Shown here: in pieces, positions 1 to 52,528 of the stretch
How positions within the stretch are numbered: the first letter of the stretch is position 1
How the letters are laid out: every line of letters begins with the position of its first letter
Virus record (IMG/VR): IMGVR_UViG_3300042555_002061
Coordinates: 1 to 52,528 of that record
Direction: 5' to 3' (one strand)
DNA from: a virus
Length of the DNA stretch: 52,528 bases
Notes under the pieces: model-generated
Databases searched by the model: none
The model's input: only the letters and a program-made list of their open reading frames with translations
Told to the model about the DNA's origin: nothing
Position numbers and translations under genes: made by a program

Positions 1-65
1 TGGCACTTGCTGCAAACCGGACCAAGAACCTATGCAATGGCCTTGCACCTGCACAACGATTGCAT

Positions 66-123
66 CTGCCAAAATGACAGTATTAGGCCGACTACTGCCA
101 ATTTGACACTGTCATAATGGCAA
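66..123. repeat. Left array of 15-bp palindromic sites
   Basis: Three copies of a near-palindrome fitting CTGYCANNNTGRCAG lie at 66-80 (exact), 95-109 (last base C) and 109-123 (last base A). The second and third share one base. The same site recurs four times at 3624-3683 on the far side of the composition-aberrant element. The spacing and symmetry suggest binding sites for a dimeric protein, such as a repressor, replication initiator or partition protein; this role is inferred. Confidence 0.75.
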
Positions 124-156
124 ACGCACAAGGTTTGCATATACACTAGGTTTGTA

Positions 157-188
157 AGTTCGCTATATCGGAAGTTCGCTATATCGGA
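157..188 (+). repeat. Left terminal inverted repeat (two tandem 16-mers)
   Basis: Two identical tandem copies of AGTTCGCTATATCGGA occupy 157-172 and 173-188. The mirror-image pair is at 3594-3625, with three substitutions over 32 bases. Base composition changes sharply just inside this repeat, so it marks the left boundary of the element. Confidence 0.85.
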
Positions 189-1141
189 AGAGGGAAGCAA
201 GGGAGCACAAGAGAGAGAGGGAAGAGCTCTCGGACAAGAGGGAAGCAAGGGAGCTTCCTGGGAGGGAGAGGGAAGCTCTTGGACTTGTGGCAAGAGAAGA
301 GCTCTCGGACTTCCTGGGAGAGCTTGGGAAGAGGGAGAGGGAGACAATCAAGCATGGGAGGGAGCTCCAAGCTCCCAGGAAGAGGACTTTGGAAGGAAGA
401 GGACAAGAGAGGGAGGGAAGAAAGCTTTTAGGAGAGCTTAGGAAGAGCTCGGAAGGAAGAAAGCTCCGAAGAGAGGGACAAGGAAAGAAAGCTTTTAGGA
501 AGAGCAAGCAAGGGAGCTTGAAGAGGACAAGGGAAGGGAGCTCGGAGAGGGAGGAAAGAGAGAGAGCAGCAAGACAAGCTCCGAGAGAGCAAGGAAAAGA
601 AAGGAAGCAAGAGAGCTCTCTTGCTGCTCGAACAAGAAAGAGCTTCTAGGAAGCTTCGAGACAAGCTCCGAGACTAGGAAGGGAGCAAGAGAGGGAGACA
701 AGCTCCGAAGCTCGGAGCAAGCTTCTAGGAGAGCTTAGGAAGGGAGGGAGGAAGAGCACAAGAAAAGAGGGGAAGCAATCGAGCAAGGGAAAGCTTGGAC
801 AATCGAGAGCTCTCTTGCTGCTCGAAAGAATTGAGCAGCAAGGAAGGGAGCAAGAGCAAGCTCCCAGGAAGAGCAAGGAAGAAAGCTCGGAGCTCCCAGG
901 AAGAGCACAAGAGGGAGAGCAAGAGCAAGAGCACAAGAGGGAGCTCGGAGCTTGGGAAGAGGACAAGAGGGAAGGGAGCTCCCAGGAAGAAAGGGAGGGA
1001 GCTTAGGAGCTTGGAGCTTGTTCGAGCAGCAAGAGAGGGAGGGAGAGAGCTTGCAAAAGACTATAAAAGAAAAGAGCTCCCTTCCTGGGAGGGAAGAGAG
1101 CTCGGAGAGTTTTCGGGAATCTAGCTAGCTAGGAAGGGAGC
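189..1141. repeat. Purine-rich, word-repetitive non-coding tract
   Basis: About 950 bases have a plus strand that is overwhelmingly A and G, broken mainly by AGCT and single C. The tract is assembled from recurring words such as GAGAGCTC, AAGCTTTTAGGA, CTTCCTGGGAGGGA (254-267, 1081-1094) and CTCCCAGGAAG (about 370, 867, 893, 980). A 21-base word at 616-636 recurs reverse-complemented at 1017-1037 and inside the gene at 2798-2818. Open frames here encode only low-complexity E/R/K or S/L strings, so I see no credible gene. It may be a replication, partition or recombination region, or scrambled copies of the adjacent coding DNA. Confidence 0.75.
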
Positions 1142-2515
1142 TTAATCCTCTTTCTTGCTCTTCCTTGTGTTGACGTAGCCACAATCGAGTCCCCCAAAGT
1201 TCCGATAGTTTGTTGGAGCTTTCCCGTCTCGAACTACATAGGAAGTCCAAACAGAGCTTGAGAAGTCCTCTTTTCCGATATTCTTGACAAGCTCAACACA
1301 AGCACTCATCGAAGCGATCGAGAGCTTCGAATAAAGTAAGCTCTTGTTTTCGTCGGTTTTCTTGTCTTTTGCTTTCCTTGTGAACAAGTCCACGAAAACA
1401 GAAACAAGAGGCCCGGAATTGTCCGAAGTTGTCGAAACAAGCTCCAAAACCTTGTCCACAAGCTCCCAATCGAGAGACAAGGGAGCTTCGGGAGACAAGA
1501 GGGAAGCTCGGAGAGCAAGCTTTCTTTCGGCGTACTCTTCGGGACTCTCGGAGTCCTCTCGAACTACTTCCGAAGCAATCTTCGAAGAGATAATCTCTTC
1601 CGAGTTGGAAGCAAGCACAAGACAAGCTCCCAAAATACTTGGTTCGAACAAGTCCAACCAAGCTCGGTTTTGCTTTCCCGATTGTGACTTTGAAGCTTCC
1701 CATAATCGGAGAGCAAGCTTTTCCATAGTATGTGCTTCTTCGAAACGAGAGCAGAAGTCTTTCTCTTGAACCCAAGAGAGCTTGTCTCCCGTTCGAGAAA
1801 TATCCTTTCCGAAGCTCCGAGCGATAACATTAGAAGCAATCTTGCTTCGAAGCTTCAAAAGACCCATTCTCTCGGATTGTCGGTCTTTCCCTTCGGGAGT
1901 CCTCTCAAGTTGAACCTCTTCGAAGAGCTCTTCGGGAAAGAGATTATCATCGGAGAAAGAGTCCTGCTGCTTGTTCCGAGCTCTTCCCTTGTCTGAGAAG
2001 TCCCGATACTGTGGAGGGAGTCCGAAAACACAAAAGAAGTACAACCCTGGGAGGGAGTCCCCATTTTCGAGAGCTCCGAGAGCTCCTGAAATCGTATGTT
2101 GAGCACTAGCGATTTCAGTCTCATCGGTGAACAAGAGAGAGCCCGCAAGAGTCCCCCAAAGTCCTCTTGCTTGGTAGTTCGAGTAAGTTCCCTCTTTTGT
2201 CACTGGGAGGACTCTTGACAAGGAAAGAGGTCGATTGTGCTTGTTTCTCTCGAAAACGTATCCTTTCCCCCCAATAGTGATGAAAGGATACTCCCCTTCC
2301 TTGCACAATCGGATTCCAGCAAGAGTCTCCAAGTTTTCCCTTGTCGCTTCGACAAAGCAAGCAAAAGAATTTTGGACAACCTTCAAGTTAAGCTCTCGAA
2401 CTTCCGAGCTTGTGAGCTCTTCCGATCGGACTTTTCGTACCTTGTTCGGAACAAGAGCTCCGAAGATTGCTCGAAGATCCGAAGCTCCGGCGATTTGGAT
2501 AGCAAACTTTTGCAT
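1142..2515 (-). CDS. ParB/GQHR-like phage protein with altered AQHT motif
   Basis: The 457-residue protein begins at an ATG preceded by a TAGGGG purine stretch. Residues about 95-175 follow the layout of a phage/plasmid ParB-like family: NRPLS, then a hydrophobic stretch, then a motif normally read as GQHR, then a DxGxxR segment. Here these appear as NRPLS, SAQHT and DKGRARNKQQD, so the Gly and Arg of GQHR are replaced. The last 280 residues are charged and helical and match nothing I recognise. DNA binding would be expected for a ParB-like fold but is not shown. It is the larger gene of the 157-3625 element and shares its GAGCTC-rich vocabulary. Downstream (1141 leftward) there is only the purine tract. 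Confidence 0.7.
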   Translation of the reverse strand: MQKFAIQIAGASDLRAIFGALVPNKVRKVRSEELTSSEVRELNLKVVQNSFACFVEATRENLETLAGIRLCKEGEYPFITIGGKGYVFERNKHNRPLSLSRVLPVTKEGTYSNYQARGLWGTLAGSLLFTDETEIASAQHTISGALGALENGDSLPGLYFFCVFGLPPQYRDFSDKGRARNKQQDSFSDDNLFPEELFEEVQLERTPEGKDRQSERMGLLKLRSKIASNVIARSFGKDISRTGDKLSWVQEKDFCSRFEEAHTMEKLALRLWEASKSQSGKQNRAWLDLFEPSILGACLVLASNSEEIISSKIASEVVREDSESPEEYAERKLALRASLLSPEAPLSLDWELVDKVLELVSTTSDNSGPLVSVFVDLFTRKAKDKKTDENKSLLYSKLSIASMSACVELVKNIGKEDFSSSVWTSYVVRDGKAPTNYRNFGGLDCGYVNTRKSKKED

Positions 2516-2676
2516 AGTGTTTTCCCCTATAGGAAAAGAGTTTAAGAGCTTTCCCCTATGCTATCGGGAAAGCTCCGTAAAAATGCTTTCACCACAATGG
2601 TAAAAGCAATAGGAAGGGAGAGAATTACACTCTCCGAGCTTGGGAGCTCTCTTGCTTGGACTTCCTGGGAGGGAGA
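2516..2676. other. Gap between the two element genes
   Basis: This gap is built from the same GAGCTC/CTTCCTGGGAGGGA vocabulary as the rest of the element (one exact 14-mer at 2661-2674). The purine-rich ribosome-binding region of the 457-residue gene lies at about 2520-2535. I see no gene in it. Confidence 0.5.
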
Positions 2677-3348
2677 CTACCAAACTTCTTTCCAGTTCTC
2701 TCCCTCTTTCCTTGCAATGGGAGGAAGTCTCTCGGAGCTTGGGAGCTCTTGAACTTCCGTATCGGGGAACTCCAAGAGAGTATCGAAGATGCCCGAACTT
2801 GTTCGAGCAGCAAGAGAGCTCTCGGAAGAGCAGTCTTTTGATTGGGAAGCTTGCTCTTGCTTTTCTTGGAGCTCCGAAGCAATCAAGGAAGAGAGCTCTT
2901 CGGACAAGTCCTCTTCTATTGGTACGAAAATCATTTTGGCTATATCTTCCGTCAATGGTAAAACTTCGGACTCTTCCTCTTTCGGAGCAAGAGGCCCCAT
3001 TCCGTAGGAAGCAAGAAAGCTTGCCATTGTATGCTGAGAAGAAACAAGCTCTCCCTCTTGAGTAAACAAGGAAGAGCTTTCCCAAAGTCCGAGAGCTCCG
3101 AGCTTTCGAGCTTCGAAAGCTTCAAGAGCTTTCTTGAAGTCCTCTCTTCCTGGGAGGGAAGCTTGTTTCGAAGTAAACTCTTCAAGCTCTTGAAGAGCTC
3201 TCTTGCTTTCCCGAAGAACTCTTTTGCTCTTCCTTGCTTTTCGTGCTTGCTTTCGAGCTTGTTCGAGCTCGATTGCTTGGAGCTTGTTTTCGAGCTTGGA
3301 AGCTCTCAAAAGAGCTTGCAAGTATAACTTCTCAAAATTCTTTTGCAT
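2677..3348 (-). CDS. Short paralog of the adjacent ParB-like protein
   Basis: The 223-residue protein has an ATG preceded by AGGAAAAG. It starts MQK, like its neighbour, and its middle carries SLFTQEGELVSSQHTM, which aligns with SLLFTDETEIASAQHTIS of the 457-residue protein, so the two are related. The first 75 residues are Lys/Arg/Glu/Leu-rich and probably coiled coil; the C-terminal third is acidic and Ser-rich. It lacks the NRPLS and DxGxxR segments, so it may be a truncated or specialised version. The coding sequence contains a 21-base word (2798-2818) also found in the non-coding tract. Function unknown; a DNA-binding partner of the larger protein is conceivable. Confidence 0.6.
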   Translation of the reverse strand: MQKNFEKLYLQALLRASKLENKLQAIELEQARKQARKARKSKRVLRESKRALQELEEFTSKQASLPGREDFKKALEAFEARKLGALGLWESSSLFTQEGELVSSQHTMASFLASYGMGPLAPKEEESEVLPLTEDIAKMIFVPIEEDLSEELSSLIASELQEKQEQASQSKDCSSESSLAARTSSGIFDTLLEFPDTEVQELPSSERLPPIARKEGENWKEVW

Positions 3349-3593
3349 GATCTTTTCCTATTGCTTGTGGACTTGCTTGGAGCTCTTCGGGAGTCCTCTC
3401 CCTTGCTCGAAAGCTCCGAGCTTAGGAAAGCTTAGCAATCTTCGGAACTTGTTCCAAGTCCTCTTCAAGCTTTCTTTTCTCTTGGGAGGGGAGAAAGAGC
3501 AAGCTTCCCAATAAAAAACAAGGGAAAGCTCTTCTAAAATTATCTCTAAAATTCGGAAGAAAGCTCCGAGCAAGTCCGAGAGCTCCGAGAAAG
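3349..3593. other. Right end of the element, no clear gene
   Basis: The same vocabulary continues to the inverted repeat. A minus-strand open frame ends at 3358, just before the ribosome-binding site of the 223-residue gene, and could encode about 80 residues within the element (SELSDLLGAFFRILEIILEE and a basic tail). Its only ATG lies far upstream beyond the palindromes, and I see no convincing start, so I do not call it. Confidence 0.35.
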
Positions 3594-3625
3594 TCCAATA
3601 TAGCGAACTTCCACTATAGCGAACT
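3594..3625 (-). repeat. Right terminal inverted repeat (two tandem 16-mers)
   Basis: Read on the minus strand this is AGTTCGCTATAGTGGA (3610-3625) followed by AGTTCGCTATATTGGA (3594-3609). It matches the left repeat at 157-188 except for three bases. The last two bases overlap the first palindrome of the right array. Confidence 0.85.
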
Positions 3626-3683
3626 GTCAAAACGGCAGCTGCCAAAATGACAGTGTCAAAATGGCAGACTGTCAGAATGGCAG
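3624..3683. repeat. Right array of four abutting 15-bp palindromes
   Basis: Sites at 3624-3638, 3639-3653, 3653-3667 and 3669-3683 fit CTGYCANNNTGRCAG with at most one deviation each. Centre-to-centre spacing is 14-16 bases, so adjacent sites lie on nearly the same face only every two turns. The exact word CTGCCAAAATGACAG occurs both here (3639) and at 66. Confidence 0.8.
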
Positions 3684-3687
3684 TCGA

Positions 3688-3715
3688 GGGGTGTACTAGC
3701 ACAGTGGTACACCCC
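3688..3715. other. Perfect 9-bp inverted repeat
   Basis: GGGGTGTAC (3688-3696) and GTACACCCC (3707-3715) are perfectly complementary around a 10-base spacer, just outside the palindrome array. It could be an operator or a hairpin. No U-run follows on either strand. Confidence 0.6.
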
Positions 3716-3788
3716 AACTGTACTAGGTCTGTAGTACACTCGCACAAATCACACACAACAGCCACCAATCCCAGGTACACGTGTAAGA

Positions 3789-3935
3789 CGACTCTGGGGT
3801 TTTTTTATTGGGGTTTTTCGTGTGAAGCCGACTCCGGGTTTTTTTATTGCCAGATTTCCCGTACGAGAGTTCGACTGGGGTTTTTTCTGGGGGAGTTCCC
3901 CGTACGAGGCCCAATGCTGGGTTTTTTCTGGGGAG
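3789..3935. repeat. Four degenerate direct repeats of about 42 bp
   Basis: Units begin near 3789, 3829, 3872 and 3914. Each has a short GACT/GCT lead, a run of three to four G, six or seven T, then ATTG or CTGG(GG), followed in the middle copies by TTCCC(C)GTACGAG. The third and fourth units contain TTCTGGGG, a variant of the genome-wide word. The period is close to 42, a multiple of three; on the minus strand a frame reads as repeating KKP peptides, but I do not regard it as a gene. Confidence 0.65.
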
Positions 3936-3984
3936 AGACTGGAGTGAATCATAGAGTGATAAAGAAAGGACGGAAGAAAGGACG

Positions 3985-4260
3985 GTGAGAGTAAAGTGGC
4001 TGGACAGTAAGTTCCATGACGACGATAGCTTACTGTCCAGCCGTCACTACTGCACTCGACTGTATTGTTCAGTCGGTTCAAGGGTGAAAGGAACCCTACA
4101 CAGTAAGTGGATCAGGATATTCGAGAGGGATACCGGATTGGGTAAGAGAGGGAATGAGTCGGTCGAAAGTTGGCCCGTCAATTTCTTGTGTCAGTGTTAC
4201 GTCAGGGTAATGACGGATGACGGTAAACAATTCGTTTGTTACTTCGACAATTTGAATTAG
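3985..4260 (+). CDS. Possible small plus-strand gene overlying RNA hairpins
   Basis: A GTG-started frame of 91 residues is preceded by GGACGG-type purines. Its second half (VNFLCQCYVRVMTDDGKQF) has a plausible globular composition. It would be the only rightward gene in the window. Against it, the first third overlies three consecutive perfect hairpins, which suggests structured RNA. No family recognised. Low confidence. Confidence 0.3.
   Translation: MRVKWLDSKFHDDDSLLSSRHYCTRLYCSVGSRVKGTLHSKWIRIFERDTGLGKRGNESVESWPVNFLCQCYVRVMTDDGKQFVCYFDNLN
3998..4095 (+). ncRNA. Candidate structured RNA, three consecutive hairpins
   Basis: A perfect 14-bp stem GGCTGGACAGTAAG (3998-4011) pairs with 4029-4042 around a 17-base loop. 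It is followed by CGACTG/CAGTCG (4057-4062 with 4070-4075) and GGTTC/GAACC (4075-4079 with 4091-4095). The strand is uncertain because stems read on both. It may be a small RNA, a bidirectional terminator region beyond the leftward operon, or a DNA cruciform. Confidence 0.5.
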
Positions 4261-4559
4261 CAAAGGCATGATAGTTTCCTACGAATAACGATACGGGACT
4301 GAGGGACTGCAAACCGGGTTGGTTGGTTGGTGGTAGTATCTTTTTGAGATACTTTTCCGCTTGCTGTCGTTTGTTTGACAATACACTATACGCAATGGGT
4401 TTTGATAGTCAATGGGTCTAGGCGAAAAAACTAGGATATTCCTATAGTAAAATATACCCCCCAAAACATTTCAATTTAATATCTCTATAAGATATTTTCC
4501 CGCTTAACGAATATACATACCGATTCCCTAATCATCAGTTTAATATCATAAAAAGATAG
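4261..4559. promoter_or_regulatory. Intergenic region with repeated hairpin-CCGCT elements
   Basis: No gene is visible. Two small perfect hairpins occur: GTATCT/AGATAC (4336-4352) and ATATCT/AGATAT (4479-4495). Each is followed within a few T-rich bases by CCGCT. A third copy lies at 27460-27474, also followed by CCCGCT. A looser reverse-strand version (GATATTAAAC after a TATC-N7) is at 4539-4558 and 27550-27569. The recurrence in the two main regulatory regions argues for a protein-binding or RNA-processing element. Confidence 0.5.
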
Positions 4560-4698
4560 TTAGTCGCTGCTATGGGATACACTGGAATAGGGGCGTAAAG
4601 TAGGCTTAAACTAGGCTAGCTTGCCCCATAACGAGAGCAAACCAAAAACTAGGGTGAATCTACGCCGACAGTATCGGAGAGTTTAAGACAGCGACTAA
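4560..4698 (-). ncRNA. Candidate structured RNA closed by a 10-bp helix
   Basis: TTAGTCGCTG (4560-4569) and CAGCGACTAA (4689-4698) are perfect complements enclosing 119 bases. Inside, TATGGG (4571-4576) can pair with CCCATA (4625-4630), GGGGC (4590-4594) with GCCCC (4623-4627), and a CCGA/TCGG hairpin lies at 4665-4677. The first two pairings compete for the same C residues. It lies just downstream of the last virion-region gene (stop at 4715), so it may be the 3' structure of the late transcript or a separate RNA. Confidence 0.55.
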
Positions 4699-4714
4699 AT
4701 GTCATATTATGATA

Positions 4715-5917
4715 CTAAGATTTGTTGCAGGTCAAGAATATGCTGTTAAGGATAATCTTTGTACCAAACTCACTGTAAGGAATGTTGGCTGCATGAGCTG
4801 ACGATCTTAACCAGTGAAGGATTGTTGACAGATTATCTTTGCATCCTTGTACACCCCAAGCATCCATAATAGCTGCTCGTTCTTCACAACCACAGTTGGG
4901 GTTGGATGGAGCAAACCAGGAAAGAACAGAAGCTAGTTTAGTTCCTGGTCCACCTGGGGTGTCTAATAGTGTAGACAATCCAGCTTCTACTCGAAGTTGA
5001 TTAGCAATGGATCGAGTTACCTCGTTGACTGTTCGAGGACGACTACATCGATTGCATCCCCGACATTCTTCTGGGGTGGGATAGTGAGGGATAGTAGCTA
5101 GTTCGGAGATTATGTTGCATTCTCCGGTATCAGCTTCAAGGAAATCACAAACAGGTGTGGGTAACATCTTGGTGAATACTTCTACTCGATTGGGGCAGTT
5201 GGCATAGTGCTTGATGTCACAAGGAAATGATTCGAAGTTGGACATCCACCATTGATTGTTTTTGTTTCTAGGGAGTAGAGCAACATTGAATGGAATTGTT
5301 TGGTGTTCAATCCAAAACTGTTCAGCACAGTGAGTGTTAGGTAATGGAAACAACGGTGGTTTCCATATGTCTGCTGCTGATTGTTTAGATACTACTACTC
5401 CGGTGTTAAAACAACCGTGTCTCCAGAGATAAGGTTCAACTTGTAGTCGTTGAGACAACAACACGGTAGTTTTTTCTGCAAGCATCCAGGCATGAGAAGG
5501 TAGCCAAGGATAGTCATCGTGCATTGCTACGTCGGCATCATCAAGATAGTCTACCAGGTTTGGGCAGGTAGGAGATACGATACAGTCAGCATCAATGAAG
5601 ATTGTATACTTGTAATGCTTAGCATATTCATATACCCTAAACTTCTCATAGCCCCACCATTCCTGGGTGGTGTTGGTTAAGGCTATGTAGTCTGCTCCGA
5701 TAGCTTGAGCATATTGGTGGATGGATGGGTTGCATTCCAGTATGGTAGCAAATTCTTCTCCAGTAGCTACAGTGATTACTAAAGTGTCTTTAGTTGGAAC
5801 TACTGTAGGAACTACTGCACGGTATCCTGTCGGACCTTTTTCTGGGGTGAGTACCTGGACTGTGGGGCTACTGTTGGAGTCTGATTGGTTTGTTGGAGTA
5901 AATAAAACTTTAACCAT
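4715..5917 (-). CDS. Glycosyltransferase-like protein with Cys-rich C-terminus
   Basis: The first 260 of 400 residues resemble GT-A/GT8-type transferases. FIDADCIVSP supplies the DxD metal/nucleotide-sugar motif near residue 112, and HGCFNTGVVV matches the conserved FNTG segment. The C-terminal 130 residues carry two cysteine clusters, CRGCNRC and NCGCEERAAIMDAWGVQGC, possibly a small metal-binding domain. It is the last gene of the late operon, two bases after the Cys-rich virion gene. It may glycosylate virion or host-surface components, or be a virion-associated enzyme. No signal peptide. Substrate not predictable. Confidence 0.65.
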   Translation of the reverse strand: MVKVLFTPTNQSDSNSSPTVQVLTPEKGPTGYRAVVPTVVPTKDTLVITVATGEEFATILECNPSIHQYAQAIGADYIALTNTTQEWWGYEKFRVYEYAKHYKYTIFIDADCIVSPTCPNLVDYLDDADVAMHDDYPWLPSHAWMLAEKTTVLLSQRLQVEPYLWRHGCFNTGVVVSKQSAADIWKPPLFPLPNTHCAEQFWIEHQTIPFNVALLPRNKNNQWWMSNFESFPCDIKHYANCPNRVEVFTKMLPTPVCDFLEADTGECNIISELATIPHYPTPEECRGCNRCSRPRTVNEVTRSIANQLRVEAGLSTLLDTPGGPGTKLASVLSWFAPSNPNCGCEERAAIMDAWGVQGCKDNLSTILHWLRSSAHAANIPYSEFGTKIILNSIFLTCNKS

Positions 5918-5919
5918 GA

Positions 5920-7224
5920 TTAGAACGTGAGAGTCCAGTTGGGGAAAGTGTAGTTGTGACAGATTGGAAGGGAAGTATCGAAACCAACGTAGCTGAATGA
6001 AATCAAATCAACTAAGTATCCTACGTTTGTGAGATAAGCATTAACGAACGGGAGTACTATACTAAGTGGGTCGTCAGAACAATTAGCTGTTGTACCGAAC
6101 GTATCTCCGCTACACAACACTTCACAATGAACTAGTTGTTTTGGGTTTCCACCAGTAACCTCTAAGTCCAGCGGAATTTCTGGGGGTGCAGGTAAGACTA
6201 GCAGTTCGACTTCGTAGGGCCTGTTGCTGTTAGCATACACAGTGTAGCATCGAGTCTGGTCGAAAGGAACTGGTAAAGTATCTACGTAGCTGTAAGCAAA
6301 GTAACAACCTAGATTGACAATTCTAGTTTCTTTTGTTCTGGCCGAGTAGACTGGTCGGGTTGGGTAAGGTGGTTCTAAACAAATCTCTAGTGTTTGTTCA
6401 GAAGTGTAGTTACCGCAAGCACCCGGTAAGTCGCACCAGTCTGGGGTTGGATCGGAAGCAGCTAAGGTGATCGGACTGGTCAGTGTGGTTAGCACTTTAG
6501 TTCGAGTAACAGCTATTTGTCCCATACCAAAACCGCTGATTGGAACGGAAGCATAATTGCAAACAGGAAAGTCTCCAGACTCTGACAATGTTTCTCTAAC
6601 GTAACTACCGTCTGCACACCTAAGCAGTATGTCTGTACCAGTTACTTTGTTGTAGTACCTTCGAGCTTGAGGCATACTAGCAGCATAAGCATAACTGAAC
6701 GTTACACTGACTGTGTACACACAAGCCGGAGTTCCATACCCACAGTTTTGAAATGATTTGCCGACAGTGATGTTAATGCTGTAGAGTTCTACTCTAGTAG
6801 CAAACCCTAGTTCTCCTTTATCTTCAACAATCCAATCTTCTCGGAAATCTTCTAGCAAGTCTGGTTCTGGGCAGGTGATACTGCAAGGTCTAGGTTCTGG
6901 GGCAGAGTCTACGACTGTTTCCCACTTGCGAACCATATGCTTAATTCGAAATTCTTCCGAAGCCTCGTAGTTCCAAACACTGGTACATTGTTCTTGAAAC
7001 GGTGCTGGAGCAGGCAAAGGCATGTCTCCAAACGGACCTATGTTTACACTAGCACAACAACTGCTGCTTAATTTCCACAAAGAATTGTCAATAAAAACTG
7101 ACACTCCAGTTGAAGCAACAGTCAATCCGTTAGGAAAAAGTTCTGCTAATTCGGCTAAAGTCAAGCAACATTCTGGGGGTGGTGGTGGTACACAACATGG
7201 TGCTAGACAATTGAAATTGGACAT
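5920..7224 (-). CDS. Cys-rich virion-region protein
   Basis: The 434-residue protein has about 30 cysteines, often as CC or CxxxC, starting with LAPCCVPPPPPECC and repeating through the chain. Between them lie alternating Thr/Val/Tyr beta-type segments. No signal peptide or membrane segment is visible. It sits at the distal end of the tail module, between the 254-residue protein and the glycosyltransferase, so a tail-tip or fibre role is likely. Zinc clusters or disulfides could stabilise it. No family recognised. Confidence 0.55.
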   Translation of the reverse strand: MSNFNCLAPCCVPPPPPECCLTLAELAELFPNGLTVASTGVSVFIDNSLWKLSSSCCASVNIGPFGDMPLPAPAPFQEQCTSVWNYEASEEFRIKHMVRKWETVVDSAPEPRPCSITCPEPDLLEDFREDWIVEDKGELGFATRVELYSINITVGKSFQNCGYGTPACVYTVSVTFSYAYAASMPQARRYYNKVTGTDILLRCADGSYVRETLSESGDFPVCNYASVPISGFGMGQIAVTRTKVLTTLTSPITLAASDPTPDWCDLPGACGNYTSEQTLEICLEPPYPTRPVYSARTKETRIVNLGCYFAYSYVDTLPVPFDQTRCYTVYANSNRPYEVELLVLPAPPEIPLDLEVTGGNPKQLVHCEVLCSGDTFGTTANCSDDPLSIVLPFVNAYLTNVGYLVDLISFSYVGFDTSLPICHNYTFPNWTLTF

Positions 7225-7989
7225 TTAACACTCCGCAAAAACAATGACCCAACGACCGTCACCTTCGACAGCTACTAGATTCTTGTTAGAACCTACAGCT
7301 ATGGTGGTGCTGCGATTATAACCAATTAACTGTACTGCTGTACTATTCCATCCACCCCCAGAAGGAACTTGCAAGTTAAATGGACCGCTACTGGTAGTTC
7401 CAATAGCATTGATGGATCGTCCACAAACTGTCGTTCGCAGTCTCCTGGTGAGGGAAACCAAAACGTGAGACTTAGCTGGATCGAGGTTACCGATTATCTC
7501 GGCTCGACCAAACAAGTCATACGTCATAACTCCGTTGACGATATCGATTCCTCGGTAGGTTGCCAAGTTTGCACTAGGGGTTGTACCACTGATCTTGAGG
7601 AAGCTGACTCCTGAAAGTAGTACTGGGGCAGCTTGAGTGCTAGTGATAAGTCCGAGAGCGATACCCCAATGAGGAAGCCAACCGTGAGTAATCGAATTGT
7701 ATTCAGAAAGTTTATTAACGTAAGCTGTCGGGACATTTTGAGTTTCCTGGGGGAGTGTGGCGTTGTTGGTGTCGAACGTGAAAGCTGGTTTCCATATGAG
7801 TACAGGTTCATACGGTTCGATTATGCCGTCACCAGTTTCAAGTTGCCCCATGATTCTAACATCGTCGGGGGAACCTTGAATACTTGGGACAAAGTTTGCT
7901 GGAGAAGGTATACGAGTAAGCTCATTGACAAACTTACTTGTAAAGATTTCTTTGAACGGTGTTCCTGGGTGGACTGCTCGTCTAGCCAT
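7225..7989 (-). CDS. Distal tail / virion protein, unknown family
   Basis: The 254 residues are rich in Thr, Ser, Gly and Val, with predicted beta character and no transmembrane segment. It starts MARRAVHPGTPF and its stop abuts the next gene; its start overlaps the 374-residue gene by one base. Position after the tape measure and the 374-residue protein suggests a distal tail or baseplate-hub component. One copy of the dispersed TTCCTGGGG word lies inside at 7744. Confidence 0.55.
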   Translation of the reverse strand: MARRAVHPGTPFKEIFTSKFVNELTRIPSPANFVPSIQGSPDDVRIMGQLETGDGIIEPYEPVLIWKPAFTFDTNNATLPQETQNVPTAYVNKLSEYNSITHGWLPHWGIALGLITSTQAAPVLLSGVSFLKISGTTPSANLATYRGIDIVNGVMTYDLFGRAEIIGNLDPAKSHVLVSLTRRLRTTVCGRSINAIGTTSSGPFNLQVPSGGGWNSTAVQLIGYNRSTTIAVGSNKNLVAVEGDGRWVIVFAEC

Positions 7990-9113
7990 TATAGTAGGAA
8001 GTCTTTGTAGTCAGAGTATTTGTAGTGCTTGAGGATGACTCGGTGAGACGGTACTCGAATTACTCGACCTCTTGTGTTAGACACAATCTGAGGAGCATAC
8101 TCGTATGACACTAAACTCCAACCGGAATGTACTCCAGCAGGTTGTACTCCGTTTAGAGCATCTACTACTGTAGCTGGAAATTCAGGTTCGTAAATGGTGT
8201 CAAATTGGTTGGTAGTAACGATAACTTTCTTACCACCCACGTAAGTAACTTCGTCTTTGGGGCTAGCAAGAGCTTCTGTTACGTCTGAAAACTTGAAGTT
8301 TGGTTTGACTTCGAACTCAAGAGTTACAGGCACAGCTTGAAACAAATCACCTTCTCCAGAGTAGCCCATAAACATCACACTTCCGGGGGCGAACCCGAAG
8401 AAGTCTTTCTTGTTTAGGGTGGTTAGCATTCGAGACAACCTGCGAACGTATGAATATGTTAGCATAGTTGGTGGCATGTATTGGGTGATTTGGAACTTAA
8501 AAGATCGAACGTAGACTTCGGCTCCTTCGATCCCATCTTCACTGTAACCAATCAAACCATAGCTACCGTTTTGGTATGGCAGCGGTTCTGTTCCTGGGCG
8601 GTTCTTTGCTCGTTGGCATTCGACTACTCTAGCTTTCTGTATCTTTTCGGTAGTGCAGCTACCGTTGAAAGACACTTGTGTAAACTTGGTTGAATTGTTT
8701 TCACCGTCTGAAGGTCCAGTAGCTCCACCAGCGTCACCCCCTTGATTAGAACCGTTGTCGTCTGGAATGTCGTAGGTTACTTTAATTTCCCACGTAGTCC
8801 AGTTGATTTGTTTGGCGGTCAAGCTAGCACAGAACAACAATTGAAATTCAGTGTCACTGATGTAAAACATGAATGTCAATGGAACCAATCCGTAAAAGAT
8901 TGGCAACAATTGTTGCTGCATCACTTTGTCATCAAACAACATGTCCAGGTCAGTTCCTGGGAGAACGTGTGATTCAGCCCAATCGACAAACCAGTCACTA
9001 GAGACTCTAAATGTAAAGTCTTTTGTGATGGTTTGTCGATTGATTGTGAACCCACGTGAGTCTCCAAAGACTTCTTCATACACAATGTCATTCGGACCAA
9101 AGTCACTAGGCAT
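7989..9113 (-). CDS. Distal tail protein
   Basis: The 374-residue protein has mixed beta segments and a Gly/Asp/Ser-rich linker near residues 145-165. It overlaps the 98-residue gene by 8 bases and the 254-residue gene by one, so the three are translationally coupled. The order tape measure, 98-residue protein, this protein matches the slot of distal-tail (Dit-like) or tail-hub proteins in siphoviruses. I do not recognise the family by sequence. Confidence 0.55.
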   Translation of the reverse strand: MPSDFGPNDIVYEEVFGDSRGFTINRQTITKDFTFRVSSDWFVDWAESHVLPGTDLDMLFDDKVMQQQLLPIFYGLVPLTFMFYISDTEFQLLFCASLTAKQINWTTWEIKVTYDIPDDNGSNQGGDAGGATGPSDGENNSTKFTQVSFNGSCTTEKIQKARVVECQRAKNRPGTEPLPYQNGSYGLIGYSEDGIEGAEVYVRSFKFQITQYMPPTMLTYSYVRRLSRMLTTLNKKDFFGFAPGSVMFMGYSGEGDLFQAVPVTLEFEVKPNFKFSDVTEALASPKDEVTYVGGKKVIVTTNQFDTIYEPEFPATVVDALNGVQPAGVHSGWSLVSYEYAPQIVSNTRGRVIRVPSHRVILKHYKYSDYKDFLL

Positions 9114-9402
9114 GGTGCGTCTCCTCTTGTAATTGCTCAGCTTCTTCTGAAAGAATCTCTCGCAGTTCCGTACTGTCTACAAAATTGTAACGGTCTTTCA
9201 AGTAAGCTATTGCTTTAGAACAATCAACATCAACAAAACCAATCGTCTCCCCCAGAGGAAATTCCTTAACTGCCGGAACTTTTACTGGAGAGAACAATGC
9301 TCGGTAGTCGGCGTAGAACATTCTAAACGTAGGTCGTGAGTGTTTTGCAAGAATCGACAACATACGGTGTGCGATTATTACACTGGCTTCGTTTGGAATC
9401 AT
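9106..9402 (-). CDS. Small tail-module protein, unknown
   Basis: 98 residues with an acidic helical C-terminus (ELREILSEEAEQLQEE). It overlaps the tape-measure gene by 4 bases (ATGA type) and the next gene by 8. Such small proteins after the tape measure often assist tail-tip assembly; here this is inferred from position only. Confidence 0.55.
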   Translation of the reverse strand: MIPNEASVIIAHRMLSILAKHSRPTFRMFYADYRALFSPVKVPAVKEFPLGETIGFVDVDCSKAIAYLKDRYNFVDSTELREILSEEAEQLQEETHHA

Positions 9403-12400
9403 CCTATACCACCTTGAACTGAAAGTAAACGATTAGTTTCTTGTTGGAGAGCGTTGCTTTCTTTCATCAAATCTTCTTGCCGTTTGGTATCGGTTCGAAG
9501 AATTGCTCTGGTCGACATAGCCCCACCAGTTAGTGCTTGCAAGAACTTCGGAAGTTCTTGTTGCAGTTGTTGTTGAGGATTGTTTTGTGTAGAGAACAAA
9601 GATCGCAATAAAAATTGTTCTCTTTGTAGCAATGCTGCTTTTTCTCTAGCATCGGCAATCGCAGGTTTGGCAAACAAGTCATTTAGTCCCGAAGTCATAG
9701 CGTTGTATTCACCCAAATCTTCTGGAGTCTGTAGACTGTCGTACAGCTTTTTCATATCTGTACTTCCTTGCTCTTTGTCTGCTTCTGCCAACCTAGCTCT
9801 TACAGAAGCAAGTTCTGTTTGAACTTCGTTGTAGGCTTTCTGCTTTTGTGCAGCAAGTTGAGCATCAGAAGGACCCTTAGTGTCTTGTTGTAGACCAAAC
9901 ATTGTAATTTGTCGGTTCAACAAGTTTGTTTCTAACATGGTGTTTAGATTTTCAAACTGAGCTTGCATACTATACTGTTGTTGCAAAGAACGTTCGTTAG
10001 CACCAGCAGCTACACCAGCTCGACGTCGGGCCATTTCCTGGGGGGAGATAGCCATGATTTGTTCGAGTTGTTTGGCTCGTTGCTTACGTTCGAATTCAAG
10101 CATACCTCTTGCGATGCTAGCTTGCATTTCTGTTGTGGTCCTTCTACCCATACCTTCACGTTCAATTTCCTTACCAGCATTCATGCCGGTTAGAGTGTAA
10201 ATTGAACGGCCAAGTATGGTCTGAAAGTCTGCAAGGAATGTTTGTAGTGTTTCACTCAAAGAAATTAGTCCCTTGAAGAAACCTGTGACAAACATGTCGA
10301 TGCCTTTCACGATCATGATAGCTGTTTGAGCCATACCGCCACCACTACCCATACCGCTGAACAAGTCTCCAAACGAAGCCATGATCGGTGAAGCCATGAA
10401 GCTAAACGTCTTGGAAATTCCCTCAAAGATACTCATGAAGATTACCTTGAGTCCTTCGAAGATTTTTTGCAAGACGATCCACATGTATTCGACATGGACT
10501 AGGAACGTGTTCCAAGCAGCAACAAGTTGGTTCTTGATGATGTCTACTAGACCCATGAAACCAGTTTGTAGAGCTTGAACTCCCACTCCCGTTTCTCCCT
10601 GGCGGAAGGCAGAGAATGCTAGCTTGAACAGATTCATTGCTGGACCTGCGTAGCTAGCTACTTTACCAAGCTCACCGAAAGCTCCAGAAATACCAGCACC
10701 AAGTGCCTTGAAAGCATTGACTACTGCTGGAATCTTGTCACCGAACATCAACAGTACGTTGAAGATCATGCCGACGAAGTTCCAAGAAAACACAAACCGA
10801 CCAACCGATCCAGCTAGTCTGAGGAAGCCACCAGCAAGAGTCATGATTCCTTGACCAGCTCTAAGCAAGTTAGCTCCAGTCATCATTCCTTTGAGGGACT
10901 TGAATCCACCAGCAATACCACTCATTGCACCACGGGCAAGTCCACCGGCCATAGAACCAACATCACGAACACTGGTAAGTCTGGAACGTAGAGTAGCAAG
11001 TTTCATTTCACTTGCTATTCGACGACCAGCAATGGTTCGGTCTAAGGCTTGAACAGTCTTTGCTTGTTTTGCTCTGGCGGCTGTAGCTTTAGCTACGTTA
11101 GCAGCATCTAGTTGTCTTTGTGTTTTATGCAAAGCAGCAACTTCTTTTACTCTAGCAGCTTGTCTTGCTACGGGAGCATTCTCATAGTTTCGTACCTGAG
11201 AAACTGTGCTAATCATTTCTTTTTGAAGTCGAACTCGCTGTGCTTCAAACAAGTTGATTCTTTGAGAAATCATTAGTTCTTCTTGACGATACTTTAGCCA
11301 AGTAGCAGACGTCTTAGGACCATCTTTTGTAATCATTGCTTTTGGCAACTCAGACAAGATTTGACGAACCTTAAATAACCGATCATACATTTGATCGACT
11401 ATTTTTAGGTTGTCAGGTGACTGTAGAGTTTTTAGTGCCTGAGCTATAGGTCTTACAATCGCCCCCATGTCTACTGCTTTTGATCGTTGCAATAGCTGAA
11501 CGTACTTCTGACGTTCTTTAACCAAGTCTGGCAGGGCTGCTGCTTTCCTGGGGAGGGACTTGATAGGTGCAGATACTTTAGCCATTTGTGCTTGGAATGC
11601 TCGTTCGTTTTTGAGGGCAATCATTTGCTCCCCACGAATGGCTGAATTCATCAGCTTGTTGTTGCGAATTGCTTCCTTGCGTTGGGCTATTGCAGCAGCA
11701 CCACTACGAATACCACGGACACTTGACATGGCAGCTTGTCCTGCTCCACGACCAGCACCCATGATTCCTCGACCGATTGCTCCAAACAAACCACCACGAC
11801 CCATCTTCTGGAGTTTCATGGCTTCTTTGATTAACTTAGCCATTGTCTTGGAACCAGCAACTTTGGCTGCATTACCACCAGACATTGCTGCGTCAATGGA
11901 TCGTTGTAGTCTAGCTACTTTAGCTGCTTGCATTGCTCTGGCGGACTGACCACCAGTAGGTAACATAGCAGCAGTATTCTTTAACGACCCACCCAGAAAA
12001 CGTAAGCCTCTACCTGCGAGAGTAACGAGACTCATAGTTTTGGCTAGTCTGGACAGAGCAAAGGATAGGGTGTATGCTCCGACCATTGTGGTAGCGAAGA
12101 TTACTGGAAGCATCAAGAATGTTGCTGCTAGTAGTTTGTTTTTCTTTAACCATTCTTCGAACAGGGTGACGATGTAAGCACCCATGTTAAAGAGTGCAAG
12201 AAACTCTCCTTCGACCAGTTTTCCGATTGTGATCTTGAGAGTCTCGAAAGCACTCGTCAATCGACGAACAGCACCACCAGGACCTTCTTCCATCTTGGCA
12301 GCAGCTAGTCGGGATTCAGCTCCAGCTTTGCGGATTTGCTCGATAAATGCTTCCACTCGCTCAATTTCCTGGACGGATGAAACTGCACGAGCACCACGAA

Positions 12401-13319
12401 TGTTGAAGATGTCTCCGAACAGTTCAGCTTTTTGTAGCCGAGACATGTTCTTTGTAAGCTCGAACAAATTGTACATCGTGGTCAACAAATCTTCGTTGCC
12501 AGACGCATCAGTAACAATTTGAAATGATGGGAAGGTCTGTCGAAGTCTGTCAGAACTCTTAATCATGTTTAGCAAAGCTGTGTTCAAACTCGTACCAGCC
12601 AAGCTAGCTTTGAGTCCAGACTCAGACATTTGAACCAAGAAACCAAGCAAGACTGGGAGTTTAATACCCAAGTTTCCAGCAGTACCGGAAGCATACTTGA
12701 GAGATTCTCGAAGGTCAACGATTTCAATCGTACCAAGACGAGTAGCCTTCACCATCTGGGAAGTTACGTTGGTGATGGTGTTCATCCGAGTTTCGAGAGT
12801 ATCGTTTTCACCAAACATATTGAACGTACGGATTACGTTAGCCAACATGTCTGCTGATTCACCCAGTGCATATCCCGTACCTCGGGCAAAGTCAAGAGTA
12901 CCTTGAAGGCTGCTCTTAATTTCGTCTACTGAGAAACCAGCTTGGGCAAGACTAACAGCAGCATCGGCTACTTCTTTTGAAGTAAAGGCTGTAGTACGTC
13001 CCAAGTCCATGATAACTTTACGGAGTCCAGCAATGTTGCTCGTTTGTTCCTGGGTGAGGTTTCCAAAGTAGCCTAGCTTAACGGTAAGGTTAAGCATTTG
13101 ATCTTCGAAGTTTGTGAAGTCTTTGATGGTGCTACGAACTGCAACACCTGTAGCAAACAAGCCACCAGCAGCACCAGTGGAAAGGTTACGCAAGGAACGA
13201 GAGGCTCGCATCATCTGAGCAGATAAGCCGCTGGTTAGTTTGCTGAACTGCATAGTTGCACGATCAGTAAGTTCAACAACGATAACTGCTTTACCTGCCT
13301 GGATACTTTGGCGACTCAT
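9399..13319 (-). CDS. Tail tape-measure protein
   Basis: At 1306 residues this is the longest gene in the window. Residues about 60-330 match the TP901-type tape-measure core (segments such as VMDLGRTTAFTSKEVADAAV are characteristic). A hydrophobic stretch follows near residue 400, then a long Ala/Arg/Lys/Gln-rich helical middle, further hydrophobic segments near 840-1010 and a coiled-coil C-terminus. Tape-measure length sets tail length; by the usual rule of about 1.5 angstrom per residue the tail would be near 200 nm. It follows the frameshifted tail chaperones, as in lambda. Several dispersed-word copies fall inside (10035, 11545, 13047). Confidence 0.93.
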   Translation of the reverse strand: MSRQSIQAGKAVIVVELTDRATMQFSKLTSGLSAQMMRASRSLRNLSTGAAGGLFATGVAVRSTIKDFTNFEDQMLNLTVKLGYFGNLTQEQTSNIAGLRKVIMDLGRTTAFTSKEVADAAVSLAQAGFSVDEIKSSLQGTLDFARGTGYALGESADMLANVIRTFNMFGENDTLETRMNTITNVTSQMVKATRLGTIEIVDLRESLKYASGTAGNLGIKLPVLLGFLVQMSESGLKASLAGTSLNTALLNMIKSSDRLRQTFPSFQIVTDASGNEDLLTTMYNLFELTKNMSRLQKAELFGDIFNIRGARAVSSVQEIERVEAFIEQIRKAGAESRLAAAKMEEGPGGAVRRLTSAFETLKITIGKLVEGEFLALFNMGAYIVTLFEEWLKKNKLLAATFLMLPVIFATTMVGAYTLSFALSRLAKTMSLVTLAGRGLRFLGGSLKNTAAMLPTGGQSARAMQAAKVARLQRSIDAAMSGGNAAKVAGSKTMAKLIKEAMKLQKMGRGGLFGAIGRGIMGAGRGAGQAAMSSVRGIRSGAAAIAQRKEAIRNNKLMNSAIRGEQMIALKNERAFQAQMAKVSAPIKSLPRKAAALPDLVKERQKYVQLLQRSKAVDMGAIVRPIAQALKTLQSPDNLKIVDQMYDRLFKVRQILSELPKAMITKDGPKTSATWLKYRQEELMISQRINLFEAQRVRLQKEMISTVSQVRNYENAPVARQAARVKEVAALHKTQRQLDAANVAKATAARAKQAKTVQALDRTIAGRRIASEMKLATLRSRLTSVRDVGSMAGGLARGAMSGIAGGFKSLKGMMTGANLLRAGQGIMTLAGGFLRLAGSVGRFVFSWNFVGMIFNVLLMFGDKIPAVVNAFKALGAGISGAFGELGKVASYAGPAMNLFKLAFSAFRQGETGVGVQALQTGFMGLVDIIKNQLVAAWNTFLVHVEYMWIVLQKIFEGLKVIFMSIFEGISKTFSFMASPIMASFGDLFSGMGSGGGMAQTAIMIVKGIDMFVTGFFKGLISLSETLQTFLADFQTILGRSIYTLTGMNAGKEIEREGMGRRTTTEMQASIARGMLEFERKQRAKQLEQIMAISPQEMARRRAGVAAGANERSLQQQYSMQAQFENLNTMLETNLLNRQITMFGLQQDTKGPSDAQLAAQKQKAYNEVQTELASVRARLAEADKEQGSTDMKKLYDSLQTPEDLGEYNAMTSGLNDLFAKPAIADAREKAALLQREQFLLRSLFSTQNNPQQQLQQELPKFLQALTGGAMSTRAILRTDTKRQEDLMKESNALQQETNRLLSVQGGIG

Positions 13320-13609
13320 TAGTAATTTCCTTTTGCAACCATTCCGTCTACTGCTGCTCTTAACTGTGCTGCACCAGAACCTTTAGGCTTGCTGCGGTTC
13401 TTTATGCTTTGTGGAAGAAGTTCATTGCTTTGTGCTGAACAAGCCCAATTGATTTGGTCTCGTTCATGGGCAAGCCATTCAATGTACATAATTTCTCCAA
13501 GAGTCTTGGAGCTTATGTCTATTCCTCGGGATTCGACTCGGAAGGCGACTTCGATGATTTGTCCGTATCGAGAATCAACTGTTTCATTTCTTTCTTGAGC
13601 ATTTTCCAC
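13319..13609 (-). CDS. Tail assembly chaperone, frameshift extension (gpGT-like T part)
   Basis: This frame runs from a GTG at 13609 (96 residues) but is best read as the -1 extension of the 145-residue chaperone: the slip site at 13615-13621 leads straight into it through GGA-CAT-GTG. The fusion would be about 212 residues. It ends one base into the tape-measure start, the usual place for the GT protein that coats the tape measure during assembly. A separate GTG start is possible but lacks a good ribosome-binding site. Confidence 0.7.
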   Translation of the reverse strand: MENAQERNETVDSRYGQIIEVAFRVESRGIDISSKTLGEIMYIEWLAHERDQINWACSAQSNELLPQSIKNRSKPKGSGAAQLRAAVDGMVAKGNY

Positions 13610-13956
13610 ATGTCCCCCAAAATTCCCTTTTTCTGGGGGCTGGAAAAATTTACAACGGCACTCCAGAATGCTTCTCGGAAGTTTTCGACTGCTTCCGGTT
13701 CTTCATCGAGTAGTTCGAGAAACTTGTCCCAGTTGAATTCGACTTGTGGTTCGAGGTAATACCAGAATAGTCGAAGAGCAAGTTCGTCGTCAACTAAAAG
13801 TCGACTGGCGGTTTGCTGGGTGAGTTGGTCGTCGACAAACAGCTTGAGGATTTCGATGTTAAACTTTTCAGGAAGAACTGAGAAGGCTGTCGTCCACTTG
13901 ATGACGATCGGGTATTGCTTACCGTTGAATGAGAATTTACAGATAACCTTAGACAT
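13519..13956 (-). CDS. Tail assembly chaperone (gpG-like)
   Basis: The 145-residue protein opens with a short beta segment (VICKFSFNGKQYPIVIKWT) and continues acidic and helical, like many siphovirus gpG proteins. It lies between the tail tube and the tape measure. Its frame contains a T TTG GGG slippery heptamer, so two products are expected: this one, and a -1 fusion with the 13319-13609 frame. The identity rests on position and the frameshift. Confidence 0.72.
   Translation of the reverse strand: MSKVICKFSFNGKQYPIVIKWTTAFSVLPEKFNIEILKLFVDDQLTQQTASRLLVDDELALRLFWYYLEPQVEFNWDKFLELLDEEPEAVENFREAFWSAVVNFSSPQKKGILGDMWKMLKKEMKQLILDTDKSSKSPSESNPEE
13615..13621 (-). promoter_or_regulatory. Programmed -1 frameshift slippery site
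   Basis: Zero-frame codons read ATT TTG GGG GAC, so T TTG GGG fits the X XXY YYZ pattern. After slipping back one base, translation enters GGA CAT GTG GAA, exactly the frame of the downstream chaperone ORF. The placement before the tape measure is the classic tail-chaperone arrangement. Confidence 0.75.
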
Positions 13957-14012
13957 GAGAACTCCGAGTACAAAGAGGGTTTATTGAGGGTAAAAATATG
14001 GGTATTCAGACG

Positions 14013-14050
14013 ACTATCCTATGGTCCTAAAAGTAGAACCATAGGATAGT
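14013..14050 (-). terminator. 13-bp perfect stem-loop after the tail-tube gene
   Basis: ACTATCCTATGGT (14013-14025) pairs perfectly with 14038-14050 around a 12-base loop, in the gap between the major tail protein and the chaperone. No immediate U-run follows (a TTTTT lies about 20 bases on), so it may be a processing or stability hairpin, or a weak terminator that limits expression downstream of the abundant tail-tube gene. Confidence 0.65.
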
Positions 14051-14067
14051 GTGTGACAGGTTGTGGC

Positions 14068-14901
14068 TTAGACGTTCTTGACAATGTTGTCGAGAGCATC
14101 GAGCAAAGCTACTCGATTGAATCCACCCATACCCACTGGGTTAGCCTTGAAGCGTCGGGTTGATCGCGGGTTGTTTTCTGGGGGGATTGGGCTTGCATCG
14201 ACGAAGCTAGATAGCAGGTCATCGACAGTAGATTCACCCAAGAACTTCAACAGTGGACCAACAGAAGTGAAAACTTCTTCTGCTGTTGTGCGGTTGAGGG
14301 CTTGGTAGACTGGGTGAGCTGCGATCTCTGCTGCCATAGATTTCAGGTCTAAAGCAGCAAAAGCTCCTGGGTCGTAAGTGGCGAGTGTTCCTGCTGTAGC
14401 AACTTTGACTGGAGTGATCTTGCAACCAGACTTAACACAAGCTGCTGGTTTCAGCTTGAAGTTTTGCTTGGGTGCTCCGGTTTCAGGTCCGGTGATTGAT
14501 CGGTCGAAGTTGCGGAACTTGCCTTTGAAACCGACGTTGCCGACTTCGGTCAAGTATCCGGTCAGAGCCAAGAAGTTTCTTGCGTAACTTCCTGGGCGAG
14601 CTGAAACCATGTAGATACAACCTTCATAAGCTGGATCGACAACTTGTTCTCCAGAGATTTCCAAGTCACTCTTGGACTCGCTGTATTGTTTGTACAACTG
14701 GTCTGGGTCACGAACCGACAATTCTTCTTCGTCGTCGGTGTCATTGATGGAGAGGTCTCCTGTGACTCCCTTGTGGTACACCCACACTGGAGTGGTACAG
14801 GATGAACCACCTGCGGTCGAAGGATCATCAGCAGTATCGTAGTACAACGATACCTCAGAACCTTTCTTGTCGCAATTGGTAAGATCGGTTAGTCCTGGCA
14901 T
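14068..14901 (-). CDS. Major tail (tube) protein
   Basis: The 277-residue protein has balanced beta-rich composition. Its place, after the connector/tail-completion genes and before the chaperones, and the long stem-loop on its transcript all fit the tail tube of a siphovirus. Sequence alone does not name a family. Ser/Asp-rich early segments and a Pro/Arg-rich C-terminus are visible. Confidence 0.68.
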   Translation of the reverse strand: MPGLTDLTNCDKKGSEVSLYYDTADDPSTAGGSSCTTPVWVYHKGVTGDLSINDTDDEEELSVRDPDQLYKQYSESKSDLEISGEQVVDPAYEGCIYMVSARPGSYARNFLALTGYLTEVGNVGFKGKFRNFDRSITGPETGAPKQNFKLKPAACVKSGCKITPVKVATAGTLATYDPGAFAALDLKSMAAEIAAHPVYQALNRTTAEEVFTSVGPLLKFLGESTVDDLLSSFVDASPIPPENNPRSTRRFKANPVGMGGFNRVALLDALDNIVKNV

Positions 14902-14916
14902 AAGTAAGCCCTTGTA

Positions 14917-15360
14917 TTAGAAGTTGAACTGGCGAGCTAGTCCCACCTTGAACTCTTTGGCAATCGCACCACGGGCAGTCAACTGCTTTAGTGTGTGCCC
15001 CATGTAAGATCGTTCAGGGTAGGAATAGTAACTAAACTGACTGAAAAATGTTCCACCAAACTCATGAATGTGTGGAACAGGTTGATTGAAAAAGTCACTA
15101 CCTGGAAACTTAACAGGACCAATGATAGCTCCGTTTGAGTAGGTAACAAACTCGATGATTCTTAAACCACCCCTAGTCTTAGCAAACGGCGGGTTTCCTG
15201 GGGAGGAAGTTTGTTTGCTGATCTTGAGTGATCGAATAGCTGCACCACGAATGAGTGCAGCTGTTCTTGTTAGACCATTCTTTTTACCACGATCAACACG
15301 GGTGTTGAACTTTTGTAGGTAGAACAGTGACCGAGCAACATACTTGAACATGACTAGCAA
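14917..15360 (-). CDS. Tail completion protein (HK97 gp10-like)
   Basis: 147 residues with a basic N-terminal half and a C-terminal aromatic-rich segment (HEFGGTFFSQFSYYSYPERS). Basic proteins of this size lie between head-tail connectors and the tail tube in HK97-like phages and join tail to head. Starts at ATG 15360, overlapping the terminator gene by 7 bases. Assignment rests on position and size. Confidence 0.55.
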   Translation of the reverse strand: MLVMFKYVARSLFYLQKFNTRVDRGKKNGLTRTAALIRGAAIRSLKISKQTSSPGNPPFAKTRGGLRIIEFVTYSNGAIIGPVKFPGSDFFNQPVPHIHEFGGTFFSQFSYYSYPERSYMGHTLKQLTARGAIAKEFKVGLARQFNF

Positions 15361-15821
15361 ACCTGTGTTGCAAAAGTGAACTCAGTTGATGACAGAAAGG
15401 TTCTTTGGTTTAGCTCGATTTCTACTGGGGGTTGTGGGTCTACGTTACCGATAACGTATGGCTCCCACAATCCTCGGCAGATAGCCAAATCAATTCGTTC
15501 TCGAAGGTCTAACACTTTCTTTACTTCAAGCCAATCTGTTACGTCGTTTTTGCTGAAAGAGTCAAAAGGAAGTAACAGGGTCACTGAAAGTAGTGGTAGA
15601 CTTTGGATCGAAATCTTTCGTGGTCGACCAGTTGAGTTGTCCATAGACAATCCAGTAAACAACGGCATCACGTACAGCTTTTTGGTGGACGTTTGTCGAA
15701 CCTTTTCAGGATCGAGTGCAGTCTCGGCTGTAACGTAAGTACCTACCTTATAGTCACCCCACGTTGTTCCTGGGAGGGTGTTGAGGTAGGTAGTAACTGA
15801 TTCGGCTAGTTCGGCTAGCAT
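15354..15821 (-). CDS. Tail terminator-like protein
   Basis: 155 residues beginning with the short helix MLAELAESVTTYLNTLPGTTW and then alternating strands, the usual shape of gpU-like terminators, in the expected slot before the tail-completion gene. Overlaps its neighbours by 7 bases each, suggesting coupled translation. One dispersed word lies at 15767. Confidence 0.55.
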   Translation of the reverse strand: MLAELAESVTTYLNTLPGTTWGDYKVGTYVTAETALDPEKVRQTSTKKLYVMPLFTGLSMDNSTGRPRKISIQSLPLLSVTLLLPFDSFSKNDVTDWLEVKKVLDLRERIDLAICRGLWEPYVIGNVDPQPPVEIELNQRTFLSSTEFTFATQVC

Positions 15822-16177
15822 GGAGAACCTTTCTCGTTCATCACTAATACTGTGCGGCGATGTTCACCGTCGTTGTAGAAGTAAGAACCTTTTGCATCAA
15901 TGACAAGTTCGTAAGTCACGTTGGTGGCTGGATTGAGGATTTGTAGTCCTCGTACCAAAGAGATTTCGTACTTAGCCAGGTCTTGTGTGGGAACCAGAAT
16001 ATGGAACCGAGGAGCTTGAGTCTTGACTGAGTTCGAGTCCAACAAGTGTTTGCACTCCGAAATAGTCCCTTTTATCTCAAACTGGGGCTGGCCTGGATAA
16101 CCAATTAGCAGAGCAACATCAGTAAATTGTTCTGCTTGTTTATACAAGAAATCCAGCCCCCAGGAAAGAATATTCAT
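15815..16177 (-). CDS. Head-tail connector / neck protein
   Basis: 120 residues with mixed alpha/beta character. Its place between the decoration protein and the tail terminator fits a head-tail joining protein. One dispersed word is present in the opposite orientation (CCCCAGGAAAG at 16157), one of only three such exceptions noticed outside the left element. No family recognised with certainty. Confidence 0.5.
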   Translation of the reverse strand: MNILSWGLDFLYKQAEQFTDVALLIGYPGQPQFEIKGTISECKHLLDSNSVKTQAPRFHILVPTQDLAKYEISLVRGLQILNPATNVTYELVIDAKGSYFYNDGEHRRTVLVMNEKGSPC

Positions 16178-16225
16178 CTTTGTCTCCCTAGAAAGAGTAG
16201 TGATTCTGTCTAGGAGTTGCTAGAC

Positions 16226-16732
16226 TTAGTTGAACGTCGGAACCGTTCCAATTGCTGGGGAAGGTTCAGCACTATGCAGCACTCGAACCGAAGTTGATCC
16301 GGATGGAGCAGCAATTGCTTTGTTGGAACCGTTGAGTGTAACAGTACCGCCAGGGATGACTGCTGTACCGAGGATGAAACCGTTGGTTGGAGCAGCTCGA
16401 ACTGCACCACCTACAGCACTCGTAGCAACACTTGCGACATCGTAACTCCACCAAACGGTGTCGTTTTGCAAGATGTCAGCAGCAAGAGTACCACCGATTC
16501 TGGCTTCAACAAGCCAGTCCATAATCAGTGTCCCTTGAGTTCCTGGGAGGATCACGGATTGGGCAATCCCGACTCGACCACCGAACAGAACTGGTTCACC
16601 TTGTAGAATGGTGCTGCCCGTCGTGTTGTAGTAGTTGACAGAAATTGCTCCACCCTGTTTCTTTACGCAGGGTGCATCGTACCGTTCCAGCATCACTGGG
16701 TCGGCAACTCGTTTTGGAGTCGAAGTAGGCAT
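16226..16732 (-). CDS. Capsid decoration protein, DUF2190-like
   Basis: 168 residues, Gly/Ala/Val/Thr-rich. The pattern GGAISVNYYNTTGSTILQGE, then repeated V-G-A and V-I-P-G-G turns, matches the DUF2190 decoration family that stabilises phage capsids. AAGGAAAC lies upstream of ATG 16732. It directly follows the capsid gene and a long RNA stem-loop, the usual order. Confidence 0.72.
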   Translation of the reverse strand: MPTSTPKRVADPVMLERYDAPCVKKQGGAISVNYYNTTGSTILQGEPVLFGGRVGIAQSVILPGTQGTLIMDWLVEARIGGTLAADILQNDTVWWSYDVASVATSAVGGAVRAAPTNGFILGTAVIPGGTVTLNGSNKAIAAPSGSTSVRVLHSAEPSPAIGTVPTFN

Positions 16733-16769
16733 AAGGTTGTTTCCTTGTGGAAGTTGTTCAAGAAAAGCC

Positions 16770-16874
16770 CACAGACAAAGATTCTAGGGTGGAGAGTTTG
16801 TTATTATCTAACTTGCTAAGGAGTGAAGCAAGTCAGTGTACTCTGTTAAACTCTCCTAGAATGATTCGTCTGTG
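16770..16874 (-). ncRNA. Long nested stem-loop between capsid and decoration genes
   Basis: Four helices nest perfectly: CACAGAC (16770-16776) with 16868-16874; ATTCTAGG (16781-16788) with 16855-16862; GAGAGTTT (16792-16799) with 16848-16855 (one shared base); ACTTGCT (16811-16817) with 16827-16833. On the mRNA the outer helix is followed by a GGCTTTTCTT tract. It could be a partial terminator, an RNase III site or a 3' protector of the capsid message. Confidence 0.7.
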
Positions 16875-16921
16875 AGCTGAATGTTGTTAGCTAACAGAGA
16901 CTAGCTTGGATGGTTGAAGGC

Positions 16922-19063
16922 TTAGCCGTTGGCTCGAAGAACAGCTTCCCGTTCTCGTTCGTTGATTTCGATGTCCCAGTAACCCCGAGTACCGGTCCCC
17001 AGCATGTTTGCTGGAAGATCGACAGCTTCGATGGTTGGGCGTCGTTGACCTCGCAAGTAGGTGATGCTGTAGGGGCTAAATCGTTGGGATTTCGGCCACA
17101 GCAACCAAGTGTTCTCACTGACGAACGTACCACTTCCGAGCAAGCTGCTGTTGCTCATTTGTGGAAAAGGTACAGTGTCAAGCTTACCAAACCAGTAGTT
17201 CAAGTCTCCAGTCTTGGAAGGGCTTGGTGCTCCAGTTTCCTGGACGATTCGGGATTGTCTGAGCAAGTCGAATGCAGCTTCTTCTCCGGTGATTGAAGTG
17301 ATAAGAATCCAACGATCGTTGATGAGGTTGACAAAGTTCTTGCCACGCTTTTCGTTGTACTGCCGTACAGCGTTGTATGCTGTGGAAAGGTTTGCTCGGT
17401 TAAGTGCGAAACTGGTTCGGCTATTGTCCGCATCAACCCAGAAGGACTTAGCTGCTGCTGCTTTGACGAGCATCAGTTTGCCCAGCTTCATGTCTGGAAC
17501 AATCAACGCACCTTCAACCATCGCATCAAGCATGTCAGCGATCACACCCATGTCGTCGTTGATGATGTCCTCACGATTGAACACAACCAACTGAGCCGAA
17601 GTCGAGAGCTTGGATCGGTATTCGGTTTCTTCTCCGAATTCGGTTTCTTCGATCTTCCCGTCGTTTTTCATTTCGTCCCAAATCTTACCGCCACCTGGAC
17701 GGATTCTCTGGGTGACCCGGAAGTCCTTGTTGGATTCTTCTTTGAGGTACTGAACTGCGAACGGAGTGTTGATTGCCCATCGTTCTTCCAACATCATGCT
17801 TGTAACCTTCTTGAGAAGGTTAGGCATGTCGATCATTGAGAATCCACTGTTGTTGATTCCGAGGAACGAGTGCTGAGTGGTGGTCTTGATGCTGCTGCAC
17901 AAAATGTCGACGTCACTAAATCCGGTGAATCGTCGTTGACGTTCGGTGCTGTTGGCCAAGTTGACCAGGGTTTCAACAAAACTCCAACGGGAAGTACCGA
18001 GGCAGGTGTCAAGAACTTTCTTGTCAACGTGCTTGGCGATCGTTTCTGGGGAGATATTGCAGGACAGAGCAAACTGTGCTACAATTTCGTCTCCTGCGGA
18101 TGCTCGTTGTTGTGGAGTCAAGTTTGGTACTCCTGGCAAGCTGTTCTCAAAGATTTTCAGCTTGATGCTGTTTTCGATGGTAGTGAGGTCCGTTCCAGCC
18201 GAGTATTGAGATTCAATACTGTCAGCATGGTCAGGATACGAGTTTAACAATCGAGAGAGCCGAACAAGTTCTGTTCGGGTAACTCCCGAATTCTGTACTG
18301 GAGCAACAGGCACAACCGGAGCTGGAGCCACAGGAGCAGGTGGAGCTGTATTCTGTAGTGGAGCTACAGGTGGAGTAGCAGGGGGAGCGGCAGGAACAAC
18401 AGGTGGTTCTGCTGGTGGAACGGGTGGTGCTGGTGGAGTGGAGCTGTTCAAAAGCATTTGTGCTTCCTTGTTTAAGAGACCAAAGTTTGTATCGGAATCA
18501 CGACCAGACATCGTGACTGTCATTTCTTTCAAGATGGAACGTTCAGCAACGTACATCGGTCCCGTCACTTCACGATTGTTGATACTACGTTTGATTCCTT
18601 GTTTAAGGAACGTAATATCTTCTTTGTTGGTAATTCGAAGCCCCATGCTGGCTTCAAAAGGGAACCCGTTTTTAAGGGCTTCTGTCACCGTTTCTCTGGC
18701 AGGTGAAGGATAGGACGTAACTCCTTTTCCACTTAGGTTACTGTTGGTCTTGACTAAAGACGTTGAGTGACCGATTGGTTCCCAGTGTTCAAACAACATT
18801 GGGATGGAGTTTTTATGCTCGATTCCTGCAATGTTGTAAATCATTGGGTATTCGTAGCCGTAGTCTCGTAGACTGACGGGACCACCAGAGTATCCGGTAA
18901 AAGACAATTCATGCAAACCATTTTCGGCTTGTGTTGAAGTCGCTTCGGTAGCTAGGTTGAAGATAGCTTCACCTTCTGCTGGCCGGTAGTTGGGTGCTGG
19001 AGGACTGTTGTTAAACACGTCCCTAGCTTTTTTGATTGTGTTGAGTCTTTCACTCAGTTTCAT
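16922..19063 (-). CDS. Fused prohead protease - major capsid protein
   Basis: 713 residues. Residues 1-210 resemble phage prohead proteases, with a His in FEHWEPIGHS (H93) and a Ser in FPFEASMG (S139) as probable catalytic residues. Residues about 212-258 are a Pro/Ala/Val-rich linker. The remaining 450 residues read as a major capsid protein of the Mu-like or HK97 fold type. Fusion of protease and capsid in one chain is known in some phages and implies self-cleavage in the linker region during maturation. The gene overlaps the portal by 14 bases and is followed by a long stem-loop, in keeping with high expression. Confidence 0.85.
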   Translation of the reverse strand: MKLSERLNTIKKARDVFNNSPPAPNYRPAEGEAIFNLATEATSTQAENGLHELSFTGYSGGPVSLRDYGYEYPMIYNIAGIEHKNSIPMLFEHWEPIGHSTSLVKTNSNLSGKGVTSYPSPARETVTEALKNGFPFEASMGLRITNKEDITFLKQGIKRSINNREVTGPMYVAERSILKEMTVTMSGRDSDTNFGLLNKEAQMLLNSSTPPAPPVPPAEPPVVPAAPPATPPVAPLQNTAPPAPVAPAPVVPVAPVQNSGVTRTELVRLSRLLNSYPDHADSIESQYSAGTDLTTIENSIKLKIFENSLPGVPNLTPQQRASAGDEIVAQFALSCNISPETIAKHVDKKVLDTCLGTSRWSFVETLVNLANSTERQRRFTGFSDVDILCSSIKTTTQHSFLGINNSGFSMIDMPNLLKKVTSMMLEERWAINTPFAVQYLKEESNKDFRVTQRIRPGGGKIWDEMKNDGKIEETEFGEETEYRSKLSTSAQLVVFNREDIINDDMGVIADMLDAMVEGALIVPDMKLGKLMLVKAAAAKSFWVDADNSRTSFALNRANLSTAYNAVRQYNEKRGKNFVNLINDRWILITSITGEEAAFDLLRQSRIVQETGAPSPSKTGDLNYWFGKLDTVPFPQMSNSSLLGSGTFVSENTWLLWPKSQRFSPYSITYLRGQRRPTIEAVDLPANMLGTGTRGYWDIEINEREREAVLRANG

Positions 19064-20459
19064 CAGAATCCTCTTGTTCTGCTACGGGTTCAGTATCTTC
19101 TGGTTCGTTCAGGACTGCTGCTGCTGATGGAGTTCGTCCAGCTAAAAGCACTTCGCACATATCTTCATACGAAACACCTAGCAAGTCAGCTTCTCGTTGA
19201 ATTTCTCTTCGAGGGTTTTGTCCTCGTTCAGTGTAAATTCGTACAAGAGTTTTAGCTCCAGATTGAAGATCAGTAGCAATACTGTTACTAATTTTTTGGG
19301 GGTCGGGATGGGAGAATACTTGAGAATAACTTAACGAGTAGTTAAGTCCTTCTTCTGCAATAAATCGGACGGTTCGTGGAGAAAAGTACTTTGAAGTTAA
19401 AACTCCAGCTTGTGCCCAAAGGCTTACCATTTTGTGGATTGCTGGAGCAAAATCTTCACGGTCGATTGCAATGGTACTTTTCCAAGGACCAAAGTCTACT
19501 TGGCTGCTAGCCATGTTGTACTTACGACTGTTACCTGTTGCAAGGTTAACAGGCATGTTAATACAACGGGCAGCAGCACCAACCATTGCATCAAGAGCTT
19601 CCGCATCTTCTGATGTTGTACCAGAGTAGGACAACCCTTCCAGGGTAGTTCCTGGGGGGAGTGTTGGGATCATACCTGGTTCGTACTTGAACTCTCCTTC
19701 TGGCATTCCCATTGACTCTGCGGCTTCTTTACCCCACACTGTAGGGTCAAGCTTGAGAGCCATTGGAATTGCTGAACGAAATTCAGCACTACGAATCACA
19801 GAGTCTAAGTATCTCTTGACTGATGGAAAAATGCAGAGTGCTGGAGCACACTCTACAATTCCACAAATTTGATCTTCGTACTTGTTCTTCCACCAAAGAA
19901 TAATGTCTTTGGTGTTGTAGAACTCACCGGTGTCCAGGTGGATTTGAGTTGGTTCCCAGTTTTTGTTGTACTGGATTCCATCCCACCATCGTGACTCAAC
20001 CCCTTCTCCTGGTGGATTGAGTAGTTTCTCGGCTGTGACTACTCGAAGTCCTACTCGAACTTCGTGTACAGTGTTTTCCATCGGGTATGGAATACCAATA
20101 CCGATTCCGGTGCGGGCTGCTGCTCGACGTAATAGTCTGATTTGACTACCCAACCCGGTTTGTTGACAAAACTTTGTCCACTGATCTTCGATGTTTGTGT
20201 TGACATCTGGATCAGAAGAACTTCCGATAATCACTGGAGCAGGACCAACACAATCGTTAGCGAGTGTGTTGAGGATGCCGTGGTAGTGAGAACCTTCTTC
20301 GTCTTGTTCAATCGAAATGGTCATTAACTTACGTCGAACCCACGGGTGTTTAATAGCTCGTAAGAACCGTTCACGTGGAATTTGATTGTAAGGAACTGTG
20401 TCTCGATTGCGAAACCAAGTTTTTGGAGAAGCTAGAAATTGTATCCAGCTACGAGTCAT
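19050..20459 (-). CDS. Portal protein (lambda gpB family)
   Basis: 469 residues. It has the aromatic N-terminus, a central ILWWKNKYEDQICGI segment and, near residue 300, the VGAAARCINMPVNLATGNSR block typical of lambda-type portals. The acidic tail (EPEDTEPVAEQEDSDETE) is disordered. The ring it forms is the DNA channel and docking site for the terminase (29656-31830). Its start overlaps the 76-residue gene by 11 bases. Confidence 0.9.
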   Translation of the reverse strand: MTRSWIQFLASPKTWFRNRDTVPYNQIPRERFLRAIKHPWVRRKLMTISIEQDEEGSHYHGILNTLANDCVGPAPVIIGSSSDPDVNTNIEDQWTKFCQQTGLGSQIRLLRRAAARTGIGIGIPYPMENTVHEVRVGLRVVTAEKLLNPPGEGVESRWWDGIQYNKNWEPTQIHLDTGEFYNTKDIILWWKNKYEDQICGIVECAPALCIFPSVKRYLDSVIRSAEFRSAIPMALKLDPTVWGKEAAESMGMPEGEFKYEPGMIPTLPPGTTLEGLSYSGTTSEDAEALDAMVGAAARCINMPVNLATGNSRKYNMASSQVDFGPWKSTIAIDREDFAPAIHKMVSLWAQAGVLTSKYFSPRTVRFIAEEGLNYSLSYSQVFSHPDPQKISNSIATDLQSGAKTLVRIYTERGQNPRREIQREADLLGVSYEDMCEVLLAGRTPSAAAVLNEPEDTEPVAEQEDSDETE

Positions 20460-20679
20460 TGCAAGAACCTTTCTCTAGTCCAGAACAGTGACAGTTGTTT
20501 TTTGGGACTGCCCGAGTCCAACCGATATTGCTCAAGGATGGTTTCTTAGAACCGATCCTATTAGCTGCGTCGATCAATTCTTTTAGGGAGAACTGTTCGA
20601 CTTCTTCTTGTGGAGTCTTAACCCGTCGAGGGCCGACACCAGCTTGAATTTCTTGTATCTTTGAAACAAGATCGCTCAT
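20449..20679 (-). CDS. Small pre-portal protein, unknown
   Basis: 76 residues with a charged helical middle and a C-terminal CHCSG pair of cysteines. ATG 20679 has an excellent ribosome-binding site, AGGAGAACTC, formed by the dispersed word CCCCAGGAGA. Position just before the portal is where gpW-like joining proteins occur in lambda, but the sequence does not convince me. Confidence 0.55.
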   Translation of the reverse strand: MSDLVSKIQEIQAGVGPRRVKTPQEEVEQFSLKELIDAANRIGSKKPSLSNIGWTRAVPKNNCHCSGLEKGSCNDS

Positions 20680-20699
20680 GAGTTCTCCTGGGGAGGGTG

Positions 20700-22469
20700 T
20701 TAGTTGTTGAATGCTACGTACTTCTGAATGGCTGGACCGTATAGAATGATTTTGCCAGTAGCAGAATCTCTAAGGGACCAGTACAAACAGTTATCAGTTT
20801 GTGGAGCAATGCTGGGTATTGTTACAGACACAGCATTGGTTGTGGAAGTTAGTCCGGTTACGGCAGTCAAGGTTGATTTGTCTGCTCGTTCAAGACAAAA
20901 TGTCATAGGTAGTCCATCGAACACGCCGGAAGCAAGTGTAACCAAATATGTTCGAGTCTCGTTGTTAAAGAATACAAACGTGTTTTTCTCTAACAATTTG
21001 TTGTCGAGATTGATGAATGCTTCTGGAGTAACCGATGTTTGTCCACCACCACCACCGCCACCGGCTGGAGCTAAGCTGAGAGCTTGAGCTGTCCACTTGA
21101 CTAAAGCTGTACCAGAACCGACTAACATAAGCGTTAGGTCAGTTACCAGTTGTGCTGTTGCTGCTGGTATTCGAGTTAGCAAAGTTGATAAGCTGGTATT
21201 GGCATCGGTGAGTGTCTTGCCGACTGTTCCTAGGGTGGTGTAACTGGAGTGTGAAGTAGCTAACAGGTTAGCTGACAGTGTGTTGTAAACCGTAGTTTCT
21301 AACGTCGTTGGGTGTATGGAGTTTGGTTGTGATTCTCGTAGGTCTGCACCAACATTGTGAGAACCGGTAACGTGAACTACTCGTTGATTGAAGTTTTGAG
21401 CAAGTAAGACACCATCTAGGTAGCCTGCTCTAGCTTCTGTCAACCGTTGAGTCAAAGCTGTTACATTGCCGGCCATAGTACCTGAATCGATTTGTAACAG
21501 AGTTGGCTTGAGGGACAAGTCTGAAACTATTTGAGCAAGTACAGTTGATTGGTCGAAGTCAACTACTGCTCCTGCCCATATAGCGTATCGAGCTTCTGTA
21601 CTGGTTGTTCCACTAGCTTCGATCCGCAGTCCTTCTCTGGGGTGTGTAGATGATACAGTGTAAGTGAACCTGTATCGTCCAACACTTGGGTTGGTGACTG
21701 CCGACAAGTTTGCTGAACGATCCGTACCCGAGGAATTTGTAGCTGTGATTGTCGGTGCTGTGTCCAGATTGACCAGCTTACCTTCATCATCATTAACAAC
21801 AAGCGTAAACTCATAGATTGACGATCCGGTTTCTGGGGCTTCAAGAACTGATGCACCAACCAAATTAGCTTTAGCAGACAGGTTGTTTAGTCCAGAGATT
21901 GCTCCGAGGACTGAACTTGTACTGGTTGCAATCGAAGCATCAAGGAAGTTGAGTCTTGCATCGTTGTCTCGTAGTGGATTTGTAGGAATTGCATTGACAC
22001 TTGTTTGGGTTGCTCGACTAGCAACCGTGGTTTCATTCGCCACACTTGCAGGGAACGATACTGGAGCAGATGCACTAGCCGCATGCCCTGCGATCTTCGT
22101 GACGTTGGCTGTACCGTCGTCAGTCGAGATGTTTATCGAGGCTGAATAACACCCTGCTTTGTAAATCTGAACGATAAACATCTCGGCGTTTGTCTCGGCC
22201 TGTGTAGGGGTGTAAGTCCAGATTCCAGTAGTGGCATTGTAAGTTAGTGAACCAGCACCAGTTCCGAATGATCCTACACCTGTTTTCACTTGGACTAATA
22301 CGCCTGTCGATTGCACAGCTCCGTCACTGATTTGAATGACTTGGCCGACATCAAACGGTGGTGGACTAGCCGAATTTATTGGGTAGGTCATGAGTATTGT
22401 TGTTCTTTTCGGGTTCCGTACTCTGAATGTTGTCTGCCGCTTAATTGCTGGCTGCCTGATTCGAAGCAT
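20700..22469 (-). CDS. Fibre-like virion protein
   Basis: 589 residues dominated by Ala, Thr, Ser and Val, with a Gly run (PAGGGGGGG) near residue 475 separating a long fibrous part from a C-terminal beta domain. An early segment (SLTYNATTGIWTYTPTQAET) and a central Ig-like stretch (YEFTLVVNDDEGKLVNLDT) suggest beta-sandwich modules. Likely a head fibre, tail fibre or adsorption protein. It starts at ATG 22469 beside the stop of the LamG-like gene. Confidence 0.6.
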   Translation of the reverse strand: MLRIRQPAIKRQTTFRVRNPKRTTILMTYPINSASPPPFDVGQVIQISDGAVQSTGVLVQVKTGVGSFGTGAGSLTYNATTGIWTYTPTQAETNAEMFIVQIYKAGCYSASINISTDDGTANVTKIAGHAASASAPVSFPASVANETTVASRATQTSVNAIPTNPLRDNDARLNFLDASIATSTSSVLGAISGLNNLSAKANLVGASVLEAPETGSSIYEFTLVVNDDEGKLVNLDTAPTITATNSSGTDRSANLSAVTNPSVGRYRFTYTVSSTHPREGLRIEASGTTSTEARYAIWAGAVVDFDQSTVLAQIVSDLSLKPTLLQIDSGTMAGNVTALTQRLTEARAGYLDGVLLAQNFNQRVVHVTGSHNVGADLRESQPNSIHPTTLETTVYNTLSANLLATSHSSYTTLGTVGKTLTDANTSLSTLLTRIPAATAQLVTDLTLMLVGSGTALVKWTAQALSLAPAGGGGGGGQTSVTPEAFINLDNKLLEKNTFVFFNNETRTYLVTLASGVFDGLPMTFCLERADKSTLTAVTGLTSTTNAVSVTIPSIAPQTDNCLYWSLRDSATGKIILYGPAIQKYVAFNN

Positions 22470-22470
22470 G

Positions 22471-23211
22471 TTAGTCTCCGATCAGGGGAGGTCGGTTGGC
22501 AAAGGGGTGGGAAGCGGATAGTGAAATGCCCCATTTCCATCCAAGATAACCTTCAAGAAGATTTCTAATATCTACGGAAGGAACTACCCCAAGCATTATT
22601 ACTTCTGAAATCGACCCAATCAGATCGTATACCGCATCACCCCACCCTGTTGCTACAAAAGGGGGGAACCCCGTATGCGTTAGTGTCCCAAAAATAGAAA
22701 CAAACGAATTAGTTTGGACCATACCAACTCTGAAACCGGAGGCTATTTTCCATTGTGTTGATGAAACCGCAAAGCTCTCGGTAATTCTTATTCCTTGAGA
22801 GAATCCTACTTTATCGGCTTCGGATGCGTTTGTTGTTCCAGAAATATCGACTATACGATTTCCATCATTAGTAGCTGCACCGCTACTATCTTTTTTATAC
22901 ACGGCTATCACAAAACCACCATTTGTGGTAAATCTCGTATTTCTAATTAGATACCTAGATTGTGAAGTTGTAAATAAACGTGGCAAATTGTTAGATCCGC
23001 CTGTTAATGAATAGAACGGCCTAGCAGCCCCACTTTGAAACACATGCCTATTGTTACCGCTTTTATCTCTCCATTGACTTACCAAACCTGTATCAACTGT
23101 AATCGTGGAGAGGTCAGCCGCATCAAACCATAACGCTGTGCTTATTTGAGTAGGTTCCCACAATCGCCTTTGTAATATAGCTTCGTCGTATCTGTTAATC
23201 CCCCTTGGCAT
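22471..23211 (-). CDS. LamG / concanavalin-A-like lectin protein
   Basis: 246 residues. The opening WFDAADLSTITVDTGLVSQW and RDKSGNNRHVFQ pattern is typical of LamG-type jelly-roll domains carried by phage and bacterial surface proteins, which bind glycans. The chain ends soon after the domain, so it is essentially one lectin module. It overlaps the 136-residue gene by one base. Synonymous codon choice and word content look different from the neighbours (fewer TCGA and GTTC words), so this gene may be a recent arrival. Confidence 0.68.
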   Translation of the reverse strand: MPRGINRYDEAILQRRLWEPTQISTALWFDAADLSTITVDTGLVSQWRDKSGNNRHVFQSGAARPFYSLTGGSNNLPRLFTTSQSRYLIRNTRFTTNGGFVIAVYKKDSSGAATNDGNRIVDISGTTNASEADKVGFSQGIRITESFAVSSTQWKIASGFRVGMVQTNSFVSIFGTLTHTGFPPFVATGWGDAVYDLIGSISEVIMLGVVPSVDIRNLLEGYLGWKWGISLSASHPFANRPPLIGD

Positions 23212-23621
23212 TACACTTCTTCTCCAAAAGGGGTGATGTAGATTTCGTTGCCAGACGCATTGGTGGTAACACCTGTGCTGTTGATAACAGAAATCCGCAT
23301 TAAAAACGGGTATAGCCGGATCATGTTCGAGACTGCGACTTTTGCACCGGCTCCTGAAGTCAACGGAATTGTGTATAAATCACCACCGATTCGATCTGCT
23401 GTGTCAGTCCCATCATTAAGGGTTACTCGAATCGTAATGCTTCCGCCAGTAGCGGGAGTGATTGACCCGAGCTTGATTGTAAGAACACCATACAGGTCTT
23501 TAGCCGTCGAGTTGTCGTAGGTAACTACTGCCGTTTCCGACCCGGTCGCAATGCTGTTGAGGGTTGTTCCGGCAAGATTGCCGGATCGAGTTCCTGGGGT
23601 GGACCATTTTACAGTAGCCAT
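23211..23621 (-). CDS. Small virion protein, beta-rich
   Basis: 136 residues, Thr/Gly/Val/Ile-rich with alternating strands and no signal peptide. Starts at ATG 23621 next to the 154-residue gene and contains the dispersed word at 23591. Likely a minor virion or fibre-associated protein by position; no family recognised. Confidence 0.5.
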   Translation of the reverse strand: MATVKWSTPGTRSGNLAGTTLNSIATGSETAVVTYDNSTAKDLYGVLTIKLGSITPATGGSITIRVTLNDGTDTADRIGGDLYTIPLTSGAGAKVAVSNMIRLYPFLMRISVINSTGVTTNASGNEIYITPFGEEV

Positions 23622-23622
23622 A

Positions 23623-24087
23623 TTATTTACCGCCTCTTGCTAACCCAACGGTTCTTGGTGTGACTTCGACTTGGTTGTATTCGGCCCAACTTGGATGCCT
23701 AGTAATTTCAGCGAGAGCTTTGATCTTTGTGGCACTTGTGTCCGATATTTTCCCGTTTTGCACAAGCATGTCGAGTTGATCTCTGAACGTAGTTGAGGCT
23801 ACGTCAATTCCGTCTTTATCGACAATAAGTTTCATAGCCCATTTGACAGGCGATGATACTTGCGAAAGTATCACTAGCGAATCTAGGAGAGCTGCTGCTT
23901 CGTCGGCTCCGATTGTTTCCATTAAGACACCGGGACCAGCCATCTTCGACACTAACAAAGTTATGGCGGGTAATGTCGGGTCTGGTTTGTGTAGCACAGA
24001 AGCCACTTCCCAATCAGCCAAATCTCGATACTTAGGATTTTTGATTTCTTCGGCTAGCAACTGTTGTTTCAATGCTTCTGGGGTCAT
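23623..24087 (-). CDS. Unknown phage protein of the accessory virion block
   Basis: 154 residues, mostly helical. The layout, an N-terminal EEIKNPKYRDLADWEVASVL and a later HPSWAEYNQ near the C-terminus, recurs in phage proteins of unknown function found near fibre and lysis genes. Overlaps the 94-residue membrane protein by 4 bases. Confidence 0.5.
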   Translation of the reverse strand: MTPEALKQQLLAEEIKNPKYRDLADWEVASVLHKPDPTLPAITLLVSKMAGPGVLMETIGADEAAALLDSLVILSQVSSPVKWAMKLIVDKDGIDVASTTFRDQLDMLVQNGKISDTSATKIKALAEITRHPSWAEYNQVEVTPRTVGLARGGK

Positions 24088-24368
24088 GCTACACCTTTGT
24101 CCTTAAGTTCTTTTATTTCGAGCTTGAGGGTAGCAAGTTCAGTTTCTTGTCTGACTTGAGTTCGGAATAACTCAAGTCTATCTTTTTCGCATTGGTCGGT
24201 TTTGGTTTCTTGTTTGATTAGATTCTTTTGCAAGTCTGCGATAGCTACTTGATTAGAACCTTCAAGTTTTTTGTAGAAGAACGCAACGAGTGAGGACAAC
24301 GTAGCAATGACTGCTAAAGCACCTTTTTGCCACCAGTCACTTGGTATTGTTGGTTCTATGTCTGACAT
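24084..24368 (-). CDS. Membrane-anchored coiled-coil protein (holin/spanin-like)
   Basis: 94 residues: a single transmembrane helix (about 16-33, ALAVIATLSSLVAFFYKKL) then a charged coiled coil to the end. This topology matches inner-membrane spanins and some holin-like proteins, and the neighbours are late accessory genes. No overlapping outer-membrane lipoprotein partner is seen, so lysis is an inference. Confidence 0.55.
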   Translation of the reverse strand: MSDIEPTIPSDWWQKGALAVIATLSSLVAFFYKKLEGSNQVAIADLQKNLIKQETKTDQCEKDRLELFRTQVRQETELATLKLEIKELKDKGVA

Positions 24369-24375
24369 GATGTCC

Positions 24376-24702
24376 TTAGTTAGAAAAGACTAATTCAAAT
24401 GTTTTGACTGTAGCTTCGGCTGCACTAAGTTTCAATCGAAGAGTGTCTAACCCTTTGGTGTTTTCTGGGTCGAGACTGATTGTTCTTGCTGTTGCTGCAA
24501 GGTTGTAAGTAACAAGAGTGTCTTTGACGTAGTTGTCAAGGTTTGTAACACCTTCGTCTACTGAACCTTGAATACTAAATGTCGGTGTGCCGGTCATTCC
24601 TGGGGCGGATACTCTAACGAGTCCGTATCCAGGAGCTACTGAACGTGAGTCAGTTACAAGTTGACCTGCGGGAAGTGTAACTGTTTCTTTGTAGATGCTC
24701 AT
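24376..24702 (-). CDS. Small beta-rich virion protein
   Basis: 108 residues, Thr/Val/Ser-rich, with short strands separated by Gly/Pro turns and no membrane segment. Probably a virion accessory protein by location. It carries the dispersed word at 24597. Family not recognised. Confidence 0.48.
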   Translation of the reverse strand: MSIYKETVTLPAGQLVTDSRSVAPGYGLVRVSAPGMTGTPTFSIQGSVDEGVTNLDNYVKDTLVTYNLAATARTISLDPENTKGLDTLRLKLSAAEATVKTFELVFSN

Positions 24703-24707
24703 GGTTT

Positions 24708-25427
24708 TTATGGGTTAGGACATTTACCGTTTACACAAAGCCCTCGTATGACGGCTTTTAAGCATTCTTTGTATTGATCGGTGGTGGCTGGTTTTGCTTT
24801 ACCAATTTCTTTGTCGATTGGCACTCTCCACACGTTTAACCAATCTTTTGTTCGACTTGTTGGTTCTCTCATTGCAAAACATCTTTCAATCGTACTTGTT
24901 ACTTGTCCTTTTGCATCGGGCAGGTCCGATGGTAGTTTCGGCAAAAGATTTATGAGAGAGCTAGCTAGCAACGATGTTGTGGAAGCATCTTGCAAATTAT
25001 CTACTGCGACTCTGGATGTTAATCGGATTGATTCGAGTGATTCAAGTGACGGTATAGGAGACGGCGGGGGAAAAGCAGGACTTGGTTGGATTGGAGTGGG
25101 AGCAGGGGTTGGAGCTAACATTCCAGTTACGTCGATTGTATGCCAACTATAAGCAATGTCTGCTTGTTTATTAGCTACAATCAACCCGAACTGGTATTTT
25201 CCTGGGGTGGGGATGGAGAAGAAGATGTTGTTACCACAAGATGCTGAGGCAGATTTTAGTTCTTCTGGAATGATCCAAACCTTGTTGTCTCCAACAGCTT
25301 CTTCATGGGATAGAAAAACAAGTGTTCCAGCAAGAGCCGTTGTTGGCCCTTTGATGGATGCTTTGATTTCCTGGGTGAGTGCTGTTGAGCAGGTGAGTAG
25401 CAAACAGAGTGCAAGTAATTGTTTCAT
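24708..25427 (-). CDS. Secreted protein with Pro-rich linker
   Basis: I place the start at ATG 25427 because MKQLLALCLLLTCSTALTQE is a clear Sec signal peptide; the frame stays open 20 codons further upstream across a hairpin. After cleavage comes a PKD/Ig-like beta domain (residues about 22-105), a Pro-rich linker (about 108-130) and a helical C-terminal domain with three cysteines. About 239 residues. Export suggests a role at the host envelope late in infection, or lysis. No enzyme motif seen. Confidence 0.6.
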   Translation of the reverse strand: MKQLLALCLLLTCSTALTQEIKASIKGPTTALAGTLVFLSHEEAVGDNKVWIIPEELKSASASCGNNIFFSIPTPGKYQFGLIVANKQADIAYSWHTIDVTGMLAPTPAPTPIQPSPAFPPPSPIPSLESLESIRLTSRVAVDNLQDASTTSLLASSLINLLPKLPSDLPDAKGQVTSTIERCFAMREPTSRTKDWLNVWRVPIDKEIGKAKPATTDQYKECLKAVIRGLCVNGKCPNP

Positions 25428-25460
25428 GGTAGTGAGGGTGTGGTAGAGAGGGACAAACAA

Positions 25461-25506
25461 GGAGCAGAAACAAACATCTTCGGGCATAGGTGTTTGTTTC
25501 TACTCC
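25461..25506 (-). other. Long stem-loop upstream of the secreted-protein gene
   Basis: GAAACAAACA (25467-25476) pairs perfectly with TGTTTGTTTC (25491-25500); after a 2-base mismatch GGAG pairs with CTCC (25461-25464 with 25503-25506). It lies in the 123-base gap between two late genes. It could be a terminator without a U-run, an RNase III site or a translational control hairpin. Confidence 0.6.
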
Positions 25507-25550
25507 CTCTTGGGAAGGGAATAGAGGCCGTAGGGGACAGCCGGGAAGGA

Positions 25551-26024
25551 TTAGGACTTTTTGGGAGCCGGAGCCGGAGCACGAACTACTCCAGAACCGT
25601 TGTCACCAATGGAGTTGACGGGAGCAGGGGAAGGTTCAGGAGCAGGTTGTTGCTTCTTCTTTCGATTTTCCATGATCAATTTGATCAGTTCGAAGATCAA
25701 CGGAATGAGCACTTCCCAACCTTGAGTGCCGACTGCTGGAGAGGCTGAGGTAGCTTCTACCAGATCGGCTTGTCTTGTCAGTTTGTTGCACTTGTCGACG
25801 ATATGGTCGAGAAACAATTCGAGTTCATCATCGTCGTCAAAAAATGAGACTGCAACGAGTGGAACAGGTGGAATAGTTGCTGGACCGACTTTCTCGACCA
25901 AGCAACCGGCAACCCACAAAGCATCTTTGACGGTGGCTGGAGTGATTCCGTTTCGTACTTGGGCTACGAGAGTAACAATACAAGACAAAGAAAATTCGGC
26001 TGGAAACTTTGCAGAACAGGACAT
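25551..26024 (-). CDS. Unknown late protein with hydrophobic helix
   Basis: 157 residues. The first 90 are mixed, with an acidic patch (FFDDDDELELFLDHI). Residues about 105-120 (WEVLIPLIFELIKLI) form a hydrophobic helix followed by RKKKQQ, and the tail is Pro/Ala-rich and flexible. It may be a peripheral membrane protein or small holin-like factor. No family recognised. Confidence 0.45.
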   Translation of the reverse strand: MSCSAKFPAEFSLSCIVTLVAQVRNGITPATVKDALWVAGCLVEKVGPATIPPVPLVAVSFFDDDDELELFLDHIVDKCNKLTRQADLVEATSASPAVGTQGWEVLIPLIFELIKLIMENRKKKQQPAPEPSPAPVNSIGDNGSGVVRAPAPAPKKS

Positions 26025-26134
26025 AAAACACCTATAGAGGGGCTAGGGAAACAAACTGTGACGGACGGGGATAAACAAGACAGACAAAGTCAGGCAGCAC
26101 CTAAACAAAGTTGGTTGGCCTGGGGGGGGGTGGA
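26025..26134. other. Late intergenic gap with poly-G run
   Basis: This 110-base gap holds CCTGGGGGGGGG near 26119, an extended form of the dispersed word with nine or more G, and C-rich sequence on the transcript. I see no gene. The G-run could form unusual DNA/RNA structure and is a likely slippage hot-spot. Confidence 0.4.
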
Positions 26135-26461
26135 TCAGTTCGGTACTTTGGTGTATCGAATTGTTCCGTTGATGTTTGGTGAAGCATCGCTACTTACACA
26201 GCCCAATGCCCAACCTTCTGGAACCAACACTTCCCTGGGGGAGATTGAGGTTGTTCCAGAGATTACCGTGGTTGTGTATCTGTGGAGTGCGTCCATGTTG
26301 TTGGAGTCACCGATAGCTGCGAGGGGGTTTGTGAGCTTGATTGTGTGTGTTCCTGATCCGAGGTTGTTGCCTGCTACGATGTAGCTGCCACCTTCGAGTG
26401 GACCAGTATGAACTGAAAGAGTTGAAGTTACCGGGGAGATTGGAATTGGACCGTCTATCAT
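26135..26461 (-). CDS. Small beta-rich late protein
   Basis: 108 residues, Ser/Thr/Gly-rich, without signal or membrane segments. It overlaps the subtilase gene by 4 bases, so the two are translationally coupled, and the protein could be a virion partner of the protease. No family recognised. Confidence 0.48.
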   Translation of the reverse strand: MIDGPIPISPVTSTLSVHTGPLEGGSYIVAGNNLGSGTHTIKLTNPLAAIGDSNNMDALHRYTTTVISGTTSISPREVLVPEGWALGCVSSDASPNINGTIRYTKVPN

Positions 26462-27390
26462 ACAAACTCCAGTTGATCGTTAAGGAGAGCATTCATTATC
26501 TCCTGAGTTTTTGGAACACCCATACCCCAACCAGGATCGAACCCTGGAGCACCTTTGTCTTGGCAGTATTGGGCTAAAAATGTACGGACAGCTTCGATAC
26601 CTGTAAATGCTGCATTGCCTTCTCTTCGCATCAATTCGATGATTAAGCAGAATAGTCCAGCAGCATCCGGAGTAGCCATGCTTGTACCGGACATGGCTCT
26701 TAGTCCGTTGGTAGTCGAACAAGAAATGATGTCCTCTCCTGGACAACACATATCCATTTCCCGGCCTCCAGAGGAGAATGAGGCTCGCTGTCCGTCTTTT
26801 CGATAAGCTCCAATGCAGAGAGCTTCTTCGTCATACTTTGCAGGGTAGCCAATTGTATTTGTTCGACCGTTAAAGCCTGAGTTGCCTGCTGCTGCAACAA
26901 CAATTACTCCTTTGCTCCAAGCATATTGCAATGCTTCTTGCATGGGCTTGTAGGGACTGTTTGATCCAAGGGACATGGAGATAACGTCAGCACCAGCATC
27001 TACTGCCCACCGAACTCCTTGAGCAATTGCTTCTGACGTTCCACTTCCTCGATTGGACAAAACTTTTCCAACTATCAGCGAAGCAGCAGGGGCAAGCCCT
27101 ATACCCTCTCGACCTAGGGTTGACCCTGCACAATGGGTTCCGTGCCCATTGCCGTCCGTCCAGCTCTCACCCTGGATGAATGAACGTGCTTCGACTGGTT
27201 CAGGAAGTAAATCGTGTCTGGCTACTCCAGTGTCTAGAATAGCAGCACGAATACCAGCACCAGTTACTTTTTTCCAAATTGGGTCTAGTATGGTTTTTGG
27301 TCGATGCCAAAGACTGTCAGGAACTGCGAACAGTTCTACGTCTGAAACCAAGTCTGGTGGATATGATACAGGTGGACTGTTGTCTTGCAT
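26458..27390 (-). CDS. Subtilisin-like serine protease (S8)
   Basis: 310 residues with the full catalytic set: Asp53 in AAILDTGV, His83 in GNGHGTHCAGS, oxyanion Asn170 in AAAGNSG and Ser237 in SGTSMATPDAAG. There is no signal peptide and little room for a propeptide (about 45 residues). It is the first gene after the second promoter and its leader hairpin. Phage-encoded subtilases are uncommon; possible roles are processing virion proteins, opening a protein-rich host envelope at entry, or lysis. No peptidoglycan hydrolase is recognisable in the window, which makes the envelope idea worth testing. Confidence 0.88.
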   Translation of the reverse strand: MQDNSPPVSYPPDLVSDVELFAVPDSLWHRPKTILDPIWKKVTGAGIRAAILDTGVARHDLLPEPVEARSFIQGESWTDGNGHGTHCAGSTLGREGIGLAPAASLIVGKVLSNRGSGTSEAIAQGVRWAVDAGADVISMSLGSNSPYKPMQEALQYAWSKGVIVVAAAGNSGFNGRTNTIGYPAKYDEEALCIGAYRKDGQRASFSSGGREMDMCCPGEDIISCSTTNGLRAMSGTSMATPDAAGLFCLIIELMRREGNAAFTGIEAVRTFLAQYCQDKGAPGFDPGWGMGVPKTQEIMNALLNDQLEFV

Positions 27391-27402
27391 GATTGGTAAA
27401 TA

Positions 27403-27454
27403 GAAAAAGCCGACCTACCACAAGACAATGAGTATTGTCAAGAGCAGATCGGCT
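27403..27454 (-). terminator. Leader hairpin with U-run before the subtilase gene
   Basis: On the mRNA an 11-bp stem forms between 27444-27454 and 27408-27418 (two G-U pairs). It encloses a second perfect 6-bp stem (27434-27439 with 27424-27429) and is followed by UUUUC. It is built like an intrinsic terminator but lies between the promoter at 27.50 kb and the first late gene, so it may act as an attenuator or end the early transcript coming from the right. Confidence 0.65.
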
Positions 27455-27459
27455 GAAAC

Positions 27460-27474
27460 TATCTTTTGAAGATA
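27460..27474. promoter_or_regulatory. Hairpin-CCCGCT element, third copy
   Basis: TATCTT (27460-27465) pairs with AAGATA (27469-27474) and is followed by TTAACCCGCT. Two similar elements lie at 4336 and 4479 in the other major intergenic region. It sits just downstream of the -10 box on the transcript side, where a regulator or processing factor could act. Confidence 0.5.
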
Positions 27475-27499
27475 TTAACCCGCTCCGATCCGCTAGTGA

Positions 27500-27527
27500 A
27501 TTATAACCGCGAAAATCGGAAAGGCAA
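27500..27527 (-). promoter_or_regulatory. Sigma70-like promoter for the late block
   Basis: On the minus strand TTGCCT (27522-27527), a 16-base spacer, and TATAAT (27500-27505) are followed by TCACTA. The promoter at 52.4 kb has the same arrangement: TTGTCT, 16 bases, TATAAT, TCACTA. Expected start is near 27493. Genes downstream are subtilase and virion genes. Confidence 0.72.
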
Positions 27528-27621
27528 TACTATTTTTCAAAAAAGGCGGTTTAATATCATAGAAAGATAATTAAATTCATTTAATTATTTTTCTATCCTC
27601 ATGGGAAGATAACGGGGTCGG

Positions 27622-28209
27622 TTATTCCATTGGTAGGGGTTTGGGATGGGAGCAGGGAATCCATTCGTACAGTCCGTAGTTCGATATGGTAACTACGTTG
27701 CCAAGCTGTCGTTCAATTGTGTCAAGTTCCAAGGGTGTCCAAGGTTTCTTGGCTGATTGACCTGAGTATTTTTTTGCAAATTGATTGAGCAAAAGGGTAT
27801 GGCTAAGTTGCTCTGCCACTTTGTTGTCTGCTAGCCGAACTATGTCACCAATGATTCGTCCATTGTACTTGTCTGTATCAATGGTCAAAATCCTGAGAGA
27901 CGGACCATATTTGTGAACCCAAGTCTCTACAAACTGTTTGACCAGCTTACCGGCAGGCAGCTTCTTTTCTGGGGTGTCGATTCCAGTAAGTCGTATAGCT
28001 CGGTGGGCATAGATGTTCTCAATTGAGTCGAGTTCATAGATAGCTTCAAGGGTGTCGCCGTCGATGACTTTAAGACTTAGGATGTTACGTAAGCTCATAA
28101 GATATTGTACCTGTTGGATTCGAGAAGTGAGGCTTTGGTCTAGAAATTGCATGGCTTCGTCCCAGTGATCGGTTAACCACCAATCTTTATCGACAGATAT
28201 TGTTGTCAT
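27622..28209 (-). CDS. Thermonuclease-like nuclease (SNase fold)
   Basis: 195 residues. After a 42-residue N-terminal helix the OB-fold nuclease signature appears: KVIDGDT (Asp50, Asp52), RLTGIDTPE (Arg73, Asp78, Glu81) and DKYNGRIIGD (Arg118), matching the catalytic Arg-Glu-Arg of staphylococcal nuclease. No signal peptide. It ends the block that carries the terminase genes. It may degrade host DNA or trim phage DNA; the role is inferred. Confidence 0.82.
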   Translation of the reverse strand: MTTISVDKDWWLTDHWDEAMQFLDQSLTSRIQQVQYLMSLRNILSLKVIDGDTLEAIYELDSIENIYAHRAIRLTGIDTPEKKLPAGKLVKQFVETWVHKYGPSLRILTIDTDKYNGRIIGDIVRLADNKVAEQLSHTLLLNQFAKKYSGQSAKKPWTPLELDTIERQLGNVVTISNYGLYEWIPCSHPKPLPME

Positions 28210-28214
28210 TTGAT

Positions 28215-28532
28215 TTAGTAGGGTCTGCGATATCTAGTGTGTGCCGGATATCTAGGGTCTGGTGCTGGAGTACCTATCAAATGATCGGGTACAGGAATCC
28301 AGTTAGGTTGGTCTTTCATAGGATTTGTACAATCACCGATTTCGTCATAAGGGCGAATGATTTCTCCGGCGTCTAAATCTCTGTAAGATACATTTTTGTT
28401 TCTGTCTAGTTCTTCCATGAAGGCTATTAACTTGCCACGTTGATAGCCTTTAGTGTAACCTAGTCTGTATGCTGAGTGCATACAAGCAGCTAGGTTAAGA
28501 ACAAACAAAAGAACTGCTGCAAGGGTAATCAT
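28215..28532 (-). CDS. Short lipoprotein or membrane protein
   Basis: I start this at ATG 28532, which overlaps the TGA of the upstream gene as ATGA; the frame is open 20 codons further but the alternative lacks context. The 105-residue product begins MITLAAVLLFVLNLAACMHS, either a lipoprotein signal (LAAC lipobox) or a membrane anchor, followed by a soluble acidic then Pro-rich tail. It might be a lysis or superinfection-exclusion factor; no family recognised. Confidence 0.55.
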   Translation of the reverse strand: MITLAAVLLFVLNLAACMHSAYRLGYTKGYQRGKLIAFMEELDRNKNVSYRDLDAGEIIRPYDEIGDCTNPMKDQPNWIPVPDHLIGTPAPDPRYPAHTRYRRPY

Positions 28533-29659
28533 TTGAGTTGGTCCGGATGCTGGTAGGTGTCGGGTTGTTGGTTGGTGTCTACTGCTTGCCACAAAGCAAA
28601 CGTAAGACGAGCCATTGCATTAACCAGGTGGGGTTCGTCTCTGTTGCCCCGATTCCACTCGTTAATATGGTTCACGGCATGATTCAGGTGATCCCACTGT
28701 GGAATGTTTTTCCAGCTATCTTTGCCGTATTTTCTAGCACCAAAACCTAAGCATTGTGCCAACAACCGAAGAACCTCTGGTGGAATACAATCGAATCGAG
28801 CATCAAGGTGGGATTGTTTACCGCCTTGTTCATTGACGTCGATGTTGTTTTCCTGGGGTGTTGGAGGTAAGTCGAGGACGTTTACTTTGTTCTCGGCAGG
28901 AGTAAGTTCTGCTTCTGGTATTCCAGGTAACCGACCCCAAATTGTGCCGTCTGGATTGATGTTGATGATTTTGTATAACCAACCAGTAACCTTGTTCAGT
29001 ATCGAGCTTTGAACGTGAAATGTGAGTCCGCTTGACTGGTAGTAGACAGGATCACCCATGACAAATTTTGGTGGTGGTGCGTTGTCGGGTACATGGGTTG
29101 CTGGAAGTTCTTCAAGATGGTGTGTGAGTACCATAATTCTCAAGTTTGAGTTTACTTTAACTTGACAGGCATGTCGGGATACAGAATCATTTACGACAAC
29201 TCCAACGTGGTCTTTGTACTTGCCGTCAATAACTTTTACCCACGTACCGTTGGGGAATGAGTTTGACGGAACACTTAGTTCTTTTATTTCTTTGAGCAGT
29301 TTTTGTTTGAGAGCTAGCAATATTGTTAGTTCTCCGCTAACTTCGGGAATTTCTAGCGAAGTTCCTTGGAGAGCTGGTGGTGGGTTGACGATTGATTCAG
29401 CAGGGGTCGGAGCTTTGTCTCGAATGAGACACTCTTTGTAATATTCTATTTGGACCTTTCCTGCTTTTATGCCAACTGGGGGAGTGTCTGAGGGGAGTAC
29501 TCCAAAGTTATGTGAAGGTTCGTTTGTAATGTCTACTAACAAAGCTGGTTTCCATTCGTCTTTTGGTGTAGGTCTCACTACACACTGGATTGGTAAACGA
29601 TGTCGGTCTTTGACTGTTGGGGTGCGGTATTGAAGGTTGGTGTCTGGGGTCTTGGTCAT
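28529..29659 (-). CDS. KOW-like / DUF5664 dNTP diphosphohydrolase-like fusion
   Basis: 376 residues. Residues about 140-200 contain a KOW-like segment (GTWVKVIDGKYKDHVGVVV) and a second SH3-like stretch follows. The last 85 residues (LGFGARKYGKDSWKN, HLNHAVNHINEWN, DEPHLVNAMARL) match the DUF5664/dATP-dGTP diphosphohydrolase N-terminal family, an all-alpha NTP pyrophosphatase relative. It overlaps the terminase by 4 bases. A second pyrophosphatase of the MazG type lies at 40462-41328, so dNTP pools are probably adjusted. The KOW fusion is unusual. Confidence 0.65.
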   Translation of the reverse strand: MTKTPDTNLQYRTPTVKDRHRLPIQCVVRPTPKDEWKPALLVDITNEPSHNFGVLPSDTPPVGIKAGKVQIEYYKECLIRDKAPTPAESIVNPPPALQGTSLEIPEVSGELTILLALKQKLLKEIKELSVPSNSFPNGTWVKVIDGKYKDHVGVVVNDSVSRHACQVKVNSNLRIMVLTHHLEELPATHVPDNAPPPKFVMGDPVYYQSSGLTFHVQSSILNKVTGWLYKIININPDGTIWGRLPGIPEAELTPAENKVNVLDLPPTPQENNIDVNEQGGKQSHLDARFDCIPPEVLRLLAQCLGFGARKYGKDSWKNIPQWDHLNHAVNHINEWNRGNRDEPHLVNAMARLTFALWQAVDTNQQPDTYQHPDQLK

Positions 29660-31830
29660 TTTTTGCTCACGTATTGTTGGATGTTGAATCGTTTGATTTC
29701 TTTGGTGGTTTTGAGAGTACAGCCTGCTTTGAACAAGAGAGCTGTACAGCCTACGATATTGTCGAGCAACTCGTTGTCGTGACTAGCGGTGTTAACCCAC
29801 TCATTCACGATTCGTTGTTCTTTTTGGTTTACCAGTTGTGTAACATCTTCTGCACACAAGTGTTCAGCCATCAATTGGTGATCTCCAGGATTTTCTGGGA
29901 TGAACAGCTTGTATGTACCGATGACTCCTGAACGAGCAATGAATCCTCGATGAACGTGAGTTTTCATGCTGTTGGTGTCAATCTTTAACAGGTCAACTAT
30001 TCTGTCCTGGGATGGGGTGGTAAAACAGTGGTAGTGCATTTGTCTGTCACCACTGGTGTTTTCCATCATAGGACGATCTTTGACTCCGTAGAATACTCCT
30101 TGAGTACCCAACGTAATTGTTCGGTGACGACATTCACGAATGGCTCGCAGAACGTGATCGGTTTGCCACATGGTGTCAAATGCGATGTATCTGTGAAGCA
30201 TTTCGTGTCCATCTTCCCGAGTGTAGATGGTGTTGCCAAGAATCTCAGAGAAGTCTCGAACGGCTTGATACATCATGCCTGCGAAATCTTCTCGTTCAAT
30301 GTCTTGGTATATGTCACACAACTTTCGTTGAATCTTTCCTTTACGAAAGATTACTCCAGGCTGGGGTGGGTAAGTTCCGTAGTCCACTACGTAGGGCATT
30401 AACTGAGTATCCGAAGCTACGGTCATGTAGCTCAAAAAGTCAGCATTGCAGTCAACGTGTGTAACAAGAACTTTACACTGTGCTGGCACTTTTCTCCTGG
30501 GAAGGTGGGATATGCGGGATACGATTTGTTCAGGCAAAGCTTTGATGGCTTCGTCTTCGCTGGTAGTGGTGTCCACTTTGCATTGACATTCATAGTTGAA
30601 GGCTTCTTCGCCTTCTTCGTAAAAGAATGTCATTGCGTGCTGAACTGCTGACACTTCGATTGGATCGTCTGTGTCCCATTCGTAAGCCCATTCCCAAGTT
30701 GCTTCTGCACCTTCGTGAAGTTGATCGTAGTTGTTTTTAACAAACTCGTATGCTCTACGTTGTGCTCGTTCTCGATCACCTTCTACGTGTCGGTTGAAGT
30801 TCAGCAGCATAGCTCCGTACTGATCCCACAAGTCCATGTTTTTAGGCATGGTCTTGAGCATCGAATACATTGCTACTTCCCATGAAGGTTCGTTGAGAAT
30901 AAAGTGTGTAGCTGTGTCTCCCTTGCAGTTCGGTGTGATTGTCATAATGGCTCGAATTTTCTTCGAGTGACTTCCACCAAAGAGTGCTGCTCGTTTGATG
31001 GTCTTGATAATCTTAGCCGAGACTGCTGGACTAACAGCATCTTTATCTGTTTGAATGTCATCCAACAAAACGAAGTCGGGTCGAATAACTTTACCGGATT
31101 CTGGTCCGTACCGAATCTTTCGAGAAATTCCCCGAAGGTTATCTTTGGTACGAACTAGAATAATGGCTCCGCTGCTCGGTTCTCCTGGGACGTTTGGGAA
31201 TCGAATGTAGTCTCCACCCCATCCGGTGTGGGTTGGTTCGCCGTTAAGGGTTTGTTTGTTAGCCTTGACTGCTTTGCCTTCGGTTTGTTGAAAGCATTGC
31301 ATGATTGTTGGGTAGTATTCTTCTAGGGCATAGTTACCCAGCAACTCTGTTTGCAACTGCTCCATGATGTCCGTAGACTTGTCAATGGCAGACGAAACAA
31401 TCAGAGCAAACTTGATGTCTCCTTGCAAGACTCCCATGAGCATTTGATTAACTGCACGGGAAGTCTTAGCAAATCCACGAGGTTCTGCTTGAACTAGCTT
31501 GCCACGACTTTGTACAATCTTTTGAAATCGTCGAATAGCTTTGTTTTGTTCTTCACCGAACTCTTTTTGTCCGGTGCTGTTTGGGAACAGTATTTGGTGT
31601 GCTTTGACGTAATCGGATCGTAGTTCGTCTCGTTTGGCTTGCAGTTCTGGAGAGATTGTAACGTCAGCTTTTACGTCGTGAAACATGCTCTTGAGCATTT
31701 GATCTCGACGATCGTTCCGACGTTGCATAGATCGTTGACGAGTCAATGCCGACGTTTCTTCTGGGGAGAGAATGTCAGGTACTGACCCATCATCATCGAA
31801 TTCTGCGAATGGATCAAATCCTTTTGGCAT
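29656..31830 (-). CDS. Terminase large subunit
   Basis: 724 residues. The ATPase half has a deviant Walker A (EPRGFAKTS, residues 116-124) and Walker B followed by acidic residues (VLLDDIQTD, 254 onward). The nuclease half begins near residue 460, where THVDCNADF supplies a likely metal-binding Asp. It cuts and pumps concatemeric DNA into proheads through the portal. I find no adjacent small subunit I can name. Several dispersed-word copies lie within (30003, 30494, 31181). Confidence 0.85.
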   Translation of the reverse strand: MPKGFDPFAEFDDDGSVPDILSPEETSALTRQRSMQRRNDRRDQMLKSMFHDVKADVTISPELQAKRDELRSDYVKAHQILFPNSTGQKEFGEEQNKAIRRFQKIVQSRGKLVQAEPRGFAKTSRAVNQMLMGVLQGDIKFALIVSSAIDKSTDIMEQLQTELLGNYALEEYYPTIMQCFQQTEGKAVKANKQTLNGEPTHTGWGGDYIRFPNVPGEPSSGAIILVRTKDNLRGISRKIRYGPESGKVIRPDFVLLDDIQTDKDAVSPAVSAKIIKTIKRAALFGGSHSKKIRAIMTITPNCKGDTATHFILNEPSWEVAMYSMLKTMPKNMDLWDQYGAMLLNFNRHVEGDRERAQRRAYEFVKNNYDQLHEGAEATWEWAYEWDTDDPIEVSAVQHAMTFFYEEGEEAFNYECQCKVDTTTSEDEAIKALPEQIVSRISHLPRRKVPAQCKVLVTHVDCNADFLSYMTVASDTQLMPYVVDYGTYPPQPGVIFRKGKIQRKLCDIYQDIEREDFAGMMYQAVRDFSEILGNTIYTREDGHEMLHRYIAFDTMWQTDHVLRAIRECRHRTITLGTQGVFYGVKDRPMMENTSGDRQMHYHCFTTPSQDRIVDLLKIDTNSMKTHVHRGFIARSGVIGTYKLFIPENPGDHQLMAEHLCAEDVTQLVNQKEQRIVNEWVNTASHDNELLDNIVGCTALLFKAGCTLKTTKEIKRFNIQQYVSKK

Positions 31831-33860
31831 TATTCAAATCCAATGTGTTGGAGTAATTCTACCAGTGGTTGGTTGAGTTGTAGTTTTACTACGTGTCGAC
31901 CGACTCCACTGTTAGATGGAAGTTTTATACCGTAAACTAACTTGAGTGCAACTAAGTCTTGCAGTTCACGGTTGACTCGTTCGATGGACATGTCGGTGAG
32001 CATAACGATTTCGTCTCGACTACGAGGTTCTTTCATAATATGCCGAACAATCCGCATACGATAAGACTTGTAGTCGATGATGTCTCGAATGACTTTTACT
32101 ACCAATTGATGTACCATTTCGTTAGGCTTGTCGAGACCTAAAACTATGGTAGCACAAATGTGTAGCTTGGTCAACTGACCGATCAAACGAGCAGGTACTT
32201 CGATGATAGGTTCTGAGGCTATCTCGTTACCACGATTGTTTTCTCGGTCAACTTTAGTACGAAGGGTTGCAGCAAGACGAGCAAACTTTTTAATGTTTTC
32301 TTGTTCTCTTGGACCCAGGAGTACGTTGATGTTCTTTTGCATGAGAGCATCAATGAAACCTTTGGCTGCTGCAATAACTGGAGTTTCTGGAGGGAGAGCT
32401 GATGGATCGTTAGCTACTGCCATGGATCGAGTTAACATACGATCTTCGATTAGTTCACGATCACGTTCGGACAAGTCCAACTCGAAGTCCAAAAATCTCT
32501 CCCCCAGGAAAGATTGGTCAGACCTACGTAGAACGTGAGTACCACACAATACCATCGTAGAACGAATATTACGATAGTCGTGAGCAACCATGTTCTTGTA
32601 GAACGTGGAACTGTCTTTGTCGTAGAAGTCTCGGAGTTCTGAAAAGATTTTCTCTACGTTACCTTCTCGCATCAGAGCATCAGCATCTTTGACGATGAGT
32701 GTTTTGCCTGCAATGAGAGGGATAAGAGAAGCATCTTGTCCGTTGTCGTCTTTCCAACCAGAAAACAAACCTGTAAACGTAGACTTGAGAACTACTTGTT
32801 CGGAACCACCAACGACTTTGGCAATGGTAGTTTTACCAGAACTTGGAGCACCAAACATACGAATCCATAGTTGTTCGCCTTCTATCCTGGTGGAGTAGAT
32901 GGAGGACAATACTAGGAGTAGTCCTAGCTTCATGGGTTCAGTTGTGTGGAATACTTGTTCGTATCGAGCAACTAATTCATCGAACGTAGTGCATGAAGTG
33001 TCAGCAACGACAGTCTCCATTGTGGTCTTTACGACCACGACGTTTTCTGGGGAAGTGTACGGTGTTTTCCATTCTTCTAGTTTGGAAAATGAACCTCGAC
33101 CATACTCTCGGTAAACGTCGTTAAGATCATAACCTACAGGCTTGTCTTCGGGATACCGAATGTAACTGATGGACTTTGGCTTGTAGTGACTGGTAGCGAT
33201 ATGGCTGAGAATAACTTTCTCAAATCCAGCTTTACCAGAAGGGTCGTTGTCGTAAGCAAACACAACGTGTTTGTCTGCCAAGATTTCACACCAACTTGCT
33301 TTCCATACTCCGGCCCCAGGAACTCCGATAGGAGATACGTGATGTCCACCGATAATGGCCCTGGCAGCTAAACGATCCCAGTGACCTTCGGAAATCAAAA
33401 TGGTATCGCAGGTGGTTTCTTCCCAGTTCATGAGTGTGTGCTCAATTCCTGGGGAGGCCATGATAATCCACTTGTCTGCCCATTCTCCGGTGTGTTTGTC
33501 TTGCTTACGAACTAGAGCAACTTTGTACAAGTTGTTTAGTTTGCCGTTCTTGAAAGTAGGAATCAAATACGAACCATTTAGGTCGTTGTATTTGAGTCCG
33601 GCGTCTTGAATGCAAGATAGAGGCAAGTCTCGGAGAGACGAAATAAAGTTGGCAGTGCGAGTTACGTTGTCGAAAGATTCGTACAAGTAGCGTAGGAATT
33701 GAACTGGATTACCACTCTTCATACAGACTTTGCAGTCCCAAAGAAATGTCTCTCCGTTGTAGAAAAAGTGAGATTGTTTTTCGCAGAATGGGCAGTCCAT
33801 AATGAACTGATCACCATGCTGTTGGGCTATGATCCCTGTGTGAAATTCGAACAAATGCAC
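31830..33860 (-). CDS. Primase-helicase (CHC2 zinc finger, TOPRIM, AAA+)
   Basis: 676 residues with three modules. A zinc finger uses Cys23, Cys26, Cys43 and Cys46. A TOPRIM fold follows, with Glu158 in ISEGHWD and Asp204/Asp206 in AYDNDPSGK. A AAA+-like ATPase has Walker A GAPSSGKTT (337-345) and Walker B LIVKDADAL. The C-terminus looks like a winged helix. It would prime and unwind at the fork with the family A polymerase upstream. The ATPase is not a DnaB-type RecA fold, so it resembles a D5/MCM-like helicase arrangement. Two dispersed words are in the reverse orientation here (32503, 33314). Confidence 0.85.
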   Translation of the reverse strand: MHLFEFHTGIIAQQHGDQFIMDCPFCEKQSHFFYNGETFLWDCKVCMKSGNPVQFLRYLYESFDNVTRTANFISSLRDLPLSCIQDAGLKYNDLNGSYLIPTFKNGKLNNLYKVALVRKQDKHTGEWADKWIIMASPGIEHTLMNWEETTCDTILISEGHWDRLAARAIIGGHHVSPIGVPGAGVWKASWCEILADKHVVFAYDNDPSGKAGFEKVILSHIATSHYKPKSISYIRYPEDKPVGYDLNDVYREYGRGSFSKLEEWKTPYTSPENVVVVKTTMETVVADTSCTTFDELVARYEQVFHTTEPMKLGLLLVLSSIYSTRIEGEQLWIRMFGAPSSGKTTIAKVVGGSEQVVLKSTFTGLFSGWKDDNGQDASLIPLIAGKTLIVKDADALMREGNVEKIFSELRDFYDKDSSTFYKNMVAHDYRNIRSTMVLCGTHVLRRSDQSFLGERFLDFELDLSERDRELIEDRMLTRSMAVANDPSALPPETPVIAAAKGFIDALMQKNINVLLGPREQENIKKFARLAATLRTKVDRENNRGNEIASEPIIEVPARLIGQLTKLHICATIVLGLDKPNEMVHQLVVKVIRDIIDYKSYRMRIVRHIMKEPRSRDEIVMLTDMSIERVNRELQDLVALKLVYGIKLPSNSGVGRHVVKLQLNQPLVELLQHIGFE

Positions 33861-33873
33861 GGTACAATACCTT

Positions 33874-34083
33874 TCATCGGCTGTGTTTTAGGATTCGGTC
33901 TCTCATTCGAAGCAACGAATCTTTGTCTTGCTCCGTAGGAAAGTTGAGTTCTTCGTCGATCAGTTCTAAGATAGCTTTGTGCTTGGCTTGATCTGATAGT
34001 TTGGAAGAAAGTATTTTTTGTATGTCAAGCAAGTTTGCTTTGAACAATACAAGTTTTTCGGTAACGGTCAAAGGTTGTGGCAT
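33874..34083 (-). CDS. Small helical protein between polymerase and primase
   Basis: 69 residues, all helical and charged, with no cysteines or membrane segment. It sits in the gap between the polymerase (2 bases after its stop) and the primase-helicase (13 bases before its start). Its place suggests a replisome accessory factor; no family recognised. Confidence 0.6.
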   Translation of the reverse strand: MPQPLTVTEKLVLFKANLLDIQKILSSKLSDQAKHKAILELIDEELNFPTEQDKDSLLRMRDRILKHSR

Positions 34084-34085
34084 AG

Positions 34086-35978
34086 TTATTTCGTGGATAG
34101 AATGTCTTGGATGATTGGGTTGGTTTCGTCACTTGGGTGGTACTTGATTTCCCAAGTAACGTCGCAGGTTGGAATGTACTTACGTCCAGCACGGCTGATC
34201 GTCATGCACTTGGAATCGATAATTCTGGGGAGAGCTGATGTGATGTCTACTTCGGTATCGAGTCCGTCGTGTATCTGGGAGTTCATGGAACAATTGAATC
34301 GTTTGTAGTCAGGGTTTGCAGCCCAGGCTATCATTGCTTCGGTCATGATCCAGCCAGCACTACCTTGAACAAAGTAGTTGCAAGCTGTGTATGCTTGGTC
34401 TGGATTAACATCGAGTCGGTATCCGCCGAAAGTGCTTACACTGAATACTCGATACTTGACGTAGTTCTCAGAAGCCATAGCAATACGGGTCTTGGTGAAT
34501 TGAGTTACACCGGGGAACTTAGCATTGATGCGAGCACAGTAGTTAGGGGGATTTTTACCACCGTGGTAGCTCTCATTGATTTTGTTTTCAGACCCACCAT
34601 AAAGCAAAGAAAAGTTACCGGATTTGATGTTCGTATACTTTTTGAGAATACGATAGTCATCGTCGGTGAGTAGCTTTTTAGGTTTGTCTTTGATAGCTCC
34701 AATGAGTTTAGCTTCGGCAGGGTAAACAATCTCCATGATGATCTGGTGAACAGACATGCCTTGCTCGAACAATGCAATTAGTTCTTTGTTACCGATAACA
34801 TAAGCCCAAATACGCAACTCGATGTTTACCAAGTCAGTACACACCCACACTTTTCCTGGGGGTGGACCAAATAGGTGCTTGAGTTCGTTGTCTGTGTTTT
34901 GGTCGTTGGGGTTGGATGAGGACTGTCGTGTTTCTCTAGTACCTGTAATGTTCAGGTTAGAGTGTGTACGATTGTTTTCGTCAACCCAGTTTAGTATGCC
35001 TTCGATGTCTGTGTTTTGTTTTTGAAGTCGTTTATATTTGGCTAGTTTAGTTAGTGTGGGTGATTGGTGATCTTCGAAGTAGGACTTTAGAGCTTTCTTG
35101 TCCATAGCTGGCTTGGGAACTTTACCCTGAGTGTAGTATTCTACAGGGATTTTAAGCCGGTTGTGGATCAAGTCGATCAAGTGGTCTCGACTGTTGGGAT
35201 TGAAACGATACTTGATGTCTGCAATTCGTTTGATTTCCCAACGTAGTTCTTCCATACGTTTGGTGTTGGATTCCAAGATTTGTCGAGCTTCTTCTACGTA
35301 GAAGTATTTGCCTGTAGATTGCATGTCATAAGCAATCTTGAGCAATTCTTTACGAGTGCAGTACACGTCCCACAAACCGTCGGACATTAGACCGATACGG
35401 AAACAACTCCACAACAACCAAGTACGTTCAGCATCCCGACCACCGTAAGTGGCACAAGATTCTGGTGCAAGCCAATAGTCTTGTTTCCAAAAGCTAGTAC
35501 CAGTTTTACGAAGTCCTGGGAAGTGTCTGTGTCCAGCTTTGGCTACGTCGTATCCTTTGAATCTAGCTTGTTTAACAGAATCTTTTACTGCGTCGGCTAG
35601 AGCAACTTCATCGTCATCCCAGTAGTCGCAATACTTGATTGCAAGGTCTTTCAAGTTGTGTGTGTCACCAGAACAAATGGCATGAGAAGCAAGCAAAGTA
35701 TCTTCTATCCGACCCCAGAAAGAAGAAATGTCTATTCCGATTGAAGCGAGTGCTCGCATATCGAAAGTAGTGTTGTGAAAAATAATACGAGTAGCTTTTG
35801 CTACAAGATCGGTAAACGAACGAAGTTCATCTTCATCCCAATACACGTCTCGATTATAAGGATTGACTTGTCCTTGCCAAACGTAAGTATAGGTTCCGTC
35901 ACAAGCTGTAATCATAAACGGACGACAGCCATGAAAGAAATCTAACCCAGTGGTTTCTGTGTCGATTGCTAGGAGCAT
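34086..35978 (-). CDS. polA: DNA polymerase, family A with 3'-5' exonuclease
   Basis: 630 residues. Exonuclease motifs are intact: DTETTGLD (Asp6, Glu8), FHNTTFDMRAL and YGGRDAERT. Polymerase motif A reads CTDLVNIELRIW, the template-binding block reads TGTRETRQSSSNPN, and motif B reads NIKSGNFSLLYGG. Two positions deviate: the Arg usually four residues before the motif B Lys is Tyr or Thr here, and motif C reads QIHDGLD where most have HDE. There is no 5'-3' exonuclease domain. It should be the replicative enzyme. Confidence 0.92.
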   Translation of the reverse strand: MLLAIDTETTGLDFFHGCRPFMITACDGTYTYVWQGQVNPYNRDVYWDEDELRSFTDLVAKATRIIFHNTTFDMRALASIGIDISSFWGRIEDTLLASHAICSGDTHNLKDLAIKYCDYWDDDEVALADAVKDSVKQARFKGYDVAKAGHRHFPGLRKTGTSFWKQDYWLAPESCATYGGRDAERTWLLWSCFRIGLMSDGLWDVYCTRKELLKIAYDMQSTGKYFYVEEARQILESNTKRMEELRWEIKRIADIKYRFNPNSRDHLIDLIHNRLKIPVEYYTQGKVPKPAMDKKALKSYFEDHQSPTLTKLAKYKRLQKQNTDIEGILNWVDENNRTHSNLNITGTRETRQSSSNPNDQNTDNELKHLFGPPPGKVWVCTDLVNIELRIWAYVIGNKELIALFEQGMSVHQIIMEIVYPAEAKLIGAIKDKPKKLLTDDDYRILKKYTNIKSGNFSLLYGGSENKINESYHGGKNPPNYCARINAKFPGVTQFTKTRIAMASENYVKYRVFSVSTFGGYRLDVNPDQAYTACNYFVQGSAGWIMTEAMIAWAANPDYKRFNCSMNSQIHDGLDTEVDITSALPRIIDSKCMTISRAGRKYIPTCDVTWEIKYHPSDETNPIIQDILSTK

Positions 35979-36000
35979 AACAAACTTTCTACGGAACGAG

Positions 36001-36249
36001 TTATGAATTACGAACGAATGAACTTACTCGACGTTTCCAATCAGCTACAGTAACTCGATGAAGATTGGCAGAAGCAGCATCCCAGTTAGGTGCTGGTGGA
36101 ATGAATTCAACTTCGCAGGGACGTCGAATCATTCCGTTAATCATTACGGAGATACCTCTGGGTGGGTTTGGGTAGTGGACGTACCGGACTGATCCGTTGA
36201 TATAGATGAGTTTTGCGGAAGGTGGTTTGGGTGGGATGGGTTTAGACAC
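36001..36249 (-). CDS. Small Pro-rich protein, unknown
   Basis: 82 residues from a GTG start preceded by AAGGAAC. Opens PIPPKPPSAKLIYINGSVRY; contains a beta-hairpin-like middle and a basic C-terminus. The first 106 bases overlap the end of the 174-residue gene in another frame, so either that gene's tail or this start may be mis-set. Confidence 0.5.
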   Translation of the reverse strand: MSKPIPPKPPSAKLIYINGSVRYVHYPNPPRGISVMINGMIRRPCEVEFIPPAPNWDAASANLHRVTVADWKRRVSSFVRNS

Positions 36250-36668
36250 CAGTAGGTTCCTTGACAGTAAGTGTTGAGAGTATTAACCAAGTGTTCGTAA
36301 CAACGTGGAGCTTTTTCTGGAAGCTTTGCCAAGCCGTTACCGTAGCCGTTTAGGTGAAACACGATTGCATGAGTTTGACGAAGTTTGTGAATCTGTTTCA
36401 TATCTTCGGCTAGAAGATATTTGAACAGCATCAAGTCACTGTCGTAAAAGTATGCAATAGCGTTTGTCTTGGGTGAAATCTTAGTACGTATACCGAACGT
36501 ATTTGGACATCGACGAATAAAAGCCTGCCCTTGTGTTCCGGTACGTTCTATGTTGTCACCAAAGATAAAGACTTTGTCAGGGTGTGTTTGGCACAACAAT
36601 GGAGATAGTGGTGTGTCTACAAGGTAGACTGCACACAAGTTTTCCTGGGGTGGGATGATTAGTTTCAT
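36144..36668 (-). CDS. DUF7831-like phage protein
   Basis: 174 residues. The segment FIFGDNIERTGTQGQAFIRR followed by PNTFGIRTKISP matches a widespread phage family of unknown function whose signature is a GDN, a Gly-rich turn and a PNxFGIxTK strand. The C-terminal 35 residues, Ser/Thr/His-rich, overlap the next gene. A copy of the dispersed word lies close to the start (36642). Confidence 0.65.
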   Translation of the reverse strand: MKLIIPPQENLCAVYLVDTPLSPLLCQTHPDKVFIFGDNIERTGTQGQAFIRRCPNTFGIRTKISPKTNAIAYFYDSDLMLFKYLLAEDMKQIHKLRQTHAIVFHLNGYGNGLAKLPEKAPRCYEHLVNTLNTYCQGTYWCLNPSHPNHLPQNSSISTDQSGTSTTQTHPEVSP

Positions 36669-36672
36669 GATG

Positions 36673-37107
36673 TTAAAATATGTCTAGATCGAGGTCATCA
36701 GTGTTTGAATCCCAATCCAACATATCTGTTAATCCAAAAGGTTTTCCTAGCATTTCTAGGTCCATCACCGATTGATTGATTGGATCGGGTCTTGTGCGTA
36801 TTTGATTCATCAGTTTTTTTCTGAAAGCAGCTGCTGAGGCAGCAATGTTTTCATCCGTGTATTGTTTTTTGATTGGTGGTGGTGGGGACGTTGGTTCATC
36901 CAATACAATCATGCTTGGACGCAATGCCGGGTATTTGCAAGATTCAGCAAGCATGTCTGATAAACGTTCTATTGACACCCCCAAAACATGGGCTGACTCT
37001 TGAGCAGCTTTAATGACTAAAGTTATTTGCTCAACAGATAGTCCTGCGTTAGTAAGTTTGGTTTTGATACGTTCGAGTTCTGATGGTGGTGGTCCGTTGC
37101 TGCTCAT
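36673..37107 (-). CDS. Unknown helical protein next to the tRNA gene
   Basis: I place the start at ATG 37107, with AAGGAAAC 8 bases upstream; the longer frame runs through the tRNA and is not real. The 144-residue product has a helical N-terminal half, a PTSPPPPIKK linker and an acidic C-terminus ending DWDSNTDDLDLDIF, a possible protein-interaction tail. No family recognised. Confidence 0.6.
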   Translation of the reverse strand: MSSNGPPPSELERIKTKLTNAGLSVEQITLVIKAAQESAHVLGVSIERLSDMLAESCKYPALRPSMIVLDEPTSPPPPIKKQYTDENIAASAAAFRKKLMNQIRTRPDPINQSVMDLEMLGKPFGLTDMLDWDSNTDDLDLDIF

Positions 37108-37144
37108 GAGGGTTTCCTTGATAAAGGGGTGAAGTAAATAAAAA

Positions 37145-37214
37145 GAACCAGTGTGGAGTCGAACCACAATCTGCACTTTAGAAGGGTGCTGCTCTACCGT
37201 TGAACTACTGATTC
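37145..37214 (-). tRNA. tRNA-Arg (anticodon UCU)
   Basis: A 70-base cloverleaf folds on the minus strand: acceptor GAATCAG/CTGGTTC (one G-U), D stem GTTC/GAGC, anticodon stem GCACC/AGTGC with one mismatch, loop CTTCTAA giving anticodon TCT, and T arm TGTGG-TTCGACT-CCACA. No CCA is encoded; a T-rich stretch follows. It would read AGA/AGG. It lies in a structured 0.6-kb gap in the replication block. Confidence 0.88.
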
Positions 37215-37230
37215 TAACAACACTTTACCA

Positions 37231-37306
37231 GTTAATCTTGAGCAATTATAGGTACGCCTCAGAGTAGTTGTTACACTGTAAGTCGTTATTATCCTAAAAG
37301 ATTAAC
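37231..37306. ncRNA. 76-base segment closed by a perfect 9-bp helix
   Basis: GTTAATCTT (37231-37239) and AAGATTAAC (37298-37306) are perfect complements and enclose 58 bases. The size and closing stem recall a tRNA, but I cannot fold convincing D, anticodon or T arms on either strand. It may be a decayed tRNA gene or another small RNA. Confidence 0.35.
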
Positions 37307-37357
37307 TAGGGCACGTGCCTCTAAAGTACAAAAACTTTAGTGCCGTGTATCAACAAA

Positions 37358-37460
37358 AAGATCGGGCAGATCGTCATCTGCTTAGACATAAGCTATGCCA
37401 CCTACTTCATTTTGGCGTATTCATTGCCGGTGACTACACACAGCTCATGTCGCCGATCTT
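37358..37460. ncRNA. Candidate multi-stem RNA
   Basis: AAGATCGG (37358-37365) pairs with CCGATCTT (37453-37460). Inside are GCAGAT-CGTC-ATCTGC, CATA/TATG, and a 6-bp helix GCCACC/GGTGAC allowing one wobble, giving a closed four-way arrangement of about 103 bases. Strand is undetermined. Confidence 0.5.
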
Positions 37461-37618
37461 GGGTTTCGGCTAGTAGTTAAATTCATTATTTATAGTTTCA
37501 TGGTTGAATTCCTATGTAATGCGAGGCAAGACCCGCTAGTAGTGTTTCTGGTTACCCCGGTGCCATCTAAGGCTCGTCTGCTTGCAGCTCGTCCGTACCG
37601 GGTTAGCAGGGTTAAAAA
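37461..37618. other. Gene-free stretch with one helix
   Basis: CCCGGT (37556-37561) pairs with ACCGGG (37597-37602), and GCTCGTC is directly repeated between them. A T-arm-like GCGGG/CTCGC helix lies near 37520-37536. I find no credible reading frame. Confidence 0.4.
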
Positions 37619-37686
37619 GAACCGGGCAGGACTGGCTACCTGCTTTGTCTTACGACAGTTTTACCTAGGTGTTAAACTACCGGCTC
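37619..37686 (-). ncRNA. tRNA-like cloverleaf with shortened anticodon arm
   Basis: On the minus strand: a 7-bp acceptor GAGCCGG/CCGGTTC (one G-U), TA, D-like arm GTTT-N12-AAAC with AGG in the loop, a TGTC-GTAA-GACA arm (4 bp, 4-base loop), and a T-like arm GCAGG/CCTGC directly abutting the acceptor, 68 bases in all. The T loop lacks TTCGA and the anticodon arm is too short for decoding, so it is a tRNA mimic or decayed tRNA. GGTTCTTTTT follows, as after the tRNA-Arg. Confidence 0.5.
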
Positions 37687-37717
37687 TGTAGATTGCTTAG
37701 GGCAATCACTCCCTAAC

Positions 37718-37810
37718 GCTCTTTGGGTTGAAGGAACCGTACCTTAAGTGAACCCCGTTGGATACCAGTTTTTCTGGGGGTTAGGGGTTAGTGTAACGGT
37801 CCCAAAGAGC
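37718..37810 (-). ncRNA. Structured 3' element closed by a 10-bp helix
   Basis: GCTCTTTGGG (37718-37727) pairs perfectly with CCCAAAGAGC (37801-37810); the last base is part of the stop codon of the secreted-protein gene. Inside are CCAG-AAAAA-CTGG, AAGG/CCTT and two AACCCC/GGGGTT options that compete. A further hairpin GATTGC/GCAATC is just outside at about 37691-37707. It may be the 3' end structure of the upstream transcript. Confidence 0.55.
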
Positions 37811-38457
37811 TAATCGCACAAGATAGTCGCAAACCAACCGTAACATCGGAGTCGTTGGTTGTAGCCATAAGCTACTCCTGATTCTCGGATTGATCGGCTA
37901 GAATAACAGCATTGCTTGATTGCTTCTTCTCCTGAGACGGTTGAAAATCCGACTCCTTCATATCTGGCTCCACCAAAGCTTCCACCGACATGGCAACATC
38001 GTTGCATTGCGGCTTGTCGTTCGGCTTTTGACTGGGCAAGTCCTCGTACTGGGGCCGTAGCAATCCTAGCTGTGGTGTAGGTGATATTACCGGCTGCGTC
38101 GAGTGTCGCAGTAAGAACTTGTCCCGTTGTATCGACGACTCGTTCAACGACGGCTCCAGTGGCTCGAACTGTATTGGTGACGATAGTTCCCGCAGTATGG
38201 GTTGTACTGTGAAGTACTGCTCTCCCATTATGCACCACATTGCCAACAACTTGCGTTGTTCCGGAGACAGCGTATTGAACCACTCCTTGGTGGGCACCCT
38301 GGGAACATCGACCGTTGACACAACCGAGTCCAGCACTTCCTTGGGGGATTGCTTGTACGTAACTGGGTCTGGAAGGAACTTGTGGAGCTTGTCCATGACT
38401 GAGTCCTGACAGCAAAAGAGTAACGATCAAACACACAAACGTAATTGGTGACTTCAT
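37810..38457 (-). CDS. Secreted Cys-rich protein of planctomycete-like family
   Basis: I start at ATG 38457 (GGAG 9 bases upstream), giving MKSPITFVCLIVTLLLSGLS, a Sec signal peptide. The middle is a low-complexity Val/Thr/Gly region (residues 60-145). The C-terminus, RCCHVGGSFGGARYEGVGFS, then AIKQCCY, GVAYG and WFATILCD, resembles a repeated secreted domain I associate with planctomycete proteins. It is exported, function unknown; a role at the host surface is likely. Its stop codon lies within a long stem-loop. Confidence 0.62.
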   Translation of the reverse strand: MKSPITFVCLIVTLLLSGLSHGQAPQVPSRPSYVQAIPQGSAGLGCVNGRCSQGAHQGVVQYAVSGTTQVVGNVVHNGRAVLHSTTHTAGTIVTNTVRATGAVVERVVDTTGQVLTATLDAAGNITYTTARIATAPVRGLAQSKAERQAAMQRCCHVGGSFGGARYEGVGFSTVSGEEAIKQCCYSSRSIRESGVAYGYNQRLRCYGWFATILCD

Positions 38458-38582
38458 GAGTCTTTTCTCCATAAAAGTGCTGACTAATGGCCTAGTCAGC
38501 CGAACGTACCGAGGCTCATTCGGGTAATGTAGTTAAGCCAACCCTGTGCTGACTTAACAAACGAAGTGGGTGCGAGTCCCAC
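38458..38582. other. Gap with T-arm-like hairpin
   Basis: On the plus strand GTGGG-TGCGAGT-CCCAC (38567-38583) resembles a tRNA T arm (loop differs from TTCGAGT by one base), and AGTTAAG/CTTAAC pairs just before it. I cannot find a matching acceptor strand, so I do not call a tRNA. It may be a tRNA remnant, an old attachment site or just a hairpin. Confidence 0.35.
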
Positions 38583-38620
38583 GATAGTTAAGTTTTGTAC
38601 GAAGTATAAACTTAGCTATC
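38583..38620 (-). terminator. 13-bp stem-loop overlapping a stop codon
   Basis: GATAGTTAAGTTT (38583-38595) pairs with 38608-38620 (one G-U) around a 12-base loop. The stop codon of the single-strand-binding protein (38612-38614) lies in the stem. No U-run follows. Likely an mRNA 3' stabiliser or processing site. Confidence 0.6.
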
Positions 38621-39397
38621 CAGGTTAGAAGCCAAGATGACTTTCTCGTTGGCAGGATTGTCGATGCCTTTGATCTGAATCTTTCCTGATCCAGCAAAGA
38701 CGTCAACGACTTTCCAAGACTGTTCGAGATACTTGACCTCAGCTCCGATTGCTGGCAGTCCGGCTGGGGGAGCAGTCGGGGTTGGTGCAGGAGTGGGGGT
38801 TGCTGCAGGACCCGACATAGGTACAAACGACATCACTGGAGAAACAGGAGCAGGCATTCCCATCGGTGGCATGACGCTGTCGTTGGCTTCGATTACGGTG
38901 TCCATGGTGGACAGTCGAATCGACTTACCATCTTCACCGTATTGATCGGCATAGATGATCCAGTGAAACGCAAGACCTTCCTTGGACAAGAAATAGTCGC
39001 CAATCTCGCTAACAGATTGGTGTCCTGATCGGATTTCCCTGGGGAGACCGAGTTTCTCCATGTCATTCAAGAACATCTCGAACCGTTGAGCCGAAGTCAT
39101 CTTTGCTGAGTCACCGAACCACCACAGCTTCTTCAAAGTCTTGCCTTGATGCTCTGGGTGGTCGACGATTGGCAGCACCATTTCACAGAACGGTGTACCT
39201 ACCTTGGTAGTACCGTCGGCTTGCAGCTTGTCTTTGGTGCTGTTAAACGAGAAGCCGGTCACGATACAAGTACCGCTGGCTCCCAGAGGAACAGGGACGT
39301 TGGACAATCGGGATTCTGCTGTCTTGGCCTGCTCAATTGCGTTAGCGTTACGGCCAAGGAAGGACATGAATTCTTGAGATACTGCTGATTTTTTCAT
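38612..39397 (-). CDS. Single-strand DNA-binding protein (DUF669-like)
   Basis: I start at ATG 39397 (MKKSAVSQEF), giving 261 residues. The N-terminal half (VPLGASGTCIVTGFSFNSTK, later TLKKLWWFGDS) has the OB-like layout of DUF669-type proteins that accompany Sak4 recombinases. A Pro/Ala/Thr linker (about 180-215) leads to a C-terminal SH3-like segment (IGAEVKYLEQSWKVVDVF) with an acidic end. It is directly downstream of the Sak4-like ATPase, the usual pairing in phage recombination modules. Confidence 0.68.
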   Translation of the reverse strand: MKKSAVSQEFMSFLGRNANAIEQAKTAESRLSNVPVPLGASGTCIVTGFSFNSTKDKLQADGTTKVGTPFCEMVLPIVDHPEHQGKTLKKLWWFGDSAKMTSAQRFEMFLNDMEKLGLPREIRSGHQSVSEIGDYFLSKEGLAFHWIIYADQYGEDGKSIRLSTMDTVIEANDSVMPPMGMPAPVSPVMSFVPMSGPAATPTPAPTPTAPPAGLPAIGAEVKYLEQSWKVVDVFAGSGKIQIKGIDNPANEKVILASNLDS

Positions 39398-39478
39398 TTG
39401 AATATACTTTCTTACTTTAAAACAAAAATGTTGAGTCAAGACTAACTGTTAGCCTGACTTGTGAGAGAACAACTGAGA
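39398..39478. other. Short gap with imperfect hairpin
   Basis: An imperfect stem of about nine pairs (AGTCA... with ...TGACT, CTA with TAG) lies near 39437-39465, just after the stop of the Sak4-like gene. No gene is visible. Confidence 0.35.
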
Positions 39479-40255
39479 CTAGGCTCCTTTCTTGTATGCC
39501 TCAGGAAAATGTTTGAAGAGGTTGGTCCAGGCTTCCTGGGGTGATTGCCCCATAGGAATTACCGGTGGCATACTCCACCGATTTTTGGCTTGGTGTGCTG
39601 TCGAAAGAGTCGTGTAGATAAGACGATTGTTCGATTCAACAGCTTTCCCTTCCATAGCTAAACCGGATACTTTTTCGGTCACACGATTGATAGCTACGTC
39701 GAGGTTGAGAAAAAAGATGAATCCAGCCCAGGCTGTGAGAGTGCTTCTCATACCAAGACCTTTGTCGCCATCTTCCATATTGATCACGTGACACAAAACG
39801 TCTGCACCCATTGTATTGGGTAAAGGAATTGTGCCTACGTGTCCAATCAAAATAACGTTAACTCCTTGATTGACCTTGGTTGAACAAGCATCAAGGAATT
39901 GTTGCAACACTTGTGGTGATTCTTTACGAACACCAGACGAGTATGCGTGAAAATCTTTGCTGTTGTTCTGGTAGTACATACGTAGAACGTAATCAAAGAT
40001 TTTGTTTTGCAAACCTTTGGTGCTGTCGATAACAACAGTACCTTTCACGACTTTGCCTACAGCCGAAACAAGTTGCTCGAAATTGTCGATGACGTAATTC
40101 ACCGAATTTTCTGGAACTTGGTTGACCATTTCAAGGTCTTGATAGCCGGTTTCACCCACTGACATGCAATGGACTGGACCGGGAAACTGGAGTGCAAGGC
40201 TAGTTTTACCCATACCTTCACGACCATAAATAACACCTGATAAACCACGGGACAA
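39479..40255 (-). CDS. Sak4-like RecA-family recombinase ATPase
   Basis: 258 residues starting at TTG 40255 with AGGAGAATTA 5-12 bases upstream. Walker A is GREGMGKT (11-18), Walker B is GTVVIDS near residue 77, and ILIGHVG matches the following conserved strand. The protein lacks RecA's N- and C-terminal extensions, as in Sak4 single-strand annealing ATPases. With the downstream single-strand-binding protein and the RecB-like nuclease it forms a recombination module. Confidence 0.82.
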   Translation of the reverse strand: MSRGLSGVIYGREGMGKTSLALQFPGPVHCMSVGETGYQDLEMVNQVPENSVNYVIDNFEQLVSAVGKVVKGTVVIDSTKGLQNKIFDYVLRMYYQNNSKDFHAYSSGVRKESPQVLQQFLDACSTKVNQGVNVILIGHVGTIPLPNTMGADVLCHVINMEDGDKGLGMRSTLTAWAGFIFFLNLDVAINRVTEKVSGLAMEGKAVESNNRLIYTTLSTAHQAKNRWSMPPVIPMGQSPQEAWTNLFKHFPEAYKKGA

Positions 40256-40290
40256 AATAATTCTCCTAAAACAAGAGGGACGGACAAAAG

Positions 40291-40380
40291 TTAAATGTCT
40301 AACTCTATTTCATGCGTAAGAATATAGAGTATAAAGATCATCGCAAAGAAACAGGCATAATCGCACTGAAATTCAGTCAT
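40291..40380 (-). CDS. 29-residue membrane peptide
   Basis: A frame too short for routine calling encodes MTEFQCDYACFFAMIFILYI plus TH and an acidic tail. Its ATG overlaps the TGA of the preceding 30-residue frame as ATGA. The hydrophobic centre would span a membrane. Its reality rests on the chained overlaps and hydrophobicity. Function unknown. Confidence 0.42.
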   Translation of the reverse strand: MTEFQCDYACFFAMIFILYILTHEIELDI

Positions 40381-40469
40381 GATTTTGGAGGCCTATATGT
40401 AAAACACAGAAAAGCCAGATAGTAGAAGCCTACCATAAGACCAAAAAGCAAATGTTCTATATCAAACAT
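40377..40469 (-). CDS. 30-residue membrane peptide
   Basis: ATG 40469 overlaps the last 8 bases of the MazG-like gene: the bases AACAATGTTTGA end one gene and start the other. The product (MFDIEHLLFGLMVGFYYLAF and a short tail) is a membrane helix. The junction at 48810-48817 has the same layout (AACAATGCTTGA, product MLDFLDWLIVYIELPA...), which supports both as genuine genes. Confidence 0.55.
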   Translation of the reverse strand: MFDIEHLLFGLMVGFYYLAFLCFTYRPPKS

Positions 40470-41328
40470 TGTTGTCTGCTTTTCGGGTGGCATCTTCTGG
40501 GGTGAAGGTGCCGGTTGGGTATCGTTTACGAAGTTTGGCTTCGTTTGCGTTGAGAATGTCTTGGAGAGTCAAGTCAAGGTCAACAGTAGCAAACACAGTA
40601 ATGAATGCCCAGAATCCACGAATGTAAATCGGAAGTAGTGACCAGTCTGCGGTACGGTAGTACAACACACGTTTGACGTAATCCAGGAAACCTTCAACGT
40701 ACTGTGGAAAGTCGATGGTTTCGCAATTCTTGTACGTCGGGAGTAACTCGATGTACTCGTTACACAGCATCACAACAGAAATTTCCATCACAGCCAGTTG
40801 CATACGTTTGTCGAGAGATTCGGCAGACAAGTAGTCTCCGTGTTTTTCATTCAAAGCACGGTCGAAAATCAACGTGTACGGATGATTGGCGGGGCCTTGT
40901 TCGGGCAGTTGTTCGATGAGTTGCTTTTCATCAGGACCAAATAATTCTGGTGGTGGAATGATTTCGGGCGTAGACGTTACTGGATGGTCTACTCTCATGT
41001 AGGCTACGTCTGTCGGAAACACAAAGCCTGGTCGGTTCTGTGATGATTCGACGTACTTGTCCATGGTGTTTTCCAACATGGCGACGTAGTAGCAAAGGTC
41101 TCCCAATTCTTTGATGTATGCAGTTCGAGCTGGTGAACCTTGTGAGGTATCTCCACCGAACAGAAAACTTAGTCGTGCTTCACACACTTCGAATGCTTCT
41201 CCGGCGATGCCGAGAGTACAGTGGTTGAAGTCGTCACGAACGATATGTTCTGGGTCGGTGAATTGACTGGCTGCGAACGTGGTACGAACGAAGTTGTGGT
41301 ATGGGTTGGTACGAGGACAAATTTTCAT
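40462..41328 (-). CDS. MazG-like NTP pyrophosphatase
   Basis: 288 residues. LGIAGEAFEV (about 39-48) and KELGDLCYYV (about 69-78) give the acidic metal-binding pattern of MazG-type enzymes, and the closing NANEAKLRKRYPTGTFTPED is a common MazG C-terminal signature. Between them is an insertion of about 100 residues not found in compact MazG proteins, which may be a second degenerate helical copy. It would hydrolyse (d)NTPs or alarmones. Overlaps the nuclease gene by one base. Confidence 0.78.
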   Translation of the reverse strand: MKICPRTNPYHNFVRTTFAASQFTDPEHIVRDDFNHCTLGIAGEAFEVCEARLSFLFGGDTSQGSPARTAYIKELGDLCYYVAMLENTMDKYVESSQNRPGFVFPTDVAYMRVDHPVTSTPEIIPPPELFGPDEKQLIEQLPEQGPANHPYTLIFDRALNEKHGDYLSAESLDKRMQLAVMEISVVMLCNEYIELLPTYKNCETIDFPQYVEGFLDYVKRVLYYRTADWSLLPIYIRGFWAFITVFATVDLDLTLQDILNANEAKLRKRYPTGTFTPEDATRKADNNV

Positions 41329-42386
41329 TAGTTTTCTCCGTGGAGTTCTTTGAACAGGTGAGGGACTGGAACAAGGGATTCGAGTGGTAAAGCTCCAGTA
41401 AGATACTGATAATAGTCTTTCTTAAACTTGTCAGTACGAGCTGGGTCAAACAATCGAAGTGGACGACGATGAAACAAGTGGTTGTAACAGTCAGGATTGA
41501 ATGGATCAAAACTGTCTGAGAGGGTATACTCGTACATGTAACAAAGACCGTCGATGATTGGATCGAGAGTAACCTTGCGAAACTCAGTGACGAGTTCTTC
41601 TGGGTGAGAGAAACAGTGTTGATCTAACCACATAAACTTGTTCTTGGACACTGGATAATCTTTGTAAGGAGTACAAGTGTTGTAGATTCGGTTGATGTAG
41701 TAAGGAATACGTTCTCCGATGTTACGAGCTGGACAACCAAACTGGACTTCTGGAATACGAATGATGTCGTAAATCACTTGGTCTGTAGTCTTGCCTAGCA
41801 CTTGCATTGCATGCAGGTACACGTTTAACTGCAAGTCAGTGTGAATTTCCTGGCGGTGTTGTAGTCTGTCGTGGTATCCTTTACATTTGTGTTCTATGAG
41901 GACTGGTAAATCAGGGTCAAACGAATAACCTGCTGGAATGAATGGGATTCGGGGAGTACCAATACCGTCGATCTTACCCATGAGGGAGACTCGATGATTT
42001 TTGGTACGATACTCGAACTTAAACTGTTTTTCGGTCTCGATTTCGTAAGAAAGTTTGTAGCTGTCGTTGTACAACTTCATCATTTCCAATACAGAAGGAA
42101 GTGTATTTGCTTCAACGTGAGCATAACCTTCTTCAAGAGTAACGAGGCGGTTTTTTAGATCGTCGAGAACTTCCTGGGAGAGGTTGTTGTAGAGCAGTGG
42201 GTTAGGTAGGGTCAGTTCCAGTAGTAAGTGAAACTCGTTACCCCAAATTAGGTTTTGGTTGACTGGTCCTGATTCTTCCAGACCGCAACCGTAGTACAAG
42301 ACAAAACTGAACGGGTCTTGTAGATACTTGCCGAGTAGCGACTGGGTTATTCCCCCGTCGACTGGGCCTTTCCATTTCCATTGCAT
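41328..42386 (-). CDS. RecB/Cas4-like PD-(D/E)XK exonuclease
   Basis: 352 residues. The core, PVLIEHKCKGYHDRL followed by DLQLNVYLHAM, matches the E-x-K and Q-x-x-x-Y motifs of RecB/Cas4 nucleases; GKIDGIG upstream provides the metal-binding Asp. No iron-sulfur cysteine set is evident. Probably resects DNA ends for the Sak4-type recombinase. ATG 42386 has AGGAATC upstream, inside a dispersed-word copy. Confidence 0.78.
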   Translation of the reverse strand: MQWKWKGPVDGGITQSLLGKYLQDPFSFVLYYGCGLEESGPVNQNLIWGNEFHLLLELTLPNPLLYNNLSQEVLDDLKNRLVTLEEGYAHVEANTLPSVLEMMKLYNDSYKLSYEIETEKQFKFEYRTKNHRVSLMGKIDGIGTPRIPFIPAGYSFDPDLPVLIEHKCKGYHDRLQHRQEIHTDLQLNVYLHAMQVLGKTTDQVIYDIIRIPEVQFGCPARNIGERIPYYINRIYNTCTPYKDYPVSKNKFMWLDQHCFSHPEELVTEFRKVTLDPIIDGLCYMYEYTLSDSFDPFNPDCYNHLFHRRPLRLFDPARTDKFKKDYYQYLTGALPLESLVPVPHLFKELHGEN

Positions 42387-43114
42387 GAGTCTGATTCCTG
42401 GGGTGAGTGGTGTTGAATTTGGTCTTTGCGGAGGGTGTAGTCGTGATGGGTGTCTTTTTCTTCGATTCGAACAACTACGAAATTTGGTGGAAGTTGCGAC
42501 GTTGAAACTTTAAGTACAGTACCGACACAACCGAACTGAGAATGCTCTGCATCGATGATTTTGACTTTTTGCCAGGGGTCAAACGTGGGTATAGGTTGTG
42601 GTGGTTCGTTCAACCGTTCTTGAAAGAATTCATGGTCTACGGCGGGTTGAGTCTTGCGTCGTATGCCGGAAATAGGTTGTAGTGGGTGTAAGGGGCTTCC
42701 GTCGTACTCATTTGCAAATTCTTGAGGGGATGAGTTGGTCAAGATGTTGCGTAAATGTTCTTCGGCTTCCTTCCTACGTCGAACTTTTTTGTTGGCTTCG
42801 GATAGAATGGCGTTCATTCGGGCCAAAGTTTCTATGTCGGATTTCTTGACAGGAGTGGGTGGTTGTAAGTGGTCGACCAGGGTGTGTGGGTTTCCTGGGC
42901 AGTTGAATACATATTGAATGTAGTCGAGGAATTGTTCGAGGGTGCAGTCAAGTAAGAATGTTGAGAATGTACCACCACCCATATGGTAGGTGACTTCACA
43001 AAGTTCTTGATTGACTCCGTTGGCTATCACAATACGAATACCGCAGAGTGTCACTGATTCAAGGTTGATGATTCGAGTGACATTGGATTGGTCGGTAATT
43101 TTTACGAAAAACAT
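42347..43114 (-). CDS. Two-domain unknown protein with SH3/KOW-like C-terminus
   Basis: 255 residues. The first 80 form a beta-rich domain, then comes a helical basic stretch (NKKVRRRKEAEEHL). The last 75 carry an SH3/KOW-like segment (WQKVKIIDAEHSQFGCVGTV) similar in pattern to those at 28529-29659 and 44829-45377. Overlaps the exonuclease by 40 bases and the glycosylase by 13. Function unknown. Confidence 0.6.
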   Translation of the reverse strand: MFFVKITDQSNVTRIINLESVTLCGIRIVIANGVNQELCEVTYHMGGGTFSTFLLDCTLEQFLDYIQYVFNCPGNPHTLVDHLQPPTPVKKSDIETLARMNAILSEANKKVRRRKEAEEHLRNILTNSSPQEFANEYDGSPLHPLQPISGIRRKTQPAVDHEFFQERLNEPPQPIPTFDPWQKVKIIDAEHSQFGCVGTVLKVSTSQLPPNFVVVRIEEKDTHHDYTLRKDQIQHHSPQESDSCNGNGKAQSTGE

Positions 43115-43812
43115 GGTGAGAGTTCCTTAATGAATTCGAGGAGTTTGCGGGCTTCACGTTTTACTTCGAGTAGCTTGTACTCTTGTTTCATGAATTTGGT
43201 AGTGGAAACACCAAACAATTTGATGTACGGAAGTGAACAACGGTAGTATGCCATAGGCAACGTGCCTAGGTATACTACACCTTTGGGTTTGAATGAAGCA
43301 ATCAGTTCGTCAATATGAGGGGAACAAATGGCTGCTTCGGCTCTGCTGGGGGATCGACCGTAGTTGAGTGCTTCGATCGTTGCTCCAACAGTTTCGATAG
43401 CTTCGGTAGCTTCGTCTTGGTCTGCACAGTAAATTTCTTTACCGTCTGGACCGTGAAGCTTAACTATGTCTCTGGTCATACAACCTACGAGGTTAGTCAT
43501 ACAGTATTGAATACTGTGTCGGGTTTGGGCAAGAAGCCCGTCGACTAATCGTCCTGAAATTCCTGTAAAAGGTCGTCCTGTGAAAGTATCGACGAGTTCT
43601 GGTCCTTCTCCAATGAAGAGAAGTCGGATTGGGTTGGTTCCTCCAAAAAGGTGAGTCCCGTCTCGTCGAAGGGCGACGTATCTTCGTCCAACAGAGAGGC
43701 CGCATTTTCGGCATCCGGACCAGTCGGCATGGCCTGAATGACAATAGTTGTTGAAATGGTAGCGTGGTAACGAATTCCCGACAGAATGTGATTCAGTTTT
43801 TCCAGGCTGCAT
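43102..43812 (-). CDS. Uracil-DNA glycosylase, family-4-like
   Basis: 236 residues. GCRKCGLSVGRR gives the first Cys pair, LLFIGEGPE and TGRPFTGISGRLVDG match the catalytic and uracil-binding motifs of family 4 enzymes (usually GEAPG and GRPFVG), and further Cys residues could complete an iron-sulfur site. The N-terminal 80 codons overlap the HTH gene in another frame. It would remove uracil from phage DNA or act in base-excision repair with the ligase. Confidence 0.75.
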   Translation of the reverse strand: MQPGKTESHSVGNSLPRYHFNNYCHSGHADWSGCRKCGLSVGRRYVALRRDGTHLFGGTNPIRLLFIGEGPELVDTFTGRPFTGISGRLVDGLLAQTRHSIQYCMTNLVGCMTRDIVKLHGPDGKEIYCADQDEATEAIETVGATIEALNYGRSPSRAEAAICSPHIDELIASFKPKGVVYLGTLPMAYYRCSLPYIKLFGVSTTKFMKQEYKLLEVKREARKLLEFIKELSPCFS

Positions 43813-44060
43813 GGTCGTGTTCCTGAGAGGATTGCATGAAAGTTGGGTGGAGTGAAACCAATCTTGTCGCAGTAGTTCTTGAAAGAACCAGAACTGTTAC
43901 GGTCGATTAGTCTTTTTATTGAGGAGCCTTCTCGCTGCTTCAGCAAGATTACCGGGTTGATGTTCTGGTCGTTTGATCGAGGTAAAATCAAACTTTCGGA
44001 TTGCTGGGTTAACTCGTTCGATAACCCGCTTAATGGTAGTGATTGTTCGTTCTGGTTCAT
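43545..44060 (-). CDS. HTH regulator overprinting the glycosylase start
   Basis: 171 residues from ATG 44060; a later start near 43940 (TTG) is possible because the first 45 residues overlie the nuclease gene. Residues about 55-95 (SGSFKNYCDKIGFTPPNFHA, ILSGTRPCSLEKLNHIL) form an XRE/Cro-type helix-turn-helix. The C-terminal 89 residues are acidic and read through the glycosylase N-terminus in a different frame. The HTH itself fills the otherwise empty 84 bases between the two neighbours, which supports it as a real gene. Probably a transcription regulator. Confidence 0.62.
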   Translation of the reverse strand: MNQNEQSLPLSGLSNELTQQSESLILPRSNDQNINPVILLKQREGSSIKRLIDRNSSGSFKNYCDKIGFTPPNFHAILSGTRPCSLEKLNHILSGIRYHATISTTIVIQAMPTGPDAENAASLLDEDTSPFDETGLTFLEEPTQSDFSSLEKDQNSSILSQDDLLQEFQDD

Positions 44061-44355
44061 CTTTTAGGTCCGCTGACATAAAGTAAAGAAGTATCCATCC
44101 TGAAAGGATTAGGTCGTTGTGTTTGTTGTAGTCTCGTTGCATACCTTTGTATGACAAGTGACCTGTTCCATATCCTTGAAGTTCTATTGCAACCCGTTCG
44201 GTTGGAAAACAGAAGTCTAGTTCCCATTCCCGAGACAAATGTACGGTGTGATGATGAACAATAGGATAGGTCGAATGTTGCTTCCAAAGTTGATGAAACG
44301 ACTCTTCAAAGTTCGAATCGTACATCTTCTGGGTCGGTCGGTACTTTTTTCTCAT
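43897..44355 (-). CDS. Vsr/DUF559-like endonuclease
   Basis: 152 residues. WELDFCFPTERVAIELQGYG then H-L-S-Y-K-G, RDYNKHNDLILSGW match the Vsr-fold PD-(D/E)XK pattern (ExDF, AIE, KxN, GW) of DUF559 and very-short-patch-repair type nucleases. Phage versions may resolve branched DNA or be free-standing homing-type nucleases. Overlaps the 111-residue gene by 50 bases and the HTH frame by 164. Confidence 0.68.
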   Translation of the reverse strand: MRKKYRPTQKMYDSNFEESFHQLWKQHSTYPIVHHHTVHLSREWELDFCFPTERVAIELQGYGTGHLSYKGMQRDYNKHNDLILSGWILLYFMSADLKDEPERTITTIKRVIERVNPAIRKFDFTSIKRPEHQPGNLAEAARRLLNKKTNRP

Positions 44356-44641
44356 AAGGTCGTTCTTCTGAAAATACGAGTCCTTGTATACCCAGGAGTA
44401 ACAGACACTTCCTTGCTTCCATCAAGAGAGACAAAGCTTTTTGCATCTGATCCGTAATCAGAACGTAGTTGTCTGTACGAATGTTGATGTTGGTGTTCTC
44501 TGGTGAAACTGGAAATCCAGGTAAGTCTGCGATTTCGTTGATCCACGGATGGTTGTAACGAAGAGTCGACAATTGAGCTGCTATATGAACAGCATCGTCA
44601 ATATGGGTGTAAAGAACTCGTTCTAGTGGGTTTCGAGTCAT
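44306..44641 (-). CDS. Unknown early protein
   Basis: 111 residues, helical with a Leu-rich middle and a charged C-terminus. ATG 44641 has AGGAAATTCC upstream within the dispersed word CACCCCAGGAAATT. No family recognised. Confidence 0.55.
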   Translation of the reverse strand: MTRNPLERVLYTHIDDAVHIAAQLSTLRYNHPWINEIADLPGFPVSPENTNINIRTDNYVLITDQMQKALSLLMEARKCLLLLGIQGLVFSEERPYEKKVPTDPEDVRFEL

Positions 44642-44664
44642 GAGGGAATTTCCTGGGGTGAGAG

Positions 44665-44850
44665 TTAGGAAGTGGTTAGTCGAAAGAATAAGATAGTTAT
44701 ACCTCGTTCTTTGTAAAAGTAGAATGCTTCCTCGACTGTCGAACCAACAGAAGAGTGTACTCGTCGAAGTTCATGTCCGAGACGACATTGCCTATAGTAG
44801 TCTGTTGGTTCGATGGTTTCCCACCAGGCTAGCTGTCGGAGTTCGGGCAT
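44665..44850 (-). CDS. Small unknown early protein
   Basis: 61 residues with a short aromatic/basic core (TDYYRQCRLGHELRRVHSSV). Overlaps the SH3-like protein gene by 22 bases. No family recognised. Confidence 0.5.
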   Translation of the reverse strand: MPELRQLAWWETIEPTDYYRQCRLGHELRRVHSSVGSTVEEAFYFYKERGITILFFRLTTS

Positions 44851-45377
44851 AGTTTTGTTCCTGAGAGTGTGACTGTCGGGATGTTTGATTTGTAGTTTTT
44901 GGGGTCGACAAAACAGCCGGTGAGTGGGTCGAAATTTTTCATGTACTCGTCGTCAGAACAATCGTTGACAAACAACTCAAGTAAACCGACGTCTAATAGT
45001 ACGGGTGCAAAAACTGTAATATCGCATCTCTCTTGTATAGCTGCAAAACGATAGGGTTTGTAGGTGATTATTTTTCCGGAGGCTTCCCACTCAACGATAA
45101 GAGTTCTGTGGCCGTGACTTGGTGGAATTTTCATTCCGTGGTGAGGACCACCCACGACTGTGAAGTTAAGTTTCAACCAACGATCTTTTTGTCGTTGGAC
45201 TGTTGTTTCCTCTAAATCGATTTCGTCGGAGGACACGTACTCGCAAGCTCCGCCTTCGGGTTGAATGAATATTCCGTAATTTCCGGGATTGACGGCTCGG
45301 ACAATAAAAAGTTTGTGCTTGAGTCGTCGTAAACGGACTTTGTCGCCTATTTGGAATGGTCTTGGTTCAGGGGGCAT
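44829..45377 (-). CDS. SH3/KOW-like early protein
   Basis: 182 residues. The N-terminus (FQIGDKVRLRRLKHKLFIVR) has an SH3/KOW-like beta pattern, and the centre (GGPHHGMKIPPSHGHRTLIV) reads as a second beta domain. Overlaps the ligase by 11 bases. Comparable SH3-like segments occur in three other proteins here. Function unknown. Confidence 0.55.
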   Translation of the reverse strand: MPPEPRPFQIGDKVRLRRLKHKLFIVRAVNPGNYGIFIQPEGGACEYVSSDEIDLEETTVQRQKDRWLKLNFTVVGGPHHGMKIPPSHGHRTLIVEWEASGKIITYKPYRFAAIQERCDITVFAPVLLDVGLLELFVNDCSDDEYMKNFDPLTGCFVDPKNYKSNIPTVTLSGTKLCPNSDS

Positions 45378-46509
45378 CGGTTGTTTCTCCTATGGGTTTG
45401 TCACAGTTTTCTTTGCGGAAGTAGTGGATGCCTACGGGACAACGTGGGACTCCGTATTCGGAGTATCCTTCAAATTCTACTTTGAGGTACTGACCGATGT
45501 AAGTCTCTTTGTAAGTGAGGATTTGTTGTCGTTTGGCATGAGTTCCCTTGAAAGAACATTTGAATTCTTTGCCAGAACTTGTTTCACAAACAAACACACC
45601 TTGCTTGTTTGTTCCTGGGATGACGTCGACGATGAGGAATTCGTTGTCTACGAATGCTTTCATCTTGAGTAACGACGTTGATCGTTTGTTGACTTCGTAG
45701 GGAGCATTGCTGTTACGAATCATCATACCTTCGTAACCGGCGGCTCGATAAGTGTCAAACTGCTCTCGCAGTTCTTCTTCTCCTGGGGGAGTGTCGTGTA
45801 AGACGGTGTGTACCATCTTAAATGGGCACTTGTGGGAGAAGTAGGGTAGGTTTTTGAAAGTAGACTTTGGGTCGGTTCTCCAACGAATGTAGACTTCTTC
45901 GAGTTCGGAAACGATTCGTTCTGCTTCGAGTACACGGGCTTCGAATGGAGCTTCGATGTCGATGATATCGAATACGTGGTACTCGATTTCTTTGCATACG
46001 GTGTAGTCTGGACGACTACGCATGACGTAAGACTCGATTGTGTTCAGGGGAGTGTTGGGAATGATTAGTTCCCCGTCGAGCTTGATTCCTTCCGGTAGTT
46101 TGGACAAGTACAACTCGATGTGAGGGCAGGACAGGAAGTACAAGTTTCTTCGAGACAGCAGTCCTTCACGAGACATGATACATCGAATGCCGTCGAGCTT
46201 GGGTTGCAAGGCAACTTTGTCAAACTTGACATTACCCTTGTATTCTTGAGCCAACATGGGTAGGTCTGGTGAAGCTGTCGGAATCGTTTCGGTAAAACCT
46301 TTACGATCTTTTTGGTGTCGAATACGACTGTGATATTCGTCGACCGCTTTTTCTGGAGGGACTTCGATAACTTGTTCACCGTGTTGTGATACTTCGGTGG
46401 AAGTCTTGCTGCATCGACCCCAGGTAACAGTAAGTACGTTGTTGTCAACGGTGGCTACCCACCAAGTAACGTCGTTGAAGTTGTTCAGTTTGTAGAGAGT
46501 AGTTTGCAT
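45367..46509 (-). CDS. ATP-dependent DNA ligase with WGR-like N-terminus
   Basis: 380 residues. Residues 1-50 resemble a WGR domain (LTVTWGRCSKT). The ligase motifs follow: Lys104 in QPKLDGIRC (AMP-binding), KLDGELII, AGYEGMMIRN and LLKMKAF, then an OB-fold end (FKCSFKGTHAKRQQIL). It seals nicks in replication and repair, probably with the glycosylase. A WGR-ligase arrangement is known in phages and bacteria. Confidence 0.85.
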   Translation of the reverse strand: MQTTLYKLNNFNDVTWWVATVDNNVLTVTWGRCSKTSTEVSQHGEQVIEVPPEKAVDEYHSRIRHQKDRKGFTETIPTASPDLPMLAQEYKGNVKFDKVALQPKLDGIRCIMSREGLLSRRNLYFLSCPHIELYLSKLPEGIKLDGELIIPNTPLNTIESYVMRSRPDYTVCKEIEYHVFDIIDIEAPFEARVLEAERIVSELEEVYIRWRTDPKSTFKNLPYFSHKCPFKMVHTVLHDTPPGEEELREQFDTYRAAGYEGMMIRNSNAPYEVNKRSTSLLKMKAFVDNEFLIVDVIPGTNKQGVFVCETSSGKEFKCSFKGTHAKRQQILTYKETYIGQYLKVEFEGYSEYGVPRCPVGIHYFRKENCDKPIGETTDAP

Positions 46510-46554
46510 AATTGTTTGTGAGAGAGTGAGAGTGAGAGTGAAAGAAAAAGAAGG

Positions 46555-46977
46555 TTATAAGGACAAGCGAATTGATTCTGTGGTTACACCTATAATCGAC
46601 TCAATGCCGTTATAGATTAGATTTAGGCGGGCTCCACGTGCAGTTGTCCCTGGTAGAAAAACTTGTAATACTTCGCAGTTTCCGGTGAAACTTTGAGGGT
46701 TCTTCTTGAAGATTTGCAACAAAGCACTAAAGATTGTTGCAAGTTTGATCATTCGTTCGTTTTGAAGGTCTGCGTATTCTTCTGAACTGAATCTTCGGTC
46801 AACATAGCTGTTCATCAACACCGTGAGATAGAGTTGTTGAGCAAATTCTTCACCAAAGTGTTCTTGTAGCTCAAGAAACTCAATTTTGACGGCTTCTTGG
46901 GCTTGGTCCTTGGTGATAGGGATGTTGTTCATAAGGCTGTGCATCAGGTCGTCGAGAGGGTGTTGTTCGTTGGTCAT
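46555..46977 (-). CDS. Unknown helical early protein
   Basis: 140 residues, helical and acidic in the first two-thirds, with an AEV-like beta C-terminus (NLIYNGIESIIGVTTESI). The upstream gap (46510-46554) is a GTGAGA-rich run. No family recognised. Confidence 0.5.
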   Translation of the reverse strand: MTNEQHPLDDLMHSLMNNIPITKDQAQEAVKIEFLELQEHFGEEFAQQLYLTVLMNSYVDRRFSSEEYADLQNERMIKLATIFSALLQIFKKNPQSFTGNCEVLQVFLPGTTARGARLNLIYNGIESIIGVTTESIRLSL

Positions 46978-46980
46978 GGG

Positions 46981-48474
46981 TTACTCTGCGTAAATGTAGT
47001 AAAGGTCTCGTTTGGTACGGGTGTGTGCAACAAAATCAATGTTGATTTCTTGCTTAATTTCAATGTCAGTCTTTGCTCTTTCTGACGGAACTGGTGGATT
47101 TAGGATGCCAATAATGTCGGCTTCCAGTCCTTTTGCTTTGTGAATGGTACACAAAGTGATATGTTTGATGCCTTTTGGGGGTTTGAGTAGGGACTGTACC
47201 AGTGGTTCGAACTCTTCGATACTGTTACAGTCTTTGAGGATATGGCGGATACAGTCGAAACGATCGGCTGTAGCTTGTTTTGCCATTGGACTACCAGCAC
47301 GAAGGCAAAGTTCTTCATAACTAGCAAGTTTGAGTAAAAGATCGTCGATATTCTTGGCTCTACGGTTTTGTACTGTAGAAATCAAGGATTTTGCCAGTGA
47401 ATCACCCAAAGTTCGACAAGGAATTTGGTTTTTGACCAGCTGTAGTGCCAGTTTCATCAACGGAGCATTGTATCGACAGATAATCATTGGGCTGTTTTCG
47501 ACCATAGATCGACTCCATTCAACGATGTTTTCTGCTCGAACTTTACCCACAATTCCTGGGGTGCGGTCGGGTAAGGTGCGAATTTGAGCTGACGGACAGA
47601 TTGTGTTGGCTGTTTGAGCCATGTTTGGTGGTAATCTGAACGAAAGTCGTAAAGGAAGCTGTGTAGAACAGTGTTCTGCGATCTTGCTGATTGATTCTGG
47701 GTCTGCACCAGTCCAAGCATTGATAGCTTGGTTAGTATCACCCACAAAAACCAGGTTACGACACAGTTTGAAGGACAAAGCCAGCCTAGCTGGACTTAAA
47801 TCCTGACATTCGTCTACAAAACCGATTTCGTACAAGGGTTTTGGCAACATAAACAGGGCTAACCACACTTGGAGCATATGACTTATGCCCAATTGACGGT
47901 GATTTGCGGACTTCATAGCCCGAATAATCTCGGATGCTTGCTGACAAATGTCTGGATGAATCTTGTACGGAGCAAGATCACTGTATTTGGCTTGCATCAA
48001 ATACATGTTTTCTTCGGTCACTTCGAGCAATTCTTCTTGCAGTTTTTCTACAAAACGGAAGGAAGTGATCCAAGAAAACCTGTTTTTGTCACTAGAAAGG
48101 GTGCGTCCAGTGACAGTTTCGATCAAACGGTCGGTGTAATCCTTTTTGTTGAGAGGAACGTACCCGATTGCTCGTTGTAGTACCTTGTACCCCCAACCGT
48201 GGTGAGTCTTAACTTCTGACTCGGAATGGATACGATTCTTGAGATCGTCAACAGTGGTGTTGTTGTAGGCCAAATAAATGGCAGGCAACGGCTCACCGTT
48301 CTCTTTCCTGGGGAGAGACTCCCTGCACCATTGGTAAACTGCGGCTTGTTCCTCAGTGTGACGGAACTTTTGTAGCCATAGTTCTGGTTTGGTGGTACGA
48401 TAGTAGATGTAGGCATCGACGATTGTGGAAGTTTTACCACAACCTGGTCCGGCATTGATTAATAAGTGTGGCAT
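46981..48474 (-). CDS. SF1 DNA helicase (UvrD/PcrA-like)
   Basis: 497 residues. Walker A is AGPGCGKTST (9-15 core); motif II is FVDECQDLS (DECQ variant of DExQ); motif III is VGDTNQAINAW; motif V is CTIHKAKGLEADII; motif VI is VAHTRTKRDLYYI. It is shorter than UvrD (about 720) and lacks most of the 1B/2B insertions, as in compact phage helicases. A role in replication or recombination is likely. Confidence 0.88.
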   Translation of the reverse strand: MPHLLINAGPGCGKTSTIVDAYIYYRTTKPELWLQKFRHTEEQAAVYQWCRESLPRKENGEPLPAIYLAYNNTTVDDLKNRIHSESEVKTHHGWGYKVLQRAIGYVPLNKKDYTDRLIETVTGRTLSSDKNRFSWITSFRFVEKLQEELLEVTEENMYLMQAKYSDLAPYKIHPDICQQASEIIRAMKSANHRQLGISHMLQVWLALFMLPKPLYEIGFVDECQDLSPARLALSFKLCRNLVFVGDTNQAINAWTGADPESISKIAEHCSTQLPLRLSFRLPPNMAQTANTICPSAQIRTLPDRTPGIVGKVRAENIVEWSRSMVENSPMIICRYNAPLMKLALQLVKNQIPCRTLGDSLAKSLISTVQNRRAKNIDDLLLKLASYEELCLRAGSPMAKQATADRFDCIRHILKDCNSIEEFEPLVQSLLKPPKGIKHITLCTIHKAKGLEADIIGILNPPVPSERAKTDIEIKQEINIDFVAHTRTKRDLYYIYAE

Positions 48475-48479
48475 GAGAG

Positions 48480-48719
48480 TTATTCGTTGGAGTATGGAGC
48501 AGTTAGTTTGAAAGTGGAAGTTTGAATTCTGTGAGTCGTGGTTTTGGTTCCACGAGTCACAACCATTCTTTCGTTGAGAGGGTCAAACTCAAGGACGTCA
48601 AACGTGGTTCCCCGTTTGTAAGGAAACATACTTCGGAGTAGTTTACCTTTCTTAAATACTACTAATCCTGGGACGGTTTCGCTGACGTAAAGGGATTCGT
48701 AAGAGAACATTTTGTTCAT
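48480..48719 (-). CDS. Unknown beta-rich early protein
   Basis: 79 residues, mostly beta. Its ATG overlaps the stop of the 33-residue membrane peptide as ATGA. No family recognised. Confidence 0.5.
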   Translation of the reverse strand: MNKMFSYESLYVSETVPGLVVFKKGKLLRSMFPYKRGTTFDVLEFDPLNERMVVTRGTKTTTHRIQTSTFKLTAPYSNE

Positions 48720-48817
48720 GACAAGTCCTTGTACATTGTGTAGCCTAGTGGGACTAGGACTAAGAGAATTGCAGGAAGTTCGATGTAGACGATGAGCCAG
48801 TCGAGAAAATCAAGCAT
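48716..48817 (-). CDS. 33-residue membrane peptide
   Basis: MLDFLDWLIVYIELPAILLV and a hydrophobic remainder form one membrane helix. The ATG overlaps the last 8 bases of the 207-residue gene (AACAATGCTTGA) and its TGA overlaps the next ATG. The identical junction at 40462-40469 suggests a shared arrangement for tiny membrane genes. Confidence 0.58.
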   Translation of the reverse strand: MLDFLDWLIVYIELPAILLVLVPLGYTMYKDLS

Positions 48818-49433
48818 TGTTGTCCTCTTTAACTGGAATAAGGTCGTATTTTGACTCATAAATGTCGTCGATTATTCGACCAGAAGGGTTCCAAGTATGA
48901 TTTCGTTGTTCTCCCCATACAAAGACATACCCTCGATAAGGGTAGGCTGTGTTTTCTACAAAATTGGTTATAGCGTACTCGAATCCACCACGAGTCCGTG
49001 GTTCCCAATTCACACTCCATCGTGTGTTTTCGGGGTACATACATGTACCGGACATCCAGTAGATGTCTGACTTTTGAACGTCAATACCAGCTACAGAGGG
49101 GATACCAACACCGGGGCAATGAGCTGAATGCCCGTTGTCGGGTATTGTGGTTTCTTTGTCTAAAGAGTTTATGTAGTCGTCGAAGTCGTCAATGTCATCG
49201 CTGCATTGTTTTTCGAACAAGTTGGCTGAGTATTCTGCATAAATCATTTCATGCAGTTCTGCTATCAACTTCTTTTCTTCTGGGGTGAGTCCAGTACAGG
49301 GTTCTGGGGCTATCATAGGGAACATGTATGCTCCGCTGTATAGTCCGAGCATGTAGCAGACGGCTGCAATGATTGCGATGCCTGCGATGGTGGGAAACAT
49401 TTGTGGGGAGACGTAGATAAATGAGAGAGTCAT
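48810..49433 (-). CDS. Membrane-anchored unknown protein
   Basis: 207 residues. An N-terminal helix (FPTIAGIAIIAAVCYMLGLY) would anchor it; the remaining soluble part has four cysteines and an acidic segment (SDDIDDFDDYINSL). Early timing suggests a host-envelope or exclusion role. No family recognised. Confidence 0.55.
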   Translation of the reverse strand: MTLSFIYVSPQMFPTIAGIAIIAAVCYMLGLYSGAYMFPMIAPEPCTGLTPEEKKLIAELHEMIYAEYSANLFEKQCSDDIDDFDDYINSLDKETTIPDNGHSAHCPGVGIPSVAGIDVQKSDIYWMSGTCMYPENTRWSVNWEPRTRGGFEYAITNFVENTAYPYRGYVFVWGEQRNHTWNPSGRIIDDIYESKYDLIPVKEDNNA

Positions 49434-49469
49434 GGTGTGAGAGTGGGTTAGAGGGACGGAGTATGTTGG

Positions 49470-49850
49470 TTACGACTTGTCGTACGGTTTCTTTTTTGGA
49501 TGTAAAGCAGGGGATTCTGCTTGAGCCTCTTTACTACCGTTTAATTTTGACTCCCGCATTAGACTGGCATTAACAGAATTTTGAAGGTGGATGTTTTCAT
49601 TGATGACTTGTCGAAGTTCTGTGCGAAGGTCGTCGATAATTTTGTTAGCTTCTGCTATTTCACGACGATGTGCTTTCTGTTCACCTAGGTGTTCTTTGAC
49701 AGATCGTTCAGTGTCTAGCTCTTTTTCAAGCTCAGTTATCTTGTCGAGGTAGGTGTCGAGTTCAAATTTGTGCCGATTTTTGTAATCAATAAACACTTGA
49801 ACGATTTCGAGAAATTCATGAACGTCAGCAGCAGTTTTGATGGTAATCAT
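49470..49850 (-). CDS. Coiled-coil early protein
   Basis: 126 residues, with a coiled coil from about residue 35 to 95 (heptads of Leu/Ile) and a basic, Pro/Lys-rich tail. No membrane segment. Possibly a scaffold or inhibitor; no family recognised. Confidence 0.52.
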   Translation of the reverse strand: MITIKTAADVHEFLEIVQVFIDYKNRHKFELDTYLDKITELEKELDTERSVKEHLGEQKAHRREIAEANKIIDDLRTELRQVINENIHLQNSVNASLMRESKLNGSKEAQAESPALHPKKKPYDKS

Positions 49851-49875
49851 GGTCAGGTTTGGTTAGAGGGAAAAG

Positions 49876-50463
49876 TTAGTAAGGTTCGAAATACCTAGGT
49901 GCATCACCCATATCGTTCTGAGTACAAGGACGGCTTTCGTTTGGATTACGGGTCGGAGGGATTGGAGCAGGGTGTTCAATTCGTAGATAACCTGCCGGTG
50001 TAAGTGGAATTGGAGTTTGGAGTAGAAGTAGGCAAGTTACCGGGACTACTACCGATCCTGGGTTTTTGGAGTGAAATCGTTCACAAACCAATCGCCATTC
50101 ACCAGTTTGGGTACGATAAACTTGAGTAGCTTCGTACACAGTGGTTGGTGGAAACCGCTGGAGTTTCCTGGGGACGTTGATACCGTTGAGTACGACTAGC
50201 TTTCCTGGTAGTTCGGTGAGTAAGTCGTAAGCTGACAAGTACGTAGTACGTTGAAGGGTTTGTGGTGAATCAGCAAGGACGTTGCAGACTTCAAGTTGAG
50301 TTGGACGAGGGCAAGAGACGCTGTTGCCAGTTTCGTTATACTTCAAGTATTCGGGCATCTTTTCGAGAACAATACCCAGAGATGAAACTTTGAACAAAGA
50401 TTCGATTTTTGTGTGTAAGGCTGTACCTGTGAAGCTGATACGGGTGAGAGTCATGTAGCTCAT
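49876..50463 (-). CDS. Unknown early protein
   Basis: 195 residues, mixed alpha/beta, with a Pro-rich C-terminus. Overlaps the next upstream gene by 4 bases (ATGA). No family recognised. Confidence 0.5.
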   Translation of the reverse strand: MSYMTLTRISFTGTALHTKIESLFKVSSLGIVLEKMPEYLKYNETGNSVSCPRPTQLEVCNVLADSPQTLQRTTYLSAYDLLTELPGKLVVLNGINVPRKLQRFPPTTVYEATQVYRTQTGEWRLVCERFHSKNPGSVVVPVTCLLLLQTPIPLTPAGYLRIEHPAPIPPTRNPNESRPCTQNDMGDAPRYFEPY

Positions 50464-50990
50464 GATGGTTGTGGTGGGTTAGAGTGGTAGTCGATCAAAA
50501 ACTGGAGTCGACGTAAGCCTTCTTTTAGACCTACTTCGTGTGTACAGTGTTCCCATCCTGGAAAGTTTTCGTCGAGTGAAAATTCAGAAAGATAGTCATG
50601 CGGAGCAGAGTATCTTGTTAAGTTCTGAGGATAGAACAGAAATTCCTGTTCAGCATTGGTTAGGTTTAGCCAGTTTTTAGCTGATTCGAGTTCGTCGTAA
50701 TCACCATCGAACGAGTCGACTTTGCAGGATTCAAGCTGTAGAGCATTTGTGAAACCGATCATACATCCACAAGAACCGCAGGTGTGCATTGTGTTGTCTT
50801 GTACCAATAACTTCAAAGCTGTTTCAAAATTTGAAGTTGTTGGACCAGTCCAGCTAGCATCTTTGTGATACTGTGGTTTCGGTCCTACAGGGCAGTCAGG
50901 CATAATAGCTAGAGTGCATCGGTAGTTAAAGTTGTCTGAAAAGGTAGTAACTGTTTTTAGCAGTTGTTGGAGACGTTCTACGTTAGCCAT
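50460..50990 (-). CDS. CG-Cys early protein, planctomycete-like
   Basis: 176 residues. Contains THTCGSCGCMIGF, resembling a CGTxxCxxGW pattern seen in small planctomycete/phage proteins of unknown function, and a helical C-terminal half. ATG 50990 has AGGAAACTC upstream, within the dispersed word CACCCCAGGAAAC. Confidence 0.52.
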   Translation of the reverse strand: MANVERLQQLLKTVTTFSDNFNYRCTLAIMPDCPVGPKPQYHKDASWTGPTTSNFETALKLLVQDNTMHTCGSCGCMIGFTNALQLESCKVDSFDGDYDELESAKNWLNLTNAEQEFLFYPQNLTRYSAPHDYLSEFSLDENFPGWEHCTHEVGLKEGLRRLQFLIDYHSNPPQPS

Positions 50991-51011
50991 GAGTGAGAGT
51001 TTCCTGGGGTG

Positions 51012-51257
51012 TTAGGGTAGAAAGGTGACGACTGCGACTTTGTCGAATTGTTTGGCTTCAAGGATAGTGGTGTCTCCAGACCAGTCGTTGGTTCGAAGTA
51101 ATCCGTTTTCATCCCATCGCCAAGCAACAAATTCGTCTACGGTGTCGTTTGTGTCACAAGAATTAACTACGATATCGTTGAATCTTGAGTAATCACCTTC
51201 GACGAGAAGGAATTGTAAGGGTTCGCAAAGGTCGTTGTAAATGATGAGAGTTTTCAT
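51012..51257 (-). CDS. Unknown early protein
   Basis: 81 residues with acidic surface and short strands (KTLIIYNDLCEPLQFLLV). Its ATG overlaps the preceding stop as ATGA. No family recognised, though similar short proteins are common in phage early regions. Confidence 0.5.
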   Translation of the reverse strand: MKTLIIYNDLCEPLQFLLVEGDYSRFNDIVVNSCDTNDTVDEFVAWRWDENGLLRTNDWSGDTTILEAKQFDKVAVVTFLP

Positions 51258-51568
51258 GAGAGTCGAGCCTTAAGTTTGTGTTCGAGTTTGGTGAGGAGTT
51301 CTGAGTACTTGTAAAGATACTCGGTGTTTTCCCAGAGTTCTTTGACAAGTTTGAGTTTAGCCATTGCTACGGAAGGATTACCGAAGTTGATTTCTTTTAG
51401 AATGTTATCCTTCTGACGAATCAGGATAAAATCTAGTTGAGTCTTGTTCTGGATGGTCAACTGGTTGTATTCGAATGAGTTCTGAAAGATCGCATCCTGA
51501 GACTCCCCCTCGGAGTTGGCCGGTGAATTTCCTGGGGAGGGAGACGGTAGAGGGTTTAGTTGTTCCAT
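51254..51568 (-). CDS. Unknown helical early protein
   Basis: I start at ATG 51568 (MEQLNPLPS), giving 104 residues; the longer open frame lacks a plausible start. AAGGAACCC lies 13 bases upstream and an alternative ATG in another frame sits nearer to it. The protein has a Pro/Ser head, then a helical domain ending KLEHKLKARLS. No family recognised. Confidence 0.5.
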   Translation of the reverse strand: MEQLNPLPSPSPGNSPANSEGESQDAIFQNSFEYNQLTIQNKTQLDFILIRQKDNILKEINFGNPSVAMAKLKLVKELWENTEYLYKYSELLTKLEHKLKARLS

Positions 51569-51659
51569 ATTGCATGGGTTCCTTTCGAGAAGAGTGGTGG
51601 TGATTGTCAACGAGATACTTACAACGGATTTTACGGATTCTGTGGACCATGACGGATTC

Positions 51660-51911
51660 CTAAGAACGAGGTTCACAATAGCCGGTGTTCCAACCATAAA
51701 AAGTTTCGTGTATCCAAGTTTTACAGTTAGTCGGGTGCATGGCTGTAAGAGTGTCTTGAATACGTTTAGTTACTGTTTCGTTGCAGTTAAGAACTACGAC
51801 CGTGTTATTTTCGGTCCTATACTGAATCTGCAACTCTGTAAACAATTGCTTCAATTGACTCAAAACATTTTTGGGGTCTTTGAGATATTGAATAACAAGC
51901 TGTTTGGGCAC
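51660..51911 (-). CDS. Unknown early protein
   Basis: 83 residues from GTG 51911, with AGGAGACTC 6-13 bases upstream formed by the dispersed word CTCCCCAGGAGAC. Predicted alpha/beta; two cysteines. No family recognised. Confidence 0.52.
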   Translation of the reverse strand: MPKQLVIQYLKDPKNVLSQLKQLFTELQIQYRTENNTVVVLNCNETVTKRIQDTLTAMHPTNCKTWIHETFYGWNTGYCEPRS

Positions 51912-51933
51912 GGTACGAGTCTCCTGGGGAGAG

Positions 51934-52254
51934 TTAAACGAGTTCGATAACGATACGGTGTGGGGCTAGAAGGGCATTGAGTGGGACGACCACATCTTTC
52001 TGGGGTGTGACTTCTAGCAGACGTAGGATTTGTAGAGTGAGAGAAGAATCGAGGATTGTTCTACGGTGTTGAACTGTAAACGGGTGGTACAGTTTCTTGG
52101 TTTGACTGGGGAACTTGGTTTTCTCTGGAATAGTGAAACCTAGTTCGAGTAGGATACAACCGAGAAAATCGTATCGTTCACCATCGAACAAATAGTTTGA
52201 CGGGTGACGGATTACAATTTTGGGGATACGGATTATTCGGAATTGTGGGTCCAT
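51934..52254 (-). CDS. First early gene, unknown
   Basis: I start at ATG 52254 (MDPQFRIIRIPKIV), 106 residues. The frame stays open upstream only because the leader is pyrimidine-rich and would add an improbable Phe/Leu/Cys peptide. Beta-rich N-terminus, helical C-terminus. It is the first gene after the 52.4-kb promoter. No family recognised. Confidence 0.55.
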   Translation of the reverse strand: MDPQFRIIRIPKIVIRHPSNYLFDGERYDFLGCILLELGFTIPEKTKFPSQTKKLYHPFTVQHRRTILDSSLTLQILRLLEVTPQKDVVVPLNALLAPHRIVIELV

Positions 52255-52266
52255 TGATAGCCTAAC

Positions 52267-52359
52267 GAAAAACGAAGTACACAAAAGACAAAAGAGACGA
52301 AAAACACAAAAGAGACAAAATAGAATTAGTAAAAATAATACGCGGTGAAAAACGAAGTA
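52267..52359 (-). repeat. Pyrimidine-rich leader with short direct repeats
   Basis: Between the promoter and the first gene, the 13-mer GAAAAACGAAGTA occurs at 52267-52279 and 52347-52359 and the 11-mer ACAAAAGAGAC at 52288-52298 and 52306-52316 (plus-strand letters). The transcript is U/C-rich here. This may affect mRNA stability or bind a regulator. Confidence 0.55.
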
Positions 52360-52401
52360 TCCCAACGCGATAGCGTAAGGTTTGCACGTTGCCTATAGTG
52401 A

Positions 52402-52429
52402 ATTATAACAAAGTATCGACAAAAGACAA
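52402..52429 (-). promoter_or_regulatory. Sigma70-like early promoter
   Basis: On the minus strand TTGTCT (52424-52429), 16 bases, TATAAT (52402-52407), then TCACTATAGG. The late promoter at 27.5 kb has the same hexamer spacing and TATAATTCACTA core. Expected start near 52394. The AT-rich sequence to the right (52430-52490) may be an UP-element or a melting region. Confidence 0.72.
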
Positions 52430-52528
52430 TAGCGAAATCCAGAAAATAAGAAAATAAAAATAATTATTTTTAAGGCGGACTATTAGAAAAACTGAAGCGG
52501 ACTTGGGATCAAATAAAAATATGTTGGC

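Follow-up and report, generated by a model that had tools for sequence, protein, structure and literature searches.

What reads a short word that a bacterial virus repeats in one direction along its genome, and to what end? We searched the window (the whole stretch of DNA analysed, 52,528 nt) for CCCCAGGAA on both strands, yielding a total of 23 exact matches, of which the minus (coding) strand carries 20 and the plus strand 3, the first starting at position 7744 and the last lying at 51529-51537 (the last CCCAGGAG is at 51921-51928; Table 1). Dinucleotide shuffling of the window (100 shuffles) gave a mean of 0.31 matches and a maximum of 3, against the 23 observed, and an order-2 Markov model expects 0.28 copies on the minus strand, where 20 are found. 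The looser form CCCAGGAA occurs 37 times on the minus strand and 7 times on the plus strand, including 5 and 4 copies respectively inside a compositional island at positions 1-4300. Motif copies in this island were set aside in counts, resulting in minus-to-plus ratios of 20:3 for CCCCAGGAA, 32:3 for CCCAGGAA and 57:9 for CCCAG[AG]A[AG]. Overall, the word is enriched about 70-fold (observed over expected) with a polarity of about 10:1 over the whole genome. The minority orientation is likewise enriched (22 copies against 3.5 expected) and has no clear role, and so is CCCAGAAA, the AGAA form of the word, which has no Shine-Dalgarno core. A sequence-only reading of this DNA had counted about 40 copies, which is too many for exact CCCCAGGAA and right only for the looser forms; the near-uniform orientation and the genome-wide spread that it described were recovered, and neither of the results that it named as refuting, a frequency at the Markov expectation or parity of the two strands, was obtained.

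Table 1. Positions of the word and of genes discussed in the text, with coordinates in the window.
Feature	Position	Strand	Remark
CCCCAGGAA exact site 1	7744-7752	-	
CCCCAGGAA exact site 2	10035-10043	-	
CCCCAGGAA exact site 3	11545-11553	-	
CCCCAGGAA exact site 4	15195-15203	-	
CCCCAGGAA minority orientation	16158-16166	+	
CCCCAGGAA exact site 5	19649-19657	-	
CCCCAGGAA exact site 6	23591-23599	-	
CCCCAGGAA exact site 7	24597-24605	-	
CCCCAGGAA exact site 8	25199-25207	-	
CCCCAGGAA exact site 9	28850-28858	-	
CCCCAGGAA minority orientation	32502-32510	+	within primase gene
CCCCAGGAA minority orientation	33314-33322	+	primase gene, conserved VPGAG codons; same place in G002, G006, G007
CCCCAGGAA exact site 10	33446-33454	-	
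CCCCAGGAA exact site 11	34853-34861	-	
CCCCAGGAA exact site 12	36642-36650	-	
CCCCAGGAA exact site 13	39533-39541	-	
CCCCAGGAA exact site 14	42395-42403	-	directly 5' of an ATG
CCCCAGGAA exact site 15	44650-44658	-	directly 5' of an ATG
CCCCAGGAA exact site 16	47553-47561	-	
CCCCAGGAA exact site 17	48305-48313	-	
CCCCAGGAA exact site 18	50165-50173	-	
CCCCAGGAA exact site 19	51001-51009	-	
CCCCAGGAA exact site 20	51529-51537	-	
CCCAG[AG]A[AG], span of broad set	5068-52004	-	57 minus, 9 plus, without the 1-4300 island
Primase	31830-33860	-	zinc-binding domain, TOPRIM RNA polymerase domain, C-terminal P-loop ATPase; proposed motif reader
Family A DNA polymerase with 3'-5' exonuclease	34086-35978	-	would extend primers
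Sak4-like recombinase	39479-40255	-	candidate Chi partner
PD-(D/E)XK nuclease	41328-42386	-	candidate Chi partner
ATP-dependent DNA ligase	45367-46509	-	would join Okazaki fragments
UvrD/Rep-like helicase	46981-48474	-	candidate Chi partner

An origin in chance, codon usage or a protein motif has next to no probability, even though copies in frame 2 encode a Pro-Gly dipeptide. Across seven genomes, we counted 94 genic copies of CCCCAGGAA against 3.4 after synonymous shuffling (28-fold), which already refutes such an artefact and agrees with the earlier statement that codon or protein constraints cannot explain the word, and 152 genic copies of CCCAGGAA against 11. All three coding frames are used, as had been stated, though unevenly (14, 58 and 81 copies in frames 0, 1 and 2, in addition to 20 intergenic copies), and the density of the broad form is 1.54/kb between genes against 1.25/kb in genes. 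Where two relatives encode an identical peptide at a site, both retain the motif in 97%, 67% and 68% of cases (frames 0, 1 and 2). At control positions the DNA is identical in 34% of cases for frame 0 as a whole, 43% for Gln-Glu in frame 1 and 16% for Pro-Gly in frame 2. When the identical-peptide condition is lifted, 30-40% of motif sites are common to relatives, against 9.5% for any octamer; together with the retention at synonymous positions, this indicates that sites are individually selected, yet mostly turn over.

The word is also a property of a lineage. All ten relatives taken from IMG/VR (terminases 63-100% identical) carry the same polar word, the coding strand holding 8-24 copies and the opposite strand 0-3, and their highest-ranked enriched octamers and nonamers are mostly fragments of it. 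An eleventh relative, G318 (primase 63% identical, terminase 50%, GC content 40%), keeps the word in a form shifted towards AGAA (CCCAGRA, 37:4, spacing CV 0.69), so that the comparison with related phages proposed earlier returned the same one-way excess in each of these genomes. The word is absent from G319-G321, whose primases are 26% identical. We then scanned 2.9 million IMG/VR contigs with two composite patterns, each built on pairs of copies; these scans, which have limited power, found the dispersed word only in this family, a lake-water family of lytic-looking bacterial viruses. The other matches were discarded as tandem repeats (L092), collagen-like repeats (L091) or contigs with few copies. 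That the scans returned no other phage group argues for a reader that is probably encoded by the phage. We conclude that this phage clade carries a genuine one-way signal along its genome, maintained by selection.

Several features of the window stand apart from the word. The 1-4300 island is made of overlapping words (AGCTC, GGGAGC, CAAGAG, AGGAAG, CTTGC) lying partly in the minus-strand ORFs 1142-2515 and 2677-3348, and the protein of the former shares 88% identity with its counterpart in G007, a distant relative otherwise, and only 56% with that of G001, near-identical elsewhere, which suggests recent exchange. The three genes at 22471-24087, the first of which matches a virion structural protein family, have no homologue in the ten relatives while the surrounding gene order is shared, and were probably inserted or replaced recently. 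A subtilisin-like S8 protease (26458-27390), closest to proteases of Bacillus and Moorella phages, is the protein best conserved with G318 (73%). The head maturation protease and capsid are seemingly fused in one ORF of 713 aa (16922-19063), and a minus-strand tRNA-Arg(TCT) at 37143-37215 is replaced by tRNA-Lys or tRNA-Gly in G001 and G009. The protein encoded at 28529-29659 has a weak KOW motif and, at its C terminus, a dATP/dGTP diphosphohydrolase N-domain; together with a MazG-like gene (40462-41328), this hints at possible editing of the nucleotide pool.

To describe the sites, we read them on the coding strand, where about 10 nt rich in C and poor in G precede a strict CCCAG, which is followed by R-A-R-A and, at +11 to +19, by a block that is GC-rich and leans towards G. 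The variants CCCAAR, CCCGAR and CCCTGR do not exceed expectation, and the core is strictly CCCAG-R-A-R; the template strand reads TYTYCTG-GGGNG-purines, with a C-poor, G-rich 3' flank. Flank composition is alike whichever frame a copy lies in, and also for copies between genes. Within genes, upstream C reaches 0.425 against 0.352 in the synonymous null and downstream G is above the null too, with amino-acid context accounting for part of the genic flank bias. The sites are spaced more evenly than random, both for CCCAG[AG]A[AG] (CV 0.745 against 0.975; 0 of 500 simulations) and for weight-matrix sites (0.71 against 0.945), with a mean gap of 0.6-1.3 kb and a sum of the largest gaps below that of all 2000 simulations; even spacing was not seen with the narrower pattern C.CCCAG[AG]A[AG]. 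An unconstrained EM motif search ended up modelling base composition, and a run seeded with the known core resulted in a register-smeared pattern of a C run, a purine run and a G run.

Transcript-level roles were assessed from the positions of the sites. A translational signal had been proposed on the ground that the word embeds AGGA, and this did not hold up: a gene starts within 40 nt downstream of only 9 of the 184 copies of CCCAGGAA, a placement that does not fit ribosome-binding sites, and CCCAGAAA is enriched without the Shine-Dalgarno core. A promoter set of a phage RNA polymerase was rejected since copies are not placed upstream of genes, and a gene-boundary role does not fit the positions either. 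All genes are co-directional, which leaves room for a transcript-level signal and counts against a role in priming. Genes on the opposite strand would, if genuine, separate an RNA-level from a DNA-level signal; the candidates of this kind in G009 and G007 match nothing in the family, and the one in G007 lies in repeat-like sequence, while that in G009 is an ORF of 337 codons (L037:10395-11405). An RNA-level signal, such as a protein-binding, processing or stability element that would be polar through the co-directional genes, is improbable in our view. Its polarity would match the coding strand everywhere, as observed, and CCCAGGAA does contain AGGA, with a few copies at ribosome-binding positions; however, the copies show no link to gene starts, are equally dense between genes and have no conserved hairpin with site-specific pairing, and both the AGAA form and the reverse orientation are enriched too. 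A downstream GGGG or GGGTG could pair with CACCCC in some copies, but hairpins were ruled out because a site pairs with its own flank no more stably than with those of other sites.

It would also surprise us if the word served another DNA-level reader, whether a nucleoid or packaging protein, a topoisomerase or a methyltransferase whose targets are laid out against type III restriction. One-way site layouts can defeat type III enzymes, as in the case of T7 and EcoP15I. The window and its relatives strongly avoid many 6-bp palindromes (CTCGAG 7 against 85 expected, GGTACC 5 against 69, CCATGG 4 against 57, GGATCC 4 against 49) and GCGC as well, which suggests that the host is probably restriction-rich. 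Avoidance of sites would nevertheless be a simpler answer to restriction than a 70-fold enrichment, no candidate protein was found among the genes scanned, and such a reader gives no reason to expect even spacing.

There remain two live readings among the candidates first listed, a replication-polarity signal and a Chi-type signal, and we keep both. To the former, in the shape of lagging-strand priming sites of the phage's own primase, we give an even chance. The phage encodes a primase with a zinc-binding and a TOPRIM domain, in which the zinc ribbon (C23/C26/C43/C46) and the TOPRIM residues E158, D204 and D206 are invariant in 12 aligned sequences, and a profile search with this protein retrieved solved DnaG primases. 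The full-length structure model is poor (pLDDT 45), the good model being that of the N-terminal 270 residues (pLDDT 88.7), which aligned with T7 gp4 (Z 16.4, rmsd 2.6, 186 residues) and the Aquifex primase (Z 15.7) ahead of topoisomerase TOPRIM domains (about 10). The word tracks this primase, being present at 63% identity and absent at 26%, which we count in favour of priming. CTG is a start triplet of DnaG-type primases, and DnaG primers made on a CTG template start with AG. After the C run, the coding-strand motif is a purine-only stretch beginning with AG, and the CTG on the template and the biased flanks are present in all frames and outside genes; given how DnaG primers behave, the CTG and the purine stretch also count for priming. 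The C-poor, G-rich template flank, the GC-rich block, the polarity, the even spacing, the undiminished density between genes and the restriction of the dispersed word to this family in the two scans likewise speak for it.

In the mechanism that we propose, a single fork, or a rolling circle, would cross the whole genome in one direction, with the plus strand of the window as lagging-strand template. In every sixth of all 11 genomes, the coding strand has a GC skew below or close to zero and a mostly positive AT skew, which makes the G- and T-rich plus strand of the window leading-strand-like. This skew is our one guide to the direction of replication, and is consistent with a motif lying on the lagging-strand template. 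There each site would read 5'-TYTYCTG-GGGNG-(purine, C-poor)-3', the lagging template carrying 5'-TYTYCTGGGGNG-purines-3', with TTTCCTGGGGTGGAG as the site in the form in which a T7-gp4-like primase would meet it. The word would thus be the core of distributed lagging-strand priming sites: the catalytic domain may start the primer at the CTG triplet, giving 5'-AGRARA..., identical to the coding strand, while the zinc-binding domain may read the G-rich 3' flank. The GC-rich block at +11 to +19 is where a primer of 10-12 nt would end. Selection would maintain a site about every 0.6-1.3 kb, which would space the starts of Okazaki fragments regularly.

Some observations count against priming. The short primase words of T7 are hardly enriched or polar in the T7 genome. 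We know of no precedent for a strong enrichment of priming sites, nor of anything in TOPRIM primases that demands a recognition word this long. The G-rich flank, where T7 has an A/T-rich one, the enriched minority orientation and the share of the genic flank bias due to amino-acid context weigh on the same side. It is nevertheless quite possible, and we propose tentatively, that this phage clade wrote an Okazaki-fragment map into its genome as regular, replaceable, collectively maintained priming stations, each made of a word of about 12 nt and its flanks, a map that could be read off the sequence itself.

The main rival to priming, which we hold to be rather unlikely yet worth serious consideration, is a Chi-type signal in which the G-rich strand word TTYCTGGGG would stop degradation and load Sak4 or RecA. 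The reader would be a host RecBCD, AddAB or AdnAB enzyme, or else the UvrD-like helicase and PD-(D/E)XK nuclease of the phage. Like Chi, the word shows both an excess and a polarity within its own genome, and single sites turn over. Nearly all relatives that are complete enough retain the Sak4, PD-(D/E)XK and UvrD genes. The genes for a RecB-like nuclease and Sak4 to which the sequence-only reading had pointed are real, though the conserved phage primase is a better candidate reader, and we recognised no reader of the size of RecC or AddB in the phage. To our knowledge, no Chi word has a purine tail or a GC-rich block. As for Chi, the G-rich strand is on the presumed leading strand (PMC8022716), and phages with recombinases but without a RecBCD inhibitor over-represent Chi (O/E 2.50), as do lambdoids lacking RecBCD inhibitors or recombinases (2.5-3.1 fold; PMC3784561), figures that are far below the O/E of about 70 found here.

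Phages of one host should moreover share its Chi, and the two scans brought up no other phage group with the dispersed word. We looked for Chi-level enrichment in sampled genomes of 289 Verrucomicrobiota and 119 Planctomycetota and found none, which weighs against Chi, although the host may belong to neither phylum; an Anabaena plasmid and three cyanophages gave none either. The nearest cultured phages are too distant for host assignment. Most of the distant homologues of the terminase come from PVC bacteria and Omnitrophota, and HIP1, the cyanobacterial word, occurs once or not at all.

Whether primase starts are chosen or arbitrary, and what sets the length of Okazaki fragments, are old questions, and if the word marks priming sites, both would become directly testable with one protein and one template. 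If it is of the Chi type, it would extend Chi words beyond the few bacteria in which they are known (five species; PMC8022716) and could help to name the host of an uncultured family. Under either reading, polar replication or recombination signals can be detected in metagenomic phages from sequence only.

Among known systems, the same k-mer statistic ranks the T7 promoters as the top one-way word in T7, but these lie mostly between genes, whereas the sites described here are random relative to genes. DNA uptake sequences of Pasteurellaceae and Neisseriaceae have a core of about 9-10 bp, dispersed and strongly enriched, with structured flanks in Pasteurellaceae; unlike them, the word is polar, limited to a lytic-looking phage family and found in no known host genome. 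It resembles Chi (GCTGGTGG in E. coli, and its analogues) in being polar, over-represented and dispersed, with high turnover, a common CTGG core and a G-rich presumed leading strand. It differs from Chi in being longer and partly degenerate, with a flank composition and a far stronger excess, and in that no host genome sharing it was found among the 408 genomes of two phyla. The T7 primase gp4 picks its sites by a pentanucleotide, 5'-(G/T)2GTC-3', and a 10-nt 3' flank, in which C at positions 9-10 abolishes binding (PMC12839067) and T/G-rich sequence raises affinity (as cited in PMC12839067). About 26 such sites are selected over the 40 kb of the T7 genome, mostly on one strand (PMC12839067). 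Here the triplet would be CTG, the flank is G-rich where that of T7 is A/T-rich, and the word is about 70-fold enriched and evenly spaced where the short words of T7 are hardly enriched. With a core triplet, a long C-depleted 3' flank, a mostly one-stranded layout and a matching primase fold in common, the parallel with the T7 priming sites appears to be close in architecture, not in sequence.
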